Part shown: one piece after another, positions 1 to 64,000 of the stretch
How the letters are laid out: every line of letters begins with the position of its first letter
How positions within the stretch are numbered: the first letter of the stretch is position 1
IMG/VR virus record: IMGVR_UViG_3300032053_000050
Coordinates: 1-64,000 of that record
DNA from: a virus
Length of the DNA stretch: 64,000 nt
Direction: 5' to 3' (one strand)
Notes under the pieces: generated by a model
Told to the model about the DNA's origin: nothing
The model's database searches: none
Seen by the model: the letters and a program-made list of their open reading frames with translations, nothing else
Made by a program: the position numbers and the translations under genes

Positions 1-22
1 AAAAATGAAAATTCTTTCATGA

Positions 23-154
23 TTATTAAAACGAGATAAAGAAATAATAATCAAAAAAGAAAAAGCCACTATTGCTAATGACTTTAATTATATTATGATT
101 ATAGATAAAGATTATACTCAATTCAATCATTTTATAAAAAAGAAAGAGAATTAA
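23..154 (+). pseudogene. Remnant of a homing-nuclease C-terminus
   Basis: An open frame after a TGA at 20-22 encodes about 43 residues with no start, containing EKATIANDFNYIMIIDKDY. This closely resembles the C-terminus encoded at 16356-16505 (EKSTIDKGFKYIIIIDKDY), so both look like leftovers of one endonuclease family. The 3' end overlaps the convergent minus-strand gene. Identification of the parent family is inference from the motif and from the many homing endonucleases in the window. Confidence 0.45.
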
Positions 155-890
155 TAAAATTGTAGATTTGTTTTAATCCAGATAAACCAATATTTCTAGT
201 ATCCCAATAATTTGATAATATAATATTTGGTTTTTTTGAAAAATAAATTTTTAGATTTCCATCTAATAATATTTCTGAAAATTTGATTTCAGGATACATT
301 AAATTAAGAAATGTGCGTTTATTATCTTTATCACCAATGCCAATTATAAATGAGTTTTTTACCATTTCAAAGGCTTTATTCATAATACTAAGCCGTATAG
401 TTTTATATATATTATCATGAGATGATATTAAAGTAAAATTAAATAATTTTTGATATTCTTGTTCTACTACATTACTATAATGCCAATTTCTTTCTGTACT
501 TTGTGGAAATGGTCGTAAATTAATAAGAGCTGTTTCAGTTCTATTTAATTCATTTATTATATAATTATTCAAAAAACTTATGCCTTCTTTTGATAAAGAT
601 TCAAAAAAACGATCGTCTTTATATCTTAATGCTAACATAAATCTTGAAATAAATTGAAGGAATGTTGAAGAAACTGGTGGATCGTCTATTTCAAGTACAG
701 AAAATCCCTGTCCTATAGTCAGAAGTTTTCTGGTTTTATATTTCTCCATAAGACTATGGATACTATTTTCTATTCCTTTTGAAATGTTTATACCTGGTTC
801 ATTACCAAAAAAAATAAAGTGAGCTTTATCTATTGGACCATAACCAATATGCCTATGTAATCCTAATATTTGTTCATTCGTCAATATCAT
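132..890 (-). CDS. Uncharacterised protein, possibly uracil-DNA-glycosylase-like
   Basis: 252 residues from an ATG at 890; an in-frame ATG at 938 would overlap the upstream HD gene by 65 bases, so the inner start is preferred (17-base overlap). Visible segments are FIFFGNEPGI near the N-terminus, NLRPFPQSTERNWHY in the middle and a C-terminal IILSNYWDTRNIG. The early GNEPG turn and late hydrophobic strands recall the fold of uracil-DNA glycosylase-like enzymes, but I cannot place catalytic residues. It is the last gene of the leftward block. Confidence 0.5.
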   Translation of the reverse strand: MILTNEQILGLHRHIGYGPIDKAHFIFFGNEPGINISKGIENSIHSLMEKYKTRKLLTIGQGFSVLEIDDPPVSSTFLQFISRFMLALRYKDDRFFESLSKEGISFLNNYIINELNRTETALINLRPFPQSTERNWHYSNVVEQEYQKLFNFTLISSHDNIYKTIRLSIMNKAFEMVKNSFIIGIGDKDNKRTFLNLMYPEIKFSEILLDGNLKIYFSKKPNIILSNYWDTRNIGLSGLKQIYNFINSLSFL

Positions 891-1377
891 TTTCCCAATC
901 GATTTGCATATTATCAAAATCTGAAAATTTGTTTGCAAGAGGAAAATATTCTTCTTTTTGAAATGTTTCTCTTTTTGAAGGTCTCATTTGATGTATTTGT
1001 TTAACTCTCATATGATTCTTAACAATATAATGAACTATATCATAATTAGCTCCAAGATTTTCAATCCAATCTTTATATTTTTCAACTAATCGCAAAGAAC
1101 CAAACTCATGTCCATGAGCACTCCATTTATTATTCACAAACTTTGTGGCTTCAACTTTCCCAAGGTCATGTAATAAACCCGATATTAAAAAATTAATATT
1201 TTTTGTTCTTCTTGCTCTATTACAAACTATCATTTCATGAATATAAAGATTTCCCTCGGGATGCCAATTTTTTGATTGCTGTGTTGTTTTAGCTTTCTCT
1301 AAAAGTTCTTGAATTTTAAGAGGAGCTATTTTTATAAGTTCTTTAAATGTAGGTAATTCTATAGTTCTTGCTCTCAT
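874..1377 (-). CDS. HD-domain phosphohydrolase
   Basis: 167 residues from the ATG at 1377; a TTG at 1383 is the only upstream alternative and lies almost in the promoter. HD-superfamily features: HEMIVCNRARR, then LLHDLGK (the paired metal-binding His-Asp), then HGHEFGS and VKNHMRV, in the order H...HD...H...H of metal-dependent phosphohydrolases. The substrate is not evident; family members act on nucleotides, (p)ppGpp-like compounds or RNA 2',3' ends. A TATATTTG box sits directly upstream (1381-1388), so the mRNA may be almost leaderless. Confidence 0.75.
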   Translation of the reverse strand: MRARTIELPTFKELIKIAPLKIQELLEKAKTTQQSKNWHPEGNLYIHEMIVCNRARRTKNINFLISGLLHDLGKVEATKFVNNKWSAHGHEFGSLRLVEKYKDWIENLGANYDIVHYIVKNHMRVKQIHQMRPSKRETFQKEEYFPLANKFSDFDNMQIDWENDIDE

Positions 1378-1378
1378 A

Positions 1379-1411
1379 TACAAATATAATACAATTTATT
1401 GATATAAAAAA
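1379..1411 (-). promoter_or_regulatory. Minus-strand promoter for the HD gene
   Basis: Read leftward the strand shows TTTTTTATATCAA, then TATATTTG at 1388-1381. This matches the Bacteroidota -33/-7 pattern (TAnnTTTG at -7) and the same arrangement seen at 6.6, 28.1, 38.8 and 53.6 kb. The -7 box ends four bases from the ATG, implying little or no leader. Confidence 0.6.
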
Positions 1412-1506
1412 TTTATACTTTATCTATAAAATATTATGAAATATTTTAGAAAAATAATAATTTGTTTGTTTGCGAAAATGTAATTTATTATTATTTATGA
1501 TTAAAA

Positions 1507-1962
1507 TTATTTTTTATTATATTCTTTACGAAGTCGACGTAATATTACATGATTAGGTTGTATTTGTCTGTTATCATTAAAAAATTCTTTATAACTATTT
1601 CCATATAAATCATTTATAAAAAGAGCAACTGCAGCACTACGACTAATTCCTGCTGAACAATGAACTATAAATATTTGTTTTTCTTTATTTGTTTCAATAA
1701 AAGTTATTAATTCTCTTGCCTGTTTTTTACTAAAAACACCAAAACCTTCTTTGATATTTTCATCAAGTTCTCCGTAATCTCCAAAATATTGAATTTTAAC
1801 ATTAGAATGTTCTTTTTCAAAATATCCATCACAATCTAAACCAACCACATCAAGAATAGAAATAAATGCATAGGTATCAAATGATTCTACATTTAAGTCA
1901 TTAATACTCTGTTCTCTCATAAAACGATCAAATTCTTGTTTACTATATGCAAAAATTTTCAT
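1507..1962 (-). CDS. Dual-specificity/tyrosine phosphatase-like protein
   Basis: 151 residues with the cysteine-phosphatase signature HCSAGISRS (CX5R loop) near residue 107, preceded by an acidic stretch that may supply the general acid. The size fits small dual-specificity phosphatases. It could act on phosphoprotein or on RNA/nucleotide 3'-phosphates; the neighbours (RNA ligase, HD hydrolase) favour an RNA-repair role but that is inference. It abuts the RNA ligase gene (1964), so the two are likely co-transcribed. Confidence 0.75.
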   Translation of the reverse strand: MKIFAYSKQEFDRFMREQSINDLNVESFDTYAFISILDVVGLDCDGYFEKEHSNVKIQYFGDYGELDENIKEGFGVFSKKQARELITFIETNKEKQIFIVHCSAGISRSAAVALFINDLYGNSYKEFFNDNRQIQPNHVILRRLRKEYNKK

Positions 1963-1963
1963 T

Positions 1964-3172
1964 TTATTTCCATTTTTTTACAAGTTTTTTAGCTTCCATT
2001 AAATGTTTAGAAGTGTTTAACATATATTCTACTTTCTTTTCTTTATATTTATCAGAATTTTCAATTTTAGTTTTTGCCAATCCAAAATATGCAGATTTGT
2101 GCTTATCAGTTGCAAATTTAGCCCAATTACCAAAGTAAAATCCTTTTTCATCATTATATGCGTTAACTAATTCATTAACGCAATCTTCTATATAATTGGA
2201 CCAGTTAACAATAGATACTTTTACATTAGTAATAAAATCAAATGCATCTCTATCATCTTCATAGTTCAACTCAGTTATAACATCATCTAAAGTTTCATTA
2301 AGATAATTCTGAATAATAAAATCTTCTATAAATATTGAAACAGTTCTGATTCCATGTTTATGAATATACCATTCACATTTTATTTTCAACATCTGACCAT
2401 CTTCAAATTCAACTACCCAGCCCTCAATATCTTCCATTGTCTTTGCCATTTCTAGCAAATCATCAACAGAACGATATTCTTTTAATTTTTTAATACGAGG
2501 AACATTTTTGTATTTTATACTTTCTATATTTACATCTACAACTGAAACATATTCTCCATATTTATTATCTCTAAATCCGATTAAACGAAGTTCTCTTCCA
2601 GAATATTTTAAAACAATACGATTATCATAAGCTACATATTCAAACAATGGAGTAAAATCTACTTCTAACGCACTATTTATTAAATTTGCAATATCTTCTC
2701 TTTCTTCATATATTTTATTTGCAGCTAAAGACTGTTCATTATCTATACCTCCTTGAGTTTTGGCAAATATTTTTTCATTTGGCAACTTCATAAAAGCTAT
2801 TAAAGAACCATCTTCTTTAAGAGTTATATTTTTTATTTTTTTATCTTTAACTACATCATATAACGTTTCTGGTGTTTGATTTATGTTAAAAAATTTTCGT
2901 AACATCAAATATCTTCTGAATAAAGTTCCATCTTCATTGAATATGAAAGTAACTCCACGCATATCTCTTGCGTGTATAAAACGTTCGTTTTCTAATGGCT
3001 TAACGAACCAATCATATTCACACAAAAAATAATTGAATGTAACTACTTTGAAACCATCAATAATCCATTCAGTCTTATAAAAATTAAAATTCTTATAAGC
3101 TTCACAAATTCTTAATGCATCATTATAGGTTATTTGATATACGCCTTCTCTTGGAGTTAAATGTTTTATCAT
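1964..3172 (-). CDS. rnlA: T4 Rnl1-type RNA ligase
   Basis: 402 residues from ATG 3172 (an ATG three codons earlier is also open). The nucleotidyltransferase motif I is KEDGSL, with the lysine that is adenylated; upstream RGVTFIFNEDG and RYLMLRKFFN match the Rnl1 N-terminal region, and EGWVVEFEDGQMLKIK matches motifs IV/V. T4 Rnl1 reseals tRNAs cut by host anticodon nucleases, which suits a phage with a large tRNA set. The N-terminus starts MIKHLTPRE, a leader shared with four unrelated small proteins in this window. Confidence 0.88.
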   Translation of the reverse strand: MIKHLTPREGVYQITYNDALRICEAYKNFNFYKTEWIIDGFKVVTFNYFLCEYDWFVKPLENERFIHARDMRGVTFIFNEDGTLFRRYLMLRKFFNINQTPETLYDVVKDKKIKNITLKEDGSLIAFMKLPNEKIFAKTQGGIDNEQSLAANKIYEEREDIANLINSALEVDFTPLFEYVAYDNRIVLKYSGRELRLIGFRDNKYGEYVSVVDVNIESIKYKNVPRIKKLKEYRSVDDLLEMAKTMEDIEGWVVEFEDGQMLKIKCEWYIHKHGIRTVSIFIEDFIIQNYLNETLDDVITELNYEDDRDAFDFITNVKVSIVNWSNYIEDCVNELVNAYNDEKGFYFGNWAKFATDKHKSAYFGLAKTKIENSDKYKEKKVEYMLNTSKHLMEAKKLVKKWK

Positions 3173-3184
3173 TTTTAACATTAT

Positions 3185-3700
3185 TTATCTACAAAAATGA
3201 TCTGCTACATTACTTGCAATTTTTGCAAATGGTTTTCCAAAAACTTTATAACCATATCCACTTAATAAACCTAATCCCGGTGCATACATTTTATTTGATA
3301 AATTTGCATGAGAATTAGCTTCTGGAACGGAATTAAAATCTAAATGAACTTCTATTGTTTTTTTAAAAAATTCATCTTTTCCATTTACTAATTCTGCTGT
3401 TTGCAAAGCAAACTCAGCTTCTTTCCAAAGTTTAGATGGCATTTCATCTATCTGTGATTTATTTATACGTTTTTCCCACATATCACAGATTAATAGATGA
3501 CACCCATGTCCAACTTGCATTCTATCAATTTTGTGCATACAAATTATGATAGAATATTTAATTCTTCGAGAATGTACTTGACTATCACAACCTATTATTA
3601 TTTTTCCAAATGGATTTTCTACAATCCAATCTTTAACATATTTTTCTATATTATAAATAGATTCACCTGTAATTTTTTTAAATATCATTTCTTTTTCCAT
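3185..3700 (-). CDS. RNase H-like DUF458 protein
   Basis: 171 residues. The N-terminal half shows IIIGCDSQVHSRRIKYSIIICM, the typical beta-hairpin with an acidic residue of the RNase H-like DUF458 (YkuK) family, and later EVHLDFNSVPEANS supplies further acidic residues. Function in the family is unproven; a nuclease role is assumed from the fold. It lies between the RNA ligase and the peptidase with 2-3 base gaps, as part of one leftward operon. Confidence 0.75.
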   Translation of the reverse strand: MEKEMIFKKITGESIYNIEKYVKDWIVENPFGKIIIGCDSQVHSRRIKYSIIICMHKIDRMQVGHGCHLLICDMWEKRINKSQIDEMPSKLWKEAEFALQTAELVNGKDEFFKKTIEVHLDFNSVPEANSHANLSNKMYAPGLGLLSGYGYKVFGKPFAKIASNVADHFCR

Positions 3701-3701
3701 G

Positions 3702-4169
3702 TTATAGATATTTTATTTTTATTTCATCTCTTTTATTTGCCATTCCCCTTATTACCCAAACCCTTTTAGCTTTTTTCCATTTTCTTTTTTGAAGTCCTGT
3801 CCAAGATACAATTTCATCTGGAACTTTATTAATATCCATTCTTCTATTTTTTGCTTGGGCTATTTTAGAAAGAACATATGCTATTGCTCTCAATTCATAT
3901 TTTTTATTATATTGATTATATTCTTTAAGTTTTTCAATTGCATATTTTTCTGCTTCATATTCTTCTATAAATCTTGGTTTACCCATATAATGATTTAAAA
4001 CAACATGTCCTATTTCATGAAATGCTACGCCTAAAGTATCATAATCTACAATATATGGAATTTTTACTTCTCTTTTCTTTGGATCTGCCCACCCACATGA
4101 AGATTTTGACCATTGTTTAACTACAATATTATTATTTATTAATTCTTGTTCAAGTATTTTCTTTAACAT
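3702..4169 (-). CDS. Zinc metallopeptidase-like protein (HExxH)
   Basis: 155 residues. VAFHEIGHVVLNHYMG provides an HExxH zinc site, and EEYEAEKYAIEKL provides a plausible third ligand, as in ImmA/IrrE-type or SprT-like small peptidases. The C-terminus is very basic (KRKWKKAKRVWVIRG). It is the first gene after the minus-strand promoter at 4190-4218 and so likely heads the leftward operon. The target is unknown. Confidence 0.65.
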   Translation of the reverse strand: MLKKILEQELINNNIVVKQWSKSSCGWADPKKREVKIPYIVDYDTLGVAFHEIGHVVLNHYMGKPRFIEEYEAEKYAIEKLKEYNQYNKKYELRAIAYVLSKIAQAKNRRMDINKVPDEIVSWTGLQKRKWKKAKRVWVIRGMANKRDEIKIKYL

Positions 4170-4189
4170 ATTGTATATAATTGATTAAT

Positions 4190-4218
4190 GTGCAAATATA
4201 ATATAAATATTTGACAAA
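4190..4218 (-). promoter_or_regulatory. Promoter of the leftward operon
   Basis: Leftward reading gives TTGTCAAA (4217-4210) followed by TATATTTG (4200-4193), a good Bacteroidota -33/-7 pair. It sits about 22 bases ahead of the start of the HExxH gene. Confidence 0.65.
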
Positions 4219-4328
4219 ATAAAATATTTCTTAATAAAAATTTAACAACAAAACTAAAACTTATTTAAAGGACATCATAAAATTAGTGCCTAAGTCCTCT
4301 AGAAAATTGTAATTCTTGAGTCGCCTGT

Positions 4329-4353
4329 ACACGCGCGTGTCGCGTACATGTAC
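4329..4353. repeat. GC-rich double palindrome between divergent operons
   Basis: ACACGCGCGTGT (4329-4340) is a perfect 12-base palindrome, and GTACATGTAC (4344-4353) is a perfect 10-base one three bases later. Both are strikingly GC-rich for this genome and lie between the divergent promoters at 4190-4218 and 4414-4421, a likely place for an operator or a recognition site. Confidence 0.5.
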
Positions 4354-4399
4354 AATGATATTAAAAATTTTTAAATTTTTGTTAAATTATTTTTAAATG

Positions 4400-4421
4400 T
4401 CAAAAAATATATTTATATTTG
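4400..4421 (+). promoter_or_regulatory. Promoter for the 4426 gene
   Basis: GTCAAAAAA followed by TATATTTG at 4414-4421. The ATG is only five bases after the -7 box, so the transcript is probably leaderless. Confidence 0.55.
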
Positions 4422-4425
4422 TAAA

Positions 4426-5157
4426 ATGAATATGTTTATAGTTTTATTACTTTTATTTTTTGTACAAAAAAATCCTATGTTTAATAAGCATGGGTGTCCT
4501 TCTACATATGGTATAAATACATATGTTAAAAATAATGAACAAAATTTAATACAAGAATATGAATATAAAATAGATACATTATATGATATTAATATTTATA
4601 CAGAAGATTTAAGTAAAACTAGTGATGATGATTTAGGACAATTTTATATTCCTGATTATATTGTTATTACAAACTTAGAAGTATTTGCTGCTTACGAATT
4701 TCAAAATTTATCTAAATTTAAACAACAAACTATTTCATACACTGAAAGAACGGTTAAAGGCGTTATTTTTCATGAATTGACACATGCTTATTTTTATCAA
4801 ACAGTGATAATTATGAGAAATGAAAATAAAACGGTTTCTCCCGAATATAGTACATTTAAAATGTACTCAACTGCTTCTATGAAATTTAGTGTAGATTTTA
4901 TAGAAGAAGGAATTTGTGAATATGTTATACACAATTTAAAAGAATCTGCAAAATTGAAAAATATTGTTATTCCTGAAACTGAAGCAGATCTATTAGATAA
5001 TAAAATAAATACGTTATATTGTTATTCAGTATATTTTTTACAAGATTTTTTGGATAAGCAAGGACTTAAAAAAGGAATGGAAATATTAATAAATAATAAA
5101 CCACCAACATTAGAAGAAATACTTAAACCTGAATTATTTTTTAAACGTCTAAAATAA
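4426..5157 (+). CDS. Secreted zincin-like metallopeptidase
   Basis: 243 residues with a hydrophobic N-terminus (FIVLLLLFFVQ) that reads as a signal peptide or membrane anchor. GVIFHELTHAYFY is an HExxH zinc motif, followed about 55 residues later by IEEGICEYVIHN, where a Glu could be the third ligand (gluzincin pattern). It probably acts outside the cytoplasm; substrate unknown. It is followed seven bases later by a LamG-like lipoprotein gene. Confidence 0.65.
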   Translation: MNMFIVLLLLFFVQKNPMFNKHGCPSTYGINTYVKNNEQNLIQEYEYKIDTLYDINIYTEDLSKTSDDDLGQFYIPDYIVITNLEVFAAYEFQNLSKFKQQTISYTERTVKGVIFHELTHAYFYQTVIIMRNENKTVSPEYSTFKMYSTASMKFSVDFIEEGICEYVIHNLKESAKLKNIVIPETEADLLDNKINTLYCYSVYFLQDFLDKQGLKKGMEILINNKPPTLEEILKPELFFKRLK

Positions 5158-5164
5158 ATTTTAT

Positions 5165-5995
5165 ATGAAAAAAATATTTTATTTTCTAATAATAGCTTTA
5201 ATAGGTTGTGAAAAAATACCAAATATTATATATAATTATCCTACAAGAGGATTAGTATCTTATTATTCTTTTGATAATTATTCAATTTTGGATTGTTATG
5301 GAAATAATAATGGGTGGACAGAACATGATACAATTACTCCTCCGGGATGGAGTTTTGGAAATGGAATTATAGGACAAGATTTTATGACAAATTCTGAATT
5401 ACACACTCTGCATGATCATAAACATGTACTCAGCATATATAATGAAATTGATAAAAATCTACATTCAAATTTAATTAATAATCCATTTTCTGTATCCTTA
5501 TGGTTTAATTGTACAAGTTGGTGTAGTTTATTAGAATCTGCTGGAATAATAATGTGGGGACAAAGTCAAACTGATATTTCAATGTCTTTAGATATATATG
5601 GAGGCATACCTTCATTAGGATATTTGGCACTAAAGTTTAATAATATTTATTTTTTTAATAATTTTGATTCTCCTGAAGCTAGTAATTGTCTTGTTTCGTA
5701 TAAATATTATATAGGTACATCTTGGCATCATATTGTAATGACATATGATGGTAAAATGATGTTTTTATATATAGATAATGTTTTAGAAGATAGTAAAGAA
5801 AGAGTATCAATAAAAGAAGTAAATAGCATATCTTTAGGAATTGGTAGTTTTTATTATTTTCCAGGTGAAATAGATGAACTTTATTTTTACAATGTTTGTT
5901 TAACAAACTATGAAATATCACAATTATATAATATAGAAATAGGAGATAATCCAGAACTTCCAACATCTTTAAAATTTGATTATTTAAATAATTAA
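5165..5995 (+). CDS. LamG-like (concanavalin fold) lipoprotein
   Basis: 276 residues. The N-terminus MKKIFYFLIIALIGCEK has a lipobox (ALIGC), so it is probably a lipoprotein. The rest matches a laminin-G/concanavalin-like domain: GLVSYYSFD at the start, PFSVSLWFNC, WHHIVMTYDGK, YIDNVLEDS and PGEIDELYFYN at the end. Such domains bind sugars or mediate adhesion. In a phage this could alter the host surface or belong to a lysogenic-conversion-like set; that is inference. Confidence 0.75.
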   Translation: MKKIFYFLIIALIGCEKIPNIIYNYPTRGLVSYYSFDNYSILDCYGNNNGWTEHDTITPPGWSFGNGIIGQDFMTNSELHTLHDHKHVLSIYNEIDKNLHSNLINNPFSVSLWFNCTSWCSLLESAGIIMWGQSQTDISMSLDIYGGIPSLGYLALKFNNIYFFNNFDSPEASNCLVSYKYYIGTSWHHIVMTYDGKMMFLYIDNVLEDSKERVSIKEVNSISLGIGSFYYFPGEIDELYFYNVCLTNYEISQLYNIEIGDNPELPTSLKFDYLNN

Positions 5996-5997
5996 AA

Positions 5998-6582
5998 ATG
6001 AGAATAGCTATTTTGGGTGGAGCATTTGATCCACCCACTAATGGACATATTAATTTAGCTCAATGCATATTAGATCGTTTAGGATTTGATGAAGTTTGGA
6101 TGATGCCTGTTTCTCAACACACATTTGAAAAGAAGATGACAATATTTGAACACAGAATTACAATGTGTTTAATAGCTACGGATTTTAATCCTCGCATACA
6201 TGTAACTTATTATAAACAAGAAAATAATCATATAGATGGAACTTTATCTTTATATAGAAAATTAAGAAAGACATATAAAGAAAAATTTTATATGGTTATT
6301 GGAATGGATAATGCTAATAATATTAATAAATGGATTAATGCCGATGAATTAATTAATATAGTTCCTTTTATTGTAGTTACTCGTAAAGGTGTTACAAAAA
6401 ATGAAAAAATAAATTGGTATATTGAAGATGACAAACATATTTTTGTTAAAGATTGCGATATTATGGAAATTTCTTCTACAATGATTAGAGATGCAGTGAA
6501 ACATAATAACAAGGAAATTTTAAAACAGGGTTTAAATCCTAATGTATTAACATATATTAAAGATTACAAACTTTATGAATAA
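5998..6582 (+). CDS. nadD: Nicotinate-mononucleotide adenylyltransferase
   Basis: 194 residues. GGAFDPPTNGHI contains the T/HxGH nucleotidyltransferase signature, MVIGMDNANNINKW matches the NadD loop that contacts substrate, and ISSTMIRD is the C-terminal ISSTxxR motif. It joins NaMN and ATP into NaAD, the third step of the Preiss-Handler route, whose other three enzymes are encoded at 39.5-42.9 kb. It begins two bases after the preceding gene ends. Confidence 0.9.
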   Translation: MRIAILGGAFDPPTNGHINLAQCILDRLGFDEVWMMPVSQHTFEKKMTIFEHRITMCLIATDFNPRIHVTYYKQENNHIDGTLSLYRKLRKTYKEKFYMVIGMDNANNINKWINADELINIVPFIVVTRKGVTKNEKINWYIEDDKHIFVKDCDIMEISSTMIRDAVKHNNKEILKQGLNPNVLTYIKDYKLYE

Positions 6583-6587
6583 ATTTT

Positions 6588-6615
6588 TTTATATCAAAAA
6601 ATATGTTTATATTTG
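6588..6615 (+). promoter_or_regulatory. Promoter for the P-loop kinase gene
   Basis: TTTATATCAAAAA followed by TATATTTG at 6608-6615, the same phage-wide pattern as at 28.1, 38.8 and 53.6 kb; start codon at 6631. Confidence 0.6.
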
Positions 6616-6630
6616 TACAAATTATAAAAC

Positions 6631-7023
6631 ATGAATAAAACATTAATAGTTATAAGAGGGTTACCTGGAAGTGGCAAAAGTACTTTTGCAAGAATATTAG
6701 TTGAACCAGGATGTATTTGTACAGCTGATGATTATTTCATGAAAGATGGAAAATATCAATGGGATGCTACAAAAATAGGGATTGCTCATAATGTTTGTAT
6801 TGTTAAATGTGAAAGACTTATGAAAATGCAACTTCCAACTATTGCGATTGCTAATACTTCAACTACCAAGAAGGAATTAAAACCATATTATGATTTGGCT
6901 GAAAAATATAATTATAAAATATTTTCAATTATTGTTGAGAATAGAATGAATACTAAAAATACACATAATGTTCCAGAAGAAACAATAGAGGACATGAAAA
7001 AAAGATTTGATATACAATTATAA
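6631..7023 (+). CDS. P-loop kinase (polynucleotide-kinase-like AAA ATPase)
   Basis: 130 residues. IRGLPGSGKSTFA is a Walker A motif, TADDYF the DxD-like second motif, and the tail HNVPEETIEDMKKRF is typical of small zeta-toxin/PNK-like kinases found in phages. It likely phosphorylates a nucleic-acid end or small molecule. In T4, a 5' kinase works with Rnl1 in tRNA repair; the ligase gene is at 2-3 kb, so a similar pairing is possible, though this protein lacks a phosphatase domain. Confidence 0.75.
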   Translation: MNKTLIVIRGLPGSGKSTFARILVEPGCICTADDYFMKDGKYQWDATKIGIAHNVCIVKCERLMKMQLPTIAIANTSTTKKELKPYYDLAEKYNYKIFSIIVENRMNTKNTHNVPEETIEDMKKRFDIQL

Positions 7024-7057
7024 TATTGTAATATATAATTAATTAAATAAATTTTCT

Positions 7058-7309
7058 ATGAAAAAAACAAAAAATATAAAAGATATTAAAACTTTGATTA
7101 AAGAAGCAAAAGCTAAAAAAGATGAACCTAATATTATTCCTTTTTCAGATTTAATAATAGGAGGAGTATATTTAACTCACACAAAGGATCTTATTCAAAT
7201 AAGAGAGATTGATGTATCAAATACAAAACTTCTTATATTTAATATGACAGAACAGTGTAAACAATGGGTTGATTTTAAAAGACACATTATCACAGAAAGA
7301 AAAAGATAA
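7058..7309 (+). CDS. Small uncharacterised protein
   Basis: 83 residues with a basic N-terminal helix (KTKNIKDIKTLIKEAKAKK) and a compact beta-rich remainder (GGVYLTHTKDLIQIREID). No family recognised. It is followed immediately by a strong hairpin at 7316-7372. Confidence 0.6.
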   Translation: MKKTKNIKDIKTLIKEAKAKKDEPNIIPFSDLIIGGVYLTHTKDLIQIREIDVSNTKLLIFNMTEQCKQWVDFKRHIITERKR

Positions 7310-7315
7310 TTTAAA

Positions 7316-7372
7316 AAACATAGATTTAGATTAATTCATGGCATTTACCTACCCCAATCTAAATCTATGTTT
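7316..7372 (+). terminator. Perfect 17-bp hairpin, probable terminator
   Basis: The arms 7316-7332 (begins AAACATAGATTT) and 7356-7372 are exact reverse complements over 17 bases, with a 23-base loop. It lies right after the 83-residue gene. It lacks the usual GC core and U-tract, so it could equally be an mRNA-stabilising or processing hairpin. Confidence 0.5.
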
Positions 7373-7459
7373 ATATGATTGTGATGTATTGGTAAAAATT
7401 GGAAATATAACAGTGTAATAACGGTGAAATCAAACTATTAATAAATAAAAATATATAAA

Positions 7460-8230
7460 ATGTCAATACCTGTAATTGGAACAGCAATTGTTCATACGCC
7501 TTTTTGGATACAGCATTTATTAGATAGTATTGATTATCCTACTGATAACTTTGTTATTTTTAATAATAATGGACGTGGACAAATAACAGAAGAACTGGAT
7601 ATTATTGCGAAAAAACCTCATGAATTTATAAAAAAAATAACTGTTTGTCATTTACCAGCAAATATAGGATGTTCGGGTGCGTGGAATTTAATTATTAAAT
7701 GTTATATGAATTCTCCTTATTGGATTATTACTAATCATGATGTTTCATTTTCTCCAGGTTTTCTAGAAGCAATGAATAATAAAGCTCAAAATAAAGAAGT
7801 GGGAATAATTAATAGTAATAATGGTGAATATGGTGAAGGAGCTTGGGATATTTTTCTTATAAAAGACTGGGTAATTCAAAAATATGGATTATTTGATGAA
7901 AATTTATATCCTGCATATAATGAAGATATTGATTATTGGTTTAGATTTTTTCATGATAATCTTAAACGTGACAATATGGGAGATTTTACTCATTATCATG
8001 GATTAGGAACAAATTATTACGAAACGGGCCAACAAACAAAGAAAGGTGATGGACTTGAAGATAAACTTAATCAAGTTAATTTAATTAATTTTGAATATAT
8101 GGAAAAAAAATGGGGGCCATGTTGGAGAATGACATGGATTCATCCTACACCATTTAATATATCAGGAATGCCTATGTCATTAACTACATATGATTTAGAA
8201 TACGTTAGAAAAAAACATTTAGGATTTTAA
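7460..8230 (+). CDS. GT-A family glycosyltransferase (GT2-like)
   Basis: 256 residues. The strand order VIGTAIVHTPFWIQHLLDSI, NIGCSGAWNLII (donor binding), WIITNHDVSFSPGFLEAMN (DxD-like site, here NHDVSF) and FDENLYPAYNEDIDYWFRF (late acidic motif) matches GT2-type nucleotide-sugar transferases. It may modify phage DNA, virion or host surface glycans. It stands alone between non-coding gaps. Confidence 0.78.
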   Translation: MSIPVIGTAIVHTPFWIQHLLDSIDYPTDNFVIFNNNGRGQITEELDIIAKKPHEFIKKITVCHLPANIGCSGAWNLIIKCYMNSPYWIITNHDVSFSPGFLEAMNNKAQNKEVGIINSNNGEYGEGAWDIFLIKDWVIQKYGLFDENLYPAYNEDIDYWFRFFHDNLKRDNMGDFTHYHGLGTNYYETGQQTKKGDGLEDKLNQVNLINFEYMEKKWGPCWRMTWIHPTPFNISGMPMSLTTYDLEYVRKKHLGF

Positions 8231-8399
8231 TTATAAAACGTCTTAAAAGAAACATAATAAAAGAAATCCAAATTTAACATACTCTTAACAATTAAATTTT
8301 TTTAATTCTTATTTTAGTATTATATTTGTCCTAAACAAAATATAAAAACAGGATAGTCAAAAACTGATTAGAGTAGACATAATTAAAAATAAAAATAAA

Positions 8400-8873
8400 A
8401 TGAAACGAATTTTTTTGGGATTGCTATTAGGAATAATTTTTTGTGTTAGTGTAAATGCACAATATCTTAATTTTAAAGGATTAACAGTTCAAGCAACTAC
8501 CGCTTTATATATTGAAAACGGTGAGCCTAAAAGTGTAAATATTTATACTCAAATATTTGCAATGTCATTTTCTGATAAAATTCTTCTTCATATAATTTAT
8601 GAAAAAGGAGATATTATCGAACAATCTCAAATTTATAAAATCGAAAATGATATAAATTTTATAGATGAAAGTGGAAATGAAAAAATAACTGTTTATAAAT
8701 TTGAAGCTATATCAGGTATAACCAATAAAAGATTTTATTATGAACTTAAAATTAATAGTAATGGTAATTTATTATCGTTTAAACTAACACAACCAGATAT
8801 AATAGAATTTACAATATTTAAGGGAGGTATAACATTACTCAAACCTTATCAATTAGATGTGATTAAATATTAA
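8400..8873 (+). CDS. Secreted uncharacterised protein
   Basis: 157 residues with a clear signal peptide (MKRIFLGLLLGIIFCVSVNAQ, cleavage expected after NAQ-type residues). The mature part is a predicted beta-rich domain without a family I recognise. A TATATTTG box near 8322 lies upstream, with a leader of about 70 bases. Confidence 0.65.
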   Translation: MKRIFLGLLLGIIFCVSVNAQYLNFKGLTVQATTALYIENGEPKSVNIYTQIFAMSFSDKILLHIIYEKGDIIEQSQIYKIENDINFIDESGNEKITVYKFEAISGITNKRFYYELKINSNGNLLSFKLTQPDIIEFTIFKGGITLLKPYQLDVIKY

Positions 8874-8943
8874 AATCAAAAAGACATATTTTATTTTAGT
8901 AAGGATTAATATTCAGTTAATATGTTACAAGCAAATACAATTT

Positions 8944-9642
8944 ATGAAAATAGTATTTAATACAGAAAATATGTCATTATTAAATGCCTTTATAAAGACG
9001 CATAAAGAAAATGATGTGCAAATAATTGTTGGTAAAATAGAATCTGTATTATTTGAAAATATTGAAAATGGTGATGCCGAAGCTTATATAATTTCAAGTA
9101 GTTGTACATTTGCAAAAAAAGCTATATCTTTTATTAAAAAATTCAACCCTCATATTCCTATACTTTTATTAATAGAAAATATATTAGATTATAGTGAAGA
9201 ATGGAAAACAGATATTAACGTAGATATAATAATGTCTGAAACTTGTGAAAGTGATATTATTCTTTCCAAAATGATTTATTTCAATATTAATACATACATA
9301 AAAAATTTTGAAACTCTTCATAAACTTACTGCAAAAACACATGATAAGATAGAATTTGGAAATTGTATATATGATCCTACACGAAGAATTTTATATTATA
9401 AAGATAAAGAAATTAAAGAACTTTCTCCAAAAGAAGGAGGAATTCTTGAAATACTTGCTCTTAATTTTGAAAAAATTGTAAAAAAAGAAGTTATTCTTGA
9501 AAAAGTTTGGCGAAAACCGAATGATTATTTTGCTGGAAGATCTATGGATGTTTATATAACTCATCTTAGAAATACACTTAAAAATAATAAAATAAAACTT
9601 ACAATTAAAAATATATCTAGTATAGGATTAATTCTTGAATAA
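8944..9642 (+). CDS. OmpR-like regulator with degenerate receiver domain
   Basis: 232 residues. The C-terminal half is a winged-helix Trans_reg_C domain (ELSPKEGGILEILALN, ILEKVWRKPNDYFAGRSMDVYI, THLRNTLK). The N-terminal half has receiver-like alternation (IPILLLIENIL) but no obvious phospho-acceptor Asp or acidic pocket, so it probably works without phosphorylation. It may control phage or host promoters. A 56-base piece of this gene (9353-9408) is repeated exactly at 10000-10055. Confidence 0.75.
   Translation: MKIVFNTENMSLLNAFIKTHKENDVQIIVGKIESVLFENIENGDAEAYIISSSCTFAKKAISFIKKFNPHIPILLLIENILDYSEEWKTDINVDIIMSETCESDIILSKMIYFNINTYIKNFETLHKLTAKTHDKIEFGNCIYDPTRRILYYKDKEIKELSPKEGGILEILALNFEKIVKKEVILEKVWRKPNDYFAGRSMDVYITHLRNTLKNNKIKLTIKNISSIGLILE
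9353..9408 (+). repeat. 56-bp exact direct repeat, copy 1
   Basis: Bases 9353-9408, inside the winged-helix gene, are identical to 10000-10055. The copy encodes FGNCIYDPTRRILYYKDK in both places. Two such long exact copies about 650 bases apart indicate a recent duplication. Confidence 0.9.
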
Positions 9643-9643
9643 T

Positions 9644-10021
9644 ATGGCAATAAAACATTTGGGGTGGTATACATCACCAGAATTAAAAGAAAAAGATACA
9701 CTCCCATTTTGGAAAAAAAGAGAGATGTTAATAAGTCCTTTTATAATTCCTATAGGTATAGGGTACGCTATATTTTATGTATTATACGCATTATATTTTA
9801 TAATAAAATGGATATTGTTTGCTTGGATATCTCCTTTCATTTATTCACCTATATTTTGTAAAATAGGGTTCCATAAATATAGAGCCTTAGATGAAGAAAG
9901 ATATAGATGTTTGCTATGCCAAAATAAAATAGGGGTCCATAAATATAGAGCCTTAGATGAAAAAAGATATAGATGTTTGCTATGCCAAAAAGAATACACA
10001 ATTTGGAAATTGTATATATGA
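9644..10021 (+). CDS. Two-TM protein with duplicated zinc-ribbon, MAIKHL leader
   Basis: 125 residues from ATG 9644 (chosen because it gives the MAIKHL leader shared with four other proteins; an ATG at 9635 is open). A hydrophobic segment at about residues 33-65 would cross the membrane. The C-terminus holds HKYRALDEERYRCLLCQ twice, encoded by a 66-bp tandem duplication starting near 9863. The last residues (EYTIWKLYI) are encoded by the 56-bp repeat, so the natural C-terminus was probably changed. It is paralogous to the 10565 protein. Confidence 0.6.
   Translation: MAIKHLGWYTSPELKEKDTLPFWKKREMLISPFIIPIGIGYAIFYVLYALYFIIKWILFAWISPFIYSPIFCKIGFHKYRALDEERYRCLLCQNKIGVHKYRALDEKRYRCLLCQKEYTIWKLYI
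9863..9990 (+). repeat. 66-bp tandem duplication
   Basis: Two near-identical units beginning ATAGGG at 9863 and 9929 encode consecutive copies of a Cys-containing zinc-ribbon segment. They differ at only a few positions, so the duplication is young. Confidence 0.85.
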
Positions 10022-10055
10022 TCCTACACGAAGAATTTTATATTATAAAGATAAA
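10000..10055 (+). repeat. 56-bp exact direct repeat, copy 2
   Basis: Exact copy of 9353-9408. It straddles the end of the MAIKHL gene and supplies the upstream sequence of the next gene (start 10065). Confidence 0.9.
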
Positions 10056-10064
10056 TGTTTTACC

Positions 10065-10559
10065 ATGAAAAAAATAATCATCATTTTACTTTTATTAATT
10101 TGTTTTGTAATTGATATTTTTTCTCAGAGAAATATTTTAGTCATAACTTTTACTAATGTTGATTGTATGTTTGGGTTACAATATACTAGAAAAATTCCTT
10201 ATAAATTAAGTGTTTCTTATGAAAAATCATTTTTTAAATCAATGGGATTATATGTAAACAGTTCTTATGGAATATATAAAGGTGATCATAGTGCAAAAGC
10301 TAATCATATAAAAACTGGAATAGGAATCACAAAATTTATTAGAAATAATAATGGAGTTACAGCTACTACTTTTTCAGGAGGCATAATAGGACATTATTAC
10401 TTTAATATTGATCAAGGTGCTTATCATATAACAGAATATGATATTTTTCCAGCTTCTTTAGAATTAGGAATGGGAGAAATAATTAATCAAGTTAATTTTG
10501 ATTTTAAAATGGATCCTATAAAAAATTCACTTATATTTACTTTTGGAATTTTATTTTAA
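10065..10559 (+). CDS. Secreted, probably outer-membrane barrel-like protein
   Basis: 164 residues from ATG 10065; an earlier ATG at 9957 would put an internal hydrophobic signal peptide after material encoded by the duplicated repeat, so it is rejected. The signal peptide is MKKIIIILLLLICFVIDIFS. The rest has alternating beta strands with glycine/tyrosine (YVNSSYGIYKG, ATTFSGGIIGHYYF) as in small outer-membrane barrels. No family named. Confidence 0.65.
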   Translation: MKKIIIILLLLICFVIDIFSQRNILVITFTNVDCMFGLQYTRKIPYKLSVSYEKSFFKSMGLYVNSSYGIYKGDHSAKANHIKTGIGITKFIRNNNGVTATTFSGGIIGHYYFNIDQGAYHITEYDIFPASLELGMGEIINQVNFDFKMDPIKNSLIFTFGILF

Positions 10560-10564
10560 ATAAA

Positions 10565-10906
10565 ATGGCAATAAAACATTTACCCGGATTTACATCTGAA
10601 GAAATAAAAAAACTCAATCCTGATATTCCTTTTTATGAAAGACGGGAAATTTGGATGAGCCCATTAGCTATACCTTTAATAATTGGTTTTATAATATTTA
10701 TTACTTTTTTAGGATTTTCATATGCCTTTAAATGGATTTTTTTATCATGGATAGTGCCATTTGTTAATTGGAAATGGTTCTGTAAAATTGAACTCCATAA
10801 GTATAGGAAAATAGAACAAAAAATAGAACAAAGAATAGAACAAGATTTTCAACCTAAATATGTGTGTATAGTTTGTAAAAAAGAAAAATTTCAAGCCATT
10901 TATTAA
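10565..10906 (+). CDS. Membrane protein with MAIKHL leader and C-terminal zinc-ribbon
   Basis: 113 residues, a paralogue of the 9644 protein: same leader (MAIKHLPGFTSEEI), same FYERREIWMSP linker, one long hydrophobic segment (residues about 38-70) and a C-terminal HKYRK...YVCIVCKKEK Cys pair. A short EQKIEQRIEQ micro-repeat lies in the ribbon. Function unknown; zinc-ribbon on the cytoplasmic face is likely. Confidence 0.6.
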   Translation: MAIKHLPGFTSEEIKKLNPDIPFYERREIWMSPLAIPLIIGFIIFITFLGFSYAFKWIFLSWIVPFVNWKWFCKIELHKYRKIEQKIEQRIEQDFQPKYVCIVCKKEKFQAIY

Positions 10907-10908
10907 AA

Positions 10909-11118
10909 ATGTTGTATTTTAAATATAATGATTCTTTTAAAAAAGTTTCTTCATTAGTTAGTTTATTAAAAAAACAACATATTGAAGAAATTTATTGTGA
11001 AGAAGAATTTAATAAACATTTTGCAAAAAATGAAAATATTTATAGTTTCATTGATTCTAATGTGTTAAATTGGGCTCTTACAGAAGGAGATGCATGGGAT
11101 ATGTTTTTTGATAAGTAA
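10909..11118 (+). CDS. Small uncharacterised protein
   Basis: 69 residues, three bases after the previous gene, ending NWALTEGDAWDMFFDK. No recognised family; the acidic C-terminus and the close spacing suggest an operon member. Confidence 0.5.
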   Translation: MLYFKYNDSFKKVSSLVSLLKKQHIEEIYCEEEFNKHFAKNENIYSFIDSNVLNWALTEGDAWDMFFDK

Positions 11119-11173
11119 ATTAAAATGTAATTAAAAAATAGTAAGTTATCAGGACACAAAACCTTAATGTGAC

Positions 11174-12295
11174 ATGAAACAATATACAATAGAAAAATTA
11201 GAAAAAGAAAATTTAATAATATTTTCTGTTATAACAGGGTCTTATGCTTATGGAACCAATATTCCTACTTCAGATATAGATATACGTGGAATATTTATAC
11301 AGCCGCTTAATGATATACTTGGTTTTGGAAAAATAGATCAAGTTTCAGATGAAACGAATGATATAATATATTACGAAATAGGAAGATTTCTAGATTTATT
11401 AAAAAACAATAATCCAAATATTTTAGAAATCATAAATGTTCCAGTTGATTGCATAAAAATAATGCATCCAATAATGAAACAAATATTTGATCTTAAAAAT
11501 GAATTCATAACTAAAAAATGCCGTTGGTCATTTGGTGGTTATGCTATAGAACAAATAAAAAAAGCTCGTGGTCTTAATAAAAAAATGAATTGGGAAGAAA
11601 CCCAAATGGTTCGTAAAACAGTTCTTGATTTTTGTTATGTTCTTGTTGGTGGTGGATCAATGCCATTCAAAGAATGGATAAACGCACAAATAGATTACAG
11701 AGATCTTAACAAATGTCTTAATGGAAATAGAGTATTATTATCTCAAACTGATATAGGACTTGCTGCAGTAGATCATTTTCATGATTTATATGTTATGTAT
11801 GTATCTCCAAATTTTGAAAAATGGGGAGTAGTTTCAGATGAAGATATAGCTAATGATGTTCAACTTACATCAATACCAAAAGATTTAGAAGTTAAAGGTT
11901 CTCTTTATTTTAATAAAGACGGTTATTCTGTTCATTGTAAAAAGTACAAAAAATTTCAAGAATGGAAAGCTAATCGTAATGAAACTCGCATAAACATGGT
12001 TAAAGAACATGGAAAGAAATACGATGGAAAAAATTTAATGCATACTTTTAGACTATTAGAAACAGCGCTTGAAATAGCCGAAGGAAAAGGAATTAATGTT
12101 AGAAGAAATAATATAGAAAAACTTTTAGCTATACGAAAAGGAGAATACGAATATGATGATTTGCTTATTGAAGCTGAAGAATTAATACAAAAAATGGATG
12201 TTGTATTTAAAAAAAGTAATTTACCCGAAAACACTGATATAGATATTGTAAATACGTTGCTTATAAATATGCGTAAAGAGTGGTATAAAATATAA
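11174..12295 (+). CDS. RlaP-like DNA polymerase beta-superfamily nucleotidyltransferase
   Basis: 373 residues. The N-terminal GSYAYGTNIPTSDIDIRGIF is the hG[ST]...DxDxR core of the polymerase beta/RlaP nucleotidyltransferase family. Family members are found in many large phages and are suspected to act in RNA repair or tRNA end modification, but this is not established. In this window it would add to the ligase/kinase/phosphatase set. Confidence 0.8.
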   Translation: MKQYTIEKLEKENLIIFSVITGSYAYGTNIPTSDIDIRGIFIQPLNDILGFGKIDQVSDETNDIIYYEIGRFLDLLKNNNPNILEIINVPVDCIKIMHPIMKQIFDLKNEFITKKCRWSFGGYAIEQIKKARGLNKKMNWEETQMVRKTVLDFCYVLVGGGSMPFKEWINAQIDYRDLNKCLNGNRVLLSQTDIGLAAVDHFHDLYVMYVSPNFEKWGVVSDEDIANDVQLTSIPKDLEVKGSLYFNKDGYSVHCKKYKKFQEWKANRNETRINMVKEHGKKYDGKNLMHTFRLLETALEIAEGKGINVRRNNIEKLLAIRKGEYEYDDLLIEAEELIQKMDVVFKKSNLPENTDIDIVNTLLINMRKEWYKI

Positions 12296-12299
12296 TGGT

Positions 12300-12595
12300 A
12301 ATGTATTCAGGATGCATTTTCAAAAAGTAGAAAAGGCATTGTTTTTTCACAAATACATAAAGATAATATAGGTGAAAAAACAAAAGAAGCAATGAAAAAA
12401 ATAGAAATCTATAATTCAAGAAAAATTAATTGTTATGATATAAACAGAACATTTTTACATCAATATAAAAGTATAACTGAAACTGAACGAATATTAAAAA
12501 TTAATAAAACGCCTATAATTAATTCATGCAAGCGATTAAAAACTAGATTAAAAGATTACATTTTTAGATATAATGATGATGATGAATTTAAATAA
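12300..12595 (+). pseudogene. Homing-endonuclease remnant (NUMOD3-NUMOD1 tail)
   Basis: An open frame from about 12318 (AFSKSRKGIVFSQIHKDN, NUMOD3-like) runs into a 67-codon ORF starting at ATG 12392. That ORF encodes INCYDINRTFLHQYKSITE...ILKINKT, a NUMOD1 DNA-binding domain of homing endonucleases. No catalytic domain is present upstream, so this is the DNA-binding tail of a decayed endonuclease. Confidence 0.7.
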
Positions 12596-12600
12596 AAATA

Positions 12601-13023
12601 ATGGCAATAAAACATTTATCACCTAGAACTAAAGAAGAAGTTTGGGATAAGCTAACTACTAGGGAAAAACATAGTTTCGAAGCAAAACAACGAAAACAAC
12701 CATATAAAAAATATCCTATGGGCTATAAAACCATGAGAGTTCTTGAAATGATTTTAAATGGAAAAAATATTACAAAATCAGTATTAACATTTTTATATGA
12801 ATTATCTTATGGGAAAGGATCATACGATGCTTTCAATAGTGGTTATTGGAGTGAAGCTACAGGATTATGGGAATGCATTAACAAAACTCAATCACTTTGG
12901 ATTAAAGAAAATGATGGAATTTCTAGATCAGCTTATTTCTATACTATCAATGAAATAGGGATGGTAAAATTAGAAAAATATAAACAAAAATTTCAAAATC
13001 TAAATATAGAATCTTACATATAA
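12601..13023 (+). CDS. Uncharacterised protein with MAIKHLSPR leader
   Basis: 140 residues starting MAIKHLSPRTKEEV, the leader shared with proteins at 3172, 9644, 10565 and 25735. The body is mixed alpha/beta with MGYKTMRVLEMILNGKN and a late YTINEIGMVKLEKY, which could be a winged-helix DNA-binding fold. No catalytic motif seen. It sits five bases after the homing-nuclease remnant and three bases before the Nudix gene. Confidence 0.6.
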   Translation: MAIKHLSPRTKEEVWDKLTTREKHSFEAKQRKQPYKKYPMGYKTMRVLEMILNGKNITKSVLTFLYELSYGKGSYDAFNSGYWSEATGLWECINKTQSLWIKENDGISRSAYFYTINEIGMVKLEKYKQKFQNLNIESYI

Positions 13024-13026
13024 TAT

Positions 13027-13635
13027 ATGATGTCATTTAATAACAAACCAAATAAATTTCATAAAGATAAAGAAGGAAAACCCTTCTGGGAATCAAGATC
13101 TGTAGCTGTAGAAGTTTCAGTTTTTGCTATACACAATAAACAAGTTTATATTCTTGTTGAAAAAAGATCATCTATTATGATGGATGGTCCTAATTTATGG
13201 GCACTCCCATCAGGATATATGGATTATGATGAAACAGGATGGGATGCAGCTAGACGTGAACTTTATGAAGAAACAAGTTTAGATATTGACAGGTATGATA
13301 AAATCTGTATAACAAATAACAATAAACAACCCTTTGAAGTAATTACAGATCCTAAACATAATAGACAAAATATTGTGTTGGAATATTGTATTGTTTTGAA
13401 TTTTAATAAATCACAAGAAAAATTTCCGATAGAATTAGAACAATATAAAAATAGAGAAACTGCTCAAATAAAATGGTTAATGCCTAATAGACTTACACAA
13501 GTTAATTGGGCTTTTAATCACGATGAACGAATAAAAAATGCTTTAGTAATATTTAAGAAATACATATATCCAAGTTTTTGGAGAAAATGTTGGAATTTAT
13601 TAACAAAATTTTATCAAATTTTAATTTTTTCTTAA
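13027..13635 (+). CDS. Nudix hydrolase
   Basis: 202 residues. GYMDYDETGWDAARRELYEE fits the Nudix box (Gx5Ex7REUxEE). The overall length and flanking SVAVEVSVFAI and IVLEYCIVLNF strands resemble the ADP-ribose/NAD-type Nudix subgroup, so hydrolysis of a dinucleotide or ADP-ribose is plausible given the NAD-synthesis genes elsewhere. Substrate is not determined by sequence. Confidence 0.85.
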   Translation: MMSFNNKPNKFHKDKEGKPFWESRSVAVEVSVFAIHNKQVYILVEKRSSIMMDGPNLWALPSGYMDYDETGWDAARRELYEETSLDIDRYDKICITNNNKQPFEVITDPKHNRQNIVLEYCIVLNFNKSQEKFPIELEQYKNRETAQIKWLMPNRLTQVNWAFNHDERIKNALVIFKKYIYPSFWRKCWNLLTKFYQILIFS

Positions 13636-13716
13636 CAATAATTCTTTTTAAGTATGATAAATATGTAATATATTTGTCATCACTTATTATTATAAACAAA
13701 TTAAAATATTTTTAAC

Positions 13717-14055
13717 ATGGAAGAAAATGAAGTATTAGTAGCCGGTGCTTTTTTAAGTGCCTTAAAAAGAAACAATAAGCAAATTCGCGATGATCGTGCA
13801 ACTGCTATTGTTGAATCAGCTCAGTTAATCTATAAAAGAAAAGTAGAAGATCTTGAAGTGAGTATTAAACAAATGAAAAGAGATCAGGAAAATATGCTTG
13901 ATTTATCTCCTACTAATGCTCAAAGTTTAGTTTTAGCAAGTGATTTTGATTCAACTAAATATGCAGAAAAAGATATTGAAATTGGCGTTAAAATTCGTAA
14001 TGCTGAAATTACTCTTGAAATTGCAAAGAAAAGATATGAATATTTATTTGGATAA
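13717..14055 (+). CDS. Small coiled-coil protein
   Basis: 112 residues dominated by charged helix (VESAQLIYKRKVEDLEVSIKQ). It ends three bases before the VWA-domain gene, and the two are probably translated together. A conserved structural or regulatory partner of the VWA protein is possible but not shown. Confidence 0.55.
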   Translation: MEENEVLVAGAFLSALKRNNKQIRDDRATAIVESAQLIYKRKVEDLEVSIKQMKRDQENMLDLSPTNAQSLVLASDFDSTKYAEKDIEIGVKIRNAEITLEIAKKRYEYLFG

Positions 14056-14057
14056 GA

Positions 14058-14933
14058 ATGGGATACGGGACATATTCAACAATTAGTAGAGATCTAAGAG
14101 CAACCTCTCTTGGATATACTACAAAATCTGCTCATGAAATTTTTAAATCAAAATCTATTAACAATGCTATGAATCCAAATGGCATTGTTCTTCGTGAGTC
14201 AAGAGATTCTACAGAACATCCAAATGCTTTACCTATTATTATTGCGTTAGATGTAACAGGTTCTATGGGAACTGTTCCTCATCAATTAGTTAAAGATGGT
14301 TTACCAACTCTTGTAACAGAAGTTATTAAAAATGGTCAACCAGATCCACAAATTTTATTTTTAGCTATTGGAGATCATGAGTGTGATAATTCTCCTTTAC
14401 AGGTAGGACAGTTTGAATCAAGTGATGAACTTTTAGATAAATGGCTTACTGATGTTTATCTTGAAGGTGGTGGTGGTGGAAACTCTGGTGAAAGCTATCT
14501 TTTAGCTTGGTATTTTGCAGGTTATCATACAGCAACAGATTCTTTTGAAAAAAGGAAAGAAAAAGGATTCTTATTTACAATTGGAGATGAACCTACTCTT
14601 AAATATATTCCAAAAGGAGACATTAAAGAAATTATGGGTGATGGACAATATGAAGAATTTTCTGCTGCTGCACTGTTAGATAAAGCAAGAGAAACTTATA
14701 ATGTATTTCATTTACATATAAGACAAACTGGAGCTGGACAACGTCAAGAAACTATGGATGGATGGAAACAATTAATGGGTGAGAATTTAATAGTTATTGA
14801 AAGACATACAGATGTTGCAGATGCAATTACAAAAATTATAACTAAACATTGTGAAAAACCAAAAGTTTTAAAATCTAAAAAGGAATCTAAAAAAGAAGAA
14901 ATAGATGAATCTTCTATTGAAATAATTCTTTAA
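14058..14933 (+). CDS. VWA-domain protein
   Basis: 291 residues. IIIALDVTGSMG is a MIDAS motif (DxTxS type) and GESYLLAWYFAG, FLFTIGDEPTL follow as in von Willebrand A domains. A basic/acidic tail ends ESKKEEIDESS. VWA proteins form metal-dependent protein contacts; a second VWA protein here is Ro60 (35504). The stop overlaps the purA start by one base. Confidence 0.75.
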   Translation: MGYGTYSTISRDLRATSLGYTTKSAHEIFKSKSINNAMNPNGIVLRESRDSTEHPNALPIIIALDVTGSMGTVPHQLVKDGLPTLVTEVIKNGQPDPQILFLAIGDHECDNSPLQVGQFESSDELLDKWLTDVYLEGGGGGNSGESYLLAWYFAGYHTATDSFEKRKEKGFLFTIGDEPTLKYIPKGDIKEIMGDGQYEEFSAAALLDKARETYNVFHLHIRQTGAGQRQETMDGWKQLMGENLIVIERHTDVADAITKIITKHCEKPKVLKSKKESKKEEIDESSIEIIL

Positions 14934-16102
14934 TGAAAAATTTAGCTATAGTAGGTCTAGGGTTTGGGGATGAAGGTAAAGGTACAATAACTGATTATCT
15001 TTGTTCCCAATGTTCTAATCCATTAGTTATAAGATATTCCGGTGGACATCAAGCCGGTCATACCGTTTATTATAACAATAAACACCATATTTTTTCAAAC
15101 TTTGGTTCAGGAACTTTACGAGGAGTTCCTACATTCTGGTCTAAATATTGTACAGTAGACCCTATAGGAATAATGAATGAACTTAGTGTTCTAATGAGTA
15201 TAGGTATTTTTCAACCTAAATTATTTATTGATCCAGATAGCCCAATAACTACTCCTTATGATAAATTTTATAATCATAATACTGAAACTTCAAATCACCA
15301 TGGAAGTTGTGGTGTAGGATATGGAGCTACTATTGAAAGAGAAGAAAAACATTATTCATTAACTTTCAGTGATTTATTTTATAGTGATATTTTTAAGATT
15401 AAGCTTAAAATGATTGAAAAATATTATTATAATATATTTGATAAAAATTATACACAATATCCATATCTTGATAATTCAATTCTAGATCAAATGATTAAAG
15501 ATTTTAATATATATTGTGATCAATTAAAACAATTATCTTTTATTGAACAAAAATCATTATGTGAAGTAATTTATTCAGACTATATTTTTGAAGGTGCTCA
15601 AGGAATTTTATTAGATCAAAATATGGGATTTTTTCCCCATGTATCTAGATCTAATTCAGGAACTAAAAATATTATTGAATTAATAGGAAAAACAAATCAA
15701 AAAGATATACATTATTATCTTGTAACACGTGCTTATCAAACTCGTCACGGTAATGGTCCTATGACTAATGATAAAAGAGGTCATAGTATTATTGAAAATC
15801 CTGATGAAACTAATATTAATAGAAAATGGCAAGGGAAATTTAGACGTTCATTGCTTGATTTAGATTTAATTCAATATGCTATTAATAAAGATGAAGGTCT
15901 TAGAAATTCTAAAAATAAAACATTAGTAGTTACGTGTTTAGACCATATGAAAAATGATTATAGATTTACACATAAAGGAGAAATAGTAGCATCAACTTCT
16001 GAAGAAGAATTTATAAAAGTTATTTCAAATATTTTAGGAATTTATATATTATTTATAAATGATTCTCCTGATTCTAAAACTTTTAAAAAAATATTCTTAT
16101 GA
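14933..16102 (+). CDS. purA: Adenylosuccinate synthetase
   Basis: 389 residues. GFGDEGKGTITDYL is the GTP-binding loop with the catalytic Asp of PurA; GGHQAGHTVYY, GSGTLRGVP and FEGAQGILLDQNMGFFP with RSNSGTKN follow in the order of the family. Somewhat shorter than the usual ~430 residues. Cellular PurA makes adenylosuccinate from IMP and Asp; phage PurZ relatives make the 2-aminoadenine precursor. The retained GDEGKG Asp favours PurA, but I cannot exclude an altered base pathway. Confidence 0.85.
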   Translation: MKNLAIVGLGFGDEGKGTITDYLCSQCSNPLVIRYSGGHQAGHTVYYNNKHHIFSNFGSGTLRGVPTFWSKYCTVDPIGIMNELSVLMSIGIFQPKLFIDPDSPITTPYDKFYNHNTETSNHHGSCGVGYGATIEREEKHYSLTFSDLFYSDIFKIKLKMIEKYYYNIFDKNYTQYPYLDNSILDQMIKDFNIYCDQLKQLSFIEQKSLCEVIYSDYIFEGAQGILLDQNMGFFPHVSRSNSGTKNIIELIGKTNQKDIHYYLVTRAYQTRHGNGPMTNDKRGHSIIENPDETNINRKWQGKFRRSLLDLDLIQYAINKDEGLRNSKNKTLVVTCLDHMKNDYRFTHKGEIVASTSEEEFIKVISNILGIYILFINDSPDSKTFKKIFL

Positions 16103-16269
16103 CAAAAAAATTACAATACATCGATTACGAATGTAAAATAGGAGAAAGAGTAAGATGGGAAGATATTACTGGTAAAAAGAAATTTGAAGGTGTTATATTA
16201 AAATGGAAAGAAGAAGAAATTGCAATCGTTAAATTAGACGATGAAACTATTGTAGAGGTTAAGTGCTAA
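16099..16269 (+). CDS. Small KOW-like uncharacterised protein
   Basis: 56 residues (MTKKLQYIDYECKIGERVRWED...) starting in an ATGA overlap with the purA stop, so translationally coupled. The compact beta-rich sequence GERVRWEDITGKKKFEGVIL resembles small SH3/KOW-type folds. Function unknown. Confidence 0.55.
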   Translation: MTKKLQYIDYECKIGERVRWEDITGKKKFEGVILKWKEEEIAIVKLDDETIVEVKC

Positions 16270-16335
16270 AAACTTTACTAATTACTAATCATATAAATAC
16301 TTATATTATTAATTAGTTTATGAAAAAACAAAAAA

Positions 16336-16505
16336 GGAAATTTTATTTATGAAGAATGCGGGAAATCATATATCAAGAAACAAACTCATATAAATTTAAG
16401 AAAGAAAATGATAAAATAAAAGCTCAAGAGAAATCTACTATTGATAAAGGCTTTAAATATATCATAATTATAGATAAAGATTACGATAAATTTATAAAAA
16501 TATAA
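16336..16505 (+). pseudogene. Homing-endonuclease remnant (zinc finger and nuclease tail)
   Basis: One frame near 16340-16395 encodes EECGKSYIKKQTHINL, a C2H2-like finger; another frame (ATG 16356) encodes 49 residues ending STIDKGFKYIIIIDKDYDKF, nearly the same as the remnant at 23-154. The two halves are out of frame, so the gene is dead or frameshifted. It sits between purA and the clamp-loader gene. Confidence 0.5.
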
Positions 16506-16512
16506 ATATATA

Positions 16513-17472
16513 ATGACAACGCCCATTGTTAATCAACTGTTCACAGAAAAATTTAGACCTAAGGAATTATCAAGTTTGATAATTCCTATACGTACAAGAA
16601 AAGAATTATCAAGAGGACTTATACAAAATGTATTATTTTTTGGATCAGCAGGAAGTGGCAAAACTTCGGCAGGATTTATATTGTCAAAAAATTATACTTA
16701 TTTATATATTAATGCTTCTTCAGAAAGAGGCATCGATGTTATTCGTGAAAAAATAGGAAAGTTTTGTTCTACTATTTCGTTAGAAGGTGGAAGAGAAAAA
16801 CTTAAATGTGTGTTTTTAGATGAAATGGATGGAGCCACAGAGGAATTCTTTAAAGCTTTAAGAGCAGTAATGGAAAAATATGCAAATGTTGCAAGATTTA
16901 TAGCAACTGCAAATTATATCCAAAAAATTCCTGAACCTATACAATCAAGATTTAATTGTATTTCATTTGATGCAATCAATACTGAAGAAGAAGATTTTCT
17001 TATAGAAGAATATAAGAAAAGAATGGCATTAATAATGAAAGCAATTAAGTTAACTTATAGTGAAGAAATCTTAGATAAATTTGTTCGTAATGATTTTCCA
17101 GATATGAGAAGTCTTATGAATAAACTTCAATCATTTTATCTTCAAGGTATTACAGAACTTAATGATAAAAACTTTAATATCAATTTTGATTTTGAAGATT
17201 TATTTAAGATGTGTTTAGGAAAATCAGATAAACCTTATGAAAACTATAAGATAATAGTTGGAGAATATGCATCAAAAATAGATGATGCTTTAGCTGCATT
17301 AGGTCAAGATTTTATAGAATACATTAAATCAAATAGTCCTAATCATATTTCAAAAATACCTTTGATTATAATATCAGTAGCAGAACATCAAGCTCAAAGA
17401 ACAATGGTAATCGACCCATTAATTACATTATTAAGTTGTGTAATGAAAATTCAATTAATAATAAACTCATGA
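16513..17472 (+). CDS. Clamp-loader large subunit (T4 gp44-like AAA+ ATPase)
   Basis: 319 residues. FFGSAGSGKTSAG is Walker A, CVFLDEMDGATEE Walker B, IATANYIQKIPEPIQSRF the sensor 1/SRF arginine-finger motif of RFC and gp44. It loads the sliding clamp for phage DNA replication. Starts at ATG 16513 after a short gap; a coupled zinc-ribbon gene follows in an ATGA overlap. Confidence 0.88.
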   Translation: MTTPIVNQLFTEKFRPKELSSLIIPIRTRKELSRGLIQNVLFFGSAGSGKTSAGFILSKNYTYLYINASSERGIDVIREKIGKFCSTISLEGGREKLKCVFLDEMDGATEEFFKALRAVMEKYANVARFIATANYIQKIPEPIQSRFNCISFDAINTEEEDFLIEEYKKRMALIMKAIKLTYSEEILDKFVRNDFPDMRSLMNKLQSFYLQGITELNDKNFNINFDFEDLFKMCLGKSDKPYENYKIIVGEYASKIDDALAALGQDFIEYIKSNSPNHISKIPLIIISVAEHQAQRTMVIDPLITLLSCVMKIQLIINS

Positions 17473-17750
17473 CATCAGAAGAAAAACACAAGATGATAAA
17501 AGAACAAGTCGATATGATGTATGGCTTGATTAAAACTGGAGAAAGAGCTCTTGAAATTTTAAGAGAACAATGCGATCATCCAGAATCTAAATTAGTTAAT
17601 TATTCCTGGGCTCCTGGACATATACAACCCAATACAAATGTATGCGCAGTTTGTGGTAAAGTTTTAGTAGAACCTTGGTATAGAGAAGAAGAACCAAGGC
17701 CTGTAGAAGAAGATGATGATATGGATGTTAACAAATTAACAGATATTTAA
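17469..17750 (+). CDS. Small zinc-ribbon protein coupled to clamp loader
   Basis: 93 residues from ATG 17469, which overlaps the stop of the clamp-loader gene (ATGA). CDHPESKLVNYS...NVCAVCGK gives a CxxH...CxxC zinc site, and the tail is strongly acidic (EEEPRPVEEDDDMD). Possible accessory of the replisome by position only. Confidence 0.55.
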   Translation: MTSEEKHKMIKEQVDMMYGLIKTGERALEILREQCDHPESKLVNYSWAPGHIQPNTNVCAVCGKVLVEPWYREEEPRPVEEDDDMDVNKLTDI

Positions 17751-17782
17751 TCCCTACATTTTTATTTTACATCATTTTTTAT

Positions 17783-17790
17783 TATATTTG
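17783..17790 (+). promoter_or_regulatory. -7 box before the FEN gene
   Basis: TATATTTG at 17783-17790 with an AT-rich upstream, about 54 bases ahead of the start codon at 17845. Confidence 0.45.
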
Positions 17791-17844
17791 TATATGAAAA
17801 CAATAGACATAATACGATCATTTTAATAATTGTAAAAGAAAAAT

Positions 17845-19047
17845 ATGACAAATTTAATATTTGATTTAAGTAACATAGCTTTTAGAAGTATGTATATAGT
17901 ATCAGGATATTCTAATAAAATGACTTTTGATTCTCAATCTGAAGTTGACCAACTTGTTCGCAAAATAGCAATGGATGTTTCTTTTATTACAAGATTAGTT
18001 AATCCTTCAAGAGTTATTTTAGCATTAGATGCAAAATCTTGGCGTAAAGATATTAAAATTGAAGAAAATGAAGGTTATAAATCTGGAAGAGTAAAATCAA
18101 AAGCTGTTAATTGGGATAATGTATATAAAGCATTAGATGATTTTACAAGCATTATGGAAACTCAAGGCATGATAGTTACAAGAATTGAAAATGCTGAGGG
18201 CGATGATATTATGGCATTATGGGCAGATGAACTTTTATACAAACAAGAACAACACGTTATTATAGTATCCGGAGATGAAGATGTTAGACAATTAGTCCAA
18301 ACTTATCCATCTACTTCTGGAAAAAATGTATATTCTACAGTATTTAATCCTTTTATGCAAGGAAAGAATGCTACAAGAAAACTTTATATCCCTAAATATT
18401 TCGAAGAATGGATTAATACTACAGATGTTGCAGACATTTTCAATATGAAAGGTTCTATTGATGTTGATAAAGAAGATTTTAAGAAAATTATAACTACTGA
18501 AAAATGTAAAATGGAATATACTGATGGTAGAATGATTGCTCTTAGAAAAATCTTTTGTGGAGATGATGGAGATAATGTTCCAGCTTTCTTTTCTTGGTTA
18601 ATTAGAGATGTTGATGGAACAGTTCTTAAAGATAAAAATGGTGAAAATAGAAAAGATAGAATTACCAATGGAAAATTTGAAAAGATTTATGAAAGTCTTT
18701 TAAAAACACCAAATGAAGAGATAACTTATTATGAAGTTTGTGAACGTCAATCTCAATTAAAAGAACTTATAGAAAAAATTACAAAACAAACGCCACCATT
18801 TAAAATTCAAGATAGATTAAATAGACAACTTAAATTAGTAGTATTAAGTCCGCATTTATTTCCTGAACAAATAAGAAATGATTTTGAAGAATTAAAAGAA
18901 AAACAATTAGCTCGTCCACGTATAAACTATTCTGCTTCTAATATGTATAATCTTCTTGAAGGAAGTAAATATGTTAATGTACGTAAAGGAAATGAATCTA
19001 CTATATTTAGTGAAATTGACAAAACAATAGGAAAATCTTTATTTTAA
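17845..19047 (+). CDS. RNase H/FEN-type 5'-3' nuclease (T4 rnh-like)
   Basis: 400 residues. FDLSNIAFRSMY, ILALDAKSWRKD, NAEGDDIMALWA and IVSGDEDVRQLV supply the spaced acidic residues of the FEN/PIN superfamily, and IFCGDDGDNVPAFF is the helix-hairpin-helix-like part. T4 RNase H removes RNA primers and flaps. It is longer than T4 RNase H (305), with an insertion in the middle. A tiny zinc-ribbon gene overlaps its stop. Confidence 0.85.
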   Translation: MTNLIFDLSNIAFRSMYIVSGYSNKMTFDSQSEVDQLVRKIAMDVSFITRLVNPSRVILALDAKSWRKDIKIEENEGYKSGRVKSKAVNWDNVYKALDDFTSIMETQGMIVTRIENAEGDDIMALWADELLYKQEQHVIIVSGDEDVRQLVQTYPSTSGKNVYSTVFNPFMQGKNATRKLYIPKYFEEWINTTDVADIFNMKGSIDVDKEDFKKIITTEKCKMEYTDGRMIALRKIFCGDDGDNVPAFFSWLIRDVDGTVLKDKNGENRKDRITNGKFEKIYESLLKTPNEEITYYEVCERQSQLKELIEKITKQTPPFKIQDRLNRQLKLVVLSPHLFPEQIRNDFEELKEKQLARPRINYSASNMYNLLEGSKYVNVRKGNESTIFSEIDKTIGKSLF

Positions 19048-19157
19048 TGAAATGCCCTAAATGTGGTTCGGTGCATATACACAAAGATATATATGCACCA
19101 TATGATTTATATTATTGTGATAACTGTTTTTATCAATGGATTATTAGCTCAATATAA
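19047..19157 (+). CDS. Tiny zinc-ribbon protein
   Basis: 36 residues: CPKCGS...YYCDNC, two CxxC pairs. Its ATG shares one base with the TAA of the nuclease gene, so coupled translation is likely. No known function. Confidence 0.5.
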   Translation: MKCPKCGSVHIHKDIYAPYDLYYCDNCFYQWIISSI

Positions 19158-19283
19158 ATAATATATACTTGTTAAATTTTAACAAATTCTTAAGGTTTGA
19201 TCGAAAACCTTTATCTTAGGATTCATATAATAAATACCTGAATCCCGGTGAAAAGAATCCCTGATCTGAAATAGAAATAAATT

Positions 19284-19703
19284 ATGGAGTTATTTGAATT
19301 TATAAATATATTATTTACAAATTCCCTCGAATTTTCTAAGATTACTTCTGGTGAGAAAAGAAAACATTTTTTTCTTTGTCAAAGACGTTTTGCAATACAA
19401 TTTCCACAACAAGCTAATGCTTTACAATCTTTAAAGATAAATCAAAATGCAGTTATTGATTTTTGGCAAGAATATTTAAGAAAAACATATAAAGGATATA
19501 TGCCTAAATGGATATACACTAAAGGTGAGAAAAAAACTCAAGAAGTAAAAGAAAAGAAATCAAATGTAAGTGATGAAGTAATTAATGAATATTGTAAATG
19601 GAATAAAATAGATAGAAAAACAATTAAAGATGCTTTAGAATTTTATAATAGTTTAATGATTGCTGAATTAAAAACATTTGAAAAAATAATTAAACAAAAA
19701 TAA
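19284..19703 (+). CDS. Conserved phage protein near the replication genes
   Basis: 139 residues with SGEKRKHFFLCQRRFAIQFP and NALQSLKINQ, then a charged linker and a C-terminal helix. I associate this pattern with a conserved hypothetical family of large T4-like phages that lies near replication genes, without a proven function. By position it could be a clamp-loader or late-transcription accessory, but nothing in the sequence shows it. Confidence 0.55.
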   Translation: MELFEFINILFTNSLEFSKITSGEKRKHFFLCQRRFAIQFPQQANALQSLKINQNAVIDFWQEYLRKTYKGYMPKWIYTKGEKKTQEVKEKKSNVSDEVINEYCKWNKIDRKTIKDALEFYNSLMIAELKTFEKIIKQK

Positions 19704-19709
19704 TATAAT

Positions 19710-19868
19710 ATGGAAAATAAATGTGATTATCCTTATGAATTTATAGAATGGAAAGAAAAAAATGCCATTTACAATGTAAAAACAAATCTTTATTTATACT
19801 GGGAAGATAAATTTAGTTTAGAAAAATTATTTGAATATTGGAAAAGAAACATAAAAGATGAATTATGA
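19710..19868 (+). CDS. Small uncharacterised protein
   Basis: 52 residues (MENKCDYPYEFIEWKEKNAI...), rich in aromatic and charged residues, ending in an ATGA overlap with the next gene. Confidence 0.45.
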   Translation: MENKCDYPYEFIEWKEKNAIYNVKTNLYLYWEDKFSLEKLFEYWKRNIKDEL

Positions 19869-20104
19869 CAAGAGAAGAAGCAAAAAAATGGTTTAAAGAA
19901 GATGTAGATTCTTATGGTAAACCTAAAGCTATAATGTCTAAAATAGATAAAATTTATGATGATTTTGATTTTATCTTGACAGATATTACTAAAAGATTAG
20001 ATGAAATTCATAATGATTTTAAAATAAATATCGAAAATAGAATAGATAAAATTTATAATAAAATAAATAATTCTGATGACGCCAAGAGTAAGGGATATAG
20101 TTAA
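19865..20104 (+). CDS. Small coiled-coil protein
   Basis: 79 residues with an internal near-repeat (KIDKIYDDFDF / RIDKIYNKINN) and long predicted helices. Translationally coupled to the gene before it, and overlapping the next gene by 29 bases in another frame. Confidence 0.45.
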   Translation: MTREEAKKWFKEDVDSYGKPKAIMSKIDKIYDDFDFILTDITKRLDEIHNDFKINIENRIDKIYNKINNSDDAKSKGYS

Positions 20105-20276
20105 AATGTATAAAGATACTAATCTTCAGGGAGTAGAAATATATCTTAATCAGCCTGAAATGGTAGTAGATCCATTATCTTGGGAAGGAAAGATTAAAAA
20201 ATTGATTGATAATAAGTTATATAATACAGCGAAGTGTGAAATTGAACTTGTGGGATATAAACTCTTAAATATATAA
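20076..20276 (+). CDS. Small uncharacterised protein
   Basis: 66 residues (MTPRVRDIVKMYKDTNLQG...). The start lies inside the preceding frame; a later start at 20106 (MYKDTNLQG) would remove the overlap. No family recognised. Confidence 0.4.
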   Translation: MTPRVRDIVKMYKDTNLQGVEIYLNQPEMVVDPLSWEGKIKKLIDNKLYNTAKCEIELVGYKLLNI

Positions 20277-20280
20277 AAAT

Positions 20281-20817
20281 ATGAAAAAAACAAAAATAGT
20301 GCCGCTAGAAGATTATAATTATACGATTAAGGATTTATCTATCGAAGAAATAGTACCAAATAATATTGATAATTATTTAGTAAGTATTTATGAAAATCAT
20401 CATTTAATAGTATTGCCCAATAGTGTAATGGGAGAACAATTTAAAAACTGGAAAAAAAGTAGAGGTGGACAATTTTCAAAAGATGTTCTTTATTATACTC
20501 TTAAGAAATTTGAACAAGTAGCAAAATATGTTTTAATAAAAGGTAATGGAAAATATTTTATTGCAAGAATAATAGCTGAAGAAGAAAAATTAGATTTTGA
20601 AGCTCTTAAATTAATAGATGGACAAATAAAAGATATTTCATATATGATTTTAAGACATTTAAATGAAGATGATACTTTAACGAACACAAAATTAAGTATG
20701 TTTAATACTGAAGAAGAATTGAAAATTTTAGAATTTTATCCTTCTATAACAAATATACCTATTCATGATGAAGAATTAGATTATCATGGTGGAAGTATAT
20801 CACTTTTCTCTGATTAA
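20281..20817 (+). CDS. Uncharacterised protein
   Basis: 178 residues, mixed alpha/beta, with VLPNSVMGEQFKNWKKSRGG in the middle and an acidic end. Nothing recognised; intact, with close spacing to both neighbours. Confidence 0.55.
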   Translation: MKKTKIVPLEDYNYTIKDLSIEEIVPNNIDNYLVSIYENHHLIVLPNSVMGEQFKNWKKSRGGQFSKDVLYYTLKKFEQVAKYVLIKGNGKYFIARIIAEEEKLDFEALKLIDGQIKDISYMILRHLNEDDTLTNTKLSMFNTEEELKILEFYPSITNIPIHDEELDYHGGSISLFSD

Positions 20818-20819
20818 TT

Positions 20820-21009
20820 ATGAAAATATTAAGAAAAGAAATTGAAAAAAAAAATAAACAGTCGAGGTGAAAAGATAACCGATTGTGAAAAGTATGTTCT
20901 AATACCTGAGATACTTAGAGGAAATTGTACTGAAATTTCATTTGAAGGAAACATAAAATGTACTTATGTATGCGATTTTTTTGTACAAAAAATAAAAAAT
21001 AAATTATGA
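20820..21009 (+). pseudogene. Small gene split by a poly-A frameshift
   Basis: ATG at 20820 reads MKILRKEIEKK and then meets a run of ten A. Dropping one A joins it to an open frame NSRGEKITDCEKYVLIPEI... that ends at a TGA (21007-21009) overlapping the next ATG. The natural protein is about 62 residues. A homopolymer sequencing error is as likely as a real mutation. Confidence 0.5.
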
Positions 21010-21689
21010 TTAAAATAAAAAAAGATTTGTTTAAAAAAACATGTATGATTTTATTATTTTTATTATCATATAAATCAGTAATAGCACCAGCATCAATATC
21101 ACAATTTGATATAGAAAAATATAAACAATCAAAAATAATAGAATATTATAATGTTAAGAAAACTGAAGAATTAATTAATCAAAAATTAATTAAAACCATA
21201 CATGACTATATTGAAAAATATAGTGTTGGAAAATCTCAATTAAATGCTCAAATAATTATAAATAAGTGTGATGAATATAAAGTAGATTTAAAAATAGTTC
21301 TTGCTCAAGCACAATTAGAATCTCATTTTGGTACACGAGGAAGAGCAGTTAAAACACATTCAGTATTTAATGTTGGCGCATTAGATAATGGAAAAACACT
21401 AAATTTCTATGATGATCCTAATCATTCAATAGAGCCATATATTAGATTATTAAAAACTAAATATTTAGTAAATAAAACTGAAAAAGATTTATTATATGGA
21501 AATTTTATAGATATAACAGGAAAAAGATATGCAACAAGCAAACAATATGAAAGAGAATTATTAAAAATAATTTCTAATATTCAAACTTATACAAATATTG
21601 ATAAATTATTATCAGAAAGAAAAAAAATCACATTAGCAATTTTACAAATAGAAAATAATAATTTTAATAAACAATTTATAAATTTATGA
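21006..21689 (+). CDS. Glucosaminidase-domain cell-wall hydrolase
   Basis: 227 residues with an N-terminal hydrophobic segment (residues about 10-28). The core QAQLESHFGTRGRAVKTHSV then FNVGALDNG is the FlgJ/LytG-type glucosaminidase signature with its catalytic Glu. It should cut peptidoglycan glycan strands, for lysis or entry. The stop overlaps the next start (ATGA). Confidence 0.82.
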   Translation: MIKIKKDLFKKTCMILLFLLSYKSVIAPASISQFDIEKYKQSKIIEYYNVKKTEELINQKLIKTIHDYIEKYSVGKSQLNAQIIINKCDEYKVDLKIVLAQAQLESHFGTRGRAVKTHSVFNVGALDNGKTLNFYDDPNHSIEPYIRLLKTKYLVNKTEKDLLYGNFIDITGKRYATSKQYERELLKIISNIQTYTNIDKLLSERKKITLAILQIENNNFNKQFINL

Positions 21690-22294
21690 CACAATCACAA
21701 GAGAATTTTAATAAATCTTTAGTATATATTAAACGAAAAGGTATAGAAAATTTAGTAAATTGGTTAACATCAGAAACAGATTTTTTTACTGCGCCATCTT
21801 CAGCTATTTATCATGGTAATTTTGAAGAAGGCTTATTACAACATTCTTTAAACGTACTTTCTTTTGCTCTTAATAATTTTAATTATATAGTTAAAAGAAA
21901 ACCTGAGTATGAATATTTAAGAGAGTCAGTAGTTATTGCAGCACTATTTCATGATGTTTGTAAAACAAACTATTATGTAAAACAAAATAAATGGACTAAA
22001 GATGAAAATAATAAATGGAAAGAATATCTTGGTTGGACTGTAGCAGATACATTTCCTATGGGGCATGGTGAAAAAAGTATTTATCTTATATCTAAATATA
22101 TTGAATTAACCGAAAGTGAAGTTTTAGCTATACGATGGCACATGGGAATGTATGATATTTCTCCTACAGCATCAAATTTTACGCTAAATGCGTATAATCA
22201 AGCTTCTTCACATCCCCTTGTTAGAATAATTAACTCAGCAGATTCTTTAACTTTAATAGTAGAAGAAACAGTAGATTATAAAAATTTACATTAG
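21686..22294 (+). CDS. HD-domain hydrolase
   Basis: 202 residues. HSLNVLSFAL, ALFHDVCKTNYY (His-Asp), HGEKSIYLI and IRWHMGMYD form the H...HD...H...H metal set. A related fragment of its C-terminus is encoded again at 22513-22596. The present stop is a TAG, rare in this window. Function may be nucleotide or nucleic-acid hydrolysis. Confidence 0.75.
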   Translation: MTQSQENFNKSLVYIKRKGIENLVNWLTSETDFFTAPSSAIYHGNFEEGLLQHSLNVLSFALNNFNYIVKRKPEYEYLRESVVIAALFHDVCKTNYYVKQNKWTKDENNKWKEYLGWTVADTFPMGHGEKSIYLISKYIELTESEVLAIRWHMGMYDISPTASNFTLNAYNQASSHPLVRIINSADSLTLIVEETVDYKNLH

Positions 22295-22309
22295 GTACTA
22301 AAATACATC

Positions 22310-22510
22310 GTGGCTCCTTTGGTATATATTAAAAATGGAAATAATTTTTTTATATCAAAAAATGATCCCAGATATTTATCGGGTGAATTAATCCATCATT
22401 TTAAAAATACAATATTAGTTAAAGATAAAAATGGAAAAGCAATGAGAGTTAAAAAAAATGATCCTCGATATTTATCTAAAGAATTAGTGGGTATTCGTAA
22501 AAAAATGTAA
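22310..22510 (+). CDS. NDPRYLSGEL-repeat protein, homing-endonuclease-associated
   Basis: 66 residues with two copies of a unit ending K(K)NDPRYLSGEL / KKNDPRYLSKEL. I know this unit as a flanking module of phage NUMOD3-type endonucleases. Here no nuclease domain follows. It lies between the HD gene and a second copy of that gene's 3' end, so it looks like the residue of an endonuclease insertion. Confidence 0.5.
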   Translation: MAPLVYIKNGNNFFISKNDPRYLSGELIHHFKNTILVKDKNGKAMRVKKNDPRYLSKELVGIRKKM

Positions 22511-22512
22511 AA

Positions 22513-22596
22513 ATGGTATTATTAGTAAAAATTATTAGTACTGCTGATGTACTTGCTGTAGGTTTAGAAGACACAATTGACTATAAGAATAAGTAG
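22513..22596 (+). pseudogene. Displaced duplicate of the HD-gene 3' end
   Basis: 27 codons, LVKIISTADVLAVGLEDTID then YKNK, align with the end of the HD protein, LVRIINSADSLTLIVEETVD then YKNLH. This is a diverged copy of the gene's last exon-like piece lying beyond the inserted 22310 ORF. Confidence 0.6.
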
Positions 22597-22658
22597 ACAT
22601 ATATGTTAATAATTTTTAATATTTTATTAATGAATATATAAAATAAAATACTAAAAAA

Positions 22659-23546
22659 ATGAAGAATTTAGTTCGTGAATCTATTATTAATGAAACTACA
22701 GAATTTAAAGATATAAAAAGAATAAAAGATTTATTTCATAGAAGTAAAGGAAGTGATTCTAAATTACTTCAATTAACACAAAATATGGCTAATTCTATAG
22801 ATGATATAGATAAAGCACAAAGACGAGCTGAAGCTGCTTGGGAAATACTTGGAAAAGAAGATAATCCAATTGCTGATATTTTCTTAAAAAGAATAGAAGA
22901 ACTTAAAGACAGCAGCAAAACATTAAAACCTAAACAAACAATTAATTTTTCAAAACCTATTTCAAAAATACCTGATAAAAATCCAGAACCTGATTACGAT
23001 AATTTAACAAAGAATTATGGTAATTATGTTAGTAAAAAACAAGGAGTCATTTATCTACCATCTTACTCGGCTATTGCTCTATGGGATTGGGAAATAACCG
23101 GACAATTATCTGATGGAGCTTGGGAAAACTCAAAACCTGATGATCATTATAAATTTTGGTGTAATCTTTTACCACGTTTAGGCATTCCTGAAGTTAAATC
23201 CAGAGGTAGATGTAAAAAAGACGGATACAACTTAACAGGATTAATTGAATACGTTGGTGATAGAATGGTTCAATATGGTAGATTTGGAAAGGCTGCTGGA
23301 GAAGAAATTTTAAAAATGGGTGGAGAAGTTAGATCAACTGTTGAAGATTTTCCAAAAGAAGGCCCTTTTAATCTTGAAGAATGGAAACAAAAGCAAATTA
23401 TAGGAAAAGATTGGCGTGCAAAAGATTATTATTGGGTAGGTTTAGAACAAAAACATATAGATGCATTTTATAATACAAAATATGATGAAAAAGATATGAG
23501 AAAAGATCTTTCTTATATTAAAGAAGCTATGAAAAAAAGAAGATAA
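22659..23546 (+). CDS. Uncharacterised 295-residue protein
   Basis: N-terminal ~110 residues are charged and helical; from about residue 125 a globular domain (GVIYLPSYSAIALWDWEITG, FWCNLLPRLGIPE, YYWVGLEQKHIDAF) follows. No family recognised. It is eight bases ahead of the papain-like protease gene, so they may act together, for instance as substrate and protease. Confidence 0.55.
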   Translation: MKNLVRESIINETTEFKDIKRIKDLFHRSKGSDSKLLQLTQNMANSIDDIDKAQRRAEAAWEILGKEDNPIADIFLKRIEELKDSSKTLKPKQTINFSKPISKIPDKNPEPDYDNLTKNYGNYVSKKQGVIYLPSYSAIALWDWEITGQLSDGAWENSKPDDHYKFWCNLLPRLGIPEVKSRGRCKKDGYNLTGLIEYVGDRMVQYGRFGKAAGEEILKMGGEVRSTVEDFPKEGPFNLEEWKQKQIIGKDWRAKDYYWVGLEQKHIDAFYNTKYDEKDMRKDLSYIKEAMKKRR

Positions 23547-23553
23547 AAATACT

Positions 23554-24336
23554 ATGGATTTTACTAAATATAAATTTAATCTTGAAAAATCTCCAACTGA
23601 TCCACGAGATTTTATGCTTGAAGCTATTTATCCTAATATAGTAGTTCTTCCAGAAACATATGATATGCGATCTCAATTACAAACAGTTAGAGATCAAGGA
23701 CAACAAGGAACGTGTTCAGCACAAACAGCTGGCGCTATTAAAGAATGGCAGGAAAAAATCGATGTTCAATTTGATGAATATATGTCTCCACAGTTTGTTT
23801 ATAATTTAAGAACAAATCAACAGAGTGAAGGGATGACTCCAAGAGATACGATGGAAATTCTTTATAAAATAGGAATTGTTCCTGAAAAAAGTTATCCTTA
23901 TGGAACATTTAAAAAAATCACAGCTCCACTTTTAAAAGAAGCTGAACAATTTAAAATTCAGGGATATGCTCAAATTAATACAATAGATTCTCTTAAAAAG
24001 GCACTTTTTGCTAATGGCCCTTGTTATATTGCTTTTCCAGTTTATGATCCTGAAAAAATGGATTTTTGGAAACAACAATTTATAAATCAACCAATGCTTG
24101 GAGGACATGCTGTAACAGTAACTGGATTTTTAAAAGATAGTTTTATTATAAGAAATTCTTGGAGTTCTCTGTGGGGTGATAGCGGATATACTTATCTTCC
24201 TTATACTGATTGGGGATGTCAATGGGAAGTATGGACATCAATTGATGCTAATTCAAATCCAGAAACTCTTAAGAAAAAAGCTGAAAATTATATTAAAAAA
24301 AGAGGTTTTTTCAAAAGAATATTTGGTATAAAATAA
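23554..24336 (+). CDS. Papain-like (C1A) cysteine protease
   Basis: 260 residues. VRDQGQQGTCSAQTAGA contains the oxyanion Gln and the catalytic Cys (GTCSA in place of the common GSCWA), GGHAVTVTGF the His, and RNSWSSLWGDSGY the Asn. The propeptide-like N-terminus is short. No signal peptide, so it likely works inside the cell or in the virion. C1 proteases are unusual in phage; target unknown. Confidence 0.85.
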   Translation: MDFTKYKFNLEKSPTDPRDFMLEAIYPNIVVLPETYDMRSQLQTVRDQGQQGTCSAQTAGAIKEWQEKIDVQFDEYMSPQFVYNLRTNQQSEGMTPRDTMEILYKIGIVPEKSYPYGTFKKITAPLLKEAEQFKIQGYAQINTIDSLKKALFANGPCYIAFPVYDPEKMDFWKQQFINQPMLGGHAVTVTGFLKDSFIIRNSWSSLWGDSGYTYLPYTDWGCQWEVWTSIDANSNPETLKKKAENYIKKRGFFKRIFGIK

Positions 24337-24346
24337 TAAAATTACT

Positions 24347-24529
24347 ATGAAAAAAATGGTAAATGAAAGTTTAAAAGATGAATTAATAGCACGATTAATG
24401 TCAACATTATTTAAAGATGATGATCCTAAACATTATGATTCAAATATTAAATATTTAGAATCATTATCTTTTGAAGATATAGAAGAAATGATAGTTGATT
24501 ATAATATGCATGGAATTACAATGAAATAA
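24347..24529 (+). CDS. Small uncharacterised protein
   Basis: 60 residues, acidic and helical (ELIARLMSTLFKDDDPKHYD). Ten bases after the protease gene. No family recognised. Confidence 0.45.
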   Translation: MKKMVNESLKDELIARLMSTLFKDDDPKHYDSNIKYLESLSFEDIEEMIVDYNMHGITMK

Positions 24530-24535
24530 TATAAG

Positions 24536-24823
24536 ATGCAGCAACATTTTTTTCAAACATTTTTTGGTCCAGGAACGCAAATAGTGCAAAATGAAGATCC
24601 TGTTTTAGAATATATAATACATAATGAAACTATTTTAGAAATAGTAAATAATTGGCCGTTTGTAAGGTGGATGATGGATAGACATAGACACGGAGAATTA
24701 AAACAAGTAGATCAAATGGAACAACTTTGGATTAATTTTATTTCTCGACACAATATTGATATAGAAAGTTTTAAAAATAATAAAGATTTTCTCAAAGTAT
24801 TTTGGAAAAATCCTATAAATTAA
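24536..24823 (+). CDS. Small uncharacterised protein
   Basis: 95 residues with several aromatic residues (MQQHFFQTFFGPG, NNWPFVRWMMDRHRHG). Probably an operon member with the genes on either side, six bases from each. Confidence 0.5.
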   Translation: MQQHFFQTFFGPGTQIVQNEDPVLEYIIHNETILEIVNNWPFVRWMMDRHRHGELKQVDQMEQLWINFISRHNIDIESFKNNKDFLKVFWKNPIN

Positions 24824-24829
24824 AAAATT

Positions 24830-25048
24830 ATGAAAAATAACGATTTTGTTCCAGTTAAAAAAATTCTGAATATTATTAATTCATGTAATTCCGAAGAACA
24901 ATTAGAAAATTGTAATATAGTAATTAAAAATTATGTTAATTCTGTAAAGAAAAAAGGGGTAATTAATTATAATGAATTAGAAAATAGATTAAATGAAGAA
25001 CTATTACAAAGACAAGAAGCTTTATATCTTGTTAAGATTTTTACTTAA
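24830..25048 (+). CDS. Small helical protein
   Basis: 72 residues, predicted all-helical (NNDFVPVKKILNIINSCN...). No family recognised; last gene before a 325-base gap. Confidence 0.45.
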   Translation: MKNNDFVPVKKILNIINSCNSEEQLENCNIVIKNYVNSVKKKGVINYNELENRLNEELLQRQEALYLVKIFT

Positions 25049-25122
25049 TTTAAAATTTTTTAACAAAGTATTAACATTCTCTTATAAAACTTTTATAATT
25101 TATTGTGATATATAATTAAAAA

Positions 25123-25227
25123 ATGATGATATTAAATTATACATATACTCAACAACCCCAACTCATAACCTTTTATGAGCCACAATCATTATGTCTATTT
25201 GAGAACACGGAGGGAAGAATGAAGTAA
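25123..25227 (+). CDS. Possible 34-residue ORF in the gap before a terminator
   Basis: The gap 25049-25373 holds an ATG-started 34-codon frame (MMILNYTYTQQPQLITFYEP...) ending at 25227, a CTCATAA/TTATGAG hairpin inside it, and a clear terminator. Coding status is uncertain. Confidence 0.3.
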   Translation: MMILNYTYTQQPQLITFYEPQSLCLFENTEGRMK

Positions 25228-25266
25228 GTATAAAGAATATCATACACTATATTTTAACACTTATTA

Positions 25267-25298
25267 AAAAAACCCTCCAATGAAACGGAGGGTTTTTT
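25267..25298 (+). terminator. Rho-independent terminator
   Basis: AAAACCCTCC / GGAGGGTTTT stem with loop AATGAAAC and a T-tract. It closes the long rightward operon that runs from about 19 kb. Confidence 0.85.
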
Positions 25299-25334
25299 AT
25301 TTTTAATAATATTTTAACAACAACAGTTGTTAAT

Positions 25335-25357
25335 AGTTCTTTGAAATGTTTATATTT
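25335..25357 (+). promoter_or_regulatory. Promoter (and boxA-like sequence) before 25374
   Basis: AGTTCTTTGAAATG at 25335 resembles the rRNA-leader boxA of Bacteroidota; TATATTTG follows at 25350-25357, 17 bases ahead of the ATG. The order (boxA before the -7) suggests that here the TTTG is only part of the promoter. Confidence 0.4.
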
Positions 25358-25373
25358 GTAAAAACAATTTATT

Positions 25374-25571
25374 ATGGCAAGTAGTATAAAAGGTACATCA
25401 GGTGAAAGTTTAGCAGACGTAGTAAGAAACGTAAACGATACTTTAAAAGCAGCAGGAAAATTTGGATTGGAAGTAGAAACTATTGCAACAGCTTTATTAT
25501 TTCTTAAAGAAAATCCAACAATGACAATAGAATATGCATTACATGTAGGACTTCAAGATTGGGATGTATGA
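25374..25571 (+). CDS. Small conserved-looking protein
   Basis: 65 residues (MASSIKGTSGESLADVVRNV...ALHVGLQDWDV), a short helical bundle by appearance. Coupled to the next gene through ATGA. Function unknown. Confidence 0.5.
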   Translation: MASSIKGTSGESLADVVRNVNDTLKAAGKFGLEVETIATALLFLKENPTMTIEYALHVGLQDWDV

Positions 25572-25738
25572 CATCATTTTATTTTTATATACCAAAAGAT
25601 ATATCAACACCTTATATTATAGATGTTAATAAATCAGATGGAAGAAAAATAATAGAATGGTTAAATGGAAATACAACGTTTTATCATTTTTTACAAAAAC
25701 AAAGATTTGGCAAGCTATATAATATAATACGGCAATGA
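25568..25738 (+). CDS. Small uncharacterised protein
   Basis: 56 residues (MTSFYFYIPKDISTPYIID...), with overlaps of ATGA type at both ends, so translation is coupled from 25374 through 25920. Confidence 0.45.
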   Translation: MTSFYFYIPKDISTPYIIDVNKSDGRKIIEWLNGNTTFYHFLQKQRFGKLYNIIRQ

Positions 25739-25920
25739 TAAAACATTTAACGCCAAGGTCTAAAGAAGAATTAGATAAACTTCCGCCTTACGTAGAAATA
25801 CTATATGTTCCAGGATTACGAGGACCTTTTGGAATGCCAGGAAATAGAGGAACAGAAGGTCCAGTAGGAATTCCAGGAATAGAGAGTTATATTAGAAAAA
25901 TGAAAACTTATAAAAAATAA
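25735..25920 (+). CDS. Collagen-like mini-protein with MIKHLTPR leader
   Basis: 61 residues. Leader MIKHLTPRSKEELDKLP is the same as in the RNA ligase and three others. Residues 32-52 are Gly-X-Y repeats (GLRGPFGMPGNRGTEGPVG, then IPG), i.e. six or seven collagen triplets, followed by a basic tail. Phage collagen repeats usually trimerise fibre proteins; here the piece is far too short for a fibre and lies next to a tRNA array. Confidence 0.6.
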   Translation: MIKHLTPRSKEELDKLPPYVEILYVPGLRGPFGMPGNRGTEGPVGIPGIESYIRKMKTYKK

Positions 25921-25936
25921 ATGTAAAAACATTTTT

Positions 25937-25970
25937 TCGTGTCAAGAATTTATATTACTTTTACATTCCA
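25937..25970 (+). promoter_or_regulatory. Promoter before the first tRNA array
   Basis: GTGTCAAGAA followed about 20 bases later by TATTACTTTTAC, ending some 17 bases before tRNA-Cys. The -7 box is imperfect (TACTTTTA). Confidence 0.4.
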
Positions 25971-25985
25971 ATCAAAATAAAAATT

Positions 25986-26056
25986 GGCCATTATGCTCAA
26001 TGGATGGGTACCGGTCTGCAAAACCGGAGTAGAGAGTTCGATCCTCTCAATGGCCT
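25986..26056 (+). tRNA. tRNA-Cys (GCA)
   Basis: Acceptor GGCCATT/AATGGCC, anticodon arm CCGGT-CTGCAAA-ACCGG, T loop TTCGATC. Standard cloverleaf. Confidence 0.85.
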
Positions 26057-26058
26057 CA

Positions 26059-26070
26059 GTTCTTTGATAA
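26059..26070 (+). promoter_or_regulatory. boxA-like antitermination sequence
   Basis: GTTCTTTGATAA, resembling the boxA/leader sequence of Bacteroidota rRNA operons, directly after tRNA-Cys. Confidence 0.4.
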
Positions 26071-26090
26071 ATTGTTTTAATAAAAAATAT

Positions 26091-26221
26091 GGGGGATAGC
26101 AAAGCAAATCACATTCTTCTTAGCTTTCCCAGCAATGTGGTGATTAGTAAGAATTACATCGCAAGGTAAAAATCAAATCTGAAATTTTGAAATCGCCGTT
26201 CAAATCGGTAATCCCCCACCA
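26091..26221 (+). tRNA. tRNA-Phe-like gene (GAA) with an enlarged D region
   Basis: Acceptor GGGGGAT/ATCCCCC, T arm CCG-TTCAAAT-CGG and an encoded CCA (26219-26221). The anticodon arm would be CAAAT-CTGAAAT-TTTG. Between acceptor and anticodon arm lie about 75 bases instead of 20, including AAAGC/GCTTT and the string TAGTAAGAATTACATCG, which resembles the Y-RNA-like motif of this window. A regular tRNA-Phe lies at 26611. Confidence 0.45.
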
Positions 26222-26226
26222 ATAAT

Positions 26227-26296
26227 ACTTCTATGGTCTAACATTCATAGGACGCATCGGCCGATGTAATTTGGGTATGAAATCCCAATAGAGGTA
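26227..26296 (+). tRNA. tRNA-like gene with collapsed anticodon arm
   Basis: Acceptor ACTTCTA/TAGAGGT pairs over seven bases, and TTGGG-TATGAAA-TCCCA stands for the T arm, but the anticodon arm is GCATC-GGCC-GATGT with only a four-base loop. It cannot decode as written. Confidence 0.4.
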
Positions 26297-26304
26297 AATT
26301 TTTA

Positions 26305-26385
26305 AAGTTGTAGTAAGGTAAATGAGTTACTTCGCCGAACCATTAAATTCAGTTAAAATGACACTCAAACCAAATTTCTCAACTT
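26305..26385 (+). ncRNA. Y-RNA-like element A
   Basis: Closing helix AAGTTG (26305-26310) / CAACTT (26380-26385). Inside, TAGTAAGG...GAGTTACTTCG on the 5' side and AAATTTCT on the 3' side match the other copies at 44659, 49254, 51175 and 34711. The short interior has no clear tRNA arms. Helix bases differ from the other copies but stay paired. Confidence 0.55.
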
Positions 26386-26391
26386 AATTTT

Positions 26392-26462
26392 GTTCTATGG
26401 TGTAACAGGAAACATATCTGCCTCTGAAGTAGAAGAGTATAGGTTCGAAGCCTATTAGAACA
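26392..26462 (+). tRNA. tRNA-Gln (CTG)
   Basis: Acceptor GTTCTAT with TTAGAAC (one mismatch), anticodon arm TCTGC-CTCTGAA-GTAGA, T loop TTCGAAG. Confidence 0.75.
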
Positions 26463-26484
26463 GCGACTTTTTAACCTTTGAACT

Positions 26485-26557
26485 TGCCCTTTTATGTAAT
26501 GGTTTAGCATATTAGTTTTTGAAGCTAAGAGTCAGAGTTCGAATCTCTGAAGGGCAG
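26485..26557 (+). tRNA. tRNA-Gln (TTG)
   Basis: Acceptor TGCCCTT/AAGGGCA, anticodon arm TTAGT-TTTTGAA-GCTAA, T arm CAGAG-TTCGAAT-CTCTG. Confidence 0.85.
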
Positions 26558-26610
26558 CATGGTGCATAAAGGAGATATGCTTAAATGGGATTCAAATCAC
26601 CAGCCATAAC

Positions 26611-26686
26611 GGAGTGATAACATAGATGGTCTGTGTGCCGGACTGAAAATTCGGAAGTGGTTTGGGATCGATACCCCCTCACTCCA
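26611..26686 (+). tRNA. tRNA-Phe (GAA)
   Basis: Acceptor GGAGTGA/TCACTCC, anticodon arm CCGGA-CTGAAAA-TTCGG, T loop ATCGATA variant. Confidence 0.85.
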
Positions 26687-26717
26687 CAAAGAAACATATA
26701 TAGATTTTTGATATAAT

Positions 26718-26730
26718 GTTCTTTGATATA
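26718..26730 (+). promoter_or_regulatory. boxA-like antitermination sequence
   Basis: GTTCTTTGATATA eleven bases before tRNA-Pro, matching the Bacteroidota rRNA leader sequence GTTCTTTGACATATT. Confidence 0.45.
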
Positions 26731-26740
26731 TTGATTTTTT

Positions 26741-26828
26741 CGGGATGTAGGTCCGTAGTCAGGTAGCGGTCCCGCCTTGGAAGCGGGTGGATATGATTCC
26801 CTCACAGGTTCGATTCCTGTTATCCCGA
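26741..26828 (+). tRNA. tRNA-Pro (TGG) with long variable region
   Basis: Acceptor CGGGAT.../...ATCCCG with C1-G72 and A73 as in Pro tRNAs; anticodon arm CCCGC-CTTGGAA-GCGGG. The variable region is about 17 bases, longer than usual for Pro. Confidence 0.85.
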
Positions 26829-26840
26829 CCCTCTAATATT

Positions 26841-26914
26841 GTCCGTGTAGGAAAATGGTAAACCGCTTGCCTTAGAAGCAAGATTTTTTATGGGTTCGAA
26901 TCCCATCATGGACA
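26841..26914 (+). tRNA. tRNA-Leu (TAG)
   Basis: Acceptor GTCCGTG/CATGGAC, anticodon arm CTTGC-CTTAGAA-GCAAG, T arm TGGG-TTCGAAT-CCCA. The variable region is short for a Leu tRNA. Confidence 0.8.
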
Positions 26915-26935
26915 CAAAATAAACAGTTAGCTAAT

Positions 26936-27010
26936 GCTCCCATAGCCCAAATGGTAGAGGCAACAAGTTTAAGCCTTGTATAGGTATCGGTTCGAATCCG
27001 ATAGGGAGTA
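26936..27010 (+). tRNA. tRNA-Leu (TAA)
   Basis: Anticodon arm ACAAG-TTTAAGC-CTTGT and T arm ATCGG-TTCGAAT-CCGAT. Acceptor GCTCCCA with AGGGAGT has a wobble and a mismatch. Confidence 0.75.
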
Positions 27011-27022
27011 CAAAAAATAAAT

Positions 27023-27107
27023 TGCCCAGATGATGAAACTGGTAACCATATCGGTCTAAGAAGCCGATGCCAATCTGGCTTAAGGGTTCGAGTCCCTTTT
27101 TGGGCAC
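27023..27107 (+). tRNA. tRNA-Leu (AAG), class II
   Basis: Acceptor TGCCCAG/TTGGGCA, anticodon arm TCGGT-CTAAGAA-GCCGA, long variable arm, T arm AAGGG-TTCGAGT-CCCTT. An A at position 34 is unusual for a bacterial-type Leu tRNA. Confidence 0.8.
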
Positions 27108-27154
27108 AATTTAAACATATTGTTTAAATTAAATTAAAATAAATTAAGAATAAA

Positions 27155-27364
27155 ATGAGTGAAAAAACAACAAAATTGAACGGAACAGTTAAATTTTTTA
27201 ATTCAACAAAAGGCTTTGGCTTCATTAAGGATTACAATTCTACAAAAGAGTATTTTTGCCATGTAACTGGATGTATCGATACAATTAATGAAAATGATGA
27301 AGTAGAATTTGATTTAAAATCTGGCCTAAAGGGTGAAAATGCAATTAATGTAAAATTAATATAA
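27155..27364 (+). CDS. Cold-shock-domain protein
   Basis: 69 residues. GTVKFFNSTKGFGFI is RNP1-type and EYFCHVTG takes the RNP2 position (VFVH in typical Csp). A single-stranded nucleic-acid chaperone. It sits inside the tRNA array, between tRNA-Leu and tRNA-Tyr, and could act on structured RNAs or help transcription through them (CspA-type antitermination), though that is inference. Confidence 0.88.
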   Translation: MSEKTTKLNGTVKFFNSTKGFGFIKDYNSTKEYFCHVTGCIDTINENDEVEFDLKSGLKGENAINVKLI

Positions 27365-27421
27365 TTCACGAATTGATAAAGGAGGTCAGGTGACTACGTC
27401 CGATTAAACGATGTCACAAAT

Positions 27422-27490
27422 GGGATAGATTCTTTGGAGAAACCGGAACTGTAAATTCTCACCTAGTAGGTTCGATGCCTGCCTATCCCA
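27422..27490 (+). tRNA. tRNA-Tyr (GTA)
   Basis: Acceptor GGGATAG/CTATCCC, anticodon loop CTGTAAA on a weak stem CGGAA/TTCTC, T arm GTAGG-TTCGATG-CCTGC. Lacks the long variable arm typical of bacterial Tyr. Confidence 0.65.
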
Positions 27491-27555
27491 CAAATATTTG
27501 AAACAAGACTATACATTATAAAAAATAAAATTTTGGCACAAAGTAGATTGATATG

Positions 27556-27591
27556 GTAGTAACTACATGAGTGGCCACTCTACTACCAACA
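27556..27591 (+). ncRNA. Hairpin between tRNA-Tyr and tRNA-Glu
   Basis: GGTAGT.../...ACTACC enclosing the palindrome GAGTGGCCACTC. It may be a processing or transcription signal within the array. Confidence 0.35.
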
Positions 27592-27593
27592 AT

Positions 27594-27668
27594 GGCCCGT
27601 TCGTCTAGATGGTTTAGGACATCGCCCCTTCAAAGCGAAGATCATGGATTCGAATTCCATACGGGCTA
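27594..27668 (+). tRNA. tRNA-Glu (TTC) with C33
   Basis: Acceptor GGCCCGT/ACGGGCT, T arm ATGGA-TTCGAAT-TCCAT. The anticodon loop reads CCTTCAA: if TTC is the anticodon, position 33 is C where U is nearly universal. Confidence 0.75.
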
Positions 27669-27710
27669 CAAATTTTAGTAATTATGTTAAAACACACATG
27701 GAGAGGAATT

Positions 27711-27794
27711 ATGTTATTTTTTTTGTTAATTCCTGCATTATTATTTTATCTATTATCTATATTTTTTATATGGCTATCAAAAAAAATATTTTAA
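27711..27794 (+). CDS. Possible 27-residue membrane peptide
   Basis: ATG preceded by GAGAGGAATT (a fair Shine-Dalgarno), encoding a single hydrophobic span (MLFFLLIPALLFYLLSIFFI...). It sits 43 bases after tRNA-Glu and ahead of the 27806 gene. Confidence 0.4.
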   Translation: MLFFLLIPALLFYLLSIFFIWLSKKIF

Positions 27795-27805
27795 TAAATA
27801 TAAAA

Positions 27806-28108
27806 ATGCAAGCATATAAATTATTCAGAATTCTTAAATCTGGTCATATTACATCTTTATTTATTAATAAATCAGAACATTTAAAAAGAAATGTTTGGAT
27901 AGATGCAAAAAGTTATCCAACAAAAGGTTTTAAAATAAGACCATATTGGCATTGTACAGAAAAACCTAATGCACCTCATTTAAGCATGAAAAATAGAGTA
28001 TGGTTAAAAGTTGAAATGGAAAATTATGAAGAATTTATAAGACCAGAATATCAAGGTGGAAAATGGTTTTTAGCTAAAAAACTTAAAATATATAATAATA
28101 TTATTTAA
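27806..28108 (+). CDS. Conserved small phage protein
   Basis: 100 residues from ATG 27806; the open frame extends up into tRNA-Glu but those codons are not plausible. Motifs YPTKGFKIRPYWHC, APHLSMKNRVWLKVE and GGKWFLAKKLKI are familiar from a phage family of unknown function that I have seen with the same order, so the start is well placed. Confidence 0.7.
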   Translation: MQAYKLFRILKSGHITSLFINKSEHLKRNVWIDAKSYPTKGFKIRPYWHCTEKPNAPHLSMKNRVWLKVEMENYEEFIRPEYQGGKWFLAKKLKIYNNII

Positions 28109-28120
28109 AAAATATTTTTT

Positions 28121-28146
28121 TATATCAAAACTTTATATTATATTTG
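28121..28146 (+). promoter_or_regulatory. Promoter of the structured-RNA/tRNA block
   Basis: TATATCAAAA at 28121-28130 and TATATTTG at 28139-28146, followed 18 bases later by boxA-like GTTCTTTAACATA (28165-28177). This is the strongest promoter-plus-boxA pair in the window. Confidence 0.65.
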
Positions 28147-28151
28147 TACTA

Positions 28152-28495
28152 TAAATAAAATATAGTTCTTTAACATATTAAGAGTGAGACAAAGAGTCAA
28201 TAACAATTATTTGCGTAAGTGAAGAAAGTGAGATTCGGCTTTCGAGGTAGCACTCGTAAAATCTACTAACGGCAGAAGTATAATAAAAGAGTTAAAGCTA
28301 GCAGAACACTCTATAAAACTTGACTTCGGATTTGGGTGACTATCCGCAAGGTGTCAATATGCAGATGAAACTGTATAACTGCAAGCACCCAGGCATTTAA
28401 GAAAAAACTTCGCATAAAATGAACATCTGCCAGTTGTTCAAAGTAATGTAAGAAGTCTCTGGAAAAAAGTAACTTGGCAGAGTGAAAGTGGAAGG
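28152..28495 (+). ncRNA. Long structured RNA with a possible pseudoknot
   Basis: A 340-base stretch without a gene, under the promoter at 28121. Helices I can pair: AGAGTG/CACTCT, CGGAT/ATCCG (28326-28351 area), TGCAG/CTGCA, CTGCCA/TGGCAG (28427-28481 area), GCAGATG/CATCTGC, and GGGTG in a loop with CACCC downstream, which would be a pseudoknot. Position beside tRNAs recalls large phage RNAs such as GOLLD/ROOL; I see no direct proof of either. Confidence 0.5.
28165..28177 (+). promoter_or_regulatory. boxA-like antitermination sequence
   Basis: GTTCTTTAACATA, very close to classical boxA (TGCTCTTTAACA), near the start of an RNA with no reading frame. Confidence 0.55.
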
Positions 28496-28499
28496 AGTT

Positions 28500-28570
28500 T
28501 TAGTAGTAGTTTAATTGGCTAAAACACCGCGTGAAGTGGTAATATGGATTCGAATTCCATCTACTAACCA
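28500..28570 (+). tRNA. tRNA-like gene with a shortened anticodon arm
   Basis: Acceptor TTAGTAG/CTACTAA, D stem GTTT/AAAC, T arm ATGGA-TTCGAAT-TCCAT, CCA-like end. The anticodon arm is only CCGC-GTGAA-GTGG (five-base loop), so no normal anticodon; GTG (His) is the closest reading. Confidence 0.45.
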
Positions 28571-28712
28571 AAAAATCTGTTGAAGACAAACACTGGGTAA
28601 CCAGGTCCACCAAGATTTGGACAGTTTATCGGATGATAGAGAGTGTTGAAACAAACAGCCAGAATCCTGGTTACAGGAGCGGTAATCTATTTAACTTGGT
28701 AACAGATTTTTT
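28570..28712 (+). ncRNA. Structured RNA closed by a 12-bp helix
   Basis: AAAAAATCTGTT (28570-28581) pairs perfectly with AACAGATTTTTT (28701-28712). Inside, GTAACCAGG/CCTGGTTAC (28597-28605 with 28666-28674) and GTCCA/TGGAC form nested helices. No coding frame. The 3' T-run may double as terminator. Confidence 0.6.
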
Positions 28713-28715
28713 ACA

Positions 28716-28804
28716 TAGCTCCTGTCAACGACAGAAAAAGTGTGAATCTATCTAAAATAGTACTTATAAAAGATAGAAAACCGATGAAAGATCGGCGGGA
28801 GCTA
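28716..28804 (+). ncRNA. tRNA-shaped RNA (89 nt four-way junction)
   Basis: Closing stem TAGCTCC/GGAGCTA, then hairpins TGTC-aac-GACA, CTATC/GATAG (19-base loop) and CCGAT-gaaag-ATCGG. The layout (7-bp acceptor-like stem and three arms) is a cloverleaf, but there is no T-loop sequence, no usual D-loop and no anticodon. It lies three bases before tRNA-Leu(CAA). Confidence 0.5.
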
Positions 28805-28807
28805 CCT

Positions 28808-28889
28808 GTTAAGATGTTGTAAATGGAAGCCAAGCTGGTTTCAAAAACCAGTGTTGAAAGACGTGAGGGTTCGAATCCCTCTCTTAACA
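28808..28889 (+). tRNA. tRNA-Leu (CAA), class II
   Basis: Acceptor GTTAAGA/TCTTAAC, anticodon arm CTGGT-TTCAAAA-ACCAG, long variable arm, T arm GAGGG-TTCGAAT-CCCTC. Confidence 0.85.
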
Positions 28890-28921
28890 CTAATTTGTAG
28901 TATTTATTTAATAATAAAAAA

Positions 28922-29176
28922 ATGTTATTAATTCTTGAAATTCTTTTAACTATTTTTGCATGGCGAAAAGGTTGGAAATGGTTTGCTTTACTTCCATTAG
29001 GTATTGGTGTAGTAATTAGTTTCTTAATAGGCATTATTGTTGGAGCATCTGGCGGATCAGTTGATACTGCTAAAGGTATAGGACTTGTATTTGATATTTT
29101 AGTTATTATTATTCTTGTTGTTATGAATATTAAAAAACCCGATGAAACTAAATCTGATGTCACAAAAGAATTCTAA
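28922..29176 (+). CDS. Small two-helix membrane protein
   Basis: 84 residues with two hydrophobic spans (residues about 18-41 and 52-70) joined by a glycine-rich loop (GASGGSVDTAKG) and a charged tail. Function unknown; overlaps the next gene. Confidence 0.6.
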   Translation: MLLILEILLTIFAWRKGWKWFALLPLGIGVVISFLIGIIVGASGGSVDTAKGIGLVFDILVIIILVVMNIKKPDETKSDVTKEF

Positions 29177-29333
29177 AAAAATAAAAAATATTTGTGAAAA
29201 ATGCGCTGCTAAACAAAATAAAACATTAGCAGGGGTTGCATCATTTTGGGAAGATATCTGTGATGTTTGTCTTAAAGAAACAATGGTGGCGGATATTTAT
29301 GATTTTATATATTATTTAGAAGATGATTTTTAA
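29157..29333 (+). CDS. Small zinc-ribbon protein
   Basis: 58 residues from ATG 29157 (MSQKNSKKIKNICEKCAAK...), with CEKC and CDVC pairs around a tryptophan. The start lies inside the preceding gene in another frame, and the stop shares a base with the next ATG. Confidence 0.5.
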   Translation: MSQKNSKKIKNICEKCAAKQNKTLAGVASFWEDICDVCLKETMVADIYDFIYYLEDDF

Positions 29334-29392
29334 TGAAAAAATATAAACCAAAGGAAAATCATTGGAATTTTAGAATAATAACTGAAAAATAA
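29333..29392 (+). CDS. Very short ORF
   Basis: 19 residues (MKKYKPKENHWNFRIITEK), coupled to the zinc-ribbon stop. Only position supports it. Confidence 0.25.
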   Translation: MKKYKPKENHWNFRIITEK

Positions 29393-29415
29393 ATTTCCAC
29401 AGAAATATAAAATAT

Positions 29416-29673
29416 ATGAATGAACTTTCAAAAGAACCACAAGGCAATGAAGCTAATACCTTGTTAGGCACAATACTTTCTAAATCAGTAACATTTAAAA
29501 TAGAAATACGTGAATTAGATAAAACTGTACCATTGAACGAAGTGGAAAATTTCAAAGAATGGCTAGAACATAAAGCATTGGAGGTTGGAACAGGTAGACA
29601 ACACGAACATTACGGATATACTGATGATTATAAAGATGACATTGGTGTATCTTTTTACGTGTATTGTGCCTAA
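29416..29673 (+). CDS. Small uncharacterised protein
   Basis: 85 residues, acidic, with a His/Tyr-rich segment (GRQHEHYGYTDDYKDD). No family recognised. Confidence 0.5.
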   Translation: MNELSKEPQGNEANTLLGTILSKSVTFKIEIRELDKTVPLNEVENFKEWLEHKALEVGTGRQHEHYGYTDDYKDDIGVSFYVYCA

Positions 29674-29783
29674 CTAGCGTGTACCCCTGAGTTTTTCAGG
29701 CTCACACATAAATTGAATTAAATATGATCGAAAAAAGGTACAATAAATTCAAAGCTGAGCAGAAACATTAAAAAATCAAAAAA

Positions 29784-29957
29784 ATGAGTTATAAAAAAGA
29801 TTTTAAAAGACGAGAATTAGAACATGAACTTTATTGGGAAGAACAAGAACTCAGAAAAGAGGCTAAGCAAAAACAAGAAAAGATTTGGCAAGATAAACTT
29901 CGCAAAGGGAGAGAACGTTTACAACACTTAAAAGATCTACAAAATGAGAATAATTAA
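29784..29957 (+). CDS. Short coiled-coil protein
   Basis: 57 residues (MSYKKDFKRRELEHELYWEE...), a continuous highly charged helix. Overlaps the start of the following frameshifted gene by 14 bases. Confidence 0.5.
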   Translation: MSYKKDFKRRELEHELYWEEQELRKEAKQKQEKIWQDKLRKGRERLQHLKDLQNENN

Positions 29958-30317
29958 AATTAATGCAAAATGTAGCGATCTTTGTTATTCAGAATATATT
30001 GTTAATGGAAAACCGTTGCTGAAAATGACGGTTATCCTGTTGACATTACCGGATTAAGTTATGGAGATTATATTGTTTTTAAATTAGATTTAGATATAGG
30101 GAAAATCGTTAATTGGAAAGTTCCTACTCATGAAAAAATAATGGATGCCTTTAAAGAAGATGACGAAAATGAAGAAGAAGATGATAATAGTTTTATTTTA
30201 AAAGGAGATATTTTAGTTGAAAGAGAATCAGATTTAGTTGATTTTACTAAAGACCCATCTTTTAATGATTTTCCTGAAGGATGGATTAGAACTTCTAAAG
30301 ATCGTTGGAAAAAATAA
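29944..30317 (+). pseudogene. Conserved small phage protein split by a frameshift
   Basis: The first frame gives MRIIKINAKCSDLCYSEYIV...NGK and the next frame continues ENDGYPVDITGLSYGDYIVF...VNWKVPTHEK to 30317. I recognise the joined order INAKCSD...NG...DGY...GDYI as a known phage family of unknown function. The shift is near 30012-30022 and would be cured by one extra base in the run after GGA. Confidence 0.6.
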
Positions 30318-30341
30318 TTTTATTAACAAATTTATAAAAAC

Positions 30342-30845
30342 ATGAAAAACTTATTATTAATTTTATGTTTGATGGTTATATTAATATTAATACCATCTAC
30401 AATTATTGCTCAAACTGATAATACTTCTCATAAAAGTCCATTTGCATTTAGTGTACATGGAGGATATTCATGGCTTGATGGTGTTATTGGAGCTGATTTT
30501 CAATCAGGTTTATTAGGTATATCTGGTGGTTGGATGCCAACCACCATGCCTATATCTGGAACACGTATAAATTCTACTGGAATAGCTTTATCTTTATATA
30601 GTAATCCTCCTACAGAATCTAGTGCTTTTTATTTATCTATTGGAGTTAATTCACATGGATATAGATATGAAGATAGTTTTGGAAATGCACAATCAAAATC
30701 TATGGCTATAGTAATGGGAGGTTGGAAATATAATGTTAATATGTTATATTTAAAAATGGGATCAGGATACGGATGGTGTGATGAAGCCGGAGTATGGACA
30801 GCTGAAATAACATTGGGCATAAATTTATTTAAAAATTATAAATAA
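30342..30845 (+). CDS. Secreted beta-rich protein
   Basis: 167 residues with signal peptide (LLLILCLMVILILIPSTIIA). The mature part has alternating strands with terminal aromatic residues (LGINLFKNYK), as in small outer-membrane barrels. No family named. Confidence 0.6.
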   Translation: MKNLLLILCLMVILILIPSTIIAQTDNTSHKSPFAFSVHGGYSWLDGVIGADFQSGLLGISGGWMPTTMPISGTRINSTGIALSLYSNPPTESSAFYLSIGVNSHGYRYEDSFGNAQSKSMAIVMGGWKYNVNMLYLKMGSGYGWCDEAGVWTAEITLGINLFKNYK

Positions 30846-30859
30846 AAAATTAATTAAAG

Positions 30860-31270
30860 ATGAAAAAATCAAATTTCTTAAAAGTATTGTTTGCGTCATT
30901 AATAATGATATTAATAATTGGTATATTTTCATGTGAAGAAGATCTTCTTAATTGTGAAGTTTACCATACTGGAACATTAAATATTTATAATGATTTTCCC
31001 GGAGTCATAATAGTAGATGTATTTACTGAAAATAGTTTTAGAGGAGAACGTACTCTTGGTATAGGACAATCGACTATTTATAGTAATATTCCAGCAGGAA
31101 ATGTTGAAATATGGGAAACTGATGCATATAGTGATTGGGGATATTGGGATACTTATGTTGAAGAATGTGAAATCACAGATTTTTCTATATATTATGAAAT
31201 AAAAGGAATACAACAAATATTAAAAATACCTCTTAATATAGAACAAAAAATAAAAAGTGATAAAAAATAA
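30860..31270 (+). CDS. Small lipoprotein
   Basis: 136 residues; MILIIGIFSCEEDL carries a lipobox (IFSC). The rest is beta-rich (TGTLNIYNDFPGVIIVDVF) and acidic. Follows the 30342 gene by 14 bases. Confidence 0.6.
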   Translation: MKKSNFLKVLFASLIMILIIGIFSCEEDLLNCEVYHTGTLNIYNDFPGVIIVDVFTENSFRGERTLGIGQSTIYSNIPAGNVEIWETDAYSDWGYWDTYVEECEITDFSIYYEIKGIQQILKIPLNIEQKIKSDKK

Positions 31271-31306
31271 AAGTTTTATTTTTTATTAATATATAAACAT
31301 TATAAT

Positions 31307-31377
31307 TGTTCATTGGTGTAATGGTAACACATCGCCCTTTGAAGGCGGTATTTAAGGTTCGAATCCTTAATGAACAA
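31307..31377 (+). tRNA. tRNA-Gln (TTG)
   Basis: Acceptor TGTTCAT/ATGAACA, anticodon arm CGCC-CTTTGAA-GGCG, T arm AAGG-TTCGAAT-CCTT. The third Gln tRNA of the window. Confidence 0.85.
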
Positions 31378-31409
31378 CTGTAGTAATTAGTTAATAATAA
31401 TTTAGAATT

Positions 31410-31610
31410 ATGAAAAGTAGTGTTATTTATAAAGGCTACGTAATTGAGATTAATGAAACAACATCAAATTATCATTTTATTGTTAAAAAAGATAATAAGA
31501 TAATTTTAGAATCAGTTGGAGGATTTCCACTTCCAGAAGAAGCTGAAATACAAGGAAAATTGTATGTAAATCGTTTAATTGCTAGTAATAGTGGTTGGAG
31601 AGTATTATAA
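31410..31610 (+). CDS. Small protein, paralogue of the next gene
   Basis: 66 residues (IYKGYVIEINETTSNYHFIV...). The pattern GYVIEI...YHFIVK is repeated in the next protein as DYIIEI...FEFVVK. No known function. Confidence 0.5.
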   Translation: MKSSVIYKGYVIEINETTSNYHFIVKKDNKIILESVGGFPLPEEAEIQGKLYVNRLIASNSGWRVL

Positions 31611-31795
31611 TGATTATAGAAAATTATAATTACAATGATTATATAATTGAAATTCATGAAAATCCAATTTATCATGATTTTGAATTTGTAGTAAAATCTT
31701 TTGATGGTTCTATTATTGAAGGAACAAGTTTACACCCATATTTACAAAAATGTGATGCTGAAATGGCTGCAAAAATTCTAATAAGTGAAATATAA
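31610..31795 (+). CDS. Small protein, paralogue of the previous gene
   Basis: 61 residues from ATG 31610, which shares a base with the stop of its paralogue. Same short alpha/beta pattern with an acidic C-terminal helix (CDAEMAAKILISEI). Confidence 0.5.
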   Translation: MIIENYNYNDYIIEIHENPIYHDFEFVVKSFDGSIIEGTSLHPYLQKCDAEMAAKILISEI

Positions 31796-32021
31796 TAGTT
31801 TAAATATAGTCATTGGAAAATTAATTATTATTGATAATAATCTTTTTTTTAAAAATGAAGATTGGCTATTAAAAGTTAATAATGTAACATCTAACGATAA
31901 AGGTTTTTTTCAAATTGCGGGATGGTATGTTTATAAAGAACCTTTAGATTTAGATGATTTTAATTATGAAGTTAAAATTTTAAATGATAAATATTGTCAT
32001 TTAATTAAAAAATATGAATAA
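31785..32021 (+). CDS. Small uncharacterised protein
   Basis: 78 residues, beta-rich (IVIGKLIIIDNNLFFKNEDW). Overlaps both neighbours slightly; ends inside the apt start. Confidence 0.45.
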   Translation: MKYNSLNIVIGKLIIIDNNLFFKNEDWLLKVNNVTSNDKGFFQIAGWYVYKEPLDLDDFNYEVKILNDKYCHLIKKYE

Positions 32022-32550
32022 ACAACAACTTAATATTAAAGAATTAATAAAAGATATTCCCGATTTTCCTCAAAAAGGGATTATATTTAGAGATATAACG
32101 ACTCTCTTAAACAACGATAGAGGAATTATATTAATTCAAAATGAAATTAATGATTCAATTAATTATCATTTAACTTTTAATAAAGTTGTAGCTATAGAAG
32201 CTAGAGGATTTATAATAGGTTCTTTATTAGTTACAAAAAAAATTAGACCTCTTGTATTAGCAAGAAAACCTGGTAAACTTCCTAATGAAATTCTTCAAAA
32301 AAAATATTCTTCAGAATATGCTGATGATACTATATGTATACAATTATCGGATATCTCTAGAAGTGATAATATTATTGTTGTTGATGATGTTTTAGCTACA
32401 GGAAGAACTGCAAAAACAACTTGTGAAATTATAGAAACTTTAGGAGGTAGAATAGAAGCATGTTATTTCTTAATTGAGTTAGACCAATTGAGGGGGAGAG
32501 AAAAATTAGAAAGATTAGGCATAAATGTAATATCAAGCATACATTATTAA
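32014..32550 (+). CDS. apt: Adenine phosphoribosyltransferase
   Basis: 178 residues. PDFPQKGIIFRDITTLL at the N-terminus, EARGFIIGS, ARKPGKLP and the PRPP-binding IIVVDDVLATGRTAKT are the family hallmarks. It makes AMP from adenine and PRPP, salvaging purine from degraded host DNA. Full length for the family. Confidence 0.92.
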   Translation: MNKQQLNIKELIKDIPDFPQKGIIFRDITTLLNNDRGIILIQNEINDSINYHLTFNKVVAIEARGFIIGSLLVTKKIRPLVLARKPGKLPNEILQKKYSSEYADDTICIQLSDISRSDNIIVVDDVLATGRTAKTTCEIIETLGGRIEACYFLIELDQLRGREKLERLGINVISSIHY

Positions 32551-32565
32551 AATAATTATACTGAA

Positions 32566-32961
32566 ATGGAAGTAGATTCAACAGATTCAACAAATTCAAT
32601 AAACTATTATGGTGATCAATCTTGGCAACAATGGATTCCAAATCCATGGGAACCTTGGATGCCTGAACCAATACCAATAACTCCTTATCCGAATACTCCT
32701 AATGTGCCTACAAAAACAATTAAAAGAATTACTCGTACTATTGAAAAATATGGTCCAATAGGAGAATATCTTGGAAGAGAAGTTATTACTGAAGATCTTG
32801 AAGATGTTGAAGTTCCTGATTATTCTTGGAAACCAGATTATAATAACTATCCAATTATAACATGTAACTATCCAATTATAACATATGATTTAATATATAA
32901 TATAAGTACTGATATAAATTCTCCTTATAATCAAAATGTTTCTTTCACTTCTCAAAACTAA
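32566..32961 (+). CDS. Proline-rich uncharacterised protein
   Basis: 131 residues with WIPNPWEPWMPEPIPITPYP near the N-terminus, a middle KYGPIGEYLGREV segment and a small internal repeat (NYPIITCNYPIITYD). Possibly virion-associated or disordered; no family. Confidence 0.5.
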   Translation: MEVDSTDSTNSINYYGDQSWQQWIPNPWEPWMPEPIPITPYPNTPNVPTKTIKRITRTIEKYGPIGEYLGREVITEDLEDVEVPDYSWKPDYNNYPIITCNYPIITYDLIYNISTDINSPYNQNVSFTSQN

Positions 32962-32964
32962 TTT

Positions 32965-33939
32965 ATGAGAACACTTTTAACAACACATAACGTTGAAGTC
33001 TTTAAATTGTTTTTTAATCATAAATTACATGATATTTTTAGAGAAGATTTACATATTTATGTAGATAAAGAAAACTCATATGAATGGGAATATTTTATTA
33101 CAAATTCTCCTCTTATAAATAATACACATATTTATAATGAACTTGATTTAAAAGAATATTACGGTGATGTATATAACAGTCATTTAAAAACTTTCAAAAA
33201 AGTATATTTTATTAATATGCTTTTAGAAAAGGGCTTACTTGATGATGGTTTTTATTTCACAGATGATGATGTTTTGTTATTTAGTAGAATAGACGAAATA
33301 AAAGATTATGAACATATAATGTTTGATCATGAAGTATCTAAAATGGATACTGTGTTTAAAGGTGGATGGAATATAATTGACAAATTTAGATTAGATCATA
33401 CTGGAAAAATAAATCATAATTTTTCCGCATCTAATTTCTTCATTCCTAAAAATAAAATAACAATACTTAAAGAAAAAAGTCTAATTTTATTTTGGGCATT
33501 TTTAAATATATTATATAATGATAGAGAATATATTGATAGAGTGTGCACAAAAACTAGATCTGTTAGAAAATGTAGTGTGTTAGTGTTCTATTTAGATGCA
33601 TTATTTCTTAATGTTTTATTTTCAAATATTTTTGATGGAACAGAAAAAGGAGTAGATTATAAAAAACCAACATATCGTCATATCAGAGGAATAAAAGAAA
33701 AATTGCTTACAAGAAATGCTAAGGAAATTTGGATGTATTTTGTATCTAAAAATAAATCTAATTGGCCAAAAGGACAACCATTATTTCATTTTGTTGTAAC
33801 TAATAAAGTTCCATTAATGACAGAATTTTATAAAGCTCTTAATGGAGAAGAACCAATTTATAAAAACATTGATGATTTATTAATATTAAATGCTAAAGAA
33901 CGAAGTAAATTAAAAAAGAATAATAATATTCAAATTTAA
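32965..33939 (+). CDS. Putative glycosyltransferase
   Basis: 324 residues. FYFTDDDVLLFSRIDEI is a DDD/DxD-like metal site of GT-A enzymes, with NFSASNFFIPK and a C-terminal basic region. Residues around HLKTFKKVYFINMLLEKG precede it as in Stealth/GT-like enzymes. Substrate unknown. Confidence 0.55.
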   Translation: MRTLLTTHNVEVFKLFFNHKLHDIFREDLHIYVDKENSYEWEYFITNSPLINNTHIYNELDLKEYYGDVYNSHLKTFKKVYFINMLLEKGLLDDGFYFTDDDVLLFSRIDEIKDYEHIMFDHEVSKMDTVFKGGWNIIDKFRLDHTGKINHNFSASNFFIPKNKITILKEKSLILFWAFLNILYNDREYIDRVCTKTRSVRKCSVLVFYLDALFLNVLFSNIFDGTEKGVDYKKPTYRHIRGIKEKLLTRNAKEIWMYFVSKNKSNWPKGQPLFHFVVTNKVPLMTEFYKALNGEEPIYKNIDDLLILNAKERSKLKKNNNIQI

Positions 33940-33951
33940 AAAACTTATAAC

Positions 33952-34152
33952 ATGTCAAAAACAAAACTAGATAATCATTATCAAATAAATGAAGGAGGAG
34001 GATTAACAAAAAGAGAATATTTTGCAATAATGGCAATGAATGGATTATTATCATTAAATAATAATGCATTTTATGGAGATGTTGTTCATGATGCTATATC
34101 TTGCGCTGATAGATTAATTGAAGAACTTAATAAATCTGATGAAATTTTATAA
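33952..34152 (+). CDS. Small uncharacterised protein
   Basis: 66 residues; GGGLTKREYFAIMAMNGLLS then DAISCADRLIEELNK. This resembles a common small phage protein of unknown function (often beginning with a LTKREYFA-like string). Confidence 0.55.
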   Translation: MSKTKLDNHYQINEGGGLTKREYFAIMAMNGLLSLNNNAFYGDVVHDAISCADRLIEELNKSDEIL

Positions 34153-34162
34153 TGTTTATACT

Positions 34163-34411
34163 ATGGATAAGTTAACTAATGATATTTGGAAAACAAATGA
34201 TATTTGGAAACAAGGAGAACCAATGAAACAAGGAGAACCAATGAAACAAGGAGAACCGTGGTCAGTTGAAGAACTTGATGAATTTATTCGTCTCAATAAA
34301 AATAAATTTAATAATATTTATCTTCCTTTAAAAAATTATGAATCAAAATTCTTTACTAAATTATTTATAAGATTAAGACGAGTAATCAAAAGATTTTTAA
34401 CAAAATTTTAA
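34163..34411 (+). CDS. Small protein with tandem GEPMKQ repeats
   Basis: 82 residues from ATG 34163 (earlier ATGs overlap the previous gene). The 18-bp unit AAACAAGGAGAACCAATG is repeated at 34208, 34226 and, with a change, 34244, giving KQGEPM repeats, after a 15-18 bp NDIWK duplication. The C-terminus is basic (RLRRVIKRFLTKF). Confidence 0.5.
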   Translation: MDKLTNDIWKTNDIWKQGEPMKQGEPMKQGEPWSVEELDEFIRLNKNKFNNIYLPLKNYESKFFTKLFIRLRRVIKRFLTKF

Positions 34412-34468
34412 CAAATATTTAATATATTTTTCATAAAATAATATTATATTTAACGTACAATAAAAAAT

Positions 34469-34660
34469 ATGAATAGATTAGAATTTAAAAATGGTGATTT
34501 AGTTTATCATAAAACTAATATTGATGTTACAATGATAATACAGGATTTTTGTCAAAACGATAAAGTATTGTGTTCTTGGATTACAAAAAAAGGAATACCA
34601 GAATCTTGTGATTTTCACAGTTTTGAATTAGATCATATTGAAAATTTAACAAAAGCTTAA
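34469..34660 (+). CDS. Small uncharacterised protein
   Basis: 63 residues (FKNGDLVYHKTNIDVTMIIQ...), an SH3-like beta-barrel by appearance. Preceded by a TTATATTTAA -7-like box at about 34443. Confidence 0.5.
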   Translation: MNRLEFKNGDLVYHKTNIDVTMIIQDFCQNDKVLCSWITKKGIPESCDFHSFELDHIENLTKA

Positions 34661-34710
34661 CACTATGTTATAAAACTAACCGTTTTTAACATTATATATA
34701 ATATAATTGA

Positions 34711-34775
34711 TTGTGGTAAAATTTGCGTTACTTCGAATTATGCAATTAGATTAATACGCAAATTAAATTTCCCAA
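34711..34775 (+). ncRNA. Y-RNA-like element E (short)
   Basis: TTGTGGTAAAA...GCGTTACTTCG matches the 5' side of the family; the 3' side AAATTTCCCAA changes with it (TGG/CCC in place of TAG/CT). An AATTTGCG/CGCAAATT helix forms the inside. It lies in the 207-base gap 34661-34867, about 730 bases before the Ro60 gene. Confidence 0.45.
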
Positions 34776-34812
34776 CATTTTTAATAATCGTAGCTGAATA
34801 AGCTGTCGAAAT

Positions 34813-34849
34813 AAAAATCCCGGGAAATTGAAAAAGTTCCGGGATTTTT
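34813..34849 (+). terminator. Rho-independent terminator
   Basis: AAAAATCCCGG / CCGGGATTTTT stem, T-rich 3' end, ahead of the GIY-YIG gene. Confidence 0.85.
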
Positions 34850-34867
34850 TGTTTTAGTAATTTATTA

Positions 34868-35479
34868 ATGGCAAATTTTAAACAAACATCTTACAAGTAT
34901 ATCTATATTTATAGAATTATTAATTTAACAAATAAAAAATGTTATGTAGGTTTTCACGCAACTAATAATGAATATGAAAAAGACAATTATTTTGGAAGTG
35001 GAATTTTAATTGATAAAGCAATTAAAAAATATGGAATTAATAATTTTGTTAAAGGAATAATTGAATATATTGATGTTAAAGAATGGAAAGAAAAAGAGTT
35101 ATTTTGGATAAAACAAATGAATTCGCATCTGAGTAAACATGGATATAATCAAACATGGGGAGGAGAAGGTTCTTTTGGATTAATTATGAGTGAAGAATCA
35201 AAAGAAAAATGTCGTATCGCAGCAAAAAATAAACCGGCGATTAAAGAAGAAACTAGACAAAAATTAGCAGATAAAGCGAAAGAACGAAAAATGTCTGATA
35301 AATGTAAAGCAGCATTAATAAAATCTATAACTGGAAGAAAAAAATCTAAAGAAGAATTAAATAAAATATCTAGAAAAGATTGGAAACATTCTTTAGAAAC
35401 AAAATCAAATATGAGTAAAAAAAGATTAGGGGTTAAGCGTGGCCCATATAAAAAACGCAAAATAATTTCTTTAATTTAA
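34868..35479 (+). CDS. GIY-YIG homing endonuclease
   Basis: 203 residues. YIYRIINLTNKKCYVGFHAT gives the GIY...YIG-like pair (here YIY and YVG), followed by FGSGILIDKAIKKYG, then ELFWIKQMN and NUMOD3-type repeats ending in a basic GPYKKRK tail. Mobile gene directly upstream of Ro60. A GIY-YIG gene also lies downstream of Ro60 on the other strand. Confidence 0.88.
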   Translation: MANFKQTSYKYIYIYRIINLTNKKCYVGFHATNNEYEKDNYFGSGILIDKAIKKYGINNFVKGIIEYIDVKEWKEKELFWIKQMNSHLSKHGYNQTWGGEGSFGLIMSEESKEKCRIAAKNKPAIKEETRQKLADKAKERKMSDKCKAALIKSITGRKKSKEELNKISRKDWKHSLETKSNMSKKRLGVKRGPYKKRKIISLI

Positions 35480-35503
35480 ATTAATAGTAAAAAGGAGGTC
35501 ATT

Positions 35504-37219
35504 ATGGCAAAATTTAATGAAAAAAGAATTTCTAAATCAGAAGTAAAACCTGCATTAACTCATCAAGGCGGCGCAGGTCTTACACAAAAAAGTGAGCATG
35601 AATTAATTGGAATTTTAGCTACGGGAATACAAAATACGTACTATGAAAAAGAAACAGAACGTGAAATACGTTTTAAAGAAGTTTTTGCAAAAGTTGCGCA
35701 AAAAAATGCATTATTCGCAGCAAAAGCTTTAATATATGCTCGTACTGTATTTGGTCAAAGAAGTGTAACTCATTATGGTGCTGTAGAAATTATACCATTT
35801 TTAAGTGGTAATGAAATAGCAAAAAAATTCTTTTCAAAAAGAGATAGAAAAGAAAATAAAGGAGGTATAGTTTATAGATTAGATGATATGGCTGAAATAT
35901 TAGCATGTTATCAAGCTAAAAATGGAATTGATGCGCCTTTACCTAATGCTTTAAAAAAGGGATTTAAAGATGCTATAGAAAAAAGTGATGCATATCAGTT
36001 AGCAAAATACCAGATGAAGTCTCGTGGTGTAAGCCTTGTTGACATCGTTAACTTGGTTCGTCCTATACCTACTAAGATGAATGGAACCATTACTGTGACT
36101 GAAGAAGAATACCAGAAGGCTATCAAGGGAACTAAATTCGTTCCAGGACATAAGAAGTACAGAGCAGAATATGCAGAAATCCCTGTTCGTAATGAAAAAG
36201 GAACTACTATTCCAGCACTTCATGCACTTGTTATCGGATTGCTTAAGCAGTTCAACACTGTTGAAGACAAGAACACCGAAGCAGGTAAGGTTGTAGCCGA
36301 AAAAGTTAAGAAGGGTGAAATCACTGCTGAACAGGCAACTGTTGAACTTAATGAAGCTAAGACTGACAACTATGTAGACCTTATTAAGACTAAGAAGATT
36401 GGGTACCTTGCATTACTTCGTAACGTACGTAACATTCTTAAGACCAATGATACTGCATTACTTGACATGGCTTGTGAACTTTTAGTTCAGAAGGACTTCA
36501 TTGTTAAGTCACTTGTATGGCCTACTCAAATTGATGTAGCTTTAGAAATTATGACTCTTGAATTCTCTGGCGCGCAAATGGCAAAAGTTACTAAGGCTCT
36601 TGGACTCGCTTATGAATTAGCAATTCCTAATCTTGAACAACTTCTTCCAGAAGGTAAAACTGCAGTCGTATTCGATACTTCAGGTTCTATGGGAGGTGAG
36701 AACCATATTTATCTTGATGCAAAAAAATCTATTAATAAAAAACCTGCTGATAAAGCTGCGCTTATAGCTGCAACTTTTGCCAAAGGAGTTAATGGAGATG
36801 TATACCATTTTGGGTCTACTTCTGAACAAATTATAGGATGGAATCCAAATGATTCTGTTAATACTTTAAAACAGAAGTTTATGTCATATAACGGACGTTG
36901 TGGTCATGGAACAGACTTTGGAGCTTGCTTCAAATTATTTGAACACATGAATAAACAATATGATAGAATTATTCTTATTTCTGACGAACAAGATGGTTAT
37001 GGAAATGTAGAAAGCAATTACAAAGGATATTGCCAAAAGTTTGGAACTCCATACGTGTATATCATAAACATATGTGGATATGCTGTAACTTCTCCTATAA
37101 AAAGTGGTGATAGAGTATTTCGTTTATACGGATACAATCAAGATTTATATGACAAAATAACTCAAATGGAAATAAATCCTCAGATTGTTATAGAAGAAAT
37201 TAACAAAATAGAAATTTAA
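35504..37219 (+). CDS. rsr: Ro60 (TROVE and VWA domain) RNA-binding protein
   Basis: 571 residues, close to Rsr/Ro60 (about 530). The N-terminal TROVE HEAT-like ring is seen in LTHQGGAGLTQKSEHELIG, VTHYGAVEIIPFL and MKSRGVSLVDIVNLVRPIP, and the C-terminal VWA in VFDTSGSMGG (MIDAS DTSGS). Ro60 binds Y RNAs and misfolded RNA and, with PNPase, forms a degradation machine in bacteria. Strong ribosome site AAGGAGG before the ATG, unusual here. Bases about 36000-36560 are visibly richer in G+C than the rest. Candidate partner RNAs are the Y-like elements A-E. Confidence 0.9.
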   Translation: MAKFNEKRISKSEVKPALTHQGGAGLTQKSEHELIGILATGIQNTYYEKETEREIRFKEVFAKVAQKNALFAAKALIYARTVFGQRSVTHYGAVEIIPFLSGNEIAKKFFSKRDRKENKGGIVYRLDDMAEILACYQAKNGIDAPLPNALKKGFKDAIEKSDAYQLAKYQMKSRGVSLVDIVNLVRPIPTKMNGTITVTEEEYQKAIKGTKFVPGHKKYRAEYAEIPVRNEKGTTIPALHALVIGLLKQFNTVEDKNTEAGKVVAEKVKKGEITAEQATVELNEAKTDNYVDLIKTKKIGYLALLRNVRNILKTNDTALLDMACELLVQKDFIVKSLVWPTQIDVALEIMTLEFSGAQMAKVTKALGLAYELAIPNLEQLLPEGKTAVVFDTSGSMGGENHIYLDAKKSINKKPADKAALIAATFAKGVNGDVYHFGSTSEQIIGWNPNDSVNTLKQKFMSYNGRCGHGTDFGACFKLFEHMNKQYDRIILISDEQDGYGNVESNYKGYCQKFGTPYVYIINICGYAVTSPIKSGDRVFRLYGYNQDLYDKITQMEINPQIVIEEINKIEI

Positions 37220-37221
37220 TT

Positions 37222-37821
37222 TTAAAGGGAACCCAAAGTTCCCTTTATTTTTTTACCTTTGTTCCAAGGAACTCTTCCTTTCATGTTTTCACTCATTTTT
37301 TTGCGTGATTCTTTTGTATGATGTTTTCCATACATACCATTTTTTTCTCCTAAATTATTTATTTTATTTTTATTTCCTATTTTTCTTTTACATTCTTCAG
37401 ATCTAAGATGACCCTTACATCCTTTAACATTTATTAACTTTAATTTTTTTGTCATTTTTTCAATAGTTTCTTTACTGTAAATATTATGTTTTCCTTTATT
37501 CCACGGTTCAACTCCGCGTGTTCCATTTCCGTATCCACTTTCAGAAATATTATAACCATTAGGATTAATTGTATTTTTTTCCTTTATCCAATATTCTTCT
37601 CGTTCATTTAATTGTTTTTCAGATACACAATATTCAATTATTTCTTTAATAAAAGTTTTTTTACTATATTTTTTTATAGCTTTATTTAATAATATCCCAC
37701 TACCAATATATTCATCTATTTCATCGTTTGACACATGTTGTCCCACATAACTTTTCCCTGTTATTAAATTTGTAGTAATATACACATACATATATTTAAA
37801 AACTTTCTTTCGTTCTTTCAT
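37222..37821 (-). CDS. GIY-YIG homing endonuclease
   Basis: 199 residues on the minus strand. MYVYITTNLITGKSYVGQH has the YVYIT...YVG pair, with IGSGILLNKAIKKYSKK and NUMOD3-like RSEECKRKIGNKNK and KESRKKMSENMKG repeats. Converges on the Ro60 gene; its last codons overlap the shared terminator. Confidence 0.88.
   Translation of the reverse strand: MKERKKVFKYMYVYITTNLITGKSYVGQHVSNDEIDEYIGSGILLNKAIKKYSKKTFIKEIIEYCVSEKQLNEREEYWIKEKNTINPNGYNISESGYGNGTRGVEPWNKGKHNIYSKETIEKMTKKLKLINVKGCKGHLRSEECKRKIGNKNKINNLGEKNGMYGKHHTKESRKKMSENMKGRVPWNKGKKIKGTLGSL
37224..37246. terminator. Bidirectional terminator
   Basis: AAAGGGAAC/GTTCCCTTT hairpin with T-runs on both strands between convergent genes (Ro60 and GIY-YIG). 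Confidence 0.8.
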
Positions 37822-37888
37822 TTTTTAATTTATATATTCTTTAAAAATTGCACATTAAGTTGACTTAGCGTTTACTTTTATTTTTTCT

Positions 37889-37912
37889 TGTCAAGAATAA
37901 TGATTATATTTG
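37889..37912 (+). promoter_or_regulatory. Promoter for the 37926 gene
   Basis: TTGTCAAG at 37889-37896 and TATATTTG at 37905-37912; start codon 14 bases after the -7 box. Confidence 0.55.
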
Positions 37913-37925
37913 TAAAAAATATACT

Positions 37926-38261
37926 ATGAAACTTAAAGATTTAACAAAGGAACAAACTATTGAAATCGCTCAGTTGATTTACCCATTTTCAGATGATGTT
38001 AAATCAGATTATGTTTTTCATTATCAACCATACAATAAAGAATGGTTTGAAGATGCTAGAGAATATGTTAGATTAACATTTCGAGGCGTAACATTTGGAG
38101 ATACTGTTGATGATCTTGTATTAGATATAAACAAAAACTTAGATTGTTGGTTTTATTATAGTAGAAAAGATGGTCTTCATACTTTACCAAGTCGTAATCA
38201 ACATGCAGTTCAAAAGAAATTTATTGAATGGAACATAGAACCTAATTATACACAAGAATGA
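37926..38261 (+). CDS. Uncharacterised protein upstream of deaminase
   Basis: 111 residues (KLKDLTKEQTIEIAQLIYPF...VRLTFRGVTFGDTV). The ATG of the next gene overlaps its end (ATGA). A small phage-specific alpha/beta protein, no function known. Confidence 0.55.
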   Translation: MKLKDLTKEQTIEIAQLIYPFSDDVKSDYVFHYQPYNKEWFEDAREYVRLTFRGVTFGDTVDDLVLDINKNLDCWFYYSRKDGLHTLPSRNQHAVQKKFIEWNIEPNYTQE

Positions 38262-38736
38262 AACCCCACTTTTTTCTTAAAACAGCTTATTTACTTGGTA
38301 AAGAATCTAAATGTGTTTCTAAACAAGTAGGTGCTCTTATCGTTAGAGATAATAGAGTCATATCAATGGGATATAATGGAACTCCAGCAGGCTATGAAAA
38401 TTGCTGTGATCATTTTCCAGATTATACTAAAAAAGATCGTGATGTTCATCATAAATGGTCAAGAATTTACGAAATACACGCTGAACAAAATGGTATCGAT
38501 TTTGCTGCTAAACACGGTGTTAGTACTACGGATGTGATTTATATTGCATACTAGAACCATGTGATGAATGTCTTAAAAGCATAATTGCAGCAGGTATTAA
38601 AAAAGTATATTTTGTGAATGAATATGATAAATCTACAAAAGATAATGGTTTGTGGGATAGAATTGAACATGAACAAGTTACAGATGTAGATTTACTTGAT
38701 TGGATCTGGGTTCAAGAACATCCAGAAATGTATTAA
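38258..38736 (+). pseudogene. Deoxycytidylate deaminase, split by a frameshift
   Basis: Frame 1 (38258-38554) has GALIVRDNRVISMGYNGTPA and HAEQNGIDFA, the HAE zinc motif of dCMP deaminases. It ends at a TAG, but the -1 frame from 38551 continues LEPCDECLKSIIAAGI (the PCxxC zinc motif) to 38736. One missing base near 38549 separates the two halves of the zinc site. As sequenced the enzyme is inactive unless frameshifting occurs. Confidence 0.8.
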
Positions 38737-38761
38737 ACAAATTTTAACGCCAGAACTTTTT

Positions 38762-38787
38762 TATATCAAATCTTATTATTATATTTG
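38762..38787 (+). promoter_or_regulatory. Promoter for the 38807 gene
   Basis: TATATCAAA at 38762-38770 and TATATTTG at 38780-38787, same phage pattern; ATG at 38807. Confidence 0.6.
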
Positions 38788-38806
38788 TATTATAAAAAAC
38801 AAAAAC

Positions 38807-39108
38807 ATGAAAATTCCAGTAGTAGGTGATAAAATTTATGTTCCTAGCTCAATTTACGTTTATCGTGGAGCCGATGATTTTTGCGGTGGAATTGCTACTG
38901 TATCAAAAGTTGAAGTAGACAAATATAAGAATGGCTCTGATAATCCAAATTATTGTTTTGTCAGTGTTAAAGAAAGACCAGGCTCAGCATATAATTGGCC
39001 CATTTAGAACAAGAGCAGGAAAAACTTAAAGAAATGTATGGTGAAGAAATTGCTCATCCTGACCCAGACTTAAGATTCAATGACTCAGAAGCTGATTGGC
39101 ACCAATAA
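38807..39108 (+). pseudogene. Conserved phage protein, split by a frameshift
   Basis: From ATG 38807 (MKIPVVGDKIYVPSSIYVYR...RPGSAYNWPI) to a TAG at 39005-39007, then in the -1 frame LEQEQEKLKEMYGEEIAHPD...DWHQ to 39108. Adding one T in the TTT run restores the frame. The joined order GDKxYVPSS...GGxATVSKVE...YNW...EEIAHPDPD matches a phage family of unknown function that I recall. Confidence 0.65.
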
Positions 39109-39115
39109 AATAAAA

Positions 39116-39329
39116 ATGTATTTATTTGCTCGTTGGATAACAACCTGTTATTCACAAAGAGAGATAAATGAGCAACCAGGTATATAGTGGAAAGAACAAT
39201 TAAATTGGTTTGAAAAACGTATATATCCACAATATAAAAAAAATGGATCTATAGATCATTGTAAGCTTTTTTATCAATAGAATATCATTAAAGGAATTAG
39301 AAAATTTACCAAATTTAAAATTAAAATGA
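39116..39329 (+). pseudogene. Small gene with an in-frame TAG and a frameshift
   Basis: MYLFARWITTCYSQREINEQ runs to a TAG at 39185-39187, continues in frame as WKEQLNWFEKRIYPQYKKNG...DHCK, and after the T6 run near 39266-39272 shifts into RISLKELENLPNLKLK to a TGA that overlaps the next ATG. The overlap supports the shifted end as the true one. Confidence 0.5.
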
Positions 39330-39466
39330 AATTAAAAGAAATTAGTTTTTTATATAGTGTTTACGAAAAAAGAAAATATTTAGAAAATACTAAAGAAGAA
39401 ATTCGTAAAATTTATTCATGTCCTTGGTTGCTTATAAAACCAAATAAACCTATGTATTTTAAATAA
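39326..39466 (+). CDS. Small uncharacterised protein
   Basis: 46 residues (MKLKEISFLYSVYEKRKYLE...), coupled by ATGA to the broken gene before it and eight bases ahead of nadE. Confidence 0.45.
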   Translation: MKLKEISFLYSVYEKRKYLENTKEEIRKIYSCPWLLIKPNKPMYFK

Positions 39467-39473
39467 TACGAAA

Positions 39474-40367
39474 ATGAATTACGAAAAAGCAGTATCGAAT
39501 ATACGTAAAGAACTTAAAGCGTATATAGAGAAATGGAAAATCCAATCTCTTGTTATTGGAATATCTGGAGGAATTGATAGTTGTTTATGCGCAGTATTAG
39601 CAAAGGTGGTTTGTGAAGAATTAAATATACCACTAATTGGAAGAAGTTTACCAATAACTACTAATACTCAAGATGAAATAAATAGAGCAGATTTAATAGG
39701 TAGAGTTTTTTGTTCAAATTTTAGACGAGAAAATTTAGATGAAATTTTTAATAAATTGTCAATTATAAATCCAGATCCTATATATAGTTATATTGAGTCT
39801 ATAGATATACGTGGATTATCTGATAAACAAATAACCAAAGAATGGAAAATTCGTAATGGAAACATAAAAGCAAGACTTCGTATGATTTATCTTTATAATA
39901 CTGCTTCCCAAAATAGATTAGTTCTTTCCACAGATAATTATACAGAATATCTATTAGGGTTCAGTACTATTATGGGGGATTGGGGAGATTTTGGAATGAT
40001 TCAATATTTATGGAAAACAGAAGTTTATGAAATGAGTGAATGGATTGCAAACAATGAATGTAAATTTTTAGACCAACAAGAAGCTTTAATGTCTACTATA
40101 GAAGCAATGGCAACTGATGGTCTTGGAGTTTCTAATCTTGGAGACCTTGGGCAAATATTACCAGAATGGAAAGGAAATTCAAGAGATGGATATGTAGAAG
40201 TTGACAAAATACTTCAACAAATGGAAAGTATATCTATTAGAAATCCTCATCATGAATTAGATAATCATCCAGTTATATTACGTCATTTAAATTCTCAATT
40301 TAAACGTGATTGGCCTATAACAATTAAAAGAAATAAGATTTTGGCCATACAAGAAGATGTGTTATGA
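39474..40367 (+). CDS. nadE: NAD synthetase
   Basis: 297 residues. VIGISGGIDSCLCA is the PP-loop (SGGxDS), NIKARLRMIYLY, STDNYTEYLLGF and MGDWGDFG follow as in NadE. It amidates NaAD to NAD+ with ammonia (no glutaminase domain here). Followed 36 bases later by pncA. Confidence 0.92.
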   Translation: MNYEKAVSNIRKELKAYIEKWKIQSLVIGISGGIDSCLCAVLAKVVCEELNIPLIGRSLPITTNTQDEINRADLIGRVFCSNFRRENLDEIFNKLSIINPDPIYSYIESIDIRGLSDKQITKEWKIRNGNIKARLRMIYLYNTASQNRLVLSTDNYTEYLLGFSTIMGDWGDFGMIQYLWKTEVYEMSEWIANNECKFLDQQEALMSTIEAMATDGLGVSNLGDLGQILPEWKGNSRDGYVEVDKILQQMESISIRNPHHELDNHPVILRHLNSQFKRDWPITIKRNKILAIQEDVL

Positions 40368-40403
40368 ATATAAATTGTAATCAAAGAAAATAATTGAATT
40401 AAT

Positions 40404-41006
40404 ATGAAAGCTTTAATAGTTGTAGATTGTCAACAAGACTTTATGCCCGGTGGAGCACTCGCAGTACCAGGAGGCGATGAGGTGGTACCAATTATAAATG
40501 AATTAATCACAAATTTTGATTTGGTTATTTTTACAAAAGACTGGCATCCAGATAATCATAGTGGATTTGCTTCACAAGCAGGAGTACAACCTTTTGATAC
40601 AATAGATGGAAATGTATTTTGGCCAGATCATTGTGTTCAATATACTCCAGGAGCAGATTTACACCCAGATATTAATTTTGCTAAATGTAAAAAAGATTTC
40701 TATATCTTTAAAAAGGGAGAAGATGTTCATTTACAAGGTTATAGTGCATTTGATTTTAATGATGATAAAGAAAAAATACCCGAATTGGTTAAATTTTTAA
40801 ATGAAAAAAATATTACACAAATATATATTGTAGGTTTAGCTGGTGATTATTGTTGTAGAGAAACTGCAATAGATGCATCAGTATATGGTTTTGATACATT
40901 TTTTATAATAGATGCAATAAGATTTATTTCTGATGATACATCAAAAACTTTAAATTTGTTATATAAATCAAATGTTAAAATTATAAAAAGTAAAGAATTA
41001 TTTTAA
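40404..41006 (+). CDS. pncA: Nicotinamidase
   Basis: 200 residues. VVDCQQDFMPGGAL has the catalytic Asp, FTKDWHPDNHSGFA the metal-binding Asp/His pair, WPDHCVQYTPGA the third His, and GLAGDYCCRETAID the catalytic Cys. Converts nicotinamide to nicotinate, the first step of the Preiss-Handler route. Confidence 0.92.
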   Translation: MKALIVVDCQQDFMPGGALAVPGGDEVVPIINELITNFDLVIFTKDWHPDNHSGFASQAGVQPFDTIDGNVFWPDHCVQYTPGADLHPDINFAKCKKDFYIFKKGEDVHLQGYSAFDFNDDKEKIPELVKFLNEKNITQIYIVGLAGDYCCRETAIDASVYGFDTFFIIDAIRFISDDTSKTLNLLYKSNVKIIKSKELF

Positions 41007-41018
41007 ATTATTTGTACC

Positions 41019-41540
41019 ATGAAAACATTAGTGATACATCCAAAAGATCATAGTACAGATTTTTTATCTACTATTTATGAAGATAAACCATCTTGGCATA
41101 TTATTAATTTAGATGTATCGAATAAAATTTTAAAAAATGAAATATCTCGTCATGATAGAATAATTATAATGGGGCATGGTACTCCTATGGGTTTATTAGG
41201 TTATGGTAGATATGTTATAACTCCCAAATTTGTTTATTTACTTCGTGACTTAAATAAAAAGTATGTTTTTATTTGGTGTAATGCTAATAAGTTTATAGAA
41301 AAATATTATCTTCATGGATTTTATACAGGAATGATTATTTCTGAAATGAGAGAAGCATATTATTGTGGTATTAGAACTACTAATGCAGAAATAAATTTTT
41401 CTAATTTTCTTTTTGCAGATTCTATTAAAAAGTCTATTGATTTAGATGATTTTTATAAAAATGTAATTCTTTACTATGATAATTATATTCAATTTAATCC
41501 TATAATTTTATTTAACAAAAAAAATATATACGAAAGATGA
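41019..41540 (+). CDS. Uncharacterised protein with GHG/WCN motifs
   Basis: 173 residues. IIIMGHGTPMGLLG and YVFIWCNANKFIE give a His and a Cys separated by about 45 residues inside strand-like segments, as in caspase-like (CHAT/C14) folds, and GFYTGMIISEMREA follows. I do not know a characterised relative. It lies inside the NAD-salvage cluster, between pncA and pncB. Confidence 0.5.
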   Translation: MKTLVIHPKDHSTDFLSTIYEDKPSWHIINLDVSNKILKNEISRHDRIIIMGHGTPMGLLGYGRYVITPKFVYLLRDLNKKYVFIWCNANKFIEKYYLHGFYTGMIISEMREAYYCGIRTTNAEINFSNFLFADSIKKSIDLDDFYKNVILYYDNYIQFNPIILFNKKNIYER

Positions 41541-41746
41541 CACAAAAAATAATTTATTGTGCGCCTATTAATTCAGGAGAACCAGGTGTATCATTTAGAG
41601 AAATTAATAAAGAACTTATTGATGGATGGTCGATTGTATCTGTAACTTCTCAGGTTTGTGCAATTACATCTGGAGGGCAAACTTATTCTGTAGCAAAAAC
41701 ATACGGAGGATTTGCTATTGTACTAGAAAAAAATATAAAAGAATAA
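41537..41746 (+). CDS. Small uncharacterised protein
   Basis: 69 residues (MTQKIIYCAPINSGEPGVSF...), beta-rich with a Thr/Ser core. Coupled by ATGA to the previous gene and three bases before pncB. Confidence 0.5.
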   Translation: MTQKIIYCAPINSGEPGVSFREINKELIDGWSIVSVTSQVCAITSGGQTYSVAKTYGGFAIVLEKNIKE

Positions 41747-41748
41747 AA

Positions 41749-42930
41749 ATGCAAACCGAGCCTATAATAAAATCTATATTAGATTGCGACCTATATAAAT
41801 TTAGTATGATGAATGCTATACTGAAGCTTTTTCCTACAGCAAAAGTTCGTTATAGATTAATAGTTCGTTCAGAAGTTATATTTCCAGAAGGATTTGGCCA
41901 AGAACTTAGAAAGCAAGTTAACAATATGTTTTATCTTAAGCTTAGTCGTGGAGAAAAGAATTGGTTTGCTGGAAGATGTAAATATATTGATCCTTCTTAT
42001 TTTGATTTTCTTGAAGGATATAGATATAATCCATCAGAAGTTGGAATTATTCAAGATGGTGGAAAACTTGAAATTCTTATAGAAGGTTATTGGTATCGTA
42101 CAGTTCTTTGGGAAGTTCCTCTTATGGCTCTTATATCAGAATTATACTTTGATATGACTAATCAAAAGCCAGTTAATCGTGTTGAAAGAGAACAAAACAA
42201 TTAACGTAAAGCTGGATTGTTTAATATGCATAATGTTAAGTTTTCAGATTTTGGAACACGTAGAAGATTTTCATATGAAAATCAAGCTGAAGTAGTTTCA
42301 GATCTTATTTTTCAATGTAGAAATACATTTAATGGAACGTCAAACGTACATCTTGCATATTTGAATAATGTTTGTCCTATAGGAACTCATGCTCATGAAT
42401 GGTTCATGTTCCATGCAGCAAAATATGGTTTTAAGCAAGCAAACTTTTTATCACTTGAACATTGGTCTAATGTTTATCAGGGTGATCTTGGAATTGCTCT
42501 TACAGATACATTTACAACCGATGCATTTTTCAAATCCTTTGGTAAAAAGTTTTCTAAACTATTTGATGGTGTAAGGCAAGATAGTGCAGATCCATTTGTT
42601 TTTGCTAAAAAAGCTATTAAACATTACGAAAGCATGGGAATAGATCCTGAGTCTAAAACTATTATTTTTTCAGATAATCTTACTCCAGAAATGGCAGTTT
42701 CACTTAATAGTTTTTGCACGCAAGAAATAAAATGTGCTATGGGAATAGGTACAAATCTATCTAATGATGTAGGTGTAAAACCATTGAATATGGTCATTAA
42801 GATGGTCGCCGTTAAACCCGAAGAAGAGGATGAATGGATTTCTACCATTAAACTTTCAGACTCAGCAGAGAAGCACACAGGTGACGAAAAAATGATTGAA
42901 TTTTGTAAATATCAACTTAATATAAAATAA
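41749..42930 (+). pseudogene. pncB: Nicotinate phosphoribosyltransferase with an in-frame stop
   Basis: N-part: SILDCDLYKFSMMNAILKLFP and WEVPLMALISELYF, as in PncB. A TAA at 42202-42204 interrupts; the same frame goes on RKAGLFNMHNVKFSDFGTRR, GTHAHEWFMFHA, ALTDTFTTDAFF, FDGVRQDSADPF and GIGTNLSNDVG to 42930. Joined length is 393 residues, right for PncB, which turns nicotinate into NaMN. Either a recent nonsense mutation, an error, or two coexpressed parts (an ATG at 42217 could restart). Confidence 0.85.
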
Positions 42931-42931
42931 A

Positions 42932-43144
42932 ATGGAAAATGACGATTACGATTATTTTACAAGCACAGTTGATGGTGCAGCAGGATTCGAAAGAATGAGA
43001 GTTGGAAGACCAAGCAAGTATCCTGAAGAATATTATCCTGAAGATGCTTATGAAGAAAGAGATGACAAAGATGATAGTGAGTGTGAGTGTGGTTGTTCCG
43101 ATCCGGGATGTCCTTGCGGTGGAATAAAAAGAGGTGGATTATAA
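42932..43144 (+). CDS. Small Cys-rich protein
   Basis: 70 residues: acidic N-terminal half (MENDDYDYFTSTVDG) and a C-terminal CECGCSDPGCPCGG cluster that could bind zinc or an Fe-S centre. It starts two bases after pncB ends. Confidence 0.5.
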   Translation: MENDDYDYFTSTVDGAAGFERMRVGRPSKYPEEYYPEDAYEERDDKDDSECECGCSDPGCPCGGIKRGGL

Positions 43145-43153
43145 AATATAGGT

Positions 43154-43570
43154 ATGTGTTTCTTTGTTCAACTTAAAAATCGTAAACCGTTAATTGCCCA
43201 AACTGATATTATTTGTTATAAGGGTGGATTTATAACAAATAAAACGGCAAAAGTATTAATATCGGAATTACAACATCATATCTATAGAATAGGACATAAA
43301 CAACCAAAAGTAACACTTAAGAAAAAACTAGCATTTAATGAACAAGGAGTTTTTGACATAACAATAGTAATAAACGAAGGCTATCATTCATATAGTACTT
43401 TAAGTTCTTGGCCAAATCCTTCTGGAAATATAACTTCTGAACGAACTATTAAAGAAGGATTACCCATGTTTTTAAAAGCTACATGTATTATTCCAAAAGG
43501 AACTTTGTATTATTATAACGATAAGTATAAACAATACGTTTCTGAAACAATAATGTTAAAAAAACTATGA
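43154..43570 (+). CDS. Uncharacterised beta-rich protein
   Basis: 138 residues starting MCFFVQLKNRKPLIAQTDII, with INEGYHSYSTLSS and ATCIIPKGTLYYYND. I recall phage proteins with MCLYL...INEGFHSY...CIIPKGxxYY in the same order; function unknown. Coupled to the next gene by ATGA. Confidence 0.6.
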   Translation: MCFFVQLKNRKPLIAQTDIICYKGGFITNKTAKVLISELQHHIYRIGHKQPKVTLKKKLAFNEQGVFDITIVINEGYHSYSTLSSWPNPSGNITSERTIKEGLPMFLKATCIIPKGTLYYYNDKYKQYVSETIMLKKL

Positions 43571-44034
43571 GCTTAGATGATATTACTTTAGTTAAAAAAA
43601 CACTAACAAAAGAAAATCAATTAGATTTTTTCAAATATATAACGCAATTAAACCTCGTATCACAGAAAAAAGAAGCCCTAGTTCTTTCATCTTTCTTTTA
43701 TTATGACGAAAATGAAATAGAAGATATCAAAATAATTATAAATCTGAAGGAACTTAATAGAATTCCTAAAATGGATGAATTTTTTGATATGATAAAAGCG
43801 ATACCAAATAATGATATTTTTTGTGGATGTTTTATTGATAATAAACCTAATGCAAAATATTCTAATAAGTATACTAAATTTTTTGATTTACTTGTATCGT
43901 TAAAAGATTATCCATCAGATAAAAGAATTTTAGGAAAAAAAGATGTTCATGGAATTTTTGAAGCACATGGATTTAAAGTTCTTAACATGGAAGAAATTAA
44001 AGGAGTTACTTATTTTTATGCTAAAAAGCAATGA
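43567..44034 (+). CDS. Uncharacterised protein
   Basis: 155 residues, alpha/beta, ending HGFKVLNMEEIKGVTYFYAK. No family recognised. It ends directly against the convergent GIY-YIG gene. Confidence 0.5.
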   Translation: MSLDDITLVKKTLTKENQLDFFKYITQLNLVSQKKEALVLSSFFYYDENEIEDIKIIINLKELNRIPKMDEFFDMIKAIPNNDIFCGCFIDNKPNAKYSNKYTKFFDLLVSLKDYPSDKRILGKKDVHGIFEAHGFKVLNMEEIKGVTYFYAKKQ

Positions 44035-44562
44035 TTATCTTTTGTATGGACCTCGTTTTTTTCCTAATCGAGATTTAGTCATTTTTAATCTTGTTTCTTC
44101 CGTTTTAGGTTTTTTCATTTTTTGTTTAGTTTCTTCTGAAAGATTATAATGTTCTTTGACAGTATTATCATAATTTAATTTACGAGAAATAGTACGTTTT
44201 TTTATCCATTCAGAAGTTTGTTTTTTTCCTTTTCTTGTTTTACTCATTTTTTCACGACTAAAAATACTATGAGAAGCTTTTTCTTTAATACCTCCTTTAG
44301 GACTTATATTATATCCATTAGGAACTAAAGTATTATATTGTTGAATATATTTTTCTTGCGCATTAAAAGCATCTTCTTTAGTATCAAAAAATTCAAGAAT
44401 TTCTCTTTTAAATTTGTTTATTCCATATTCATTCAAAGCATATTTAATGTATATACCACTTCCTACGTAAATATCTTCTAAATTATTAGTAGAATGATCA
44501 CCTATATATTGTTTCCCATTGATAATATTTGTAGTTAAATAAACAAAATGAAATTTTTGCAT
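44035..44562 (-). CDS. GIY-YIG homing endonuclease
   Basis: 175 residues. HFVYLTTNIINGKQYIGDHS is the GIY-YIG pair, VGSGIYIKYALNEYGIN the next motif, and EKYIQQYNTLVPNGYNIS with NUMOD3-type tails (SEETKQKMKKPKTEE). Convergent with the upstream operon. Confidence 0.88.
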   Translation of the reverse strand: MQKFHFVYLTTNIINGKQYIGDHSTNNLEDIYVGSGIYIKYALNEYGINKFKREILEFFDTKEDAFNAQEKYIQQYNTLVPNGYNISPKGGIKEKASHSIFSREKMSKTRKGKKQTSEWIKKRTISRKLNYDNTVKEHYNLSEETKQKMKKPKTEETRLKMTKSRLGKKRGPYKR

Positions 44563-44640
44563 AAAACATTGTTTTATTATTTATTTATACACCAAGTTAA
44601 AACTTTCGATGTTTTATAAAATATAAATATAGAAAATAAA

Positions 44641-44652
44641 GTTCTTTGAATT
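44641..44652 (+). promoter_or_regulatory. boxA-like sequence before element B
   Basis: GTTCTTTGAATT, seven bases before the closing helix of element B; same relation as other RNA loci here. Confidence 0.45.
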
Positions 44653-44658
44653 TATAAT

Positions 44659-44923
44659 TAACTGTAGTAAATTTTGTGATACTTCGTATCCTTGCCGAAA
44701 GGCGAAAACCCGTCGATGGATGTCGATATTTATACTATGTATTTATACTATGTAAACTAAGCAACGCCAAGGGTTTGAGGTCTTCGGACTAATAAAACTG
44801 AGTGTAAGAAGGCTCGTAGGACGAAAAAATAACTCCTATACTTACAAGGAAGGCTGGCAGAAATCCTTAAAATCTCCGGAGAGTTAACTCCTAAAAAACG
44901 CACAAAATAATAATTCTCAGTTA
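44659..44923 (+). ncRNA. Y-RNA-like element B (long)
   Basis: Ends TAACTG (44659-44664)/CAGTTA (44918-44923). Conserved TAGTAAATTTTGTGATACTTCG on the 5' side and AATTCT on the 3' side. The 240-base interior has GCC-gaaa-GGC, AAACCC/GGGTTT (44708 area with 44772 area) and several more hairpins, so it is a much larger structured RNA than the other copies. Confidence 0.5.
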
Positions 44924-44974
44924 TATTTTAGTATTCTTCTTGCATACCGTAAGAACTGCTTAAGAATCATTTTA

Positions 44975-45014
44975 AACCGTAGTTAGGCACATTTAGTAGC
45001 CTTAACTACGGTTT
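44975..45014 (+). terminator. Rho-independent terminator
   Basis: AACCGTAGTTAGGC / GCCTTAACTACGGTT stem followed by a T-run, ending the element-B transcript. Confidence 0.85.
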
Positions 45015-45040
45015 TATTTTGAATATATATAATAAACTTA

Positions 45041-45156
45041 TGAAATATTATGTTTATTTAACAACCAATCTTCTTAATGGAAAACAATATGTTGGAGAAC
45101 GTTCTTGTAATTGCGAAATAGAAAATGATAAATATTTAGGAAGTGGTAGGATGTAA
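45041..45156 (+). pseudogene. GIY-YIG endonuclease fragment
   Basis: 38 codons: MKYYVYLTTNLLNGKQYVGE then KYLGSGRM and stop. The N-terminal GIY-YIG part is intact; everything after the first 38 residues is replaced by a non-coding RNA. Confidence 0.75.
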
Positions 45157-45256
45157 TCCCGAAGGTACGGTGTCTTAGGCGTCTTACAATCACGTACAAG
45201 ACCAATAGTAATGAGGCGAGGACAATAAGAGACAACTTATAAAAACTCACTTCCTA
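45137..45256 (+). ncRNA. Structured RNA closed by a 9-bp helix
   Basis: TAGGAAGTG (45137-45145, inside the GIY-YIG fragment) pairs exactly with CACTTCCTA (45248-45256). About 100 bases in between carry no frame. A terminator follows at 45275. Confidence 0.45.
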
Positions 45257-45274
45257 TTTTCTCGGCAAACAACA

Positions 45275-45309
45275 AAGGGTTAAGTCGCAAAGCGTCTTGA
45301 CCCTTTTTT
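45275..45309 (+). terminator. Rho-independent terminator
   Basis: AAGGGTTAAG / CTTGACCCTT stem with loop TCGCAAAGCGT and a T-run. Confidence 0.85.
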
Positions 45310-45332
45310 ATTTAATATATACTAAAAAGTAT

Positions 45333-45530
45333 ATGACAAACAAATTCATAAAAGGATATGACAAACCATTTTTTGATGGTTTTGTTCCCTTAAAACCTTT
45401 AACTTATACTATCGTTATAGTTTATATGGATGGGTATTCTACAGAAATACCGGGTATAGAATACCCGTGGGCTTATATGAATAAATTGAAACACAATGTT
45501 AATATTAAAATATCATATATAAAAACTTAA
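45333..45530 (+). CDS. Small uncharacterised protein
   Basis: 65 residues from ATG 45333; the track frame opens within the terminator but those codons are not plausible. FIKGYDKPFFDGFVPLKPLT then a beta-rich C-terminus. No family recognised. Confidence 0.5.
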   Translation: MTNKFIKGYDKPFFDGFVPLKPLTYTIVIVYMDGYSTEIPGIEYPWAYMNKLKHNVNIKISYIKT

Positions 45531-45574
45531 CAAAATTTTAATACTTAAATATTTTTAGTTTCTTTATTTTATAT

Positions 45575-45582
45575 TATATTTG
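45575..45582 (+). promoter_or_regulatory. -7 box for the 45600 gene
   Basis: TATATTTG at 45575-45582, 17 bases ahead of the start codon. Confidence 0.5.
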
Positions 45583-45598
45583 TATAAATGAATGTAGT

Positions 45599-45994
45599 AT
45601 GGAATTTTTGCAAAATTCAGTTAGAAATGACTTAATGATAGATGCTATTGAGGGTGGTAGTAATTATTGGTATTTACTTGGAGAAGATGCTACTAATACT
45701 ATAAGTAAATATCAAGGGCTTAAACTTCCTTTACATGGAGAATATTTTTATTCTACTTTTGCAGAAGCTATTATGCCGGCTATTGAAAAAGAAGAAAAAA
45801 TACCTATTCATGATATAGAATCTCCACATGAATTACTTGGAATACTTTCATTAGAAAGTATTAAGAGAGGTGAAGAAATAATGTTTGAACAATACCCTAA
45901 GCATTTTGCAAATATCTTGAATGAAAATTCAGATGCAGAAACTGCTGATGTTTGGCTACAACTTTGTGTAATGGGTGAAATAGTATTCGGATAA
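45599..45994 (+). CDS. Conserved small phage protein
   Basis: 131 residues. AIEGGSNYWYLLG at the N-terminus and DAETADVWLQLCVMGEIVFG at the end are familiar from a widespread phage family of unknown function, so start and end look right. Confidence 0.7.
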   Translation: MEFLQNSVRNDLMIDAIEGGSNYWYLLGEDATNTISKYQGLKLPLHGEYFYSTFAEAIMPAIEKEEKIPIHDIESPHELLGILSLESIKRGEEIMFEQYPKHFANILNENSDAETADVWLQLCVMGEIVFG

Positions 45995-46155
45995 TGCAAG
46001 ATTATATAACACACTATGAAATTCGTGGAGATTTGCGTGTATTAATAATTCGTGAATTTATAACATCAAATTTTTCTGTTTATAAAACACTTTATTTTAT
46101 TAATACAGAAATGGAAAACAGAAAAATAAATTTTCGACGTTATTTAGTTAGATAA
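45994..46155 (+). CDS. Small uncharacterised protein
   Basis: 53 residues (MQDYITHYEIRGDLRVLIIR...), start shares a base with the previous stop. No family recognised. Confidence 0.45.
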   Translation: MQDYITHYEIRGDLRVLIIREFITSNFSVYKTLYFINTEMENRKINFRRYLVR

Positions 46156-46183
46156 ATGAAATTTAATAAGTTATCATATGGTG

Positions 46184-46249
46184 AAATAAAAAGTAATTTT
46201 ACAAATATAAATATGAAAAAATATTTTTAATTTTTTTATTTACTGTATT
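46184..46249 (+). repeat. ~64-bp direct repeat, copy 1
   Basis: This stretch nearly equals 46880-46945: AAATAAAAAGTAATTTTACA then the start of a signal-peptide coding sequence (ATGAAAAAATATTTTT). Copy 1 has one A fewer, so it is out of frame. Confidence 0.8.
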
Positions 46250-46252
46250 CAG

Positions 46253-46468
46253 ATGAAAAGAGATGCAATAGTAAAAGCTATTAAAGTGAGAGAATATCAC
46301 GAAACATATAGCTTATCAAGATTAGCTGCTTGGCAAGCCTCAGAAATAACAATAATGTATGCTCTTAAAGAAGGCTTATATCCAGGATATCAATCTGTAA
46401 ATAAACGAGTATTGAATTATATTCAATCAGAAATTGAATATGCAATATCTGGAATAGATGCAATTTAA
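46253..46468 (+). CDS. Small uncharacterised protein
   Basis: 71 residues (MKRDAIVKAIKVREYHETYS...), helical. The start follows the duplicated sequence; ends inside the next gene. Confidence 0.5.
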   Translation: MKRDAIVKAIKVREYHETYSLSRLAAWQASEITIMYALKEGLYPGYQSVNKRVLNYIQSEIEYAISGIDAI

Positions 46469-46802
46469 CGAAAAATTATCATATAGCACTTTCTTTGGAG
46501 TTATAGAATACTTTTATTTCGAAAAAGAAGAAAATTATACTAATGGACTTTTTATTTTTATGGGAAGTTACGTATATAAACAATATAGAGGAAACGGTCA
46601 TTTTAAAAAAATGCTTAAACATTTATTAAACGATTTTCCTAATGGAACTACTATTCAGGTTCCTGTTGAAAATAAAAACTTGGTTTCAATGTTTAGAAGA
46701 TTAGGATTAAAAAAAGTAGAAAGAATTGAATATTGGGAAACATTATCTAATGCAATTACTATGGAAGGTATTTTAGATAAAATAAAATTAAATATATTAT
46801 AA
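46458..46802 (+). CDS. GNAT-like acetyltransferase
   Basis: 114 residues. YRGNGHFKKMLKHLLND is the R/QxxGxG/A acetyl-CoA loop and helix of GNAT enzymes, followed by VPVENKNLVSMFRRLGLKKV. Short, but it covers the core. Target unknown. Confidence 0.7.
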   Translation: MQFNEKLSYSTFFGVIEYFYFEKEENYTNGLFIFMGSYVYKQYRGNGHFKKMLKHLLNDFPNGTTIQVPVENKNLVSMFRRLGLKKVERIEYWETLSNAITMEGILDKIKLNIL

Positions 46803-46810
46803 AAAAATAA

Positions 46811-46891
46811 ATGAATGAAAAAGATTGGATTGGATTTTATTTATTTTTTTATAATAATTTTGCATTAAAATTAATAGAAAATAAAAAGTAA
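46811..46891 (+). CDS. Very short ORF
   Basis: 26 residues (MNEKDWIGFYLFFYNNFALK...). Its last codons lie within the second copy of the repeat. Confidence 0.25.
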   Translation: MNEKDWIGFYLFFYNNFALKLIENKK

Positions 46892-46945
46892 TTTTACAAA
46901 TATAAATATGAAAAAAATATTTTTAATTTTTTTATTTACTGTATT
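46880..46945 (+). repeat. ~64-bp direct repeat, copy 2
   Basis: The intact parental copy, containing the gene's promoter-side sequence and start codon (see 46184-46249). Confidence 0.8.
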
Positions 46946-47531
46946 TGGAATAACTTATGCTCAAAATATTCAATTTTTAGGAGGAGTGAATTCTAATAAT
47001 GATTTTGTAAATTTTGCTACTGTCGAGTTTTATAAAACTCAAGAATGTGGTAGTATTTATTATGTTACTGATCTTAAAATAAGTAAAGATGGTTTTTCAG
47101 AAGCTTATACAGAGATATCAAAATATTGGAATATTAATAAATTAGGTTCTTTAACAGTTCAATACAATGTAGGTATTAATAAATATTTTCAGATAAAACC
47201 AGTATATTTAGCAGGAATTTCAAAATCATTTTCTTATGATAAGTTTAATATACAATTTGATGCAATGTATCATTATCAAGTAGAATGTACTTCTGAAGAA
47301 AAAACTCATGGATATCAAATTACTACAATATTTTCTCAAGATTTTAAAAAGATGCAATATTCTGGATATTTAGATTTTTGGAATTCAAAGTATTTTACAT
47401 TTGAACCTCAAGGATGGTGGAAGTTTTCAAAAAGAGTTTGGGCAGGATTGGAATGGAGAGCATCTAATTATGATTTATATGGTGATTATGAGAATTATTT
47501 TATGTTTGGATTTAAATACAATTTAGAATGA
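46908..47531 (+). CDS. Secreted outer-membrane-like protein
   Basis: 207 residues; signal peptide FLIFLFTVFGITYAQ. Mature part shows many beta strands ending in a C-terminal aromatic strand (YFMFGFKYNLE), as in small outer-membrane barrels. Its 5' end carries copy 2 of the direct repeat. Confidence 0.65.
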   Translation: MKKIFLIFLFTVFGITYAQNIQFLGGVNSNNDFVNFATVEFYKTQECGSIYYVTDLKISKDGFSEAYTEISKYWNINKLGSLTVQYNVGINKYFQIKPVYLAGISKSFSYDKFNIQFDAMYHYQVECTSEEKTHGYQITTIFSQDFKKMQYSGYLDFWNSKYFTFEPQGWWKFSKRVWAGLEWRASNYDLYGDYENYFMFGFKYNLE

Positions 47532-47686
47532 TAAAAAGATTATTAAGAGTAATAGTTGGAATACTATTAGTAATAACTTTACCTGTGAATATTATAATTT
47601 TCCTTCTATACTGGGTTATAACAGGCAAACCTTTATTTATAGCAGTTCTTAATTGGACAATATTAGGAGAATTTAATTACGACTAA
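47528..47686 (+). CDS. Small two-helix membrane protein
   Basis: 52 residues with one long hydrophobic region (VIVGILLVITLPVNIIIFLL), coupled by ATGA to the previous gene and sharing a base with the next start. Confidence 0.55.
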   Translation: MIKRLLRVIVGILLVITLPVNIIIFLLYWVITGKPLFIAVLNWTILGEFNYD

Positions 47687-48120
47687 TGTTAGAAAAAAGA
47701 AAGGGTATTCCCGCCAAAAAGGGATATTATGTAACTAAAAACGGAATACGTTATCGTTACGACTCTATGACTGAATTAGCAATGATGATGTATCTGGATA
47801 ATGGTGGACTTGGTTGGGTAAAAAATACAAAGTTACGAATTCCTTACATATTTGAGGGAAAACAAAGAAAATATATTTCAGATTTTATACTTGACCCTTT
47901 TGGAAGATTAATACCTGGAGCTATATTGGAAATAAAAGGCAGTAATGACAAACCTGAACTTCCATTTAAAATTGAAGCAGCAGAACAATATTGTAAGAAC
48001 AATGGATTATCTTATTTATTAATGCCATATGATGAAGTTAGAAAATTAGTAAATTGGAAAGATGTACAAGAATATCACAATAAACATAATAATATAAAAA
48101 ATGAAAACATTAAAAATTAA
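47686..48120 (+). CDS. PDDEXK-like nuclease
   Basis: 144 residues. MTELAMMMYLD (Glu), RKYISDFILDPFG (Asp) and GAILEIKGS (ExK) give the E...D...ExK set of PDDEXK nucleases, as in TnsA or phage homing nucleases. C-terminus is basic and Asn-rich. May be a mobile nuclease or a recombination enzyme. Confidence 0.65.
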   Translation: MLEKRKGIPAKKGYYVTKNGIRYRYDSMTELAMMMYLDNGGLGWVKNTKLRIPYIFEGKQRKYISDFILDPFGRLIPGAILEIKGSNDKPELPFKIEAAEQYCKNNGLSYLLMPYDEVRKLVNWKDVQEYHNKHNNIKNENIKN

Positions 48121-48403
48121 ATTTCACTCATTTATTGATTTAATCACAAACTCATCAACAGAAATGTTTGCTGATTATTCAAAATCCGTAGAACCTTTGA
48201 AAGAAATGATTAATGAAATGTTCAAAGTTTGTGGAATAGAAGAAACTTGTGATGAAGTTTTTGTTATCGAACTTGATAATGAAGGTGATGAAGAAATGCC
48301 AGCTACATTAAATATTCATGCAAAATATGAAAAATATGATTATTTAGTTAAATTAATTGAAAAATTTATCAATTCAGTTGAAGTAATAGAATTTATGAAT
48401 TAA
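48101..48403 (+). CDS. Conserved small phage protein
   Basis: 100 residues. KFHSFIDLITNSSTEMFADY near the N-terminus is a conserved string in a family of large-phage proteins of unknown function. Overlaps the nuclease gene by 20 bases in another frame. Confidence 0.6.
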   Translation: MKTLKIKFHSFIDLITNSSTEMFADYSKSVEPLKEMINEMFKVCGIEETCDEVFVIELDNEGDEEMPATLNIHAKYEKYDYLVKLIEKFINSVEVIEFMN

Positions 48404-48481
48404 CAAAATTTTAACAAAAATCCTTTTTTCTTTTAATATTTTGTATTATATTTATATTCATAAAAAATGTTATCATGAAAA

Positions 48482-48490
48482 GTTCTTTGG
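48482..48490 (+). promoter_or_regulatory. boxA-like sequence before the 48489 RNA
   Basis: GTTCTTTGG, following a TTATATTTATA promoter-like box at about 48450. Confidence 0.4.
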
Positions 48491-48635
48491 ATTAGTATTG
48501 AGATGATGTTTCTTTATGATAAGAAACTGACAGTTCGGCGGATGTGCAGAGAATGAAGAAAAATTGAAATCCGGAAATTCGTACTTTGATACGATTGACA
48601 ATAATGGTCAAATCAAGATAATGCAATACTAATCC
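48489..48635 (+). ncRNA. Structured RNA closed by a 12-bp helix
   Basis: GGATTAGTATTG (48489-48500) pairs perfectly with CAATACTAATCC (48624-48635). Inside are GTTTCTT/AAGAAAC, TCGTA/TACGA and TTGAC/GTCAA hairpins. No coding frame; the stem is followed by a T-rich tract (CTTTTTTATA). Confidence 0.65.
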
Positions 48636-48740
48636 AAAAACTTTTTTATAAAAGATTTTAACAATAACTAATAAAAACGAAAACTTTTTACTTGATATAT
48701 AATAAAAGATATAAATAAACTTAATATTTTAAAATACAAA

Positions 48741-48830
48741 AAATGATACGCATAGCGAAACATATGGTGAACAATTGGAATGCTGATAATGACATTAGAG
48801 GAAACCTTACGCTCGCGGATAATAGATATT
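48741..48830 (+). CDS. Possible 29-residue ORF
   Basis: ATG-started frame MIRIAKHMVNNWNADNDIRG...NRY ending TAG at 48828-48830. It sits in the 48404-48932 gap after a TTGATATATAAT box and before a terminator. Only position supports it; the stretch may equally be an RNA. Confidence 0.25.
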
Positions 48831-48852
48831 AGTAAATAAATAAAATCTATAT

Positions 48853-48887
48853 AAAAAGCGGGCACCTTCAAAAAGTTCTCGCTTTTT
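48853..48887 (+). terminator. Rho-independent terminator
   Basis: AAAAAGCG(GG) / (CT)CGCTTTTT stem and T-run, ending the transcript that starts near 48690. Confidence 0.8.
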
Positions 48888-48890
48888 AAT

Positions 48891-48926
48891 GTTCTTTAAG
48901 TAGAACGATGATCTTTGACATGTTGG
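48891..48926 (+). promoter_or_regulatory. boxA-like sequences before the second tRNA array
   Basis: GTTCTTTAAG at 48891 and ATCTTTGACATGTTGG at 48911-48926; the second is close to the Bacteroidota rRNA-leader string TCTTTGACATNTTG. tRNA-Lys starts seven bases later. Confidence 0.55.
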
Positions 48927-48932
48927 TATTTT

Positions 48933-49005
48933 GCCTTCTTAACTCAATTGGTAGAGTAACGGACCTTTAATCCGTGAGTTCAGGATTCGAGTTCCTGAGG
49001 AGGCA
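48933..49005 (+). tRNA. tRNA-Lys (TTT) with C33
   Basis: Acceptor GCCTTCT/AGGAGGC, anticodon arm ACGGA-CCTTTAA-TCCGT. The stem is perfect and fixes TTT as anticodon, leaving C at position 33. T arm CAGGA-TTCGAGT-TCCTG. Confidence 0.8.
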
Positions 49006-49016
49006 CTAATTAGCTT

Positions 49017-49083
49017 AATAGTTAAACATTGGTGTGTATACCATTGATATCGTGGCAGAAGGTTCGATTCCTGACAACTATTA
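49017..49083 (+). tRNA. Degenerate tRNA-like gene
   Basis: Acceptor-like AATAGTT/AACTATT pairs exactly and a T-loop-like GGTTCGATTCC is present, but the D arm is missing and the anticodon arm is only GGT-GTGTAT-ACC. Anticodon cannot be assigned. Confidence 0.3.
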
Positions 49084-49088
49084 TTTGC

Positions 49089-49161
49089 GCGCCTATGGTG
49101 TTTAACGGTAGCATATAACCCTTCCAAGGTCGAGGTCTCGATTCGAATTCGGGTAGGCGCT
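49089..49161 (+). tRNA. tRNA-Gly (TCC)
   Basis: Acceptor GCGCCTA/TAGGCGC, anticodon loop CTTCCAA with stem AACC/GGTC (one mismatch), T loop TTCGAAT. Confidence 0.8.
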
Positions 49162-49168
49162 CTAAATT

Positions 49169-49252
49169 ATCGTTGTGGCAGAGTGGCTTATCGCACCTCT
49201 TTCATAAGGAGGACTCTATATGAGCACGCTGGTTCGAATCCAGCCAACGATA
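49169..49252 (+). tRNA. Class II tRNA with CAT anticodon
   Basis: Acceptor ATCGTTG/CAACGAT, A73, anticodon arm CCTCT-TTCATAA-GGAGG, and a long variable arm (CTC-TATAT-GAG). CAT belongs to Met or Ile2, which are class I; the Leu/Ser-like body is unusual. Confidence 0.75.
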
Positions 49253-49253
49253 C

Positions 49254-49391
49254 TAAACTGTAGTAAACTAGCGAGTTACTTCGTACTCAAACGATCAGAG
49301 AAAGTTCAATTCTTTCATCCAGCTCCAAATATTTGCTGGATTAGTGTAACGGTAGCACAATAAAAATACTCAAGGTAAATTTCTCAGTTTA
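49254..49391 (+). ncRNA. Y-RNA-like element C with a permuted tRNA top half
   Basis: Closing helix TAAACTG/CAGTTTA (7 bp). Inside, in order: TAGTAAACTAGCGAGTTACTTCG, T arm GAAAG-TTCAATT-CTTTC (49300-49316), acceptor strand ATCCAGC-T-CCA, spacer AATATTT, acceptor strand GCTGGAT (49335-49341), TA, D arm GTGT-AACGGTA-GCAC, then AAATTTCT. The tRNA is thus opened at the anticodon and closed at the acceptor end, as in YrlA-type bacterial Y RNAs. Confidence 0.65.
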
Positions 49392-49395
49392 AAAT

Positions 49396-49471
49396 GGGGA
49401 ATGGGATTGCTAGGGTGATCATCTCACTTGCAATGAGAAATAACAGACGGTTTCGAATACCGTATTCTCCA
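49396..49471 (+). tRNA. tRNA-Ala (TGC)
   Basis: Acceptor GGGGAAT/ATTCTCC, anticodon arm TCTCA-CTTGCAA-TGAGA, T arm ACGGT-TTCGAAT-ACCGT. Confidence 0.85.

Positions 49472-64000: not shown

What the first reader, a model, noticed from the sequence alone, without database searches (positions are those of the whole stretch)
3157..25750. Shared M(A)IKHL N-terminal leader on five unrelated proteins
RNA ligase (3172, MIKHLTPRE), two membrane zinc-ribbon proteins (9644, 10565), an unknown (12601, MAIKHLSPRTKEE) and the collagen-like mini-protein (25735, MIKHLTPRSKEE) begin alike, with ATG(GCA)ATAAAACATTT at the DNA level, while the rest is unrelated. It may be a protein sorting tag (for instance to virion or a phage compartment), a protease-cleaved leader, or a mobile translation-start module.
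Basis: seen in the sequence. Interest (0 to 1): 0.72.

Follow-up and report, generated by a model that had tools for sequence, protein, structure and literature searches.

The report
Lineage-specific protein tag in giant phages
The shared protein start is real: it is the second half of a two-part peptide that giant phages of Bacteroidota-type hosts attach, in a wording particular to each lineage, to dozens of unrelated proteins, probably to sort them into the virus particle and/or to a fixed place in the infected cell.

Summary
All five M(A)IKHL starts exist; they are every IKHL in the six-frame translation of the window (null mean 0.035). Two are paralogues (9644, 10565), so four are independent.

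Two more genes at the record's end carry it behind an extra upstream half: MRARFIYE-AIKHLSPRS and ..NINE-AIKHLSPKSEEEI. Relatives show a bipartite peptide: part A, M[KR]x..[ILV]xE, then part B, worded by lineage: IKHLSPRSxEEI; DILKPKSxEEI; IKHLLKPKSEEEI; or KFxEESDPIxDMGIG (45 copies in one 405-kb contig). It sits at N-termini and at in-frame junctions inside long ORFs. The residue before B is nearly always Glu, often in an [ILV]xE context, the T4 gp21 cleavage motif, and relatives encode a gp21-like protease. The window's five genes start exactly where that cut would leave the chain.

RNA ligase and helicase orthologues exist with and without the tag, so it is a gained module. Internal copies and varied codons refute a translation-start element.

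Best reading: A is a T4-like capsid-targeting propeptide; B is the retained mature tag. Cleavage and destination are inferred. B's role on proteins lacking A is open.

The parts
3137..3172 (-). B-only leader MIKHLTPREGVY on T4-type RNA ligase (ORF 1964-3172; alternative start 3181)
   Evidence: Pfam RNA_lig_T4_1 E 8e-22; orthologues in G001 (60%), G004 (53%), G012 (33%) lack it
1964..3172 (-). RNA ligase (Rnl1 type), cargo
   Evidence: phrog_562 E 2.5e-53, Pfam PF09511
9644..9691 (+). B-only leader MAIKHLGWYTSPELKE
   Evidence: weak to the independent profile (E 1.2), paralogue of 10565
9644..10021 (+). putative membrane protein with CxxC motifs, cargo
   Evidence: sequence; no significant family
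10565..10612 (+). B-only leader MAIKHLPGFTSEEIKK
   Evidence: independent profile E 0.0055
10565..10906 (+). paralogue of 9644, putative membrane protein, cargo
   Evidence: 33% identity over 88 aa, E 4e-14
12601..12648 (+). B-only leader MAIKHLSPRTKEEVWD
   Evidence: independent profile E 1.8e-5; DNA island shared with the G013 40173 start
12601..13023 (+). cargo whose C-terminal domain matches the C-terminal domain of A-leader proteins in G005 and of a G008 protein
   Evidence: tblastn E 5e-12 and 7e-9, N-termini
25735..25782 (+). B-only leader MIKHLTPRSKEELDKL
   Evidence: independent profile E 1.6e-5
25735..25920 (+). collagen-like mini-protein, cargo
   Evidence: Pfam Collagen E 0.001 (below cut-off), phrog_8981 E 3e-5
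22659..22694 (+). part-A leader MKNLVRESIINE on ORF 22659-23546
   Evidence: homologue in G008 (109875) also has an A leader
22629..22658 (+). late-promoter-like element AATATATAAAATAAA upstream of the A-leader gene
   Evidence: the same element precedes sheath, tube and protease-scaffold genes in relatives
24347..24379 (+). possible part-A leader MKKMVNESLKD on ORF 24347-24529
   Evidence: weak profile match, E 0.4

Best explanation
The five starts are copies of part B of a bipartite, lineage-specific peptide tag. In the full form, part A (M[KR]xxx[ILV]xE) acts like a T4 capsid-targeting propeptide: it takes the protein into the prohead core and is cut after Glu by the gp21-type prohead protease. 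Part B (here [A/S]IKHLSPRSxEEI) becomes the N-terminus of the mature protein. Inside long ORFs the same [ILV]xE|B junction would be cut to release several tagged units. B-only genes, including the window's five, encode the already-cut N-terminus directly, so proteins delivered by the virion and proteins made in the cell end up with the same N-terminal address, read by a phage partner that has co-diverged with it. Tags spread between genes as short DNA modules. Shown: the bipartite structure, lineage wording, internal copies, gain on conserved enzymes, Glu/[ILV]xE context. Inferred: cleavage, packaging, and above all B's partner and destination.
For: B is preceded by Glu in 16/16 copies (G012/14/15), 31/38 (G008/9), and 10 of 13 in G000+G013 under a pattern not requiring Glu, the other 3 being start Met. 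In the SDPI lineage 61/64 copies have [ILV]xE just upstream against 9.4% in random windows. T4 gp21 cuts after L/I-X-E and T4 CTS are 10-19 residue propeptides (PMC9026906); SPN3US gp53/54 share the N-terminus MANFVKSKLARESVE and its protease cuts after AXE (PMC5694885). gp21-like PF03420 in G004, G005, G011 and, below cut-off, in four Mahaphage records, fused to scaffold-like repeats, 'YSEYIAEN' in the latter; such sites are enriched there over shuffles. LR756500 leaders such as MKYIQTYKDFLIES resemble T4 IPIII MKTYQEFIAEA. A leaders share a late-type promoter with structural genes (15/78 vs 126/1781, p 5e-4). Lineage wording: 45 SDPI copies in G005, none in G000/G013/G008/G012/14/15. Helicase orthologues carry B in G008 and G013 in each genome's own wording, none in six others.
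Against: No proteomics. Only 1 of 12 B-only genes has the late-type promoter, so virion delivery of the window's five is not supported by timing. RNA ligase and helicase are not typical virion proteins. The RNA-ligase copy matches over only about eight residues. The protease was not found in G000 or G013 (fragments); G008 and G015 hits are short, possibly divergent paralogues. Lineage wording can also come from copies spreading within a genome, without a co-evolving partner. T4-likeness p-values are biased because leaders were chosen by a related pattern.
Confidence: 0.5

Rival explanations
1. B alone is the packaging signal: it binds the prohead core, and part A only adds a cut site. B-only proteins (RNA ligase, helicase, membrane proteins) are packaged uncut and injected.
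For: B is the most conserved part within a lineage; P1 DarB shows that an N-terminal signal within 30 residues suffices for packaging (PMC9024508); RNA ligases of two Mahaphages carry A-type CTS-like leaders, which fits virion delivery of an RNA-repair enzyme.
Against: B-only genes mostly lack the late-type promoter; many A-leader proteins have no B (G001, G003, G011), so B is not needed for whatever A does.
Confidence: 0.25
2. B is a small N-terminal domain of an ankyrin-type protein family that spread by duplication, fusion and truncation; its presence on other proteins is hitch-hiking without a sorting role.
For: Many tagged proteins are ankyrin proteins; 12601 shares a C-terminal domain with A-leader proteins, one with ankyrin-like sequence; DNA islands show recent copying.
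Against: Cargoes are otherwise unrelated; residues persist while synonymous codons vary; two phages keep B on the same helicase in different wording; Glu before B is kept at internal junctions.
Confidence: 0.17
3. A DNA- or RNA-level translation-start element.
For: Identical ATAAAACATTT at five starts in an AT-rich genome.
Against: In-frame internal copies deep in long ORFs; Ala GCA/GCC/GCG, Leu TTA/TTG/CTT, Ser TCA/TCT/AGC, Arg AGA/AGG vary; lineage wordings differ at the amino-acid level.
Confidence: 0.03
4. A stability or degradation tag (N-degron-like or protease adaptor signal) that sets the lifetime of early proteins.
For: Acts at the N-terminus; would fit B-only enzymes made in the cell (inference only).
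Against: Does not explain the [ILV]xE context or polyprotein junctions; no recogniser identified; not tested here.
Confidence: 0.05

Closest known systems
T4 capsid-targeting sequence (CTS) of internal proteins IPII/IPIII, cut by gp21 (PMC9026906)
   Same: Short N-terminal peptide shared by otherwise unrelated proteins; Glu at the predicted cut in an [L/I/V]xE context; gp21-family protease in relatives; in some relatives (LR756500) the sequence itself resembles MKTYQEFIAEA.
   Different: Here a second conserved part follows the predicted cut; copies also sit at internal junctions; up to 45 copies per contig; the wording changes by lineage; some genes have the second part alone.
Propeptides of SPN3US/phiKZ head and ejection proteins (PMC5694885)
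   Same: Giant phages; cut C-terminal to Glu; two diverged proteins with an identical 15-residue N-terminus.
   Different: Most of those propeptides are over 100 residues, on virion head proteins, and no conserved tag after the cut is described in the passages read.
P1 DarB N-terminal capsid signal (PMC9024508)
   Same: N-terminal signal within 30 residues that packages anti-restriction cargo.
   Different: No consensus shared among Dar proteins; no lineage-wide tag.

Membership tests
T4-type CTS (full A+B peptide of the group) | Short N-terminal peptide shared by otherwise unrelated proteins | tested here: met
T4-type CTS (full A+B peptide of the group) | L/I-X-E cleavage motif at its end | tested here: met
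   61/64 with [ILV]xE against 9.4% background; Val is also used, and G012/14/15 mostly have YNE
T4-type CTS (full A+B peptide of the group) | Phage encodes a gp21-family prohead protease | tested here: met
   PF03420 over cut-off in G004, G005, G011; not found in the fragment G000
T4-type CTS (full A+B peptide of the group) | Sequence similarity to MKTYQEFIAEA | tested here: inconclusive
   Good for LR756500 and Mahaphage leaders, marginal for MRARFIYEA types (selection bias)
T4-type CTS (full A+B peptide of the group) | Proteins packaged in the virion and propeptide removed | not testable with these tools
   needs virion proteomics
T4-type CTS (the five window leaders) | Cleavable part ending in x-x-E upstream of the mature chain | tested here: not met
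   All five start at B; what precedes IKHL is Met or Met-Ala
Translation-start module | Occurs only at start codons and is conserved at DNA level | tested here: not met
   Internal in-frame copies; synonymous variation
Pfam DUF6794 | Score above gathering cut-off | tested here: not met
   16.4 bits against cut-off 27.1

The most novel reading that the evidence does not exclude
Giant phages of this group run a genome-wide protein address code: one short peptide per lineage, placed on dozens of unrelated proteins either directly or exposed by prohead-protease cutting (also of polyproteins), read by a co-evolving phage receptor that gathers virion-delivered and newly made proteins at one site in the infected cell.
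Probability: 0.3. Interest if true: 0.92.

Novelty: new variant of a known kind. Interest (0 to 1): 0.74.

Why it matters
If right, many orphan accessory proteins of these phages can be sorted by sequence alone into predicted virion-delivered effectors (A or A+B) and cell-made proteins with the same mature start (B-only). In G005 41 ORFs would fall in the first set. It would make a testable list of injected proteins, extend the T4 CTS idea to giant phages of Bacteroidota-type hosts with a much larger cargo, and offer a peptide handle for loading proteins into very large capsids. It also shows a lineage-specific tag that changes wording while keeping its slot, which suggests a receptor to look for.

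Tried and rejected
Exact IKHL[ST]PR back-translation in viral contigs gave nothing; the wording is nearly private to this phage and G013. Search with the 12601 protein in viral contigs and in phage records: no relative. Leader peptides against 50,697 phage records: one chance hit at E 9, then none. MIKHL-coding starts in Mahaphages were three tiny frames and one unrelated MIKHLKK protein. DUF6794 considered and dropped. Lak phages (tube 47% identical), sampled over 200 kb with TAG=Gln: no clear leader family. AlphaFold models of a G013 tagged protein (pLDDT 36) and of the RNA ligase (46.8; leader coil at about 30) were too poor to use; no fold search was run. Late-promoter idea for B-only genes tested and not supported. 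MNHQKVYESI-type hits in A-pattern scans look like HNH endonuclease starts and were not taken as leaders. No paper describing such a tag was found in the searches made; most subscription journals are not in that library.
Full report
WHAT WAS CLAIMED AND WHAT IS THERE. ATAAAACATTT occurs five times in the window and IKHL five times in six frames, all at these starts; a second-order Markov null yields 0.035 such starts per window. 9644 and 10565 are paralogues, so four cargoes are independent: RNA ligase (phrog_562, Pfam RNA_lig_T4_1), a small putative membrane protein pair, 12601, and a collagen-like mini-protein.

THE RECORD HOLDS MORE. The window is 64 kb of a 71,802-base virus record. Beyond the window, the ORF at 70668 begins MRARFIYEAIKHLSPRSVES, the next at 71090 begins MRVRFINEALTEP, and the last (71671, cut by the record's end) begins MNLVPKNINEAIKHLSPKSEEEIRSSFKNLSPQEKLETGSEEGL. 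So IKHL[ST]P[RK]S has an upstream half in these genes. Inside the window, 22659 starts MKNLVRESIINE, an upstream half without IKHL.

RELATIVES. The tail-tube-like protein at L007:8418 finds 69 loci in IMG/VR, on contigs up to 405 kb; the nearest named phages by that protein are the Lak phages (47% identical). I read large parts of fifteen contigs. They carry a bipartite N-terminal peptide on many proteins. Part A is M[KR]xxx[ILV]xE[SAN] (MRAKFIYES, MKAKLVKES, MKKLVRES). Part B differs by lineage: IKHLSPRSxEEI in G000 and G013; [IV]xDILKPK[ST]xEE[IL] in G008 and G009; IKHLLKPKSEEEI in G012/14/15; KFxEESDPIxDMGIG in G005, G001, G006, G007, with 45 copies in the 400 kb of G005 read and none in G000, G013, G008 or G012/14/15. 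A profile made only from G012-G015 finds G000 71671, 70668, 25735, 12601 and 10565 with E from 5e-10 to 0.006 in six frames; shuffled and reversed controls give nothing below 0.77; 9644 and the RNA ligase are not significant on their own. The G008/G009/G012 profile finds 71671 at E 1.6e-9 and 70668 at 0.0013.

PLACEMENT. Part B occurs (i) behind part A at N-termini, (ii) inside long ORFs at junctions, for example ..RTIVNES-IKHLSPRSEDEI in a 585-residue ankyrin-plus-phage-lysozyme ORF of G013, five SDPI copies in a 918-residue ORF of G001 and three in one G005 ORF, and (iii) alone at the start: the window's five, G013 MAIKHLSPKTPEEI and MIKHLSPKSPDEL, G008 MSIENILVPKT, MALIDDVLKPKS, MGMTDILKPKS. 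In (i) and (ii) the residue before B is nearly always Glu, and in the SDPI lineage 61 of 64 copies have [ILV]xE just upstream against 9.4% in random windows. The B-only proteins therefore start where a cut after Glu would leave the others.

MODULARITY. RNA ligase: G000 has MLKMIKHLTPREGVYQITYNDALRICEAYK, the 60% identical G001 protein starts MTYQLTYNDAIKLCEAYK; G004 and G012 orthologues also lack the leader, while Mahaphage orthologues in LR756502 and LR745206 have CTS-like leaders MKKLHRYNSFIKES and MKLFKYIEFINEN. Helicase (phrog_2488 E 5e-110): eight orthologues; B only in G008 (MGMTDILKPKSKDEL) and G013 (MIKHLSPKSPDEL), each in its genome's wording. blastn between G000 and G013 shows short islands at leaders, e.g. 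12594-12629 against a G013 gene with unrelated cargo. After removing 30 residues, tagged cargoes of G000, G013 and G008 show only three related pairs: the two window paralogues, the two helicases and one G008 pair. Codons vary at conserved residues. So the tag moves as DNA but is kept as protein.

LINK TO HEAD ASSEMBLY. T4 internal proteins carry a 10-19 residue CTS that takes them into the core; gp21 cuts after L/I-X-E (PMC9026906). T4 IPII and IPIII start MKTYQEFIAEA, and LR756500 leaders such as MKYIQTYKDFLIES and MKYIKEYEDFINEA align well with it, with the caveat that they were picked by a related pattern. gp21-like PF03420 is over cut-off in G004, G005 and G011 and below cut-off in four Mahaphage records (clade from PMC7162821); the proteins continue into scaffold-like repeats, YSEYIAENLDKNI in Mahaphages, with more [LIVFY]xE[SNAG] sites than shuffles there; in G004/G005/G011 the excess is within the shuffle range. 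A promoter-like element AATATATAAAATAAA precedes sheath, tube and protease-scaffold genes and is enriched before A leaders (15/78 against 126/1781, p 5e-4), but not before B-only genes (1/12). In the giant Salmonella phage SPN3US, two diverged head proteins share MANFVKSKLARESVE, and its protease cuts after AXE (PMC5694885).

HOW IT MOST LIKELY WORKS. Part A is a CTS-like propeptide (inferred, about 0.6-0.65). Part B is the mature N-terminal tag (placement shown; function inferred). B-only genes encode that mature start directly. The promoter result suggests B-only proteins are not mainly late virion proteins, so B may address proteins within the infected cell; the alternative that B itself packages them is the main rival. 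Ankyrin proteins are frequent cargo, most other cargo is orphan.

LIMITS. No experiment, no complete genome of the window's phage, simple ORF calling instead of a trained gene finder, pattern-based class assignment, and two poor structure models. The host group is inferred from a PorP/SprF protein and from the hosts of relatives (PMC7162821).

Noticed in passing
window 53644-54618: PorP/SprF type IX secretion membrane protein (Pfam PF11751 E 7e-54) encoded in a phage record, next to a 1911-aa tail-like ORF.
   Followed up: no
window 14933-16102: PurZ-like protein (phrog_1211, adenylosuccinate-synthetase type, E 3e-59): possible diaminopurine DNA; partner genes not checked.
   Followed up: no
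window 1964-3172, 11174-12295, 35504-37219: RNA-repair-like set: RNA ligase, RlaP-type nucleotidyltransferase, and a TROVE/Ro-like protein.
   Followed up: no
window 53086-53385: tmRNA-like call with tag GENSYKLQMAA among 25 tRNA calls; it overlaps a tRNA call.
   Followed up: no
L007:3796-5832 (record 63796-65832): TerL-like ORF preceded by intein-like sequence ending ..TFYSNDIVSHN right before the ATPase region: probable intein in terminase.
   Followed up: no
window 8944-10559: Local partial duplication: GNCIYDPTRRILYYKDK of ORF 8944 recurs in ORF 9957, and HKYRALDExRYRCLLCQ is doubled within 9644-10021.
   Followed up: no
G005:263745 (-): Another collagen-like protein with an A-like leader, MKNYVRASLLTEGISGSVGPVGQPG, similar in kind to the tagged collagen-like mini-protein of the window.
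   Followed up: partly
G008:186562, G011:194916, G015:93025: Short PF03420-like frames (about 150-170 aa), possibly divergent prohead-protease paralogues as described for SPN3US.
   Followed up: partly
G001, G003, G008, G011, G013, G000: Conserved late-promoter-like element [GA]A[AT]TA[AT]ATAAAATAAA before virion genes.
   Followed up: partly

What the first reader, a model, noticed from the sequence alone, without database searches (positions are those of the whole stretch)
39474..42930. Complete Preiss-Handler NAD+ salvage set (PncA, PncB, NadD, NadE)
pncA, pncB and nadE cluster at 39.5-42.9 kb, nadD is at 6.0 kb. Together they convert nicotinamide, the product of NADase defence systems, back to NAD+. 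Phage NAD+ reconstitution pathways that defeat NAD-depleting defences are known with other enzymes. Unknown small proteins within the cluster (41019, 41537) are candidate partners. pncB carries an in-frame TAA here.
Basis: partly seen in the sequence, partly recalled or inferred. Interest (0 to 1): 0.72.

Follow-up and report, generated by a model that had tools for sequence, protein, structure and literature searches.

The report
Phage nicotinamide-to-NAD+ salvage genes
A fragment of a very large bacterial virus carries genes for all four enzymes that rebuild the cofactor NAD+ from nicotinamide, one of them split by a stop codon in this copy; several other giant phages already in databases carry the same set, so it is a new example of a known kind rather than a new system.

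Summary
The four enzymes are there. NadE (39474-40367), PncA (40404-41006) and a nicotinate-type PncB (41749-42930) lie together and NadD lies at 5998-6582. Families, catalytic motifs and, for NadE, a predicted fold agree. PncB is cut by one in-frame TAA (42202-42204) between its two domains. All 14 distinct relatives are open there and PncB otherwise shows purifying selection. A neighbouring dCMP deaminase is frameshifted, so local sequence error or recent decay both fit. The set recurs: all four families occur in Bacillus phage G, a 735-kb metagenomic phage, a gut phage and probably the Agrobacterium and Sinorhizobium jumbo phages. A 2023 paper reports four nicotinamide-to-NAD+ genes in a wastewater phage. 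It is not NARP1 and not the NadV route. NAD+ resynthesis from nicotinamide is well supported; action against NADase defences is plausible but untested. The presumed partner 41019 is a caspase/CHAT-fold protein with an invariant His/Cys pair, widespread in large phages and only once found near PncA among 81 loci, so not a dedicated NAD partner. Some related viral contigs pair these genes with a TonB receptor, PnuC and NadR, which suggests precursor uptake as a rival role.

The parts
39474..40367 (+). nadE, NH3-type NAD+ synthetase, divergent phage clade; SGGxDS at residues 31-36
   Evidence: PF02540, TIGR00552; AF2 model best matches H. pylori NadE Z 24.9 and Francisella NMN synthetase Z 24.5; divergent C-terminal motifs
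40404..41006 (+). pncA, nicotinamidase; D8/K104/C150 triad and D46/H48/H76 metal ligands by alignment to solved nicotinamidases
   Evidence: PF00857, PRK11609; 2wt9 nicotinamidase 2.8e-42 with residues aligned; motif positions
41019..41540 (+). Small stand-alone caspase/CHAT-fold protein, predicted dyad His53/Cys87; passenger rather than pathway enzyme
   Evidence: AF2 pLDDT 97, SAVED-CHAT Z 11.6, separase 10.4, dyad invariant in 34 and in three independent relatives
41537..41746 (+). 69-aa protein of unknown function
   Evidence: no family above cut-off
41749..42204 (+). pncB, N-terminal domain, ended by in-frame TAA at 42202-42204
   Evidence: PF17767 3e-30; 14 distinct relatives read through with sense codons
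42205..42930 (+). pncB, catalytic NAPRTase domain (GTxAHE histidine)
   Evidence: PF04095 1.6e-54; P. gingivalis NAPRT 2im5 2e-70; possible restart codons TTG 42217 or ATG 42226 read from sequence
5998..6582 (+). nadD, nicotinate-nucleotide adenylyltransferase; GGAFDPPTNGH and ISSTMIR motifs
   Evidence: TIGR00482 122 bits over cut-off; B. subtilis NadD 1kam 1.2e-22
13027..13635 (+). Nudix hydrolase, weakly like NrtR/NadM-Nudix; candidate ADP-ribose-handling member of the module
   Evidence: PF00293 over cut-off; NtrR and NadM-Nudix models weak; 30% identical to the Nudix beside NadD in gut phage MT835470
43154..44034 (+). Two unknown ORFs (138 and 155 aa) that travel with the cluster
   Evidence: homologues lie between PncA and PncB in L003

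Best explanation
A huge phage, probably of a Bacteroidota host, carries a deamidated (Preiss-Handler) NAD+ salvage module: PncA hydrolyses nicotinamide to nicotinate, PncB makes NaMN from nicotinate and host PRPP, NadD adenylates it to NaAD, NadE amidates it to NAD+. It keeps NAD+ available during infection, most usefully when NAD+ is being cleaved to nicotinamide (host NADases, or ADP-ribosylation). Enzyme identities are shown by sequence and, for NadE, predicted fold; pathway flux and the benefit to the phage are inferred. In this particular copy PncB is interrupted, either by sequence or assembly error or by a recent nonsense mutation.
For: All four families confirmed with catalytic residues aligned to solved enzymes. 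The order TROVE/vWA - dCMP deaminase - NadE - PncA - PncB is kept in a 405-kb relative. All four families are found in 7 of 18 surveyed PncB-bearing records, some of them only by weak matches. PncB differences to L003 are concentrated at third codon positions and it has no excess of changes at invariant columns. PncA uses nicotinamide, which ligase use of NAD+ would not release (general biochemistry).
Against: PncB is interrupted here. NadD was not found in the 405-kb relative, so the full set is not fixed even in the close lineage. No PRPP synthetase in this fragment. NadE is divergent at its C-terminal substrate region. No expression or activity data. Host assignment rests on indirect signs (PncB kin, a PorP/SprF gene).
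Confidence: 0.78

Rival explanations
1. Dedicated counter-defence: the module exists mainly to undo NAD+ depletion by host NADase systems (a deamidated counterpart of NARP1/NARP2), with the Nudix protein clearing ADP-ribose.
For: Starts from nicotinamide, the NADase product; Nudix families in 16 of 18 records, contiguous with PncA-PncB-NadE-NadD in gut phage MT835470; macrodomains in some records; precedent in NARP1 (PMC12774641).
Against: No convincing defence-model hits among cluster proteins; Nudix is common in jumbo phages generally (45%, PMC9503650); nothing here tests protection.
Confidence: 0.35
2. Precursor acquisition: the genes are part of a wider phage programme to import and use vitamin B3 compounds, raising NAD+ for phage replication irrespective of defence.
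For: 735-kb phage LR756501 has PncB-NadE-TonB receptor-PnuC-NadR-PncA together; of 25 viral contigs with this TonB receptor family, 24 have NadR and/or PnuC within 9 kb.
Against: The window fragment has neither TonB receptor nor PnuC; some short or distant contigs may be bacterial DNA misfiled as viral.
Confidence: 0.4
3. In this phage the pathway is decaying: PncB is a fresh pseudogene and the host supplies the step.
For: In-frame TAA in PncB and a frameshift in the dCMP deaminase, the only two lesions in 27.6 kb aligned to a relative, both within 3.7 kb.
Against: Everything on both sides of the stop is conserved and under purifying selection; clustering of lesions also fits a poorly sequenced stretch.
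Confidence: 0.35
4. PncB is made as two chains, or the TAA is read through, and is active in spite of the stop.
For: The stop falls between the two Pfam domains and in-frame restart codons lie 12-21 bases downstream.
Against: No relative is split; no ochre-suppressor tRNA was found and TAA is not read through elsewhere.
Confidence: 0.06

Closest known systems
Bacillus phage G gp275-gp283 (NC_023719)
   Same: PncA-like gp275, NAPRT gp277, NadD gp281, NadE gp283 within about 6 kb of one jumbo phage
   Different: NAPRT and NadE belong to other subfamilies; KptA sits in the cluster; gp275 is a weak nicotinamidase match (40 bits, cut-off 174)
Sinorhizobium phage Phosso and Agrobacterium phage Atu_ph07
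   Same: NAPRT, NadE, Nudix, an adenylyltransferase and an isochorismatase-family hydrolase in the same phage, largely one cluster in Phosso
   Different: The adenylyltransferase of Phosso resembles archaeal NMN type, not NadD; hydrolase match weak; PnuC also present
LR756501 (735-kb metagenomic phage) and MT835470 (gut phage)
   Same: All four families; in MT835470 PncA, PncB, NadE, NadD, Nudix are nearly contiguous
   Different: LR756501 adds TonB receptor, PnuC, NadR and a PRPP synthetase
Wastewater huge phage 5-SewaE
   Same: Reported to encode four genes that convert nicotinamide to NAD+ (PMC10747093)
   Different: The paper text read here does not name the four genes; sequence not compared
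Vibrio phage KVP40 NadV/NatV salvage and NARP2
   Same: Phage-encoded NAD+ resynthesis from nicotinamide (as cited in PMC6715854, PMC9503650)
   Different: Amidated two-enzyme route with NadV; here a deamidated four-enzyme route and no NadV
NARP1 (Adps + Namat)
   Same: Same proposed benefit: rebuild NAD+ from breakdown products (PMC12774641)
   Different: No Adps/PRPS-type enzyme in the fragment and the only NAPRTase-fold enzyme is nicotinate-type

Membership tests
Preiss-Handler salvage pathway | Nicotinamidase PncA with D-K-C triad and metal site | tested here: met
   alignment to 2wt9/1im5, positions; NCBIfam equivalog score 158 just under cut-off 174
Preiss-Handler salvage pathway | Nicotinate phosphoribosyltransferase PncB, intact | tested here: inconclusive
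   Both domains nicotinate-type but in-frame TAA between them
Preiss-Handler salvage pathway | NaMN adenylyltransferase NadD | tested here: met
   TIGR00482 over cut-off; 1kam 1.2e-22
Preiss-Handler salvage pathway | NAD+ synthetase NadE acting on NaAD | tested here: inconclusive
   Family and fold met; fold ties with NMN synthetase (Z 24.9 vs 24.5), so substrate is not settled
NARP1 | Adps (PRPS-like) plus Namat (Nampt-like) | tested here: not met
   No PF13793 in the 71.8-kb record; the single PF04095 protein is NAPRT-type. Record is a fragment.
NadV/NatV (KVP40-type, NARP2-like) | Nicotinamide phosphoribosyltransferase NadV | tested here: not met
   Only PF04095 hit scores 294 bits to the nicotinate model against 57 to the phage nicotinamide-type PHROG. 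Record is a fragment.
Anti-NADase counter-defence system | Restores NAD+ and phage growth under NADase attack | not testable with these tools
   needs an experiment
Caspase-like clan CD / CHAT peptidase (u41019) | Clan fold with His and Cys at ends of adjacent strands | tested here: met
Caspase-like clan CD / CHAT peptidase (u41019) | Peptidase activity | not testable with these tools
   no Pfam, PHROG or PADLOC match

The most novel reading that the evidence does not exclude
Huge phages of Bacteroidota carry a deamidated NAD+ reconstitution system, distinct from NARP1 and NARP2, which in some lineages is joined to phage-encoded outer- and inner-membrane uptake (TonB receptor, PnuC, NadR) and an ADP-ribose Nudix hydrolase, so the phage can both recycle NADase products and import new precursor.
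Probability: 0.2. Interest if true: 0.7.

Novelty: new member of a known kind. Interest (0 to 1): 0.4.

Why it matters
NAD+ is a main battlefield between phages and bacteria. A nicotinamidase-based route would be a third biochemical way for phages to rebuild it and could help in hosts that lack a nicotinate or nicotinamide phosphoribosyltransferase (Bacteroides ihuae, a control genome here, shows none). Bacillus phage G, a cultured phage, carries a similar set, so the idea can be tested directly.

Tried and rejected
PncB as NadV: rejected on model scores. Alternative genetic code or suppressor tRNA for TAA: no second in-frame stop in 27.6 kb of aligned coding sequence and no ochre-suppressor anticodon. 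Whole-window sequencing noise: rejected, lesions are local (the other flagged hits were antisense ORFs). Recurrent neighbour at 34868 as a pathway partner: its family includes the GIY-YIG homing endonucleases of the window. u41019 as NAD partner: 1 of 81 loci near PncA. Full-text reading of the 2024 Nature NARP paper and of Li 2024 (Microbiome): not held. Two paper searches for Preiss-Handler and jumbo-phage NAD terms returned nothing.

Full report
What is there. The region 39.4-43.1 kb codes, in order on the + strand, for NadE, PncA, a 173-aa protein, a 69-aa protein and PncB; NadD lies at 6.0 kb. Pfam and NCBIfam identify NadE, PncA, both PncB domains and NadD. The nicotinamidase matches solved nicotinamidases best (2wt9, 2.8e-42) and keeps the Asp-Lys-Cys triad (D8, K104, C150) and the metal ligands (positions). 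NadD matches B. subtilis NadD along its whole length. PncB matches nicotinate, not nicotinamide, phosphoribosyltransferases, with the Porphyromonas gingivalis enzyme closest among solved structures. NadE keeps SGGxDS but its C-terminal motifs differ from the canonical ones; its predicted model (mean pLDDT 80) still matches H. pylori NadE at Z 24.9 and, tied, Francisella NMN synthetase at Z 24.5. So amidation of a nicotinate compound is well supported, but which one (NaAD or NaMN) is not. Either way the four enzymes together would yield NAD+ (inference).

The stop codon. PncB has one in-frame TAA at 42202-42204, between the NAPRTase_N and NAPRTase domains. All 20 loci compared (14 distinct sequences) have a sense codon there. 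Against the closest relative, codon differences favour third positions (PncB C-domain 0.16/0.12/0.38 by position), and the window protein does not deviate more than others at columns that are otherwise invariant (2 of 92), so the gene was functional until very recently or still is. Seventy-two proteins of the 405-kb relative match the record over 27.6 kb; only two lesions showed up, this TAA and a frameshift in the dCMP deaminase near 38.53 kb. A further frame break near 39.0 kb is suspected from reading alone. Lesions that close together fit either a poorly resolved stretch of assembly or local decay; I cannot decide. Intact copies exist in relatives.

How common it is. Across 18 records carrying PncB-type genes (chosen because they carry them or a neighbour of the pathway, so not an unbiased sample), all four families were found in seven: this record, L009's contig, LR756501, MT835470, Bacillus phage G, Atu_ph07 and Phosso. 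Some of these are weak: the isochorismatase matches of Atu_ph07, Phosso and MT835470, and an NMN-type adenylyltransferase in Phosso. In phage G the NAPRT, NadD and NadE are strong, over cut-off, while gp275 is a weak nicotinamidase match. A Nudix protein occurs in 16 of 18; in MT835470 PncA, PncB, NadE, NadD and Nudix are nearly contiguous, and that Nudix is 30% identical to the one at 13.0 kb here. The close 405-kb relative keeps the order of the cluster but shows no NadD. In the PncB tree the window pairs with that relative (99/97); phage sequences do not form one clade and sit among Bacteroidota-type enzymes.

Prior art. The wastewater huge phage 5-SewaE is reported to carry four genes from nicotinamide to NAD+ (PMC10747093). 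Li et al. [quoted passage not shown] the paper was not held and I know it here by title only. pncB with prs in Rheinheimera phage Barba19A is in PMC6715854. PMC9503650 surveys phage NadV/NadM/NadR and proposes salvage as an answer to NADases; a search of its text found no mention of PncA, NadE or nicotinamidase. The finding is therefore a further member of a known kind.

Mechanism and role. Best reading: a deamidated salvage pathway that keeps NAD+ up during infection. PncA points to free nicotinamide, which NAD glycohydrolysis or ADP-ribosylation releases, and ligase use of NAD+ does not (general biochemistry). That favours recycling but does not single out defence NADases: PMC9503650 reports at least ten ADP-ribosyltransferases in phage G. 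A different role emerged from relatives: LR756501 has PncB, NadE, a TonB-dependent receptor, PnuC, NadR and PncA in one stretch, and of 25 viral contigs with that receptor family, 24 have NadR and/or PnuC within 9 kb, several also PncA, PncB, NadE or NadD. A NadR of this set matches solved NadR enzymes. That looks like import of B3 compounds. Not all of these contigs have been shown to be viral, and the window fragment has neither receptor nor PnuC.

The small proteins. u41019 has no Pfam, PHROG or PADLOC match, yet its model (pLDDT 97) matches SAVED-CHAT (Z 11.6), separase, gingipain and caspases. Plain Foldseek ranked flavodoxin-like folds first with poor superposition, so the assignment rests on the second aligner plus the motif. 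His53 and Cys87 sit at the ends of the two strands where clan CD peptidases carry their dyad, and are invariant in 34 sequences; because the search pattern contained the WCNA motif, I checked three relatives found independently of it, and they keep both. The family is in at least 194 viral stretches and lies near PncA in 1 of 81 loci, so it is not a dedicated NAD partner. It may be the most unusual protein here. u41537 remains unknown.

Limits. No activity, expression or host data. The sequence is a fragment, so absences (NadV, PRPP synthetase, PnuC, receptor) say little. The survey started from PncB and so cannot give true frequencies.

Noticed in passing
window 41019-41540: Stand-alone 173-aa protein with caspase/CHAT (clan CD) fold and invariant His53/Cys87, at least 194 viral relatives plus Lak megaphage homologues; no Pfam, PHROG or PADLOC model matches it.
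   Followed up: partly
L022:12353-16938, L005:2895-6566, L021:2743-7264, L217-L240: TonB-dependent receptor followed by PnuC and/or NadR beside NAD salvage genes in viral contigs, including a 735-kb phage; looks like a phage-carried nicotinamide riboside uptake set.
   Followed up: partly
window 53644-60414: PorP/SprF-family type IX secretion protein (PF11751, 7e-54) next to a 1911-aa beta-helix/pectate-lyase-like protein in a phage record; points to a Bacteroidota host or a captured surface protein.
   Followed up: no
window 38258-38736: dCMP deaminase split by a frameshift near 38.53 kb; intact in L003.
   Followed up: yes
window 38808-39108: A small ORF seems to change frame near 39.0 kb; read by eye, no homologue compared.
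   Followed up: no
window 53086-53385: tmRNA called by ARAGORN and by Rfam as permuted tmRNA (RF04321) inside a tRNA array of a phage; about 25 tRNAs in two arrays.
   Followed up: no
window 35504-37219: TROVE (Ro60-like) plus vWA protein upstream of the NAD cluster, kept in the 405-kb relative; RlaP (11174-12295) and a T4-type RNA ligase (1964-3181) suggest RNA repair functions.
   Followed up: no
window 34868-35479, 37222-37821, 44035-44562: Several GIY-YIG homing endonucleases inserted between genes; related ones sit near PncB in other phages.
   Followed up: partly
window 14933-16102: Adenylosuccinate synthetase (PurA family, PF00709 3.5e-48), with a weak match to PurZ of 2-aminoadenine phages.
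   Followed up: no
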